A stretch of DNA of 45,583 nt, from assembly GCA_013115135.1 (NCBI GenBank), contig JABANP010000432.1, forward strand, positions 1 to 45,583, in the 5' to 3' direction. The stretch's first letter is position 1. Each line of letters opens with the position of its first letter. Positions 1 to 45,583 of the stretch are shown piece after piece. The notes below the pieces were generated by a model, which worked only from the letters and a program-made list of their open reading frames with translations, did no database searches and was not told the DNA's origin. The position numbers and the translations under genes were made by a program. The DNA is from Perkinsus olseni (lineage: Eukaryota; Perkinsozoa; Perkinsida; Perkinsidae).

Positions 1-50
1 GATGTTTGTGACCAAGGGTTGCATCAAAACCATACAGTGGTGCCTGAGAT

Positions 51-120
51 GTACCGCCTGGGGATCGAACCCACGACTTTGCGCTACCTGACTAGCGGAA
101 TCAGCACTGGCGTACCGAAG
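51..120 (-). tRNA. tRNA-like sequence, probably pseudogene
   Basis: Read on the minus strand this carries a perfect B box (GGTTCGATCCC) in a T-arm-like hairpin and a five-pair anticodon-like stem (CGCTA/TAGCG). The acceptor arms pair only partly (GTACGCC against GCGGTAC has two mismatches) and the anticodon loop is six rather than seven bases. It is more likely a decayed tRNA gene or the head of a tRNA-derived SINE than a working tRNA. Confidence 0.35.
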
Positions 121-126
121 GAGATA

Positions 127-199
127 CTCTGATAACCGAACGCTCTCTTGCCGGTGACTAAAAGATGAGAGGTCGCGGGTTCGATTCCCGCTAGTGGTA
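127..199 (+). tRNA. tRNA-like 3' half with perfect T arm
   Basis: A perfect T arm (GCGGG, loop TTCGATT, CCCGC) contains an ideal B box, followed by a seven-base acceptor-like strand TAGTGGT. A matching 5' acceptor strand and a clean anticodon arm are not visible upstream. It sits head to head with the tRNA-like sequence at 51-120. Probably a tRNA relic. Confidence 0.3.
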
Positions 200-202
200 T
201 TA

Positions 203-1005
203 TCACCCGAGGACTCCTCCATAAGGTATCTGCGATACTGTTAGACGTTGAGCGAGAAGGCTATCGGGGATCGACTTGAAACCGCCCTCCCACACGAAGT
301 CCGGCAGTAGTGATCGAAATATAACCTGCATGAGGTGATCCTTGGCTAGCCATAGTGCAACGGTACTCACAGGTCTGTTCATGGCAAGGTAACTGTCCCA
401 GTTTATTCGACGATCCTTGTTCAGTCTTAGAGGATCGTATTCTACCGGAGTCGACTCGTGGATGGTACGCTCACCACCAAGAGACAAGAGAAAGTCGGAC
501 CTGACGAATTCCACTACTCCGCCCTATTTATCAACAATTATCACATTTCCGTCCAACCCCAGGCACTAGCAAGATCAGCGGGTGTCCGTTCATGCCCATC
601 CTTAGCCTGCAAGAGGCATCGAACCCGATCCTCTCCACCCAAGCGATTGGCTGCATCAATGAGCTTCACAACAACCTGAGCGAGATATGATTAGAATGCA
701 TAGACCTCCAGGTGACGGGCACCCTCTGGTTCCCTGCTGCAGCTGCCAAATGAATAGTTGTGGAGCCATTACGATCCCTCCTCTCCGCGTCCAAGTCCTC
801 AGCATTCATTATCAAATCACAGGCATCCTCCTGCCACCTCCACAGCCCTTGCCGAACCTCCTCAGAGCTGACCGGGCCCGCTGGTTCGCCGTCCTTGCAG
901 AAGGTGTATCTTCGAGGGATGATGAGCGACCCCCTCCCTTGGACCCCTTACCTACCCGTAGAGACTGTCAGCTTCCATCGAAGGTACCTTCATCGTCCCA
1001 CTCAT
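203..1005 (-). CDS. Ankyrin-repeat protein, four exons
   Basis: Spliced model, minus strand: 956-1005, 723-909, 545-675 and 203-500, 666 nt, 221 residues plus stop. The three introns (46, 47 and 44 bp) are GT-AG and phases agree at every junction. Exon 2 ends in a typical ankyrin repeat core (DRNGSTTIHLAAAAGNQ) and exon 3 continues with VVVKLIDAANR and the repeat end TPADLA. The C-terminal 100 residues match nothing I recognise. Ankyrin repeats are protein-binding scaffolds, so partner and pathway cannot be read from sequence. The start is the first ATG giving a phase-consistent first exon; upstream exons are possible. Confidence 0.72.
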
Positions 1006-2945
1006 TATTCTAAACGCGACGAATGTGTATTGTTATCACAACCCTACTCTGCCGGTACGCGTTAGCCTTGTGTCTAGGTGTAGCTAACAGAGCCGCCATG
1101 AGGGGAGTTCTGTTATCGATTGAGCTGTGATGGGAGGAGACGTAGAGAGCGTTGACATCACGACCTTGTACGGCCTCTGGAAGATGAATGGAATGATGAC
1201 TATCAATGGTAGTGCTGCCATGTTACTTCTATTGGGAACTATGGAGTTAGGGAGCCCTTGAGTGGGTCGAGAGAGATCTCGTAGAGCATTTAATGAAGTA
1301 GTACGACGAACATGGTGATGTATCTAACGATGATGCCAATAAGGTTGTCGACAAGCTGTGAGCGTTTATTCGTACTAAAGTGGCCCATCGTGGGGACCAT
1401 GCTGGCACAAGCCATTGACGACATTTGCGTCGAAGGAAACTCATTAAAGGGTGATGACTAATCTACAGGCAATCGGTGACTGAGGAGAGAGGGGGGTGGT
1501 TCTGTGGGTTGTAACGAGGCTATCTGATACGAGGCCAGTCTTGCCCGCCGGAAGCGACATGAGCTCCTCACGGGTCCGTGACTTCTTTTACTCTAATGTT
1601 ATGATGCGCGATTTATGGGCGTGCGCTATATTTCGTGGCGCAGCTGCACAGGATCCGATCCTATCCGGCCAATCCTATCCCTCTATGGCGGCCTAGGCAT
1701 GATGCCATTGGAAGTGGTCCTGGCAGTGATTGCTGTTTGGCTGGTGGCTCCTACGCTAAGCCACCGTAGACGTGCAGCGAGTAGACGTGTTGATAATGAA
1801 GGAATGGCGATGATCGAGATGGATGGTGACTAATACACGAAGCAGTCTTCACATAATGCATGTAGTAACAGGAATGATAGTGATACGCAGGGAGTTATGG
1901 GTCTGTTGCTCGCTCCAGGTACTATAGGGCATGCTGCTTGTTATACTGTGTACAAGATGACGTTATACCACTATGATCTTTGCTCGAGCTGCTTTGAGTT
2001 CTTGTCCCATTCCCTCCTCTCGCAGGCCCCTCCTCATTAAAATGCGTATCTTCATCATCAGCAGTACCATCGTGCTCAGTATACTCGCTCTGGCCGGTGG
2101 GATGGATTCCGACATGAAAGCGGACATTGATGATCAAGGCCGAGTACAACCACAAACATTCGACTTCGCGGAAGGAGTATGATGGTGATTATCAGGGATG
2201 GTCCACTCCTTGATTGGAAGCAGCAGCAGCAGCAGCTCAGCATGCTTATGCTCACTGCCATGTACTGTACACGCCTGATGATGTTGTGTTGTAATACCCA
2301 ATAGTTGAGGTTAGTTTTTCTTGTTATCATCGTTGATGGCCGCCACCACCGCGACTACCATCCAGGAGTTCATAGGCAATGTAGTGACAAGGTTGGTACT
2401 GCTCGAGGCGAGTTGGATCATCTGCTGTAGTATTGTTATTGTAGTGTCGACGGTATCGATTCAATAACCATTGCCGATCGTGAGGGTGTCGAGATACTGT
2501 CTGGTAATACTATCGCTCACTTGGTGCAGCAGCAGTGACTCATCATTCATCGTGGTCAGCTCCATCAACTAAGCCGTCGAACGACGAACAGTCGGATGAG
2601 CAAATACTAACGACCATATTCTCACTTACCAGCGATCAGGTGGGGCAGTATGAGGAGTGTGCATATCCGCTGTTACCCCTAGCATCTTCACGAAGCATGT
2701 GGTCGTCATCATCATCATCATTTCAGTGTATGAAGCTGCCAGAGTTCGGCGCATGCTCCTTCGTACTTGCGGGCTATGGTGACGGCAAACAGTTGCTGCA
2801 GGCTACAGACAATCCTTTGGTTATCACCATCATGGCGGATGCTCAGAAGATCGATCGGCGTAATGATACTCATCATCGTTTTAGGTATGCTATTGCTTCG
2901 CCCCTCAGGTAATCTCCTCTCAGTACTGGATGATGTGAAGGTTCT
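1006..2945. other. No gene identified; short frames and CAG/ATC runs
   Basis: Only short frames occur, some with hydrophobic stretches (about 1700-1760 and 2040-2100, plus strand). CAG and ATC/TCA trinucleotide runs lie near 2221-2236 and 2708-2730. A short inverted repeat flanks 1741-1765 (GGTGGCT against AGCCACC). A plus-strand intron-rich gene is possible but I could not build one. Confidence 0.4.
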
Positions 2946-3045
2946 CTCTAAAGGAGCTGAGAATGTTATTTGATCAGCAGCAGCAACCACAGCACAATTG
3001 AATACCATTTCTAGCCCCTCCGCCCTTGCGTCAGATAGTTATAAC

Positions 3046-3425
3046 CGCACGGTCTTTTATTCCAGCTACTCTTCATGGATACTTCCCTACCATGCTTCCT
3101 ATCAGACTACTGGCATAAGTGATGAAAGGGGACTTTAGACCCGCGTTCCATGGTGGACTGAGCGTGGCGCTTCATGCTATTGCAAACATTGATAGGAGTT
3201 CTGTTAGTGTTCAAGGGACCTGTTCTCAGTGTTCTATTATGGAACACTATTGGTTACTCTACTTTTACTGTATTCTAAATCCCAAGTTCTCATCGACAAA
3301 GTCGAGCTCTCTCGGGCAGTTGTTATGAGCGGATTAATTTGCGCCACTATGTGAGACACCAGCTATCAGGGCTAAATCGAGTACGAGTTGGCCGATCACA
3401 TGGTTGCCCCTGTTACTCTTTGCTG
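3046..3425 (+). repeat. Block inverted relative to copy B
   Basis: This 380 bp block matches the reverse complement of 14298-14673, while sequence on both sides is collinear between the copies. In copy A the junctions read GTTATAAC then CGCACGG on the left and TTGCTG then GTGATGAATTC on the right. The same outer words flank the inverted block in copy B. Confidence 0.9.
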
Positions 3426-3592
3426 GTGATGAATTCGGGTTTCGAAAGCTATCTATTGGCTCATAGGATGATGGATGTAATATGCCAATCGTCATTGCGC
3501 ATAGTATTACTATTACTGTTATTGTCTCCGTCAGGTACATACCGTGCAAGTACGTAATATTAGACCATTATTATTGGGTCCATCATTAAAAG

Positions 3593-3981
3593 GAGCAGCA
3601 TGAGCGGCAGAAGCACAAATGGACGACCGATGGCAGCAGAGGGCAGCCCATTACTGCTATCACTACTCAAGATGTATCAGCTGACAAGACTGATGCTGCC
3701 CAAGACGATGATCTAGACGGAGGTAGGATCAATAACACAGCCATCTGGGATGGGTAGTAATGTTATCGTTTTCAGGTCATAACGATAATACTACAACTAT
3801 CATACTACGCGGTCATCTATTTGATTCACAATTGGTAAACTCAGTATTGGATATTGTTGAAGAGCATAAGAGTGTAGCACATGATGTGCTACCCTCAGTA
3901 GGCTACGTTTGGGGTACATCTGCCGACCGGCCTGCTACAAGCTGGACTCGGCCGCAGGGGTATCCTTGCTTCTCAATCTGA
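3593..3981 (+). CDS. LOR/SDH-like domain fragment (lysine degradation type), two exons
   Basis: Exons 3593-3722 and 3776-3981 are joined by a 53 bp GT-AG intron with matching phase 1. The first encodes a charged stretch (EQHERQKHKW). The second contains ILRGHLFDSQLVNSVLDIVE, which resembles the GHLFD..LIN..LD.IE signature of the domain between lysine-ketoglutarate reductase and saccharopine dehydrogenase and of stand-alone LOR/SDH-region proteins. No reductase or dehydrogenase domain is visible nearby, so this is a partial gene or a small related protein. The upstream part would be disrupted in copy B by the inverted block. Confidence 0.35.
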
Positions 3982-4699
3982 CCTATGCACCACCGAGATG
4001 CATGAGATACGGGGACTGGTTCCTCCATATTATTGTCTTGTGTCATGAGTGGCTTTTAGATCACACTAGAGTTGAGTGACAGTCAATTAGTAGACTCGGC
4101 GTTGTTACGTTATATCTCGCAACGCACTCGTCATGCATTATGCAGTTAGTATATACATGAAAACTTAGTTGACTCGATGAGTGATGATGAGACAGAGTCA
4201 AGATGCTGTACGATGCATTTTGTGCGGACTCATCCAATACAGAATGCACCATCATCCTGTAGGCCCTATCATTTGTAGGGGCTGCCATAAGTTCTGGTGA
4301 ATGCTTACGGATCGACATTTTTCTGTCAATGCATTAAATACCTGATATTAGCTGCTTGAGTATATCACCCACAGCTAGCTCAGATCCCAAATCGGTCTGA
4401 GTAGTCGGAGTCTCGGATTCGAAGGCTGTGGTCCCCTCTTCTAATGACAGAAGTGTATGCTGGACCAGGTAACATCTTGTTACCAGCGTGAGACCGAGGC
4501 CGACTACATTCAGGAATGTTTTCCGAGTTAGAGCTTCAGACGCGAAGTTGGAAAAGATCTTAAAGTCACAGTGACTGGCTCACCACTGATCATCCACCAG
4601 TCGAAAATGCGAATCTTATCTACGCAATTCAGTTCAGCTACATTTTTTGAATTAACGGAGGTATTCCGCATCCCACATGGATTCAGTTTTTTCTGACCA

Positions 4700-5022
4700 A
4701 TGGCCGCGGAGGACGCAGAAGGTATGCGGATGATCCATCCGGGACGAAAAGACCTTCTCGTCATTTCTCGCTGGTAGTGAATGTCTTTTCATTCTCAGTT
4801 GAGAGGTTCGTGGCCTTCATGAGGCGGCGACGTCCAGAGATTCTGCTTGCGGATCCGAGCCTTCCACCTCGAGCGGTGAGTCTGATGATTCTCAAAGAGT
4901 GGGATGAGTTGCGAGGGTAAGTGGGTAGAGTCTTGTGGATTATCCACTGCTCTCACGGAGTCGCGAATTCGGCAATCTATCTTAGTGTAATTTTCAGTGA
5001 AGAAACCCAATGGTCCTCATGA
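4700..5022 (+). CDS. Small HMG-box protein, truncated (copy A)
   Basis: Exons 4700-4721, 4799-4916 and 4998-5022, with a textbook GTAAGT donor after exon 2. After a short MAAEDAE start comes an HMG-box-like first half: AFMRRRRPEILLADPSLPP then a second helix ending LMILKEWDELR. The third helix is missing; the frame stops seven codons into exon 3. Copy B lacks one A at this point and stays open. HMG boxes bind and bend DNA, but this truncated form may not. Confidence 0.55.
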
Positions 5023-5601
5023 TGTACTATCACTGAATATTGTACATCGTTATCAAGTATTGTGCATCCTTACCAGATACATATCGGGCGAATGTGAGAC
5101 TGATGCTCAAGACGGTAGTGTAGACGGAGGTACAATCAATAACATAGCATTAAAGTAAAACCGTCTGACCCTCATGCATCAGCATCGTCATGCTACACAT
5201 GTGCTACTATCATCAGGAATCATACTAATGACGCCACTGCTGCCACTACTGATGATGAATAGTGATAGAATCATCATGGTCATTGGTCGAGATGGTTAGC
5301 ATCTACCACTATGAGACTTTTTGAACAGTTTTTATACACGTCATCATTGTCATCATCATCATCATCATACTCGACAGACATGACCAATGTAAAGGGTTGT
5401 TGTGGTAATGATCGGATTTATGATGACAAGTTTTGTTGTTGCTCGCAACTATCATCATCGTCCATAACGATGATAGTAGTCATTCTTGTTATCATAATCA
5501 TCAATGGTTGTGTTATTAGTGTGGTCTACATCAATAACATTGCCGTCTACGTCGAGTGTTGTCGTCGTTCGCATCATCATCAGCAGTGCTGATTCAGCAC
5601 C

Positions 5602-6509
5602 ATGGCGTCATCGTCATCATCCATCGAACAGCTGTCAGAGGGGCAGCAGTGCAATCCTGTTGTTAACAGTGAGAAGGATAGTGATGCCATAATAACAAGA
5701 GACGGTAATCCCAGTAGTACCACTTCTAGTCCTTGCACTGATGTTGGTTATGATGATGACAGGTATAGTTATCAACGTACCATCAAGTAAATCATCAGCA
5801 ATGGAATCACAAGAGGCTATGGATAATTACAAGAACAATCCGAAACGACCTGGTAATACTAAGGATAGTGCTACCGACAGCTAGAGCAGAATATTCGTGA
5901 GCATGAAGTAGCGTTATGTTCGTGTTCCTCTTTGACTCATTCTCTATGATGACTATTGTCGTTGTTGTTCTGTATTTCAGTATTCGATAGGCAGAGGTCG
6001 ATGCAGGGCAGCTCAGCCGGGGCCGGTAGCGACTTCTTCGGTAAATATCAGAAACATCGTACGATAGAGTTGGAGAGACTACGGAAGATGGATGAGGATT
6101 GGGATAAGATGCAGAAGGTAATAATAACAACAGCGGATGCTGCTGCTCTCTGGGGGATGACTTCCTCGCACGCCGTGGCCGTGAGCAGCAGCATGGTCGT
6201 TGTTATTGTTGTCATTGCTATGATGTTGTTGTTGTCGGGTGATTTATGTGTTCTTCACAGGATCTGGAGTATCATCCAAAGAGAAAAGAGCGTACTGAGA
6301 AGGAAATCGAGAAAGCGGAGAAGAGGCGGGATAAGAGAATGGAACAGACGCAGAATATAGAGAAAATTGCAGTCGGCAGAGGCGGAACAGGGCTGATCGA
6401 AACTCAGCCAAAGAGTAAGACTCGTGGTTTCGTGTTCCGTCAATCTCAAGTCATTGGAGTGCCACGCGTCTCGTTATCAACTCTCTGTGCGACGAAAGGC
6501 CATCGCTGA
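5602..6509 (+). CDS. PRKRIP1: PRKRIP1-like (DUF1168) protein, likely spliceosomal
   Basis: Exons 5602-5704, 5763-5852, 5981-6117 and 6261-6509 give 579 nt, 192 residues plus stop, close to the human protein (184). Introns of 58, 128 and 143 bp are GT-AG with consistent phases 1, 1 and 0. Residues near 80 read GSSAGAGSDFF, the family hallmark, preceded by VINVPSSKSS and a KNNPKRP segment that align with the N-terminal family region. The rest is a charged helix (RTIELERLRKMDEDWDKM, then KRKERTEKEIEKAEKRRDKR). Known members bind dsRNA and sit in the catalytic spliceosome. The C-terminal 40 residues differ from copy B through an indel. Confidence 0.85.
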
Positions 6510-6620
6510 CTGGATGGTGCTAACGACCTCGTTGATACTAGAGACCAGCTGTGTGCCCTGCAATAGTGGATCACACTACAATGCACTGATGGCTAACAGC
6601 ACCTTGCCTACTGTCCATGA

Positions 6621-6642
6621 ATGCTCCGGGAGTATTACTCCC
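6621..6642. repeat. Palindromic excision scar, one base degraded
   Basis: T is ATACTCCC in form T(1-7), rcT, T(2-8); the first copy reads TGCTCC instead of TACTCC, all other bases fit. Confidence 0.75.
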
Positions 6643-7304
6643 GTATCATGCGTCCCATCACGGGCCTTCAGAGAGGTAACTTTGGACTCCTCTCCGGCGG
6701 TAAACCCAGCGTGACGTTTATGAACGCGTGAGTACCTGCTGTTAGTGGTCTATTATTGGACACTATTGGTTGCTATCCTATTAATGTATCCTGTATCTCA
6801 CATTCTCATCGAGCAAGTCGAGCTCTCTGGGAGTTATTTTGGGTAGAGTTTCCTGCCCCACTATGTCTTACAACTCTTATCGGGACGTTCAACACCGTGA
6901 AAAGCTTATATACTGCGGATAATTCACTGGGACCCACGATACAATATGCTCTTACTCTGGGGTTGACGATCGCAATACTCGTTTGATAATCAACTGCCAA
7001 GACAAGCTCGGTCACGCTTCCGGCCCAACTTCATGGAAAGAAGCGGAACTCTCGGGCGGATAACAATCTGTGTGAGATGATATGGTACCATGGCTGATTA
7101 TTGTGTTAAGCTCTGCTTCAAAGAGCTTCAGAAATCCGAATTCAGAGCACAGTCGCCGTCCGATGGTTGGGCCTGTTTAAGCAAACTGAATGATTGTGAC
7201 GGAGTAGAATCAACTGACTAGTAGACTTTTCGAATTCTGGAGATGATCCTCGTGGTGGTGCACCGTGGCGATCCTTGTGTGGTGCTAGCTTCTCGTAGCT
7301 TCCT

Positions 7305-7326
7305 GCTAGGTCACCTAGCCTAGGTG
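7305..7326. repeat. Palindromic excision scar, complete
   Basis: T is GCTAGGTG. The 22 nt read T(1-7), full reverse complement, T(2-8) with no mismatch. Confidence 0.9.
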
Positions 7327-7702
7327 GGAAGCAAGCTTCTCCGTTTAAGTAGATCCCCTGAGGAAGCTTTTTCTAGAGCCGGCCGATATCATTGTATACC
7401 GATCGGGGACTCCTAGGAGCGGGGTTTTCGTCGCTTTGCCCTAACTGAACCCTCCTTCAGGCACATAAAGCCAGGGTACACAAGAAGTCGATGCATGACT
7501 GCCTTTCGTGATATACGCTAATCTTCATCTGCCACTGCCTCCTATATATCACTATTACTACCACACTATCAGCCTTCGAGCATCGCCCATCACCTAACGA
7601 CCTCGCCACGAGCTGTTCTGTTCCCGGGCTGATTAGATGCTCGGGTAGAGACTTGATACTCCTTGAGCACGTATACATTAATTTCACTGGTGATGCGCTG
7701 CC

Positions 7703-7724
7703 CTGGACTAAGTCCAGTGGACTT
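7703..7724. repeat. Palindromic excision scar, complete
   Basis: T is CTGGACTT; all 22 positions fit T(1-7), rcT, T(2-8). Confidence 0.9.
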
Positions 7725-8283
7725 AACTCGTCGCCATTCAGGCCTCCAGAAAAGGCTAACTCGAATAAGCCTTGCCTATGAAAAAAGGTAATGATCGAGC
7801 TGCTATGTTGATCTACTGTAGCTGCAAGCATACCACACGTTCCTACCGGGAACGACGTGACCCGAAAAATATCTGTCTACACGTGGACAAATAAAAACCC
7901 TGCTATACAGCCTCTTACAACAGACACAAAAGACAATTGGACTAGTAAAACGGCCATTGCTCGGCCCGAGCAAAATACGTGTGCTGACAGTTGCACGCAG
8001 GCGCATCGGGTGCCAAGAGACAGACTCATATCGCACCGACGTGCGGGAGGCACCACCATAAGGCCGCACATCATAGGATGCACAAGCGATGTTCACGAGC
8101 GACCATCCACAAAAGAGTGATGATCTCTGACTAGCGCCAACAACATCAAGTTTCAATCCTATCTACTAGCTCCACTCTGGAGACAATATTCAAAGGGCGC
8201 TAGGATGTCATTGATCCACACACAACTAGAGACATCGGGCACATGTGTGATATGTCCTAACAAAGCGATAGAAAACCGACTCA

Positions 8284-9772
8284 CTAGGAACCAAGACCTA
8301 ACCGCTTACAGTAGTCGACAGTAGCTTCACTTAGTTTCAAAGCTCCAGCAGCGCCCAGTCTGCCGAAGGAGGGGAATAGTTCGCCATTGTCATTGTAGAA
8401 GACAGGATGAGCCGAGTCGAGTAAATATTCTTTCACATATTCTCTTGTGTGCCCCAGACTGAGCAGAAGTGAGGCAGCACCGACGACTTGCGCCGCGGCG
8501 TTAGCTGCATCGGATCCGTAACCATACCCTCCACTCAAAATACTTGTGGGCAAAGTGGAGAGGACCTTCTCGCCGGGAGCGCCAATACTAACGTAAGGAG
8601 CATAGTTGGTGATATCCGTGAGCTTATCGTCGTTGCTAACGGAGGCCACGCACAGCATATCGACCTCCTCGGCGAAAGCACACGGGTAAATCTTGTTCTT
8701 GCTGATGTCCTTGCCCTCCGAACCAGCACTTGTTACGACCATCGCCCCTTCTGCCACAGCCTCCTGCAGTGCTGACTTGAATATCGCAGAGCGGACAGTG
8801 GCAGTAGACACAATCAAGACCACTTGCGCTCCCGTTTGATAGAGCGTACTCCACAGCACTTACAATGCGAGCAGTAGAAGTTGAAGTACTAGCTCCACCA
8901 AATACCTTCAATGGCATGATCTTTGCTTCCGAGATGCCAGCAATACCAATACTATTGTTGGCCTTGGCGCTTATTATGCCAGCGAGGTGAGTACCATGAC
9001 CAAAAACATCATCAGGGATTGGGTCATTATCGAAGAAGTCGTAACCAATAGTTTTGCCATTCTCATCAGTGTAGATACTAGTGTGGAGGTCCTCATGACT
9101 TTCATCAGTACCAGAGTCAACGATGGCCACAACGACGTTTTGCAGTGGAGTGCCAGAGCTATTCGCCACACTTGCCTGGGACTCCACACTAATGTCAAAA
9201 CCTATCGTCTGCAGATAATGCTGATAAACAGCGAGCGGATCATCCACGTTGACTACTGCCGTTGGAGGGGGCTTCACAAAGGGCGTTGGAGAGGGCGTCG
9301 CAGCCGATAGCTGACGGTTCAGATAGTCGGTACCTTGCTCTCTTTCCCAGGCGTAGTTGGGCTCACACAGAGCTTCAATATCGAGGCTACCGGATGCATC
9401 TTTCGAGTACTGGCACATCTCTTCTCGGGTAGCGTTGCAGTTGATGGATGCGGTATCAATGACCTGCACTCCTACAGTGAACATGCTGTCCACCGCTTCC
9501 TCTTCCGACAAGCAGTCAACAACAGTCTTCTCAGAAGCGCTTAAGCGTCGCCCACCGCCAAGCTGAGCATCCAACATACGCGCCACCGACCGCACATCGA
9601 GGAATGATGAGGGAGACGACTTGCTGGACTTCAAGGACCTCGAGGCGAACGAAGAGGATTTACCTCTGATTGATACGATGGTTTTGCCATCCGCAATATT
9701 GGCGGCAGCTTCTGAGATGACAACTAGCACCGAGATGAAGGATAGTATATGTAGCATGAGGACTTCGACCAT
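8284..9772 (-). pseudogene. Subtilisin-like (S8) protease, frameshifted and lacking catalytic Ser
   Basis: An N-terminal hydrophobic signal (MLHILSFISVLVVISEAAA) and a propeptide-like region precede an S8 domain with catalytic Asp 219 (AIVDSGTDES) and His 259 (FGHGTHLAGI). The frame then shifts by one base near 8830-8836: the first frame ends EYALSNG and the rest (GAQVV, VVTSAG) continues in another frame down to a stop at 8284. The segment that should hold GTSMA reads DAANAAAQVVG, so catalytic Ser is Ala, and AGNEG reads AGSEG, so the oxyanion Asn is lost. No intron with GT-AG ends explains the shift without deleting conserved residues. Probably a secreted protease pseudogene. Confidence 0.8.
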
Positions 9773-10573
9773 TCGCTTTCAAGGCGTAGCAGATGTCAAA
9801 AGGACTGAAGGAGGCGAGCACGGGGCTGTTGTTATCCGCAGCCTCACAAGAATTCCTGGTGTTTACACGACCCGACATTAGCTGGGAGATGCGTCAACCA
9901 AACGTATGTACTTTAGCTCCGTACAGTGTGGCTATTCGAGACGGGGTTCAAGAGTGGTACAAACGGACTCGACGGGAGTTGATCGATTATGAGATTCTCT
10001 AGCGTGAGTTTTAGCTTAGCGTAAGTTTTAGCCTAGAACGCATACCCATGCACGCGAGTGCAAAACGCAGAATGAGGCCAGGTAATCTGGGACTGATGAT
10101 ACACAGTATCAGTAGTTTCAGCGATCATAGTGTGATAGTTGATTAGTACTGAACCAGGTGCTACTTAGCGTATGGTCGTCACTACGATGCCACTATAGTA
10201 CAGGTTTGTAACTCAGTACAGTATGGCTTTTCGAAGCAGGGCTGAAAAGCCAGACTCGTGGGTAGTTGATCGATAATGAGATTGTCTATCGTAAGCTAGC
10301 CTAGCATGACTTCTAGGCTAGACGTTCTAGCTTAGAACGCATACTCAGGCACGCGAGTGCAAGGAGCAGGACGAGGTCAGACGGTTATCTGTGACTAATG
10401 GTTCGGAGTACCCCCCTACGTCTACGCACTTCCCCCTTGTTGGTAACCGGCAACCATGTCATTGCACATCCTTATACTATCTCCTCATATGCGCTTCCAT
10501 GGTGACTTGCGCGTTAAACTTTTTTTACTCACTTCTTCTCCTTTCCCGTAATGCCCAGTGAGCGCGATCAAGG

Positions 10574-10595
10574 GTCGAGGCCCTCGACTCGAGGG
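10574..10595. repeat. Palindromic excision scar, complete
   Basis: T is GTCGAGGG; all 22 positions fit. Confidence 0.9.
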
Positions 10596-10946
10596 TCGGG
10601 ATGATCCCCACATGCAGTTGCGAGTAGCATGCATGCATGCTAGCAGGATGCATCGCTGCTCAGTCGACAAGCCTCACATCAGCAGTCACTGTACAGCTGA
10701 CCCCGCAATTGCCATATAATGACGCTCTACGCTGCTGGTAATGCCTTATCGAGCGCTGCTTGTTCTGGGCGTGATTAGGGTGATAGGCTAGGGTCCGTAA
10801 AGCCTGGTAATGAGTTAAGAGTAGAGTCGAGTCGATACGCGGTAGTAGTTAAGATAATTGCAGCGGTGCTAGTCTAACAGACCACTTTAACGCGCGATGC
10901 CCGGTTATATCGCGGGTCTACGATAGATATCAGGTGCGTGGTTTGA

Positions 10947-10968
10947 ATACCCCTGGGGTATTACCCCA
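10947..10968. repeat. Palindromic excision scar, complete
   Basis: T is ATACCCCA; all 22 positions fit. Confidence 0.9.
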
Positions 10969-11157
10969 ACATCTCTCTTCTCGTGCTGATACTCGGTTCC
11001 AGTACCAATCGCCACAGTCGTACGAGGAAATGAATTCTGTGCTCGCACTTTAATACGCAAGCATAGGAGATAACTCGCACGCATGTAGAGAGGGAGAAAT
11101 CCATGTTGCAGTCTTCTTATTCATATGTAGAGCACAAGGCCAAAAGGAAATTGTGAG

Positions 11158-11400
11158 ATGGATACTGTCACAGTGCACTATAGCTATCGCCCAGACTACT
11201 ATGCACGCATGAACAGGGATGAGCGTAACAAATCTTCTGTATGCTCCTTCTGTAACAAGGGAGCATACAACCATGCTTCGAGTTGCCGCTTTCAGCGCGC
11301 TTATGCCAGATTCCCGTACAGTCTCCCTAGGCAACTATGGTACCGTTTACCGCATTGTGCGGTAGAGTCTACCGTCCCAGTCTGGTTGTGCAGCGTTTAG
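11158..11400 (+). CDS. Short frame with zinc-knuckle-like Cys/His cluster
   Basis: 80-codon plus-strand frame containing CSFCNKGAYNHASSC, spaced C-x2-C-x6-H-x3-C, reminiscent of zinc knuckles in transposase or gag proteins. It lies just upstream of the Ulp1-like frame and runs into the hairpin array, so it may be a remnant of the same element. The spacing is not the canonical CCHC knuckle and the start is arbitrary. Confidence 0.3.
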   Translation: MDTVTVHYSYRPDYYARMNRDERNKSSVCSFCNKGAYNHASSCRFQRAYARFPYSLPRQLWYRLPHCAVESTVPVWLCSV

Positions 11401-11541
11401 TCTACCGGGTAGACTAAACGCTGCACAACCATATGCGCTCCGCGCATGGTTGTGTAGCGTTTCTACACAACGTGCGTTCCACAGCGTTCCTACACAACGC
11501 TACGCTATGTATAGCGTTTATAGCCTATAAATTATAGGACG
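11343..11541. repeat. Hairpin array with 49-nt near-perfect palindrome
   Basis: Consecutive inverted repeats: TACCGCA/TGCGGTA (11347-11364); 24-bp arms around one base at 11383-11431; ATGCGC/GCGCAT; GTTGTGTAG/CTACACAAC; CGCTAT/ATAGCG; then the scar at 11517-11538. The words GGTTGTG and AGCGTTT recur in both orientations, as expected from repeated inverted duplication of one starting sequence. Confidence 0.85.
11517..11538. repeat. Palindromic excision scar, complete
   Basis: T is TTTATAGG; all 22 positions fit. It closes the hairpin array. Confidence 0.9.
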
Positions 11542-12040
11542 CATTCTAGCAGGGTTTCGGAAGCGTGCCTCCTTTTCTATCTCCTTGCCACTTTGGTGGG
11601 CCTGCCGAGCGAAACAAGGAGAAAGATCCGAATCGCGCCCCGCGGTTCGCGGGGAGCGAATAGGTCTGGGATGAGTGACAATACTGCTGCAAACCATTCT
11701 GCTTCGACCTGGATGTCCTTCCGCAACCGAGATGGCCAGGGCATAAGCATGACTGTGGAAGATCGCGACGATTTGATGAAATCCGGGTCCTTGATCTCAG
11801 AAGCCGTTGTGGATGCTTGGATGGCAAAGCTTTGTTCCCAGTACAGGCTTCATTTGCCGTCCAGAGTAGCGGCTGGCTGCTGCAGTACCGGCTTCGATAG
11901 GTTGCCGTCGTCGGTCATCGGAGAAGGGTGCCTTATCGTACAACCGCTGTGTGACCAGGCTGGACATTATTTCGCTGGTTTGGCCGTTAGGGACGGCCAT
12001 ATCTACTCTGCTGTCAGCTTGGGAGTAAACCCTCGAAACA

Positions 12041-12062
12041 GTTCCGGGCCGGAACTTCCGGC
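12041..12062. repeat. Palindromic excision scar, complete; empty in copy 3
   Basis: T is GTTCCGGC; all 22 positions fit. The homologous site at 20759-20766 has only the 8-nt word. Confidence 0.93.
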
Positions 12063-12090
12063 ACTTCCGGAACGTTCGGGCTGTTCGTGA

Positions 12091-12112
12091 CCTGGTTCAA
12101 CCAGGCTGGTTG
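12091..12112. repeat. Palindromic excision scar, complete; empty in copy 3
   Basis: T is CCTGGTTG; all 22 positions fit. Shared with tandem unit 2; the copy-3 site 20790-20797 has the bare word. Confidence 0.93.
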
Positions 12113-12119
12113 GCCTTGG

Positions 12120-12141
12120 ACCGAAACTTTCGGTCCGAAAG
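12120..12141. repeat. Palindromic excision scar, complete; empty in copies 2 and 3
   Basis: T is ACCGAAAG; all 22 positions fit. Unit 2 (13014-13021) has the bare 8-nt word and copy 3 (20805-20812) has it with one substitution, so this is a derived insertion. Confidence 0.95.
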
Positions 12142-12494
12142 TAGAAAGCCTCCCTGTACAGCAGCAAGTGGTCGGCAGCAATCTCGGCGCCCTTCAATGT
12201 GTGGCTTGTCTAACGGAGATCGTCTTTGGTGTCAACCATCCGGAGTTAACAATTTTTGATGAGTCGGCTATGCGCGAGCATGCTGTATCATGTCTGTCCC
12301 GTGGTTTCATAACACGATTTCCACGACTAGTCGCGGTTCCTTCCGGGGTGATATTTGCGGAGAGAAGCTGTTTTTATTCGTACATGATAGTTTCTATAGC
12401 TTATTAGCTTTTCTACTATTGCGAGGAATATTTGAACACAAAATCTGTGTAGCTTTAAAGCACTAGCTTCCTCGCTGTATACACTTACCTGCCA

Positions 12495-12516
12495 CGACTC
12501 AATGAGTCGGACTCAT
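12495..12516. repeat. Palindromic excision scar, complete; empty in copy 3
   Basis: T is CGACTCAT; all 22 positions fit. Copy 3 (21166-21173) has the bare word TGACTCAT. Confidence 0.93.
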
Positions 12517-12793
12517 GGCCCATAGTTACTAAACAACTTGATAATAGCACTCAGTGCCATAGTGACACTGCCACTCACTGAGTGTTGAGGATATGGTAGG
12601 CTGGAAACAACGGGGAGGGGAAAAATTGAGGAACGCTGCTGCAAATCGAGAAAGGCAGATACAGATGATCGTTTGAGAGTCCCCTTCGCACCCGTTAATC
12701 TCATGAGTGTCGTCCCTTTTAGGCCTTGAAGGCGTGTCTGAGAGCCTCGGAGGCTACGGTGGCCGAGAGGAATTGACTTTGATCTATTTTATC

Positions 12794-12815
12794 AGAGCAG
12801 ATTGCTCTGAGCAAT
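12794..12815. repeat. Palindromic excision scar, one base degraded
   Basis: T is AGAGCAAT; first copy ends in G instead of A. The same scar is in tandem unit 2 at 13676-13697. Confidence 0.75.
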
Positions 12816-12984
12816 CCTCGCGAGGGTAACCTATATGTCCGAAAAAACCAAAAGGGACCACCTTCATCGTAGGAAGGGCGCATGAACACTATTCTAGGGG
12901 AACTTGTACAGGCTATGCGTCATTTGGAGTGCTGCTCTCCGAGAACATAGCTCAACGATACGATCTGCAGTTCGGTAATCGTGA

Positions 12985-13006
12985 CCTGGTTCAACCAGGC
13001 TGGTTG
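12985..13006. repeat. Palindromic excision scar (duplicate of 12091-12112)
   Basis: T is CCTGGTTG. Same scar as in unit 1, so it predates the tandem duplication. Confidence 0.92.
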
Positions 13007-13047
13007 GCCTTGGACCGAAAGTAGAAAGCCTCCCTGTACAGCAGCAA

Positions 13048-13305
13048 ATGGTCGGCAGCAATCTCGGCGCCCTTTACTGCGTGGCTTGTCTAACGGAGAT
13101 CGTCTTTGGTGTCGACCATCCGGAGTTAACAATTTTTGATGAGTCGGCCATGCGCGAGCATGCTGCATCATGTCTGTCCCGTGGTTTCATAACACGATTT
13201 CCACGACTAGTCGCGGCTCCTTCCGGGGTGATATTTGCGGAGAGGAGTTGTTTTTTATTCGTACATGATAGTTTCTATAGCTTATTAGCTTTTCTACTCC
13301 TGTGA
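13048..13305 (+). pseudogene. Ulp1-like C-terminal frame, unit 2
   Basis: Reads VGSNLGALYCVACLTEIVFGV and on to SCLSRGFITRFPRL, near-identical to copy 1. The catalytic Cys position is again Leu (NLG for DCG). There is no N-terminal half, so it cannot be a complete domain. Confidence 0.55.
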
Positions 13306-13375
13306 GGAATATTTGAACACAAAATCTGTGTAGCTTTAAAGCACCAGCTTCCTCGCTGTTTACACTTACCTGCCA

Positions 13376-13397
13376 CGACTCATTGAGTCGGACTCAT
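13376..13397. repeat. Palindromic excision scar (duplicate of 12495-12516)
   Basis: T is CGACTCAT; one spacer base has changed from A to T compared with unit 1. Confidence 0.88.
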
Positions 13398-13860
13398 GGG
13401 CCATAGTTACGATACAACTTGATAATAGCACTCAGTGCCATAGTGACACTGCCACTCACTGAGTGTTGAGGATATGGTAGGCTGGAAACAACGGGGAGGG
13501 GAAAAATTGAGGAACGCTGCTGCAAATCGAGACAGGCAGATACAGATAATCGTTCGAGAGTCCCCTTCGCACCCGTTAATCTTTTGAGTATCGTCCCTTT
13601 TAGGCCTTGAAGGCGTGTCTGAGAGCCTCGGAGGCTACGGTGGCCGCGAGGAATTCGACTTTGATCTATTTTATCAGAGCAGATTGCTCTGAGCAATCCT
13701 CGCGAGGTTAACCTATATGTCCGAATAAACCAAAAGGGACCACCTTCATCGTAGGAAGGAAGCATGAACACTATTCTAGAGGAACTTGTACAGGCTATGC
13801 GTCATTTGGAGTGCTGCTCTCCGAGAGCATAGCCCAACGATACGATCTGCAGTTCGGTAA

Positions 13861-14197
13861 AAAACGGAAGGTTCCCTTAAAGAGCTACAGTAGGTACTGA
13901 GGCGGCGCTGCTGCCGCAACAGGTGCTGATGATCAGCACTGGGTGGCGTATTATCATATCGTATGGATCAGCAGCTGATCCAAAAGGTGAATTCGAAAAG
14001 CTTCTTACGAAGCTGGAACTAGGTCTTTTACCCACGAGCCGTGCGCACGATGACGTTGAGAATTTCAGCTTGAAATAAGACACGCACAATACTGCGGTTT
14101 CTTGGCTCACCACGAGTTCGTTAACAATCAAGAGGGTGTTTCGGATTATCTGAGTCAGATACCAATCAGGTGATCGTTAGATTATGCTGAGAATCAG
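13861..14197. other. Intergenic, several single-base-spacer palindromes
   Basis: GTGCTGAT-g-ATCAGCAC (13923-13939) and GGATCAGC-a-GCTGATCC (13965-13981) have 8-bp arms and a one-base centre but no third arm. AGCTTC/GAAGCT follows near 13998-14013. No gene seen. Confidence 0.6.
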
Positions 14198-14297
14198 CTC
14201 TAAAGGAGCTGAGAATGTTATTTGATCAGCAGCAGCAACCACAGCACAATTGAGTACCATTTCTAGCTCCTCCCCACTTGCGTCAGATAGTTATAAC

Positions 14298-14673
14298 TAG
14301 CAAAGGGTAATAGGGGCAACCATCTGATAGGCCAACTCGTACTCCATTTAGCCCTGATAGCTGGCGTCTCACCTAGTGGCGCAAAATCCGCCCATAACAA
14401 CTGCCCGAGAGAGCTCGACTTCGTCGACGAGAAATTGGGACTTAGAATACAGTAATAGTAGAGTACCCGCTAGTGTTCCATGATAGAACACTGAGAACAG
14501 GTCACTTCAACACTAATAGAACTCCTATCAATGTTTGCAATAGCATGAAACGCCACGCTCAGTCCACCATGGAGCGCGGGTCTAAAGTCCCCTTTCATCA
14601 CTTATGCCAGTAGTCTGACAGGAAGCATGGTAGGGAGTATCCATGAAGAGTAGCTGGAATAAAAGACCGTGCG
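14298..14673 (-). repeat. Inverted block of copy B
   Basis: Reverse complement of 3046-3425 with clean junctions: GTTATAAC then TAGCAAAGGG on the left, GACCGTGCG then GTGATGAATTC on the right. Confidence 0.9.
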
Positions 14674-14840
14674 GTGATGAATTCGGGTTCCGAAAGCTAT
14701 GTATTAGATCACAGAATGATGGGTGTAGTATGCCAATCGTCATTGCGCATAATATTACTATTACTGTTATTGTCTCCATCAGGTACATACCGAACAAGTA
14801 CGAAATAATAGGCCATTATTATTGGGTCCATCATTGAAAG

Positions 14841-15230
14841 GAGCAGCACGAGCGGCAGAAGCACAAGTTGATGGCAGCACAGGGCAGCCCGTTGAATGCT
14901 ACTGGAGATTATGCAGCTGACAAGACTGATGCTTAAGACGATGATCTAGACGGAGGTAGGATCAATAACGTCGTTATTGACGACATCGTTATTATAACGA
15001 TAGGGATAGGATATAGCCATTAGGGATATCTCAGGGTAGTGTTATCGTTTTCAGGTCATAACGATAATACTACAACTATCATACTACGCGGTCATCTATT
15101 TGATTCACAATTGGTAAACTCAGTATTGGATATTGTTGAAGAGCATAAGAGTGTAGCACATGATGTGCTACCCTCAGTAGGCTACGTTCGGGGTACATCT
15201 GGCGACCGGCCTGCTACAAGCTGGACTTAG
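14841..15230 (+). pseudogene. LOR/SDH-like fragment, copy B, broken
   Basis: Homologous to 3593-3981. The first exon has an in-frame TAA at 14934-14936 and the second exon (from 15055) stops at 15228-15230. Between them lies an insertion with palindromes TCAATAACG-t-CGTTATTGA and ATCGTTAT-t-ATAACGAT that copy A lacks. Confidence 0.4.
14962..15001. repeat. Twin odd palindromes specific to copy B
   Basis: 9-bp arms around one base (14962-14980) and 8-bp arms around one base (14985-15001). Copy A has neither, so both arose after duplication. Confidence 0.8.
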
Positions 15231-15955
15231 CCGCAGGGGTATCCTTGCTTCTGAATCTGACCTATGCACCGACCGAGATGCATGGGATACGGGGACTGAT
15301 TCCTCCATATTATTGTCTCGTGTCATGAGTGGCTTTTAGATGACTCTAGAGTTGAGTGACAGTCAATTAGTAGACTTGGCATTGTTACGTTATATCTCGC
15401 AACGCACTCGTCATGCATTATGCAGTTAGTATATACTCTCATGGAAACTTAGTTGACTTGATGAGTGATGATGAGTCAGAGTCAAGATGCTGTACGATGC
15501 ATCTTGTGCGGACTCATCCAATACTAAATGCACCATCATCCTGTAGGCCCTATCATTTGTAGGGGCTGCCATAAGTTCTGGTGAATGCTTACGGATCGAC
15601 CTTTTTCTGTGAATGTATTAAATACCTGATATTAGCTGCTTGAGTATATCACCCACAGCTAGCTCAGATCCCAAATCGATTCTGAGTAGTCGGAGTCTCG
15701 GATTCGAAGGCTGTGGTCCCCTCTTCTAATGACAGAAGTGTATGCTGGACCAGGTAACATCTTGTTACCAGCGTGAGACCGAGGCCGACTACATTCAGGA
15801 ATGTGTTCTGAGTCCGACTTCAGACGCGAAGTTAAAAAATATTCAAGTCACAGTGACTTGCTCACCACTGATCATCCACCAGTCGAAAATGCGAATCTTA
15901 TCTACGCAATTCAGTTCAGAACGCAACCCCACATGGATTCAGTTTTTTCTGACCA

Positions 15956-16413
15956 ATGGCCACGGAGGATGCAGAAGGTATGCGGATGATCCATCCGGGA
16001 CGAAAAGACTTTCTCGTCATTTCTCGTTGGTAGTGAATGTCTTCTCATTCTCAGTTGAGAGAGTCGTCGCCTTTGTGAGGCGGCGACGTCCAGAGATTCT
16101 GGCTGCGGATTCGAGCCTTCCACCTCGAGCGGTGAGTCTGATGCTTCTCAAAGAGTGGGCAGAGTTGCGAGGGTAAGTGGGTAGAGTCTTGTGGATTATC
16201 CACTGCTCTCACGGAGTCGCGAATTCGGCAATCTATCTTAGTGTACTTTTCAGTGAAGAACCCAATGGTCCTCATGATGTACTATCACTGAATATTGTGC
16301 ATCGTTATCATGTATTGTGCATCCTTACCAGATACATATCGGGCGAATGCAAGACTGATGCTCAAGACGGTATTGTAGACGGAGGTACAATCAATAACAC
16401 AACATTAAAGTAA
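15956..16413 (+). CDS. Small HMG-box-like protein, copy B, open third exon
   Basis: Exons 15956-15977, 16055-16172 and 16254-16413. HMG-like half box: VERVVAFVRRRRPEIL, AADSSLPPRAVSLMLLKEW. Exon 3 stays open to 16413 because it lacks one A found in copy A, but the tail (GEEPNGPHDVLSLNIVHRY) does not resemble an HMG third helix. Whether copy B is the ancestral reading or a chance open frame is unclear. Confidence 0.45.
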
Positions 16414-16819
16414 AACCGTCTGACCCTCATGCATCAGCATCGTCATGCTACACATGTGCTACTATCATCAGGAATCATACTAATGACGCCACTGCTGCCA
16501 CTACTGATGATGAATAGTGATAGAATCATCATGGTCATCGGTCGAGATGGTTAGCATCCACTACTATGAGACTTTTTAAACAGTTTTTATACACGTCATC
16601 ATTGTCATCATCATTATACTCGACAGGTTTGTTGTCGTTATGATCGGAGCTATGATCGCGGGTTTTCTTGTCGCTCGCAGCTATCATCATCATCGTCCAT
16701 AACAATGATAGTAGTCATTCTTGTTATCATAATCATCAATGGTTGTGTTATTAGTGTGGTATACATCAATAACATTGCCGTCTACGACTGTTGTCGTCGT
16801 TCGCATCATCATCAGTACC

Positions 16820-17729
<910 letters not shown>

Positions 17730-18045
17730 GACTCGTGGTTTCGTGTTCCGTCAATCTCAAGTCATTAGAGTGCCACGCGTCTCGTTATCAACTCTCTGTG
17801 CGACGAAAGGCCATCGCTGACTGGGTGGTGCTAACGACCTCGTTGATACTAAAGACCGGCTGTGTGCCCTGCAATAGTGGATCACACTACAAAGCTTTTG
17901 TGTCAAGCTGACGCCACTCGTGAAGGAGCAGGGTGGAGCACGCAGAGATTGCGGTCGCAATGCTTGCCGTGAATAGTACAATTCCCACAACTTACGGTAT
18001 ATTCTGGTACCGACAGTAATAGGATTCCTATTATATCCTATTACA

Positions 18046-18090
18046 GAAGACAGTACTGTATTCCTATTATAGGAATACAGTATTGTCTTC
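18046..18090. repeat. 45-nt palindrome, 22-bp arms around one base
   Basis: Starts GAAGACAG and ends TTGTCTTC with a single-base centre at 18068 and one G-T mismatch. Immediately upstream TAATAGGA-t-TCCTATTA is another odd palindrome. Confidence 0.9.
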
Positions 18091-18451
18091 AGTCAATATT
18101 CGTAGTCAAACCGGCAGGGTGTAGCACTCAGTGAGACTGTCGAGTAGCTCGAGGTGGTGAAAGTGCCTTCGAGTCGAGGGCCTCGACCGACAGCCGCCAC
18201 GGACAAATCGAATCACCAGACCATGCTGGAAGATCGCATCGTCACTCTGAACTTCAGTTTTCCTCGTTATCGCATTGTTGTGCTTCAGAGTTTGGCGCAG
18301 AGCAATGCGATAACGAAGGCCGAAATACAGTAATTAAGTTGATATCGGGTGATGTTTCCAAAAGACTGAGCGCTATTTTTGGGGCGGACTGAGAAAGCTA
18401 AGCGCTGGAAGCGGAAGGGAGTTGAGTGTCTGTGACCAGTGAGGACAAAGG

Positions 18452-18473
18452 GGGTCTGACAGACCCGGTCTGT
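18452..18473. repeat. Palindromic excision scar, complete
   Basis: T is GGGTCTGT; all 22 positions fit. Confidence 0.9.
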
Positions 18474-18535
18474 CGTGCCGTGTATGGCCTTGCTTTAGGT
18501 ACGTCCCCATACGTGTCGGACAGGCATCGTCTGCT

Positions 18536-18557
18536 ATGGTCAATGACCATTGGTCAT
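18536..18557. repeat. Palindromic excision scar, complete
   Basis: T is ATGGTCAT; all 22 positions fit. Confidence 0.9.
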
Positions 18558-18746
18558 GTGTAAATGACAACACATAGACGATACAATTCTCCGCGGCTAT
18601 TGGTTACTACCCAATACTTCAGGAAGCATAATGCTGAACGTCTCCATGATTCATCATCATCCGTTCTGAGAGCGCCGTTCTTGGTGTTCAGGGCATTTAC
18701 GATTGATTGAGAATGCTCTCACGGCAGTCGTGCCAGAACTAGTGTG

Positions 18747-18768
18747 TCTCATAGTATGAGGCTCATAC
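18747..18768. repeat. Palindromic excision scar, inner 20 nt exact
   Basis: T is TCTCATAC; inner 20 nt exact, second spacer G where A is expected. Confidence 0.85.
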
Positions 18769-19613
18769 AGCTCCACTGAATTCATGCCATATCTTCCAAG
18801 AATATTTCATGTCCGTGTTTCTGCTAGGAAACGGAACCCAGTGCCCCAGAGTCTCGACTCAAGGTGTTTTCACTAATACTTAATCAAACTCGTTGAGCCG
18901 TAAATTTATCGGGGGATACAAGTTGCATCATGAAGTGAAGTTAGAGCAGACATCCTGCTGTAGGGTTTTTCATCATCGTGGAAGGTAGCGTGCCTACTCA
19001 CGATGACAGTAAGATGGGATTACACTAGTAGGCTACTCTCGGTGATTCCGCGAAATTTTATTGGTTGCGCGTCTGAGTGAGTCTTAGCACGGCTGCGTTC
19101 CAGACGCTTGAGTCACTTCAGTAGTCTCTTGAGAACGAATGGAAACACGCTGCATGCCGTACATAGTAACGGCCCCCCGTAAAGTATGTCGTACAATCAA
19201 CTGTTACAGCAGGGACCCATAACTCGTGGCTTCGAAAGCAATGCTCACGGAGGTTGCCGAGATAGTATGGCTCATGGTGAGTTCGGGTTATTAGGAGGGT
19301 AGATGGAGGAATGAGGAATAGGGAATTCAAACCCTATTCCACACTGGGGGAATAGGGTTATGAGGAAACTCGCTGATTATTAGTCAGCCACTACCACCGG
19401 TAGTTCCGGTCTGATACTCCCAGTATTTGGCAATCTAGGAGTCATGCGATACGACTACCAAATTCTGGGATGATTGTTGTACTCACTGTTTACGAGTTGT
19501 CAATTGATCAGCGGGGATACTACGGTCCGTCTGCAGTGTTTCCTTCAAGTACGATGGTTTCAAGCTTCACTTCTCGACGTAGGACCGGCTCTGTCCGACC
19601 AGGTACGAGTGGG

Positions 19614-19635
19614 CTGATGAATCATCAGTGATGAT
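19614..19635. repeat. Palindromic excision scar, complete
   Basis: T is CTGATGAT; all 22 positions fit. Confidence 0.9.
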
Positions 19636-20184
19636 TAATACGAGAAGACTCAGGTCGTATCCGAAACTGAATTGATAATTCGGAAATGACCCCTTATTCT
19701 AATGACATGAAGCTCTCATGTGTTCGACACACAACGGAGTTTCGTGTCGGCTTATAGTAATACTGTAACAGTATGCCTAGGCGCGCTCTATGTAATACAC
19801 AGAGCGTATTATACAGTTTATGCGCTAAGCGCTCAGTCTTTGTAAGACTGAAGACACTCTGGACGGATCATTCGCTGAACCAGCGACGCTGATTCGCGGT
19901 TATCAAACCGCGATCATCATTGGCGGTTTTTTCTGACTTGGACTTTCGATACTCCATCGCTGGTATGAGAAGGACTTTCCCGTCTCTCAGGAAGCGACTT
20001 TGCGGCCGCGACCAGGTTCGCGAGGCAGTTCCTCCGAGAAGCTAGGAGGTGCTTCCCGAGGTTGCCTCTCAGGGTTCTGACTGCGTTTACCCTGGCTGAA
20101 TGGGAGTCCATTAACGGGTAATGGGGTGGGGTTCGTGAAATCAACGAATCGATGTGGATGGGAGAATAGTGTCACGTGCATCTC

Positions 20185-20206
20185 ATATTCGTCGAATATT
20201 ATTCGA
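20185..20206. repeat. Palindromic excision scar, complete
   Basis: T is ATATTCGA; all 22 positions fit. Confidence 0.9.
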
Positions 20207-20468
20207 GCCGATAAGTTCCTCTCACTGTTCTAACCCTCAGCTCGTAATTCGGCTCCCTTCAGGACGCTCGACGAGCCGAGCGGTGAATCGTCGGAGATCG
20301 TCCCTGAGGGCAGAGGGCAGGAGACACAGTGGACAGTAAGCACTTCCCTGTATTAAGCCCCGCTCGTTGAATGGCTCGGGGACTGGTATGAAATCAGCTC
20401 GGCCGTGTATGGCTTTTCAGGGATAATGATGGGATCTTACGCTCTGCTTGGGATATTCACCTGTTTTG

Positions 20469-20490
20469 TTCGATACTATCGAATCGATAG
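20469..20490. repeat. Palindromic excision scar, complete
   Basis: T is TTCGATAG; all 22 positions fit. Confidence 0.9.
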
Positions 20491-20742
20491 ACATATGCGG
20501 TGAATGAGTCAATTGATTATGCTTTCGCGCTTCTCAGAGCTCTCGCGGGCAAGAGCGTGGACGAGCTGCGTAGGTGCTGGGAAGAGTGCCAGTTCGACGA
20601 GCCCTGGGATTAGTGAGCGTTTCTTGGTATCTGACTGTTGCTCTGGTTACTGTGCGAGGACAGATAAAACGTTTTGAATCTAATCTAACGTGTTGGACGC
20701 TAAAATTCTGAGTGACACTGAAAAGCAAGACGATCAGGAGGC

Positions 20743-21078
20743 TTGGACGGTGAAAACAGTTCCGGCACTTTCGTTCGGGCTGTTCGTGACCTGGTTGGCC
20801 CTGGACCGAGAGTAGAAATCCTCCCTGTACAGCAGCAAGTGATGAGCAGCAACCTCGGCACCCTTCACTGTGTGGCTTGTCTGACGGAGATCGTCTTAGG
20901 TGTGGACCATCCGGAGTTGACAATTTTTGATGAGTCGGCTATGCGCGAGCATGCTTTATCATGTCTGTCCCGTGGTTTCATAACACGATTTCCACGACTA
21001 GTCGCGGCTCCTTCGGGAATGATATTTGCGGAGAGAAGTTGTTTTTATTCGTACATGATAGTTTCTATAGTTTATTAG
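20743..21078 (+). pseudogene. Ulp1-like C-terminal frame, element copy 3, scar-free
   Basis: A continuous 111-codon frame runs from SSGTFVRAVRDLV through LPVQQQVMSSNLGTL to SCLSRGFITRFPRL. It lacks the scars that break copy 1, so it shows the earlier arrangement. The Cys position is Leu here too. Homology continues untranslated to about 21190. Confidence 0.6.
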
Positions 21079-21439
21079 CTTTTCTACTCTTGTGAGTAAT
21101 ATTTGAACACAAAATCTGTGTAGCTTTGAAGCACCAGCTTCCTCGCTGTATACACTTACCTGCCATGACTCATGGGCCATAGTTACAAAACAACTTGCTA
21201 TGTCTTCCAAACTCATCAGTAGTCGAGTAAACTGCTTTTTGTAGTCCTCTGAGGACGCTTCACTTTTGCAAGGAATAGAACAGAGCGGGAGCAATTTCGT
21301 GGCGAACAGGGAACAAGTTGCAGGAGGTTCCTTTCCGTAATGAGCCTCATTGAATTCAGTCTTCTGTGGCAGTTTTTCAGCTTAGGCAAAGGCGCGTGAG
21401 TTGCAATTATTGTATTAATATCTTTAAAAAAGAGTCTTT

Positions 21440-21637
21440 TTGGATGTAGGAGCTCTAGCTTCTACATCTGTGCGACCGATTCGGTTCAGCTCGGAAGCCG
21501 ACATCTCATCTGCCTTTTGCCACACACCGCTACGTGTGGAAGACCAGGAATACCCTTCGAACTACTTTGACGGAATGTACTACCAGCATTTGCGACTCCC
21601 GTTTGGTCTCCGGTCTTCCCCGGCGATCTTTTTGTGA
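21440..21637 (+). mobile_element. Retrotransposon reverse-transcriptase fragment
   Basis: The frame contains EADISSAFCHTPLRV and YYQHLRLPFGLRSSPAIF, matching the D-x-x-x-A-F and LPFGL.S.P..F blocks of LTR/DIRS-type reverse transcriptases. It stops right after, and no YxDD motif, integrase or RNase H follows; the continuation (21634-21819) is in another frame and contains two scars. A decayed fragment. Confidence 0.65.
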
Positions 21638-21710
21638 GTGTCCATCGTGTTGAAAACGACGTGTTCGGTCTCTATAACTTTGTGACGAACGCGCTAGGAG
21701 ACTCCCCTTC

Positions 21711-21732
21711 ATTGACAGTGTCAATTTTACAC
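21711..21732. repeat. Palindromic excision scar, one base degraded
   Basis: T is ATTGACAC; last copy reads TTTACA for TTGACA. Confidence 0.75.
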
Positions 21733-21776
21733 TCCTACAGGTCCTTGCCCACCATATCTGTGGCCTCAGCGGACGC

Positions 21777-21798
21777 GTCGCTGCCAGCGACTCGCTGG
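21777..21798. repeat. Palindromic excision scar, complete
   Basis: T is GTCGCTGG; all 22 positions fit. Confidence 0.9.
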
Positions 21799-21929
21799 GA
21801 GGTAAGACCCTTATCATAAGAGTCTGATTATGAGACTGAAGATATCGTCAACGAAATCGGTAGTGGAGATCTGACTGAGACGAGAAGCGAAGATGGGGAG
21901 GCATGGACAGTGACTCACTGTTCCGTAAG

Positions 21930-21951
21930 TTATGGGGCCCATAATATGGGC
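21930..21951. repeat. Palindromic excision scar, complete
   Basis: T is TTATGGGC; all 22 positions fit. Confidence 0.9.
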
Positions 21952-21987
21952 ATAGAGGCGGGGTATAATCGGGAGATTCTGACGGAG

Positions 21988-22115
21988 AGCCCCCGACTCG
22001 GGGGTGCCGACGGTTCATCTCGGAGATGAACCGTCATGATAGGCTTGTGTAGAACACACAAGTTCGCAATTAAAAATTGCCAATCACATGGCGAGCTCCG
22101 CGGCAAGCCGCTTTG
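21988..22115. repeat. Run of five contiguous hairpins
   Basis: CCCCCGA-c-TCGGGGG, GACGGTTCATCTC-g-GAGATGAACCGTC, CTTGTGT/ACACAAG, GCAATT/AATTGC and GCGGC/GCCGC follow one another with almost no sequence between. The first fits a scar with two mismatches in its third arm. Confidence 0.85.
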
Positions 22116-22291
22116 TAGGTCAATGCGAGATACAAGCAATCCATACAATCAGCTACAGAGCGTTCCTTATCGATCGATCAGTAGCTACAGTTCCTAAGTT
22201 GGTCTGCTTATAGACATAATTCACTTTCATTCCCGTTGGGTTACGCGGTCACAGTGGTAGCAGCTCCTCTCTCACGCCTTCAACGCACCCT

Positions 22292-22313
22292 ACTAGGGCC
22301 CCTAGTCTAGAGG
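22292..22313. repeat. Palindromic excision scar, one base degraded
   Basis: T is ACTAGGGG; last copy reads CTAGAG. Confidence 0.75.
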
Positions 22314-22398
22314 TGTGTTACATCCACCGACTTATGTCTACTCCGAGGATTTCAGCACTCACAGAATCATGCGCCCAGCAATTGGGCCTACAGTGTAA

Positions 22399-22420
22399 GT
22401 TGAGCTGCTCAACTTGAGCA
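22399..22420. repeat. Palindromic excision scar, complete
   Basis: T is GTTGAGCA; all 22 positions fit. Confidence 0.9.
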
Positions 22421-22761
22421 ACCATAGGCCTATCGAATCATCTCATTGTTTTTTGACCGCATTGTACATTACATTTCGAAAGCGACGCCGAAATTTCTAC
22501 GCTGCTTGGAGCGAATTGTTCCGTCCACGCTAGTCTTATTCTACCCCTTCCGTGCACTCTCCCGTACTAGTCATTCTCTCCAAGGATCTTACATCCACGA
22601 TTGCTCCAATCGTTGAACCTCGTCGACGTTCTCCTCTCGAAAAATGCGAAGTATTGCGAGAAGGACGACCACCTCGCCCGCAAGACCATACGGCACAGTG
22701 GCACGGTATCGTCGAGCGGATATTGCTAGAGGTTCCCCTGTACACTCCCGACAGCTCAGAC

Positions 22762-22783
22762 CGTCCGACTCGGACAGTCCGAG
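22762..22783. repeat. Palindromic excision scar, inner 20 nt exact
   Basis: T is CGTCCGAG; inner 20 nt exact, second spacer A where G is expected. Confidence 0.85.
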
Positions 22784-22811
22784 TCAGACAGATTCGAATT
22801 CCGAGATTCCG

Positions 22812-22836
22812 GTGTCAATTTGACACCGGTGTCAAA
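22812..22836. repeat. Longer variant of the palindromic scar
   Basis: T is GTGTCAAA: GTGTCAA, then TTTGACAC, then three extra bases CGG, then TGTCAAA. The extra CGG continues the reverse complement of the left flank (CCG before GTGTCAA), as if the left palindromic overhang had been 11 nt. Confidence 0.75.
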
Positions 22837-23379
22837 GTAGCAACCCATACAGTGTCATTTGATGCAGTTTCAATCAGTGCACATCGACCCAGTAGTACTG
22901 AGCCTAGTACAGTGCCGTACTCAGAATTTTCGTTCGTTCAAGGGACTTGGGTGAACGAGTATGAGGACCCCTTGTCCATGGGCCCAAAGAGCAGTGCTAT
23001 GAGTGTTACGCATTACCCTCGGAACACATCGGCGGCAGCAGCCCAATGGACTAGAGGTTCGGGCCCATGGCTTTGAAAGGCTTGTAGGTGGCAAGGTTCC
23101 ACCTTTATGCCGAGTTAGGCGCACTCAAGCATAGACACCGGACAATCAATTGTCACAACTGATGCATGCCGGTTCCATTTACGTAGTAATACAGCACCAT
23201 CTCGTGAGGGCTGGTATCACATTCTCGGCATGCAGCCTCTGTTAGATACGCCGATACCGCATCGGCGATGCGCTGGTTGATATCTCTGCAGCTTGTGAGT
23301 GGCCTGGTACGCCTCCCACGAGGGTCTGGATCTCACAGCTCAACACTGATAAATTCAAGATCTGAAGGCACTCGATAAA
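22837..23379. other. Gene-free, scattered inverted repeats
   Basis: CCATGGGCCC at 22977-22986 pairs with GGGCCCATGG near 23061-23070; TCGTTCA/TGAACGA flank 22930-22957; CGCCGAT/ATCGGCG near 23249-23267. The plus-strand frame 22552-23076 spans two scars and is unlikely to be coding. Confidence 0.5.
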
Positions 23380-26300
23380 TCATGCTGCGTCATGATGGAT
23401 CATGGGACTATTTCCTGGAGACTCGTAGGGTGCCTCTCTTCGTCCTCCATCTGGCCGATCCTCGGCACTACTAAACATTCCTCCTTCCTGCCAGTCGTTG
23501 TCTGCCAGCTGCCCTGCAGCATTTTCAGCGATACCGTCGCTTCTGGCCACTATACTCTTGGCTCCAGTCTCTAGATTCGCGCTCGTCTCAACCGTACCTT
23601 CCTCTATGGGGTCGTTGCTTAGCTCAGCTTCCCCTGTAGCATCATGTACCTCCTCATGAACTCCGGTCAACTCTGAGTTTGATTCGCCGCTAATCTCTCC
23701 GGCCTCAACGGTGTTTCCCGATGGTCTGCGGGCTCCTTCCTCACCGAACTTTCCTATCCGCTGCTCTCTCGCGCTGCTGGATATTCTCTCGCTTCCCTTC
23801 GTGGGTTTGAGGTCAATATCACGATGACTGTCCGTCATCCTAGTTAGCTCCGATTGAATACTAGCGATAGTCTTGTTGATGTCTTCGACATGCCCTTTCA
23901 CCTAGTCGTATACAATAATGATACTCAGTCACGAGTTCTGCTGCCGACCCACCGCGTCTGCCACGGTGATAGACATCCCCTGCTTTGCCGATTCCCATTC
24001 CCTTCGGATGGTGTGTCTGAATGCCTCCGTGGTGTTTTCCACCTTGAGGAGTTTATCCTCAATATTCGTGTACCTAGACAGGAGACGTCCGCCGTTCGCT
24101 GTACTTCCTTCCTGATCTACCAAGCACAGACACCCACCTCTCTTCAGCTTCCATCGCGGATCTCTCTCGGTCAACCTCGAGGGTAGCTCTGACACCAGCT
24201 GACATGCTATCTGAGCACACGATCATGAATTCCGAATGGAGCGGTACGATTAATCACTGCGAGAATGCGAACCTACCCAAGTCCTCCCTCAATTTCTGCA
24301 CCTCATCCTTGGTTATAGTATTCTTCTGCTTCAGCATGACTGTACGATCCTCGAGCATCCTCTGATAATGTGATACCTCCAGCGGCGACTATCAATCGGT
24401 CGGTAATTATCATCACCTTCAATTGTCCAGCAGTCTCACTCAATGCCACACTCTGTCTACTTGATTCATCCCCTACTATAGCCTCGCATGCCTCTCTAGT
24501 GTTATCTATATCGTCCTGAGGGCCATCGTAGGAGACTAGCAAAGACAGCACCTACCTGTAGACGTTTGATGTAAGCGTCCATATCATCTTTAATGGTGTC
24601 CACCTTCTCCGAGAGTAGATGCTGCTCAGCTGACTTGGCTGTCCTCTGATGACCGAGACACTAGATCGGTATCCACTACAGTCTGGGCACAGTCACCACC
24701 TTCAGATCTTCCGTCACCGCTTGAAGCTTCTCCCCCAAGTTCCTCGTCGAAGAGGTGATGTCCTCATCCAAACGAGCCACCTCTCCTCTCAGCTCGTCCC
24801 CGATCGACCTCATCGAGGCCTAACAACCGTCGGGAGTCGAACGACCCTGACCGCTGATCAGCCCGACCTTCATGGTAGTTGACTGCCTTTCGATCTCTCT
24901 AGCCAGTTGAAGTTCACGATCGTCAACCTCCTTACCCCATCTTTTCCATGGCCGCGTTAATAGCTGCGATATCTACGTAGCAGCAAGAGTAGCCTCTCTC
25001 TTTGCTGGTTACTATCTAATCGTAATCACCTCGCTGGATTGTGCCCGTACTCTCTTCAAGACTATGGGAGAGGTTTTTATGGAGGCTTTCCATCTGCTCA
25101 TGCGTCCGAGTGCCGAGTGAAGAAATCAGATGGCGGAGTTGCGCATCAATCGCAGCACATCTGAACACGGCCTCTGCGACACTGGCTTCAACGAGACTTT
25201 CTTAATCATGCTACTTCATAATCTCTACAGAGCTATAAGGAATGTGATGTAGTTGTGTGCGGATACACGTGCCTCACATGGTGCACTGCTATTCCGAGGT
25301 CACCTCATGCTATTCGAGTCTATCTGCTACGAATCCTCACTTGTCAGATATCTCCCGTCTGCTCCTCTCAATATCAGTCTCGTTCCTCTCAGCCTTCGCA
25401 GCGCTCTCCGCCGATAGTCTCGCCATTTGTGAGCTGATATCCTAACAAGGTTAGGCGAACCTCCATAGCCATTCGGTGTGACCTAATTTGTATCTTACAT
25501 GAGTACTCGAAGATACTGCTTGGCCTAAACTCTGCAAACACCTCTGTATGCTGGAGATACCGGATGATATCTTAGTCGCTGCTGTGATGACCTAGTGCCG
25601 GTGGCCGACCTCAGTAGCCATTCCGTGGCGCATGGACTACTTGAGTTTGGATTCGTTCATCAAGCAGATGAATCTTCCCGTCTGCCTCGTCCTTCTGCGA
25701 TTCTAATCTCATCGAGACCTCATCGATCAACCTGATAACTGCAGCATCCCAAGGTGGACAATAGTGTGTAATCGCCCCTCACATCCTCGTGGCCTCGTCC
25801 ATCACTCTAGTTCGTTCTACAATTGCCTCCTTGGTTGCCTCCAATCGCCTCTTCTGATGCGTTTCAGCGCTGTGTAGGGCCTTTACAGCACGATCAATAC
25901 TCTCTTGTAATGTTCGATTGCCGCCTATCATGAAGCCTTCATTTGCCTCCTAGTTGCGTTGTAGGAGATCTCACTTTTGACCAGATCCTCTACAGATCGT
26001 AATGCTTTATCTATGGCTTCAACCTCGCCACCGAGGCTCTCAGAAGCAAAGCTGAATATCCTCTTGAAGATGCACTCTGGTGAGGGTCAACTTGTCATCC
26101 ACATCCTGGACCACCTTGCACATCTGAGGTCCCCATCCGACGCTCTACTTCTACAGCTACTGCCCACCATCTTCCACCTCTCCTCCTCCTTCTTCGCCCA
26201 ACGCTTCTCACTCTTCTCACTCTGCCCCTCCACGAGCTCATCAACTCTCATCTTCTCAACCTCCATGAGATGTTCGCAGGATGCGATGATTCTGCCCTCG

Positions 26301-29300
26301 CTAGCTTTGAGTAGCTGGCTAACCTGATCGCACCAAACACCAGTCGACATCTGCACGACGATGAGACTCAATACCGTCGAGTTGATAGAGTCTCGTTGCC
26401 AACCATCAGTTTCCTACCTGCTGGTCAACACACTCCTGGCTGACCTTCGCCATTTTATTAACTGCCAAGCGGATATCATTGAGGTGCCTGGCCACTCCTT
26501 GAGAAGCTTGAGCGAGCTTATCATCCAATCTCCCTTCCATCGCCTCGAGATGGCCTAAAGATGCCAAGCAGGGCACTGCTGGGTCCAAGCCACGCAGGAT
26601 TAGACCCCTGCCTACCATTCATCGCCCTCCGCTTCTCCTCCTCTTCCTCTACGAGGCCAGCGATGCGTCGTTGCAGATTCTCCTCTCGCTGTGCTCCCTC
26701 GTTGGCCACATGTTGTCGATTCTACCACACCTCCGTCAGTTCCACTCAAATGTCCGCTTCACCTCTTCAGCTGCCCGATCGATGGCTCCTCTTGCACTGT
26801 GCTTCGACCTTCCTTGTCTCCTCCCGTATTTTCGCGTCGAGAGCTCCTCTCTGCTCAACGATCGAGTCTCGCAATCTTCTACAAGCATCCGAGACCTCCG
26901 ACACTCTACCCTCCCACTGCCGCTGCCAGTCAGTGAATCTGCCAGTGGCGGGAACGTTGTCACTACTGATGACCAACACTAGACGGCCATACCGTTTATT
27001 ATCATCATCCCCACCGGCGTCTAGGCGAGCTGCCAAGCCTGCTACCATTCCCTCGAGCCGGGACACTTCTGACGCAAGGAGCTCTCTCGTCTGCCCAACA
27101 CTCTTCGTAACAGCCGCTGAGGTTGCCTCCACCTCCTGCATAGAGAATACACACTGGAAGACCGACCCTTGTGCAGTGGACGTACTTCCCTCAGTCTCCG
27201 CTCGAGCTGTTCCAAGTTCTCTTTCCCCGCGATCGAGATATCACCCAACCTCTCACCCAGGTCCTGGATTCTATCACAACACTCGTCGTGGTTCGAGGCT
27301 ACAGTTGATGTCAGACTGCCGAGCTTATCATCAACATATCTGACCGAGGGATCCAATAATAACAGGAACGCAGCAGAGGACCATCAGCACCTGCTCAGCC
27401 GATCGGCCCGCTCTGCATCATCCGCCGACCTCCTCTGCATCTTCCTCTTCATAGAGTCTAGTTGTTTCTGTATCTCGCGGGTACTGGTGACCTACTCCAC
27501 CGTAGCTCATCCACCTCATAACGGAAGGCTACTACTTGTGATGCCGCAACGCCTTTGATGGCGTCCCGGAAGGAGGCAGCCAGGCTGTGGCACTCCTCCG
27601 CCCTCTGGGAGGCCTCCTTCGCAAGAGCATCACTGAGAGCTTGCTGAGCCGCCGATACCTCCTTTCCGAGTGCCCCTCAGAGACTCGAGCATCGTTACCT
27701 GTACGAACAGGTGAGCGGTACATGACGATGAGGGCATCTGGTGCACACATGGGTACCTCGAAGGTCGCCATCTTCTCCAGGATATCACCCCTTCATTGCC
27801 TTGGCTTGGTCTGCATTGAAGCTCCTCCCATGAACCTCCGCTATAACCCTCGATAGGGTCTAATATGAGGAAGTGGGCACCTCCGACTACAGCAGCTCCG
27901 CACCTCCAGCTGCTGTGAAGCCTGCATTGCTGATCTCGTTGCAACTCTCGAGTCAGCACCAGCCGACTCTACTCTCCCCTAGAAGAGAAGAGCTATTCAC
28001 AACTCGATGAGTCCGGTCACCTCCAAGGCAGCTAGAGACTTCCTCAGCTCGGCCACTTGAGTCGTGGTCGTATCACGTAGTTCCGTTGTAGCGGCTTCGG
28101 ACCGGCGCTGCTGTTCGGATGTCAGAGTTCGTATGAGGCTGACGAGGTCATCATGCATCAGCCGTACTGCCTGAGGACAGATCTTTGGGTGAGTGAGAGT
28201 CAGTTTACGAGGAACCCCACCTCCTCCCTTCCCTTAGTAGACTCTGCTACTGCCGTCTCCCGAGCTCTAGCCACAGTCCCTTCCATCTCGGTTCGTGCAG
28301 ATAATAACTGATGATCGGAGGAGTCGAGCAGGCCAACCAGGGTCCTCTCTCCCTCACCAATGCAAGTGAGGTCGTCGTATCGTCGTGCCACCTCGAGAGA
28401 GCATGCCTCCTTCACTGCAGCTACTTGCCGTGATACAAGGCTAGTCACAGCGGCAGCATCCAGAGAAGAGGGACTTCGCGGTCCTACCCTCCGAAAGATC
28501 TCCACCTACACCACCAATCAGTCGGTTTCCTCCCAGTATTCCTCCCGAGGTACCTTTGCCGTCCCTCTCCATGATGCTGTCCATTTTACCTCCAACTCCC
28601 AACAGGCCGACACTCAATCGACTCATCTGCTCCCTCAACTCCGCCAATACTTCCCCTTGCTCTTCGACGGTCGTCATCAGACCATCTGCCAACATGCTAG
28701 GCAAAGACATCTACAGAGCCCCCTACTCTGAGCGATCATCTTCTGTGCGATCGCCTCCACTCTATGGTCCGCCATCCCTTCGGTCTCGGCTTCGATGGCT
28801 GCCACCCGAGTCCGCAGATCAACCTGCGCTCTACTCGCACCGCGCAGCTGCCGAGCCATCGTTGTGAACTCGGTACGGGCCTGCTCGTTTATCTAAGACG
28901 CCAAGGACGCCGTCTCTCATATCCCCAACCACTCGTATACAATTATCACCAACAACTACTGCAACGACTACAAAGGTACTCCTGCGTGTTAACTAGGGTG
29001 TACGTGATTGATGTCCCCTTGCAGACGGTACTGACGTTACCATTGATATTTGCCTCTGGAGCTTCCTCAATAGCTGCCCGTCAATCTGGTTCTGGGCATC
29101 CATCCTCTCCCCAACAGCCTCCAACCTGTCCTCTTGCTTCTCCAAACGTTCCACTATGTACGCCATCTGTAAAAGTACATTGTGTAACGAAGGAATGCTG
29201 CACGAGGCCGCTAGCATAGCACCGCTATGCCATGCTAGTAGCATGATGCTACAGCAACAGCACCGATGCATAGGAGCCTCAATTTCGTATACGGCTTAGC

Positions 29301-29667
29301 AGCATCGCTTCTCGTTTGCGGCATTCTTCCGTTACAGACTGTACACACTCCCATAGTGCACTTCCACAGAGTCCACCGTAGTCGGACGAGAGGCCTCACC
29401 TGTTGCCGCAGCGTGGCGACCCCGGCCGCCTCATCCTCGTAGGGGAGGCTCTCCTTGGTAAGCGGACCCGTCGATGAGTTCGGAGACCGCCAGTCGCTAC
29501 CTAAGGGGACAAAGACTACTCAAGTGCTGCGAGTTTCGGAGGTATACCTCAGGATTCGAGCCCTCTGGCGACTTCGGTGACAGTCCACCGAGCTCAGCTC
29601 TGAAGTTACCGGCGGCCCCTCCGCTCGGGAGGCCTGCTGCATTTAATGGTGGCAGTTGGGTTGCCAT
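23380..29667 (-). CDS. Long multi-exon coiled-coil protein
   Basis: The minus strand shows a chain of charged heptad-like exons separated by short GT-AG introns. Likely start at 29667 (MATQLPPLNAAGLPSGG). Clear exons include SLPYEDEAAGVATLRQQ before a GTGAGG donor; MAYIVERLEKQEDRLEAV ending near 29040 at a GTAACG donor; and LEQLERRLRE joined across a 50 bp GTACGT...GCAG intron to EVEATSAAVTKS (near 27140). The last exon, VKGHVEDINKTIASIQSE, is followed by an acidic tail ending at 23380. Full exon boundaries were not resolved. No motor, kinase or other domain is visible; a structural or cytoskeletal role is a guess. Confidence 0.6.
29231..29252. repeat. Palindromic excision scar, complete, in an intron
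   Basis: T is CATGCTAC; all 22 positions fit. It lies in an intron of the coiled-coil gene, next to hairpin GCATAGC/GCTATGC. Confidence 0.9.
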
Positions 29668-30098
29668 GGAGGCGACCGGAGTTCAACTGAAGCTAAGGCC
29701 TCCGAGCCGGCTGTCCGTAGCCAAGCACTAAATGGCATGTCTCATCTACTGAGACGGCAGTTATCTATTCGTCCTTAATTTGATAGGCCTGTCAGGATTG
29801 GTGCTCTAGTTGACACCGTTGACAACACGGAGCATAGTTGACTACCGTCCTAGGGTAAGCCGCCACTCAGCAGGCAGCTAGTCCATCCTATACGAGGGTC
29901 CGCGTCGGTACCTGTGGCTCGATGAGTGATCTGTCAGCAAACCATGAAGAGAACGGCGACCTTCAGGTGGTCATTGGTACATTGACATACTCAACCTCTC
30001 GTCTGACGAAATACAAAATCTTCCACCTCCTAGGAAGTTAGAGGAATCGTAAGAGAGCAAGAGTACAAGCATATCTATGCTACTACTACCATTACTAC
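29668..30098. other. Intergenic, nothing recognised
   Basis: Upstream flank of the coiled-coil gene and downstream flank of the TMBIM gene, both on the minus strand. No palindromic scar or RNA signature seen. Confidence 0.5.
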
Positions 30099-31621
30099 TC
30101 ATCGAGCAGCTCCGACAATCGTTAAAACAAAAAGGAATAAATTGATTATGTCCATATACAACATCAAAGCCCCGGCAATGTACTGGTCGACTCCCAGCTG
30201 CGACCTGCGATTCTTACCACCCACTATCATTTGGGTATCAATGACCAGGTATATCGAGAAGACCAACGCCCCTATAGATCCATACACAATTTGAAGATAC
30301 CTGTTAGTGGGCAAGAATATCATAACCAAGCCCATGAAAACCAGTACCATCAAGAGGACCAATGCGAAGGGCTGATAACCGGTAAAATCTGTCTTGATGA
30401 AGAAGGCGAAGAGTGTTAGTACAAAGACCGCAGCGGCGGTGGAGCCGGCAGCTATCAAGACTGCCTCGGTGTCATAATAAACGCAAATGAAGCCAATCAT
30501 GAGGCCCATCGAGGCCGTGAATATGAAAAGAAGAATGTAGTTGATCGGAACCTACAGCGGTGAGAGATTCTCAAGGCATCAGGGATAGGGCAACAGTCAT
30601 TACCTTCTGGCTGGCTTTTGGTACACATACCAATACGATGAGAGTTGCGAACATGACTGCCATGCTTAGCCACATTACCCAGACGTAATCGTTAACGAAC
30701 TCCAATGCCCAATCATCTCTACCGTATACAAATGGGAACGCTATCATTGATGTTACAACCAACTGGGCGCAGAGGATACCGTACACCTGATGAGAATAGT
30801 ACCTTATGGATGCACGGGAGATGAGAGGAATAAAGAAACGAAAAACTGCCATCACTGAGCGCTTACACTAGAACGCCAGGCTAAGTCACGAGACTCTGGC
30901 GGTATGGCACGTCTGCATCACTTAGGCCACGCACCGCAAGGCATGTAGTCTGCCCGATAGTATTATCAGCCGACCATCAGAAGGTCCCCGGTTCAATACT
31001 ACCTTCTTAATAAAATTATTCCGAACGTCCTTCGAAGTATCCGGTCCAAACTCTATTATTTGAACCTACATAGACAACAACATCCTCCCCTCCGCTGCCG
31101 AGGCTCCCTCATTACATCAGCCGCCTGGATGTATGCTGGAGGGGGCGGCGGCGGTGAGGTCTGCGAGTATCCATAGTTTTGTTCGTAATAACCATACCTG
31201 AAGAAGGTAGGCTATTAGGCGATGCAAGGAGATATGGCGCAGCAATTGATTGGCATAATAGAGGTCGTCGAACCCCGAGATGCGGCTACCGCGTCGCCAC
31301 GATTTGAGTAATATCCACCGATCCAAATTGTGGGGTAACAAAGAGCGGGTCAGTCGCGGGGTTGGAGGCCCTCTGTGATGAGTGGTAGAAGAGCGTTACA
31401 TAGTGATATCACAGACGATTGAGCATGCGAATGGAGCCCCTCGACCCGAGAGCCCACGAAACCAGATAGAAGATTTCGTTATTCCGATAAGAAGGTATGA
31501 CCAGCAGCATCCCCCTTCTCCTTTATTACGTTGCCTGTTGTTGCTGTTGTGGATAGTAGTACTGGTTGGCAGGCTTAGGCTGGCCTATCACCACTCCCTG
31601 GACTACCTGGGGATGAGACAT
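30099..31621 (-). CDS. TMBIM: Lifeguard/BAX-inhibitor family (TMBIM) membrane protein
   Basis: Spliced minus-strand model: 31530-31621, 31070-31197, 30604-30854 and 30099-30551, 924 nt, 307 residues, usual for lifeguard proteins. Phases (2, 1, 0) agree at all three introns (332, 215 and 52 bp). The N-terminus is Gln/Tyr/Pro rich (YYYPQQQQQ, then SPPPPPPAY), as in lifeguards. Seven hydrophobic segments follow. NYILLFIFTASMGLMIGF and the C-terminal signature YLVIDTQMIVGG ... MDIINLFLFVL are diagnostic. Family members are ER/Golgi channels or Ca2+ leak proteins that restrain cell death. Intron 2 contains a tRNA-like B-box sequence. Confidence 0.92.
30940..31005 (+). other. tRNA-like B-box sequence inside TMBIM intron 2
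   Basis: AAGGTCCCCGGTTCAATACTACC resembles a tRNA variable loop, T arm and acceptor end (split here as AAGGTCCCC, GGTTCAATACT, ACC). No complete cloverleaf. Antisense to the gene. Confidence 0.3.
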
Positions 31622-32290
31622 GATGGTCTAAAATAACAGAATCTTTAGTGGGGAGGTCTCACAAAGCAAGTCCGGTGGCTGGAGACAGGTTGGCAAGAGG
31701 GGCACTATCATAAATTCCAATACGGAATATCATCACCGTCCACTACAGGTGACAGGAAATTATTGAGCGATATCTATGAGGCTTAAACCTAATACTAGGC
31801 CCCTCGTTTGAGTATCGGCATTGAGGATGAGCATCTGCCCATCTCTTCTCAGCACAGCGGGCTAGGACTGCTCGAAGTTCTTAGTAGCTCTGTTACGACA
31901 ACCCGTCTTTGCGCTGATGCCGCGTCGTAATCTTGCCTCACTAGCTCATCTTGCATTTCCTCAACGACATCAGTGTACTACGCAACTTGTTCAAGAGCAT
32001 GTGGACTGGGGACCTTTGCCGTGATCTAGTCGTACCTGTGACATACGTTGTTGATTGTAGTGAGTGCCTACGCGACACTCACTGCCATAAACCTAAGTCT
32101 TAGGTCCTAAGATGCTTCTAACTTCAAAGTTCTAAGTAGCAGGTCCTCCGACGACTGAAGCGAGCGACAAGGCGCCGCCGTAAAGGCGGTAACATAGCAA
32201 GCTCTTCAGCGAGAGCAGCGGCATCGCGGTGCACGAAACCTCGCAAAGTCATTTGTATGTACTCGCAGTTGTTGTTGTTATTAACTCTTA
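31622..32290. other. Intergenic region between divergent TMBIM and SLC35F6 genes
   Basis: Should hold both promoters; no recognisable core element. Contains a hairpin with 8-bp arms (AGTGAGTG/CACTCACT, about 32060-32084), a complete scar (32091-32112) and CCGCC/GGCGG near 32175. Confidence 0.5.
32091..32112. repeat. Palindromic excision scar, complete
   Basis: T is ACCTAAGA; all 22 positions fit. About 180 bp upstream of the SLC35F6 start codon. Confidence 0.9.
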
Positions 32291-33430
32291 ATGAGACAAA
32301 CAACACTCTACATCCTCGGGCTCCTCATTTTCGGATGCCTCAACACCATCATGAGTAAAGTACAATTCCAGATCATTTCTGTCGGCGTTGAAGGTCATCC
32401 CAAGTTTTTCAAGAAGCCCTGGTTCAACACCCTAACGATGTTCCTCGGCATGTGTGTTGTACTCATCATCCACTTCGTCACAGTCTGTTGGAAGCGCCGT
32501 CGGGTGCAGCAGAATCAGCCTCTACTCTCACGAGACCCACAACCCGAAACGTCCTTCAAGAAGGCCTCCTCGCTCATAGCCTTCCCCGCGGTACTCGACT
32601 TGGTAGCCACGGTCTTCTGCTTCCTTGGCCTGCTCTACAACTCAGCGTCTGTCTATCAGATGCTGCGGGGATCTATGATAGTATTCTCCGCCATTTTTTC
32701 CGTATTGTTCTTAAAGCGGCAGCTAAGGGCTTATCACTGGTTTGGGGTACTGATCTGTGTCGTGGCGGTTGTCGTGGTGGGTGTTGCGAACATGAAGAGC
32801 ACCACCACCTCTGTCGACGCGCCCTCCGACGAAACGCCTAGTCTTCGAGCCTTCGGTATGGTTATGATCATCCTCGGTCAGGTTGTACAGGCTCTTCAAG
32901 TAGTGGTTGAGGAACGTCTTCTACGACATCATACCATTGCCCCTTTCCTTATCACCGGTATGGAGGGCGTCTGGGGTACTCTCTTTATGTTCGTTATCGC
33001 CTTCCCCATCATTTATATGATACCCGGTGCTGATGCAGGAAGTGCTGAGAACCCCATCGACACTATGGTGATGATTGAGAACAGTACTGGGCTTCAATGG
33101 CTCATACTACTCTATATATTCTCAGTATTTACTTACAACATGTCTGGCATACTCGTAACCTACGCCTTGTCAGCCGTCCATCGTACCATGCTAGAGGCCT
33201 CGAGAACAGCTGTCATCTGGATTGTCGATTTGACTATCCACTCGATCGCCCCCAGCTCGCCGTTCGGTGAAGTGTGGACTATGTGGTCCTGGTTGCAGCT
33301 GTTTGGGTTTGGATTGCTGGTCTTCGGCCAGGCTGTGTACTCGGACATCATCCGTCTACCAGGATTCTACTATGACCTAACTCCACCGAAGCCTGAGTAT
33401 CTGCGCTCTCCCGCGGCGATGATGGGGTAA
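32291..33430 (+). CDS. SLC35F6: SLC35F6-like drug/metabolite-superfamily transporter
   Basis: Uninterrupted 379-codon frame with about ten hydrophobic segments. The N-terminus (GLLIFGCLNTIMSKVQFQ) matches the family's GSINTLSAKW region; later blocks SVYQMLRGSMIVFSAIFSV and QALQVVVEERLL align with SASSFQMLRG and IQMVLEEKF of SLC35F6. HRTMLEASRTAVIWIVDL corresponds to the TRMVLDSLRTVVIW block. The family is a lysosomal/endomembrane transporter of unclear substrate. Start is the first ATG after stops; length is normal (human 371). Intronless, unlike its neighbours. Confidence 0.93.
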   Translation: MRQTTLYILGLLIFGCLNTIMSKVQFQIISVGVEGHPKFFKKPWFNTLTMFLGMCVVLIIHFVTVCWKRRRVQQNQPLLSRDPQPETSFKKASSLIAFPAVLDLVATVFCFLGLLYNSASVYQMLRGSMIVFSAIFSVLFLKRQLRAYHWFGVLICVVAVVVVGVANMKSTTTSVDAPSDETPSLRAFGMVMIILGQVVQALQVVVEERLLRHHTIAPFLITGMEGVWGTLFMFVIAFPIIYMIPGADAGSAENPIDTMVMIENSTGLQWLILLYIFSVFTYNMSGILVTYALSAVHRTMLEASRTAVIWIVDLTIHSIAPSSPFGEVWTMWSWLQLFGFGLLVFGQAVYSDIIRLPGFYYDLTPPKPEYLRSPAAMMG

Positions 33431-33596
33431 TGTCCCGACGCCCCCGCCAAGTCTCAGTTACCGGGAGAAACTAGGCAGGTTACTATGCTTCTGATTGAGG
33501 TGCTGTTCGTATCACAGTTATTTCGATGCACGTCAGCTCTGTGTTGATAGTCTTCAATTAGTTCATGTCATTCATAGGATGATGGAGTTTCAGGAT

Positions 33597-33618
33597 TCTT
33601 AAAATTCAAGACTTGAAT
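33597..33618. repeat. Palindromic excision scar, one base degraded
   Basis: T is TCTTGAAT; first copy reads CTTAAA for CTTGAA. Confidence 0.75.
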
Positions 33619-33636
33619 CAGGTAAGATCAACGAGG

Positions 33637-33658
33637 ATCGTGAGTCACGATTCGTGGT
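33637..33658. repeat. Palindromic excision scar, degraded
   Basis: T is ATCGTGAC; the last copy reads TCGTGGT, two bases off. Confidence 0.65.
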
Positions 33659-33876
33659 CGTCTAATTCCATGAAGGGAATCCCCCAACCGACTCACTTGG
33701 TGTTCCGCCGATCGACTTTGTGTTCTGAGGACCTTCGGCGTGTGTTTTTATCGTCGAAGTATCCAGCTCGGATACTTCCTGTGATTCATCGCATTATTCG
33801 ATGATTTCCAGCAACACTCTTCCCGCTCAGAACCCTTGATTTCTGAGAGTCATCAGCCGCTTTCCAATTTGAGCGT

Positions 33877-33898
33877 ATTGAGGTCCTCAAGTTGAGGC
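33877..33898. repeat. Palindromic scar, inner 20 nt exact, outer bases differ
   Basis: Word TTGAGG appears as direct, inverted, direct with one-base spacers, but neither outer base pairs with its spacer, so it fits the 6-nt rather than the 8-nt form. Confidence 0.7.
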
Positions 33899-34293
33899 AG
33901 AAGCCGTCTCACGGTGAGATCCTCTGAATCCTCCTCTGTATCACTGCGCCTCCCCAGGATAAATCTCTGCGAGGAAATTTTCAGTCTCTTCGGGCGACGT
34001 CTCAAGTCACTTGTAATCGAATAATTTACTCGAGATTGGCTTGATTTTATCGTTACGTCTGCGAGGTCTACATCATATGACCGTTTGATATGAGCGGGGT
34101 GTCATATTTGTCAAACGAGCATATCTTGCCGCAGCTATCGTATTGTATAGGCGCAGTGAGTACGAAGCTCCCAAGTTCACCTTGGCAGTGAAGCCGTCCA
34201 TCGAAGATCTCCTGTTGGGGTACATTCATGCGGGATCCGAGAGAACCAAAAACTGCCTGGGTCACGAGAAACGAAGCGTGGAAAGTTATACTG

Positions 34294-34315
34294 TATGAGA
34301 TTCTCATAATGAGAA
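34294..34315. repeat. Palindromic excision scar, complete
   Basis: T is TATGAGAA; all 22 positions fit. Confidence 0.9.
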
Positions 34316-34399
34316 GCAGTCGGACACCTTCTACTGAAACTACTCGATTACTTCCACAAAGATTCCCAACAGCTGACACTGATGATCGCATTGACTTAC

Positions 34400-34567
34400 G
34401 CGTAGTCTCCGTCGCATATATGGGTGTATATGATACGAAATCGTGGTCCACGGTTCATCACTGCAGGAATCAATGCTTCGATTTGCTTGATCTGGATTCC
34501 AGATTCTGGAACATGAGCTGTCATTGTTAAACACCAAGGACATCCCATAGATCCCCGAACATGATGT
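34400..34567 (-). CDS. Exon of an unidentified, possibly thioredoxin-fold protein
   Basis: Bounded by a TTTTCAG acceptor and a GTAAGT donor on the minus strand. One open frame reads SMGCPWCLTMTAHVPESG, then PRFRIIYTHICDGDYA, loosely like the GS..CP and IYI.EAH..DGW blocks of deiodinase-type thioredoxin folds. Flanking exons were not resolved and another frame of the exon is also open, so function is uncertain. Confidence 0.3.
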
Positions 34568-34679
34568 CTGAAAAGAAGACAAGACCATAAATCACCGACG
34601 GTGTGTGCCAAAGAATCAGCCGCCTTAAATTTTCCGTATTTTTTTGTAGCGGGAATCGCTCTGTTCAAATAAATCTAAG

Positions 34680-34862
34680 TCGAATTCCACTCTGCCACCG
34701 TAGCCTCCAGAGGCTCTCGGACACGCCTCCAAGGCCTAAAAGGGACGACACTCGTGAGATTAACGGGTGCGAAGCGGACTCTCAAACGATTACCTGTATC
34801 TGCCTGTCTCAATTTGCAGCAGCGTTCCTCGATCTCCCCTCCTCCCGTTGTTTCCATGTGTA
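34680..34862 (-). repeat. Inverted fragment of the Ulp1-element tail (copy 4)
   Basis: Reverse complement of about 12606-12775: shared words include CCAAGGCCTAAAAGGGACGA, ATTAACGGGTGCGAAG and AGCAGCGTTCCTCGAT. It lies 14 kb from copy 3 with no coding part. Confidence 0.88.
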
Positions 34863-36268
34863 TTGTCGCTGAAGATGCATCGGACTTACCGTCCAATTGC
34901 GTGGCTTCGCTTTGGCCTTCTTTGGGCGACCCATAGAGTTTAAAACTTCAGTATCGTTCCAGCTCATGTCTCCATCGATCTTTTTCCCTAACGCGTCTCT
35001 GACCTCACTGGCGTGATCGCCGATATGCCCTCAGACCAATCATGAAGAATGGAATAGCGAATGGTCCTCATCGTGGCGCCGGAAACGCACTATATGTGGA
35101 CGCTTTCGTCGTCATGTCCATCACGCTAGCCACAGATTTGCAGGCGAAACTGTCTTCGGTGCCTCTGATGATCTGAGTCTAATCGAAACTTTCGATGCCT
35201 TGAGACGCCATTCCGCGTCACGCCTTCGCGAGAATCAAATCGACGCAGAATTCACTTCATCCGTCCTCCTCCGTCCAATCATTCGTGATCTCACTGAGGT
35301 CCTGTGGCGAAGCTTTTCTGCGACGTCTAGTGGATGATCTACTATAGATCAGGCTCTCGACAAGTGACTTGTGATCGACTACGCCTGGGCGCCCTCCAGC
35401 GCCAGCCCGAGTTAAACGTGATTAGCGGGGCTGAACAGTTAGCAGTCTTCTCATAGCTCATCGAAATTCTCCGTAGTCAGCCCGAACAGTGCGAGCCCGT
35501 ACAGTGAACGACGACGCTCCTCTGTTTCGCCGCGAAATTTTCGCGATCATTTTCAGTCCTGCAAACCGTGTTCGCCTCTCAGTCACGAGTCTCTCAGTTG
35601 GTTCAGCGTCGCTGGTGAGAAGTCCCTCTAGGTATAAATTCGATACGACGCGATCAGAAAGACCAGTTTTGATAGAGAACCAGATTCTCGAGAGATCCGG
35701 TAAGTCGATCAACATCCGACTCCATATAAGGCGATATCCGTCTGACTCCGTCGAGCTCTTTCGCACGTTGCAGTCCGTTTATCGTCAAAGTATCCGGTGA
35801 CGCGGGAGAACGCTCTCAGTTAGACTCCTTGGGTTAGGAGAGTGGGGTGTGGGTTGAAGCTTGTAGGCAATGCTGTGTAAACTGTCCCATATGATTTCAC
35901 TTTTCCAGTATACACAATCTACGCTGAAGCCTTCGGTAAGTTAGGTAAACTTCGTATTCCTGAACTGTCCTCTCCTCTCTCAGTTGTTGCGTCATCACCA
36001 CTCGGAGTGGTCCACTCCGAGCGCGTTGAGTCAACGTGGAAAAAAAGCCGGAAGGTGAGAAACTCTGAGCCCTCCTCAGCGATCGAAAGCCTGTGATCCC
36101 GGCAGCTCGGTCAACCTCCGATGGGAGGATCGTGAACCCGATGCCCGTTCGGCATATGGTGTCAATTTACGCGAGTACGGTGATTTCATGTGGTGTAGTC
36201 ATCATAATTCGTCGTTACTCGGTAACACAATAACTGCAATATAATTGAATAGCAACCTATGATGGTAT
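34863..36268. other. Unresolved region with long frames on both strands
   Basis: A plus-strand frame without ATG is open over roughly 35035-35340 (contains RRKRTICGRFRRHVHH and DDLSLIETFDALRRH). 35458-35800 is open on both strands. 36002-36022 is an odd palindrome with 10-bp arms (CTCGGAGTGG-t-CCACTCCGAG). I recognise no family; decayed element sequence is possible. Confidence 0.35.
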
Positions 36269-36812
36269 TTATTCCTCTAGAAAGTATCGGCATGCAACAG
36301 CAATCCTTCTTTTATCTGAGGAAACAATCTCGAACGATGTAATCCATAAGGCCATCCCTCCTCTTATCATACCATGCATTGGTGGCCCAACAGAGTGGAA
36401 GTACTTGTGCGGTTCGAATATGTACCTATGGGGCGTCAGATCGAGAATCACCACGGCCATTGAGATGCTAACATGTCGCCCTCGTTGAGAACGAAGTGTT
36501 CATTTTCAACCTTGCATTCAGCACTCCCCGTATGCAGAACAATGCCGTCAAATCGCTGTCATTACCGCCGTCCCGGTGACTGAAAACAATCAATTTCTGA
36601 AGCTAGGACGAATGATGCACTCACCGAGCCATCCCCTTGGAGCCTGCCGCCATGTGAATGAATTCCAAAAAGCACAATTTCAGTTTCTGCCGCCACTGCC
36701 CTTCCTTGGCGAGACCCATCCTGCGTATGTTGGTCGAATTGCGTTCCCCTAAGAGTTGGCGTACTCGGGCGTCAATTTGACGAATGAATGGAACCTGATA
36801 AAGAATGCTCAT
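36269..36812 (-). CDS. Exons of an unidentified, possibly cupin-like protein
   Basis: 36625-36812 (minus) ends at a clear GTGAGT donor; its frame reads LCFLEFIHMAAGSKGMAR. After an acceptor near 36580, one frame reads DGIVLHTGSAECKVENEHF then LNEGDMLASQW, the G...f.l..GD pattern of a cupin barrel, and an adjacent frame reads VVILDLTPHRYIFEP. The junction between the two frames was not resolved. Confidence 0.35.
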
Positions 36813-37840
36813 TGGACGGAGGTGATGTCGATGACCGGATGCTTAGTTACACAGTATTCGTGGGAAAATACGAGATAGTACTACAGACAATGCTAGCCCA
36901 GTGGTATGATTCTTGCATGGTAAGGCAGCTAGTCAAGCTGGTAATTATTGATTAGAATATCACGGGCAGATTACGAGTAGAAAGAATAATGGGATGAGTA
37001 CTGGCCTCTAGTCCACCGAGGTTGCGAGGTTCGTACGCGAGTGGGTTACATTGTCTCCATTAGAACCGCTTCTAACTATCGAACGGTTCCTGAATCAGGT
37101 TCCCCGAAGATGGTGTACCAGATCAGTCACTGATCACCAGTGTGGTCACGGGACTAATGCGAGGAATCACTCTTCTGGCTGAATCAGCAGCCAGTAGGAC
37201 CAGTAGGAGCGCTGCTGATATACTACCGCTCCTACTGGTCGCTATAAGATCCGCCCTTCGCGGTCAGGTTAATGAAAATACCGACTTATCCTTCGAGTTG
37301 CCCTGTTCCGCTAGAAACGAATCGCTAATTCAGTACCGTTGCTCCTTTGTATATTCTTCGACATTCATACCGTGAAGGATATTTTTCTGTTCCCTACGAG
37401 GCGAACCACATGATATGAGATACCTTCTATTAGACTGAACACCCTTCATGAGCGACGGTCTCCCTGGTCACCGCCATGCTATGGTCGAGGTACTTCTGGA
37501 ATAAGTCGGATATAGCGTGGAGTGGATGAGATTAACCGAGAACACAAGGCGGATGGGAAAGCATCCACAAGGTTGACAGAATTGAGGAAGCTACCAGAGG
37601 AGAGCGTGGGTAGATGATGATACGATTTCTCGACAAGGAGGGAAATTGATAAAAACGACTAGCGCGTATTCCTGGTTAACGAAGCTGCGGCATGGAGTGG
37701 TGGAGTACGTCAATCTGTGAAATGAAGATGAAAATAAAACGGGAAACCTCGAAAGGAAAAGCTTACCTAGGTAGACTATGCCTAGTCCCGAGTTCAATCC
37801 CCGGCACGTCCCTTTTTTCCTTACCGCCTCTGGATTGATA
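36813..37840. other. Intergenic, inverted repeat and one scar
   Basis: 13-bp arms ACCAGTAGGAGCG/CGCTCCTACTGGT at 37199-37211 and 37227-37239. A tRNA-like T arm (AGTTCAATCCCC then GGCACG) followed by a TTTTTT run ends near 37816. Frames here look random. Confidence 0.5.
37121..37142. repeat. Palindromic excision scar, one base degraded
   Basis: T is GATCAGTG; last copy reads ACCAGT for ATCAGT. Confidence 0.75.
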
Positions 37841-38811
37841 TCATTCATATCCTTGAAAGTCTTGATCCCTCCTCTCCTCTTCAACGGGCCCCGCCGTCCC
37901 CACCCTCTCCATCAGCTCTTCCGATATCTCCTCATCCTCCAACGGTGACGCGAACATCACCCCAGCCACGCCAGGCATAGCACCAGCACCTGCCAAGTAC
38001 ACTCCTGACCACCCCCAGTCCCCTGTCCTCACCTTGGGCCTCGTAGCCCGAGCTTTCAATGTCACAACCATCGACCACCCGCTCCAACTCTCGACAGGCG
38101 TTCTCAGAATCATCGCCGAAAACAGCTCTACACTTGACAATCTGCGCTTCGATCTTCTCGTACGGCTTCGGTGCCACCACATGCATCCACAAATCGCCCA
38201 GACGGTCTCGACAACTCTCGGCGTTCACGAACAGCCACGCCGTATCGCCCTCGTAGACCGCCCTCGAGTGGGACTGAGGGTCCGGTGGGGCGTCACACTG
38301 CAGCCAGTAATTACAATGGCGAACAAACTCTCGTTCACCACTACTCCCCAACGCCTGCAGGACATAGCCCGGGTCACCGGAGCCCCTGGCCACGACCAGG
38401 AACCAACACTGCGGCTGCAAGCTCTTCGGGGTTCGGTTGTCTCCTCAAAGTAAGGTGACCCTCAGCCTTGTGAACAGCCACGTAGATGTCCGACTGGGTT
38501 ACCAACCGGAAGGCGATCGCCCGAGGGTTCGATGAGCTCCTGACGACCTTCAGAGTCAACACCCCCTTCCCTCGAACTCTCGACACTATTTTCAACTGCT
38601 TCTTCGTCCGATCTACTCCCCAGGCAAGGTCGGGGTAATTAACACTCTGCACATTCACAACGGCACCATGTGATAGAATATCTTCGGTGGTGAGGAAGGG
38701 TATCTTGCAGGTTGACCTCGGGGTCGGTGCAGAAATATCTTCCTTTTGACGCCGTGATGGCGTTTTGCATACGTCAGGCGACCGTCGACGTTTACTGCCG
38801 CTCGAAGGCAT
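37841..38811 (-). CDS. AbfB-like beta-trefoil protein, apparent frameshift
   Basis: Minus strand: exon 38033-38811, 43 bp GTGAGG...GGCAG intron, exon 37841-37989 with matching phase 1. Trefoil-like repeats: VNVQSVNYPDLAWGVDRT, IAFRLVTQSDIYVAVH, CWFLVVARGS, EREFVRHCNYWLQCDA. These resemble arabinofuranosidase-B-type carbohydrate-binding trefoils. One extra base near 38418-38423 separates the frame ending NPEEL from QPQCWFLVV. Either a polymorphic pseudogene, a sequencing error or an unusual frameshift. Substrate unknown; no catalytic domain attached. Confidence 0.5.
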
Positions 38812-38997
38812 TTGATAAAGTGCTCGCAGATTACCGGGAATTGACAAGACTGTTCTCAACTATCCCATATAGCAACTGTGACGATTTAACACGAGTATAA
38901 TCGCTCAAGCTTATCAATCAACTTTCTTCCCCGACTCCTCACCATCAACTCGGACCCTGAGCCGAAAGCACATCCGTCGCGCGCCACGAAATTGATC

Positions 38998-40344
38998 TTA
39001 CTTTCCTTCGTTCCTCGAGGGAGACCATGAGGGTGATGTTGCCGGTGTAGTGGCACCGCTGCCATGCAGTACGCTGGTGCGCTCTCGTCTGTACATTCTG
39101 GTGACCCACAGATGCTTCCGGACATCATTCATCATGAACAGATCGATAAATGACTGCAACCTGGGGGAGCGGAGCGAAGCGATTAGTCTCAGAAAAGTTA
39201 GTTTGAGTGTTGGCGGTTGAATGCTTGAAAACACATAACATGTTCAATGGAGAATCGAAAAGCGAGGTTCCCTACCGGTAGAGAACGCCGTAGCCCTCGA
39301 GCGTCTGGAAGACAAACCAAAACCAACTCGAGCCCGAGCGTGAGCCCGAGCAGCATGCCTGCTCGGACCTGAGCCCAAGTATGGGCTAGAAGAAATACTC
39401 TAGAGTATCTGACAAGAACTTGACCTTATTTGTATCCTGCGCGGATAACCTAAAGATACTCACGCGAGTGGTAAGGCAATAAATATGACAGCCAAAACAG
39501 GCGGAATGTATCTAATCCACAGTGGTTGAGTTCGAACATGATGTTTCACAAATAAAAACCTGACCGAAAGTATCACAACCAGTATTCGAACCGGGGACCT
39601 TTCGCTTACCCATATGCGATGATGAAGCCACAGAACTGGCAATGGTCGCTGGGCATACCGTACCCACTGGCGAAGGTCCCTTCTGGCCGCGGCTCGGCGA
39701 CGTAGTTCTTCAAAATCGTATTCACTACAGTTGATAATATCAACCCGACAAATAGCAAACCCCATCGAACCTGAACAGCAACAATCCCGCACAGGTTCGA
39801 TCCTCACACCCCGCACACAGTAATATGATATAAATATAACTAGTGGTGCACACGACGCCCAGTTAGGAGACGAGTTCAAGACTGGCAAGGATTTAGCGGC
39901 TCGAACACGCCATCGTGGAAGCCTTAGAGTGGCTCTCGCGGCAACCACCCGAACTCAGTCTAGAAAGTTGAACAACTGATACTTGCAGAAGGAGAAAGTC
40001 GAGATCACTGAACTGGCTGTTGAACATCATTCGGACCTACCGATTGCCTGACCAAGGTGATGGTGAAGACCGAGGATATCGTGAAGATTGGTGTTAATGT
40101 CAGCAACGCTAGCGTCCACCCTAGTAACTGATGAGAAAAAGATACTCATCAAGCATGGATCGACCTAAGATACTCCAACATCCACCAGGACTCTTTGACT
40201 TTGCCGCGCTCGCCCGATTGATCGATTAGGACTTCTGATGACACTCACCTTGCCGTCTTGAGTTGGGTAGGGTACATAGGTGAGGGAGAATACCCTCCAA
40301 TCGTCGGGCAGGCAGGTGCTAACGATGGCAGTAGAATTGGACAT
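38998..40344 (-). CDS. DOLPP1: Dolichyl-diphosphate phosphatase (PAP2 family), six exons
   Basis: Minus-strand exons 40249-40344, 40041-40127, 39610-39770, 39464-39559, 39276-39408 and 38998-39153: 729 nt, 242 residues (human 238). All five introns are GT-AG with consistent phases. N-terminal LPDDWRVFSLTYVPYP matches the family start. PAP2 motifs: KNYVAEPRP (C1), YGMPSDHCQF (C2, His), and YSRVFLLAHTWAQV (C3, Arg and His). The enzyme removes phosphate from dolichyl diphosphate at the ER so the carrier is recycled for N-glycosylation. The C-terminal exon (SFIDLFMMNDVRKHLWV) fits the family tail. The acceptor of the last intron was chosen for phase; a second AG lies seven bases upstream. Confidence 0.93.
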
Positions 40345-41044
40345 CACAAAATAAACAAGAACACCAAAAATGCTGAACTAACCGTCTACAGTTGTCGCCT
40401 CTTCTTGGCAACGGGTCGTATTCCATTAACCCTGTGGCATCGGCAACGCGAGCCCTGGCCAAGCTGTCACATTCCGTGAGAGTGCAGGGAGGAAGGCTCC
40501 CAGCGTCAGGTGTGGGAAGTAACTCCTACATATGTCTGTTCGAATCATCTGGCCGAAAGCCACTGAATAGTTGTGTTCCCCAAAGCTCATGAAGGAGACC
40601 TTCAGCCAGTATCCTCGAACGGGCCACTGTGAAGCATATTCCGCAGACCCTATCTTGCTCCGATAAGATGCTACGCTGAAGCTAACCTACATCGCTGATG
40701 ACAATAAGACAGAAGATAAAAGATACGACTCTAGACGGCAAAACTCGGATTTTGTGTTCACAATCAGTCGGTCTCAAACACTTACCCTGGGCACAACCCG
40801 AGCCACAAGCGAGCCACATGCCCCTAGAGAAGGCTATCACATACCCCCTCAAGACAGTGCTCAGGCGGGAATCGGTCTCTCGGACGGAGGCGTCAACAAC
40901 GACAGCGACAAAACCGAAATGTCGCGCGCCACGAATTTATCCCACATAAACGGTAAAACCTCATCCACAGCCGAAACAGAGCGATAATAATAATAATCAT
41001 ACAGAGAGAACACCTGTCGCGATTTCGCGCGCCATAAAATTCCG
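40345..41044. other. Intergenic, nothing recognised
   Basis: Upstream flank of DOLPP1 and downstream flank of the phosducin-like gene. Several overlapping short plus-strand frames, none family-like. A short AATAATAAT run near 40986. Confidence 0.45.
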
Positions 41045-42232
41045 CTAACCACGCAAGGCATCCTGTAAGTTCAAATTGGCATACTCCTTTTCGTTCTCAT
41101 CGTCGTCGTCATCAGACCTGTCGTCCTCCCGCCTGGAGGAACGGTCTCGACGATCCAATCCTGAGAAAAGTTAAGGAACTGCAAGTGGTGCAAGATTTCC
41201 ATCACAGCAACCCCCAGCTTACTTTCGTTGATCTCGTGCTTGACGTCTCGTCGCACTCTCATCCTGAATCGGCCACGCTCATCATCAGAGCCGCTACTAT
41301 CAGAGCCGCTATCTTGCTCATCTTGGTCAATCTTGCTAATTCCTAATGTCTTCCACACCAGTGTAGGACTTGCGATAACCCTCGACGTCCACACTTCTTT
41401 CCCAATCAGTTGTTTTACACATTTTCCATCAAAATACACAACAACCGCCGGCAGCCGAAGAGCCGGGAATCCGATAATTAAATCCTGGTAGAATCCTCTC
41501 ACGAATTTAACCGTCCGCTTCGTCTTGGCCAAGAACGATAAAGATTCATCCAGTCTTCGAGACCTGGCTTCATGCAGGTTAGCTAGATGCACGACCACGA
41601 CTGAGGTCTTCGAACTCTCGTTAACTTCCGTCACGAACTCTTGGCGACCGATATCTTTTATTTTGCCACCGGTATCAGCCTGAGGGTAGAGGAGACGGTG
41701 ACGCAGTGGAAATTTGGTAGCTAGCGAGTGGGATGAGGCGCCAAAGGAGTTCTAAAATCCACGAGAAAAAGAGAGAAGTTTCGAAAGAAAAAACCTTCCA
41801 GTAGTTCCTCGGCATTTCATATGACGTTGAGGAGCGGAAAGGCGTAAATGTGATAATTCGATGTTCGAAACCCTTGGGAATCGACAATGGATTCGAACAA
41901 GATTGGAAAAGAAGGAAACTTTGTCAGTAAATTTTCGGCGAATCACGAGATGAGAATGGAACACAAGCAAGACGACCTATCCCGAGAACCTCCTTTTCCT
42001 TCACCGCCTTCCGTTTCATCTCTCCCAGTCGCTTTGCTCGGATCTTCTCCAACTCGTCATCAACACAATCGTCCACACTTTGCTGAATATCATTTCCGCT
42101 AGGATCCAGCGGGCGCGGGGCAAAATTACCCAGACGCACCTGAAGGAGCGAGACACCGTCACTTCCCGTAAAAATCCTCGGCGTGCGAAGATTCCCGTTC
42201 GTCCATCTTCTGAGCTTCACGTTCAGTAGCAC
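41045..42232 (-). CDS. Phosducin-like / TXNDC9-type thioredoxin-fold co-chaperone
   Basis: Minus strand: exon 1 from about 41990 up to 42232 or earlier, exon 2 41223-41679, exon 3 41045-41160. The 62 bp intron (GTAAGC...CTCAG) is certain; the 310 bp one uses a weaker GTTCTC donor. N-terminal helix DDELEKIRAKRLGEMKRK leads into IKDIGRQEFVTEV, then a thioredoxin fold with VVVVHLAN, VKFVRGFY and LPAVVVYFDGKCVKQLIG, as in phosducin-like proteins. There is no CxxC. The acidic tail SDDDDDENEKEYANL is also typical. Members assist CCT folding of tubulin, actin and G-beta. Start codon uncertain. Confidence 0.78.
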
Positions 42233-42408
42233 CCAACGAAGTGAATTCCGAGATACGGCGACTAAACCAGTAGTAGTAAATAACTTGTACTGAATGAAAA
42301 AATCAGGGTGGCCGGACGGCCTCCTGACCGCTGAATAATAATAATCATCCCAGAGACCACGATCTCGTCCAGCTCACGAGAAGCTACTGGAGGATTGCAG
42401 ATCTTGGA

Positions 42409-42430
42409 CAAGCAAATTGCTTGAAGCAAT
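42409..42430. repeat. Palindromic excision scar, complete
   Basis: T is CAAGCAAT; all 22 positions fit. Confidence 0.9.
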
Positions 42431-43010
42431 TGTGAGCGGAGCGGTAATAATTTAGTGGCGCGTGACGGATACTCGATAGCCCCTGTTGTCTTGCCCCTCT
42501 GTGCTTACATGAATATCCTCCCACTCTGTCGTTCCCGGTACCAAAGCCATTATCAAACTAACCTATGACCATCACCCCATCAAAAGCCGGTCCGTATCGA
42601 CACCTTGCTGAGTCGGAAACTCGACTCCAAGAGCAGTTCAGAAACAACACGCAGCACATGCAAAGCACAAATCGATCATCACCACCACCAACCGTTTCAT
42701 TACAGCGTAATTCGTGTTGGTAATTTTTGTAACTTCAATCCGGCCCCGGAGAGCATCCAAGCCTTGCTCGGTTTCTGCGCTTTGAAGAAGTTCTCCCCGA
42801 TGTACTGGAATGTGTCGAGTGCGCACTCTCTAGCGTTGAACTAACATGAAAAATACATCCTTCGGGGATCGAACCTGGGACCTCCGACCTTCGTAGGATC
42901 GGAGTATTGATCAGCGTCTCCCTGCGCCATATGCCGCTCCCTGAAGTCCCGCAAAGCAATGAATCTAAGGTCGAAGCATGAGATACACAAAATATATCCT
43001 CGGTATTCGG

Positions 43011-43032
43011 CCATACCAGGTATGGCATACCT
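43011..43032. repeat. Palindromic excision scar, complete
   Basis: T is CCATACCT; all 22 positions fit. Confidence 0.9.
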
Positions 43033-43295
43033 GCTCATTCGTATCATATCGATTCTCCTAGACTTCAACGTCACTCGTCTCCAATGCCAGAACGGCACCT
43101 GAGCGGAGCGAAGAAAATTCAAAAGACTTCGACTGCTAAGCCGATCGATCGGACACGCTTGTTAATATCCACCTCCCGTCCTACTACCTGCACTATCCTG
43201 TATCCCATCGCTTTGAGTATACGCTCCTCCAGACGACGTGTGGCGAGCTTATCAAACGATGACCTGGGGATGATCGAGCCTTCCAGCATCACACA

Positions 43296-43317
43296 AGACG
43301 GAGTCCGTCTGACGGAC
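43296..43317. repeat. Palindromic excision scar, complete
   Basis: T is AGACGGAC; all 22 positions fit. Confidence 0.9.
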
Positions 43318-43520
43318 CGCACACTGGGGAAGAAGAAGTCCCATTGAGCAACACCCCTCCACATGGAGCTAGCAGAACCCCCCTGGAGAGACGTGAAACG
43401 GGTGATGGGTTATTCTATCGACCCCCTCGATGCTCTGCCACAACGAGTGTATCAACCCTAGCGCCTGTGGAAAGGCAGACCACGAGCAAAGACGAGGGGT
43501 AAATGGAGATACACCAGAAG

Positions 43521-43542
43521 CCAACGTGATGTTGGCAACATC
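43521..43542. repeat. Palindromic excision scar, one base degraded
   Basis: T is CCAACATC; first copy reads CAACGT. Confidence 0.75.
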
Positions 43543-43875
43543 GATCCGATAAGAGGAAGCAACGAGTCCACCCTGCTCCACCCCCAGTACTACCCGTAGT
43601 GTCGATCGAAGTTGTTGCACTCCCAGATCAGCCTCCTATCCCTCTCTAGGATATCAAAAGTGAAGGGGCCTCGTCGGGCTCGAACGAAGTGAGCAACCTT
43701 CAATTTACCTGAGGCGACCGTAGTCAACATCAACAGTGCGAGTCTATCAAAGCAATTTCTGGTATGAAAGGCCAGTCGGAGATATACCGGAGAAGTTGGG
43801 CAAATGAGTTTCCGGCTTGGGGCTGATAGAGCTCCACTTCCTTCAACTCTCGCGGAGGCTCTCGAATTCAAGAGC

Positions 43876-43897
43876 GGATATAGTATATCCGAAATAC
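43876..43897. repeat. Palindromic excision scar, one base degraded
   Basis: T is GGATATAC; last copy reads GAAATA. Confidence 0.75.
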
Positions 43898-44342
43898 ACG
43901 TTTAGATGAGGTAGAGGGGCTAAGGAACGCCTCATGAATATTGAGGAGAGCTCCTAGTCTAGGAGAGATCTCCTTTCAAACTCAACACAGATGATGAATA
44001 AGACACGTCCAAAATGAAGGAGACTCATTTTTGAAATGCAACATGGCATCGGAGAGTTCGAAAACTCGGAATTCTCTCGAGATGAGACCGAACCGAATCG
44101 GTTGCACATATGCAGAAGCTAGAGCTCCTGCATCCAGAAAGTGATTACCACAATCACTAGCAGGAAATTCGTCGAACCGCTAGCATCACTGTCACAATCG
44201 GCTACTTTGCCAACTCGAGTGAGAGATCCTTCATGGACCTAGAACAACCATCCGGCTGTTTGGCGATGACAACGCCATGAAAAAGCTTGCATTGAACGAT
44301 CTTGCATGATGTAATCCCCACCCCTTACGCCCTTGCGAAGGC

Positions 44343-44364
44343 AAACTGGCTCAGTTTAACTGAG
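44343..44364. repeat. Palindromic excision scar, one base degraded
   Basis: T is AAACTGAG; first copy reads AACTGG. Confidence 0.75.
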
Positions 44365-44679
44365 TGAGCCCTGCCGCGGTGAAGACCTTTAGTTCCAGAT
44401 CAGGGAACTCCCGCGAGGCTTCGCTCAAAAAGTCTTGTAAGAACCTACTTACATCCTCTCATTTAGTACTGTCATCCTCTCATCCCGGTCATATAGATTT
44501 CCGGGCAACTCTACGAAGGCATTGATAACCTTTCGAACTTTCCATATCAAGGCTGCTATGAATCTTTCATTCCCAGCCTTCACCGCGGCCTCAATGGAGC
44601 GCAGAGAGGATCCCTCCAACTCGGGCCACGAGTCATTTTCCGCCCCGACTTGGCCAACACACCCTAATATATAGACCAT

Positions 44680-45583
44680 CGACGATGGCCATGATCGTTG
44701 ACGGCCCTATTTCGTTCAAATTAAGGCCATGATCATTGACAGTACAACATTCAAGGAGCTGGGGAGCTGGTGAACTCGCCTCCTCCACGGGCCGTGGACC
44801 ACGGCCGTTCAATTTCGGCGATCGCAGGGACGGTAGGTCAGGTAATCAGTCGACTTGACACAGCATGCATCAAGGGGAAATCCTAAGGAGTGCGATTCAG
44901 GAGGTTACTTGGAAAGAGAGATATCTCTTCCCCTCCTTTCATCGCGATTTTTCTCGATGGCTTAATTTTTCTGACGCCATATGTCTACTAATATTCTTTA
45001 AATACAAAAACTTCCCCTAAGAAGGAATACCGGATCTTCTTCAAAATCGCAACACTCCTGTAAGGAGTCGAACACCCGGAAAAGAGGCACTCCTTCCCCG
45101 CGTGTTAGATCAGATTTTCAACTTGGTCGCCCTCTCCGAGTATTACGTAGTATCACGCTTAGTTGTGTTATGAACTTTGGTAGGCGTAGAGGGTGGGCAT
45201 CCTCGGGGTACTTCTCCACTGCTCTGTCCGCCTCCATATCTATGCGATGGACTCTACGAAGTGCGATCTTGGCGTTACCCGAGGGCGAGCGTATCTAAGG
45301 TCGGAGCATGGCAAATGCAGATATTAGCAAATACCCAAATGTCGGACTAATGCATGGCATCCACCGACTTCAGACTATGATTGGCGATTCTTGCGGGCAA
45401 CCATAACTAATAGCAAACTAAGGCTCGAGGTCCATCCCCCACCCACATTACAGGTCCTCCCGTAGACAATATCTCAGGTGGGCCCTCACAAGGAGTAGCC
45501 GATTATGTGCCGCTCTGTGTTCCACAAACCAGCTGTCACCAACACCACCATCCCCCAACCGAGTGATGATCTCTTCAACCAAA
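44680..45583. other. Window end: short direct repeat, one scar, no gene
   Basis: GGCCATGATCGTTGAC and GGCCATGATCATTGAC repeat at about 44687 and 44726. A palindrome AGAGATATCTCT lies near 44918. No frame of note. Confidence 0.45.
44784..44805. repeat. Palindromic excision scar, complete
   Basis: T is TCCACGGC; all 22 positions fit. Confidence 0.9.

What the first reader, a model, noticed from the sequence alone, without database searches (positions are those of the whole stretch)
7305..44805. A dispersed 22-nt palindromic architecture with no consensus sequence: T(1-7), reverse complement of T, T(2-8)
At 27 independent loci (29 with tandem duplicates) a 6-nt word appears as direct, one base, inverted, one base, direct, all exact. 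Chance expectation for 12 matched positions in 45 kb is about 0.003. The two spacer bases are also determined: each is the complement of the base flanking the far direct copy (50 of 54 cases by my count; about 13 expected). So the true unit is an 8-nt word T, different at every locus, inserted as a 14-nt inverted-plus-direct duplication. Examples of T: GCTAGGTG, CTGGACTT, ATACCCCA, CAAGCAAT, TCCACGGC. Ten more loci fit with one inner base changed. A length fixed at 8 points to an enzymatic staggered cut, not random slippage.
Basis: seen in the sequence. Interest (0 to 1): 0.97.

Follow-up and report, generated by a model that had tools for sequence, protein, structure and literature searches.

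The report
Uniform hAT transposon exit scars
This stretch of a shellfish parasite's genome (Perkinsus, by protein match) holds 28 exact copies of one 22-base layout, nearly every one built from a different 8-base word, which are likely the healed scars left when hAT-type jumping genes cut themselves out, and which would therefore log where such elements once sat.

Summary
The layout is real. T(1-7)+rc(T)+T(2-8) occurs exactly 28 times in the window for T = 8, never for T = 5-7 or 9-13, and never in 100 random sequences of the same dinucleotide make-up. Another 35 exact copies lie in 200 kb taken elsewhere in the same 61.5-Mb genome (Perkinsus, 97% protein match to P. olseni). At 12 sites, paralogues show the event cleanly: one copy has the single word T, the other has the 22-nt unit, exactly +14 nt. 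The site preference (T at position 2, A at position 7) matches the hAT target consensus nTnnnnAn. The genome carries hAT transposases and elements with exact 8-bp target duplications. The one-base offset on each side fits known hAT cleavage chemistry. A hAT element would duplicate T, be excised, and leave hairpins on both flanks. Once opened, their 3' tails t8'..t1' and t1..t8 are fully complementary, and annealing them gives exactly this product. What is new is the uniformity (no other hairpin-footprint class counted was clearly above chance) and the number (roughly 10,000 exact copies if a non-random sample holds). No site was found still holding an element, so the intermediate and the repair route are inferred.

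The parts
5579..5600 (.). exact scar, T=ATCAGCAC
   Evidence: paralogue at 16811 has the single word with one substitution, 14-nt gap
7305..7326 (.). exact scar, T=GCTAGGTG
7703..7724 (.). exact scar, T=CTGGACTT
10574..10595 (.). exact scar, T=GTCGAGGG
10947..10968 (.). exact scar, T=ATACCCCA
11517..11538 (.). exact scar, T=TTTATAGG
   Evidence: same T also scarred in paralogous contig C588
12041..12062 (.). exact scar, T=GTTCCGGC
   Evidence: 14-nt gap against the copy near 20.76 kb, but flanks there are diverged and a 38-nt check did not confirm it
12091..12112 (.). exact scar, T=CCTGGTTG
   Evidence: shared with 12985 and one C588 copy, single word near 20.79 kb and in another C588 copy
12120..12141 (.). 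exact scar, T=ACCGAAAG
   Evidence: single word in tandem copy at ~13.01 kb and in C588
12495..12516 (.). exact scar, T=CGACTCAT
   Evidence: shared (1 mismatch) with 13376, single word with one substitution at ~21.17 kb
12985..13006 (.). exact scar, T=CCTGGTTG (tandem copy of 12091)
18452..18473 (.). exact scar, T=GGGTCTGT
18536..18557 (.). exact scar, T=ATGGTCAT
19614..19635 (.). exact scar, T=CTGATGAT
   Evidence: same T also scarred in C588
20185..20206 (.). exact scar, T=ATATTCGA
20469..20490 (.). exact scar, T=TTCGATAG
21777..21798 (.). exact scar, T=GTCGCTGG
   Evidence: single word in C588, 14-nt gap
21930..21951 (.). exact scar, T=TTATGGGC
   Evidence: same T also scarred in C588
22399..22420 (.). 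exact scar, T=GTTGAGCA
   Evidence: same T also scarred in C588
29231..29252 (.). exact scar, T=CATGCTAC
32091..32112 (.). exact scar, T=ACCTAAGA
34294..34315 (.). exact scar, T=TATGAGAA
34490..34511 (.). exact scar, T=ATCTGGAA
35997..36018 (.). exact scar, T=ACCACTCC
42409..42430 (.). exact scar, T=CAAGCAAT
   Evidence: overlaps a larger (108-nt) gap against C620
43011..43032 (.). exact scar, T=CCATACCT
43296..43317 (.). exact scar, T=AGACGGAC
   Evidence: lies at a 33-nt gap against C620
44784..44805 (.). exact scar, T=TCCACGGC
   Evidence: same T also scarred in C620
13376..13397 (.). scar with one changed spacer (tandem copy of 12495)
18747..18768 (.). scar with one change, T=CCTCATAC
   Evidence: single word in C588, 14-nt gap at 18743
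22762..22783 (.). scar with one change, T=TGTCCGAG or CGTCCGAG
33877..33898 (.). scar with both spacers changed
35524..35545 (.). scar with one change, T=(G/A)TTTCGCG

Best explanation
Each 22-nt site is likely the healed excision footprint of a hAT-superfamily DNA transposon that is no longer there. The inferred steps follow. (1) A hAT element inserts with an 8-nt stagger, giving T-element-T. (2) On excision the transposase nicks one base outside each element end, and the freed 3'-OH attacks the other strand. The left flank is then capped as the hairpin t1..t7-t8'-t7'..t1', and the right flank as t8'..t2'-t1-t2..t8. Hairpins on the flank are published hAT chemistry. (3) The host opens both hairpins away from their tips, leaving 3' tails that contain t8'..t1' (left) and t1..t8 (right). 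(4) Because both tails come from the two copies of T, they are perfectly complementary over 8 nt. They anneal, extra tail is trimmed, gaps are filled, and the product is T(1-7)+rc(T)+T(2-8), a net +14 nt. The sequence shows directly the exact product, the fixed 8, the one-base offset at both sides, the single T in unscarred paralogues, the hAT-like site preference, and hAT elements with 8-bp duplications in the same genome. Steps 1-4 at any given site are inferred.
For: T = 8 is the only length clearly above chance: 28 exact in the window, 35 in a 200-kb sample of the same genome, against 6, 1 and 0 for T = 5, 6 and 7 and 0 for 9-13 in that sample. 14 nt is the commonest gap of 4 nt or more in five paralogue alignments. 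Of the 14 such gaps, 12 are exact scars, 1 is a scar with one mismatch (18743) and 1 is not (overlapping alignments count some loci twice). Of 13 distinct presence/absence sites were confirmed in a 38-nt check with at most 3 mismatches: the unscarred copy has T itself at 10 and T with one substitution at 2; the thirteenth (12041) was not confirmed. T at position 2 and A at position 7 are each at 39% over 159 distinct words, the largest departures. That is the Hermes preference nTnnnnAn (passages of PMC6900584, PMC10368747, PMC2803484). The genome has at least 21 hAT dimerisation-domain matches. A two-copy hAT, 99.8% identical over 1.9 kb, has an open transposase frame with DUF4371 and Dimer_Tnp_hAT. 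Four elements lie between exact 8-bp repeats: TAGGGCTT, CCTGATTC, GTCCGGAG, GTCTGATG. Published Ac/Ds footprints have palindromic insertions centred on the complement of the base next to the element, with putative microhomology (passages of PMC5873905 and PMC1978519). Scars avoid long frames: 4 of 63 lie in stop-free frames of 150 aa or more, which cover 34% of the bases.
Against: No locus was found with the element still in place and a scar or single word in a paralogue, though few paralogues could be fetched. Known elements are few against the scars: 16 matches to one hAT end motif and 2 copies of another family, so many insertions must have come and gone, or the responsible short elements went unrecognised. 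Published Ac/Ds footprints at one site are mixed (28 types in 128 C. albicans excisions), though 11 of 17 Arabidopsis sites shared one footprint; here one product dominates across many sites. Ku and an SNM1/Artemis/Pso2-type domain each have a match, so loss of ordinary end joining cannot be claimed. Of the four element duplications read, only one (GTCCGGAG) fits nTnnnnAn at both positions. Another hAT, TcBuster, prefers nnnTAnnn, which the scars do not show, so hAT preferences are not all alike. A search for elements with 8-bp duplications plus terminal repeats gave 9 candidates, of which only the two hATs stand out from background.
Confidence: 0.87

Rival explanations
1. Footprints of another transposon superfamily with 8-9 bp target duplications (MULE, Merlin, P, KDZ), not hAT.
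For: MULE transposase domains are present (38 matches, 32 over the family cut-off); Merlin remnants are reported from P. marinus, with 8-9 bp duplications in other hosts (passages of PMC8101967).
Against: The MULE Muta1 makes 8 or 9 bp duplications without apparent sequence preference, and with duplications present about 90% of its excisions are precise (passages of PMC5225508; the word hairpin does not occur in that text). Here T = 9 is absent, a T2/A7 preference is present, and the product needs flank hairpins with a one-base offset; flank hairpins are described for hAT and V(D)J. KDZ, P and Merlin were not searched for in this genome.
Confidence: 0.06
2. A one-step mutational process without a transposon: polymerase template switching or fork reversal copies eight bases backwards and forwards.
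For: The product can be written as two template switches, and no element is seen at any site examined.
Against: Template switching would give a spread of lengths and offsets; T = 5-7 and 9-13 are absent or near chance and other spacer combinations are at chance level. It would not choose T at position 2 and A at position 7.
Confidence: 0.03
3. A domesticated hAT-like transposase cuts chromosomal sites itself and leaves the unit without a mobile element.
For: Known elements are rare relative to scars; a domesticated hAT transposase that forms hairpins, Kat1, exists in yeast (seen only as a reference title).
Against: The two ends must each carry a full copy of T, which a cut at a single T does not give without an inserted element or an extra fill-in step. 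Ordinary hAT elements are present.
Confidence: 0.03
4. Assembly or sequencing artefact (hairpin adapters, foldback reads).
For: The unit is palindromic.
Against: Scars are shared by diverged paralogues (12091, 12985 and C588), decay by point mutation, avoid long reading frames and prefer certain bases. Artefacts would not be expected to do these.
Confidence: 0.01

Closest known systems
Ac/Ds, Tam3 and other hAT excision footprints with palindromic (P) nucleotides
   Same: Target duplication (8 bp in Ac/Ds, recalled); the base next to each element end becomes its complement; inverted copies of flanking bases from opened hairpins; microhomology joins (passages of PMC5873905 and PMC1978519).
   Different: Published footprints at a site are often a mixture of short deletions and P-insertions of varying length. 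Here one product with the full 8-nt inverted word is the only hairpin class clearly above chance, and it is spread over a natural genome.
Hermes/hobo (hAT) target sites and cleavage
   Same: 8-nt target with nTnnnnAn preference and hairpins on the flanking DNA.
   Different: The preference here is weak (39% at each position), and the element family that made these scars is not identified.
V(D)J coding-end P nucleotides
   Same: Hairpin-capped ends opened off-centre give inverted repeats of end bases (recalled; the shared flank-hairpin chemistry is).
   Different: V(D)J ends are unrelated to each other, so no 8-nt complementarity is built in and joints vary (recalled); here the two ends are copies of one word.
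TSD-microhomology repair of mPing excision
   Same: The target duplication itself guides repair (title and start of abstract seen, PMC4561436).
   Different: mPing repair is described as precise; here tails beyond hairpin tips would anneal and leave +14 nt (inferred).

Membership tests
hAT excision footprint | derived from an 8-bp target duplication | tested here: met
   T = 8 is the only length clearly above chance; single T, or T with one substitution, in unscarred paralogues at 12 of 13 sites.
hAT excision footprint | base adjacent to each element end replaced by its complement (one-base offset of the flank hairpin) | tested here: met
   60 of 66 spacers at 33 core loci; the 28 exact loci fit on both sides by definition.
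hAT excision footprint | target preference nTnnnnAn (known for Hermes; not shared by all hATs) | tested here: met
   T2 and A7 each 39% over 159 words, symmetrised; weak but the strongest positions. TcBuster has a different preference.
hAT excision footprint | hAT transposase and elements with 8-bp duplications in the genome | tested here: met
hAT excision footprint | element present at the same site in another copy or allele | tested here: inconclusive
   None found in the paralogues held; few paralogues could be fetched.
hAT excision footprint | mixed footprint classes as in Ac/Ds assays | tested here: not met
   Classes with other P lengths are near the level of one random control (for example 6 versus 4 for one P base on each side); 6-nt tandems 54 versus 42 after removing simple repeats. 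Footprints with deletions could not be scanned for. This concerns repair outcome, not the cleavage.
MULE footprint | 8-9 bp duplication without sequence preference, mostly precise excision | tested here: not met
   No T = 9 units, preference present, imprecise +14 product; Muta1 passages.

The most novel reading that the evidence does not exclude
Perkinsus resolves hAT excision breaks by one near-deterministic route: both flank hairpins are opened far from the tip and the two target-duplication tails zip together. Every excision therefore writes the same +14-nt scar, and the genome carries on the order of ten thousand of them as a readable log of transposon visits that outlived the transposons and added to its non-coding DNA.
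Probability: 0.5. Interest if true: 0.75.

Novelty: new variant of a known kind. Interest (0 to 1): 0.62.

Why it matters
If right, excision events that are normally invisible can be counted, roughly dated (by decay and by presence or absence between paralogues) and mapped without any element left in place, simply by scanning for T(1-7)+rc(T)+T(2-8). The single product would be a natural, large-number readout of how a protist opens DNA hairpins and joins ends, a question usually studied with footprints from single reporter sites in yeast or plants. It also names a source of small, palindrome-forming insertions in non-coding DNA. The same scan can be run on any eukaryotic genome with hAT elements.

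Tried and rejected
Rejected: known RNA families (no Rfam match at the gathering score); tRNA; simple tandem repeats as the source. A 540-versus-61 excess of 6-nt tandem duplications looked like a second footprint class, but after removing simple repeats it fell to 54 versus 42. A count of 79 scars in L027 was an artefact of a run of 100 N; counts without N are. A 324-nt insertion in L017 against L019 and a 635-nt insertion in C588 show no 8-bp duplication by eye (the automatic search gave no 8-bp case). Searching around hAT elements for empty or scarred sites led to two places that, when read, were junctions with unrelated DNA. A search for elements with 8-bp duplications and terminal repeats gave 9 candidates, two of them the known hATs and the rest not distinguishable from background. 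Three further alignments added nothing for or against: in L039 against C263 and C306 the aligned parts hold no exact scar in either copy (its ten scars lie at 1156-2784), and C620 (92%) is too diverged to read cleanly, although it shares the scar at 44784. One site counted first as presence/absence (12041) was not confirmed in the stricter check. One search returned nothing, probably because of an unsupported scoring setting, and was rerun.


Full report
Observation. An exact scan of the window for T(1-7)+rc(T)+T(2-8) finds 28 loci with T of 8 nt and none with T of 5, 6, 7 or 9 to 13 nt; T of 4 gives 22 where about 11 are expected by arithmetic, which I did not pursue. With up to two mismatches there are 69 positions (some overlapping) against five in ten random sequences together, so older, decayed copies exist beside fresh ones.

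Source. The window is contig C371 of a 61.5-Mb genome in 968 contigs. It has no tRNA found by ARAGORN, no Rfam match and few long frames. One frame (32291-33427) matches nucleotide-sugar/DMT-type transporters and is 97% identical to a P. olseni protein, 84% to P. marinus and 79% to P. chesapeaki.

Beyond the window. Twenty 10-kb stretches from nine other contigs (chosen from contigs named, hence not random) hold 35 exact units for T = 8, 6 for T = 5, 1 for T = 6 and none for T = 7 or 9-13. The T = 8 units are unevenly spread: 0 to 10 per stretch. Scaled to 61.5 Mb this would be about 10,800 exact units, with a standard error of about a third from the spread between stretches (worked by hand) and a selection bias of unknown sign. 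The 20 loci fetched for hAT domains (60.8 kb, some of them copies of each other) hold 32, and 18.5 kb of the paralogous contig C588 hold 17. Of the 63 units in window plus sample, 4 lie in stop-free frames of 150 aa or more, although such frames cover 34% of the bases. That fits a 14-nt insertion being harmful in coding sequence.

The event itself. The window contains segmental duplications, and contig C588 is a rearranged near-copy of large parts of window 2.1-26.5 kb. In five pairwise alignments at 93-98% identity, 14 is the commonest gap length among all gaps of 4 nt or more: 14 gaps, of which 12 are exact units, one (18743) is a unit with one mismatch and one is not a unit. One 17-nt gap is also a unit, shifted by the aligner. 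Some loci appear in two alignments. Together with the comparisons there are 13 distinct sites where one copy has the unit and another seems to have the single word. A stricter check, looking for 15 flank bases, T and 15 flank bases in the other copy, confirmed 12 with at most 3 mismatches in 38: T itself at 10, T with one substitution at 2. The thirteenth (12041) was not confirmed because its surroundings have diverged. So the event is T to T(1-7)+rc(T)+T(2-8), a net gain of 14.

Which enzyme. Two features point to the hAT superfamily. First, the exact offsets. hAT transposases cut the non-transferred strand first and use the freed 3'-OH to make a hairpin on the flank (passages of PMC6900584), and Ds footprints are reported as most consistent with cleavage at the nucleotide flanking the insertion (passages of PMC1978519). 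The left hairpin then reads t1..t7-t8'-t7'..t1' and the right one t8'..t2'-t1-t2..t8, which puts the complements t8' and t1' exactly where the two spacers are. Second, the target. Over 159 distinct words (0 or 1 mismatch, all loci held at that point, symmetrised) T at position 2 and A at position 7 reach 39% each and are the strongest departures. Hermes prefers nTnnnnAn. Another hAT, TcBuster, prefers nnnTAnnn, which is not seen here. The binomial p-values count each word twice and so overstate the significance.

Elements in the genome. There are at least 21 hAT dimerisation-domain matches. One two-copy family is 99.8% identical over 1.9 kb and has a long open transposase frame with DUF4371 and Dimer_Tnp_hAT. 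One copy sits between two TAGGGCTT, the other between two CCTGATTC. A second group with ends like TAGAGATGGGCA has one copy between two GTCCGGAG and one, with less perfect ends, between two GTCTGATG; a motif from its end occurs 16 times in the genome. Only one of these four duplications fits nTnnnnAn at both positions, so the family that made the scars is not identified.

Why one product. Let the hairpins be opened a and b bases from their tips. If a+b exceeds 8, the left 3' tail (t8', t7'...) and the right one (t1, t2...) overlap in complementary sequence, because both derive from T. Annealing, trimming and filling then give the same 22-nt product whatever a and b were. Direct joining of short tails would give other classes. 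Those were counted for (a,b) up to a+b = 10, each against one random control, and lie near the control level; simple 6-nt tandem duplications are hardly enriched once simple repeats are removed, 54 against 42. Footprints with deletions cannot be recognised this way. In published assays products vary: C. albicans gave 28 footprint types in 128 excisions, while S. cerevisiae palindrome arms reached 20 nt and 88-89% of its footprints had putative microhomology (passages of PMC5873905); in one Arabidopsis study 11 of 17 excisions from one site shared a footprint (passages of PMC1978519). The chemistry here is thus known; the uniformity across many sites and the natural accumulation are the new parts. 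The genome has one match to the SNM1/Artemis/Pso2 domain, nine to family-A DNA polymerase and one weak Ku match. These suggest that such proteins are present, not which pathway is used.

What is missing. No site was found with an element in place in one copy and a scar in another, and known elements are far fewer than scars. Either elements leave readily, or short non-autonomous elements were missed. The four mechanistic steps are inference from sequence plus published hAT chemistry.

Literature. Searches listed no paper whose title or abstract start describes this uniform unit or a genome-wide set of such scars in Perkinsus or elsewhere. The lists were capped (up to 20 rows), I read only listings and the passages named, and most subscription journals are not in that library. 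Key papers on yeast and Arabidopsis Ds footprints (Yu 2004, Lazarow 2012, Huefner 2011) were not read; one look-up failed, and they are known here only through PMC5873905 and PMC1978519. A product of this exact form may have been recorded among their footprints.

Verdict. A real, striking and very clean signal; most likely hAT excision footprints repaired by annealing of the two target-duplication tails; a new variant of a known kind.

Noticed in passing
window 3425-6235 and 14673-17452: Segmental duplication of about 2.8 kb at 89% identity, with an inverted stretch nearby (3041-3430 against 14293-14678).
   Followed up: partly
window 12085-12978 and 12979-13860, third copy 20760-21200: Tandem duplication (94-95%) plus a dispersed third copy; it provided several of the scar/single-word comparisons.
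   Followed up: yes
G000 contig C588:1-17629 (L041, L042): Rearranged near-copy of large parts of window 2.1-26.5 kb, 88-97% identical in the long matches; could be a diverged duplicate or an alternative haplotype.
   Followed up: partly
window about 40640-40780: A ~130-nt repeat matched in 28 contigs at 76-83% identity; in four contigs two copies lie in the same orientation about 593 nt apart.
   Followed up: no
window about 11104-11232: Another ~125-nt repeat matched in six other contigs at about 77%; in three of them as same-orientation pairs about 581 nt apart.
   Followed up: no
window 17410-17544: Perfect (TCG)8 followed by (GTT)37 microsatellite, much shorter in the paralogue near 6.2 kb.
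   Followed up: no
window 8636-9772 (-): Part of a subtilase gene (Pfam Peptidase_S8).
   Followed up: no
L004 1968-1992: The right target duplication of a hAT element (GTCCGGAG) runs into further head-to-tail repeats of its first seven bases; L015 has fewer.
   Followed up: no
L013 1953-1974: An exact scar lies at the very end of a hAT element, apparently inside its terminal repeat.
   Followed up: no
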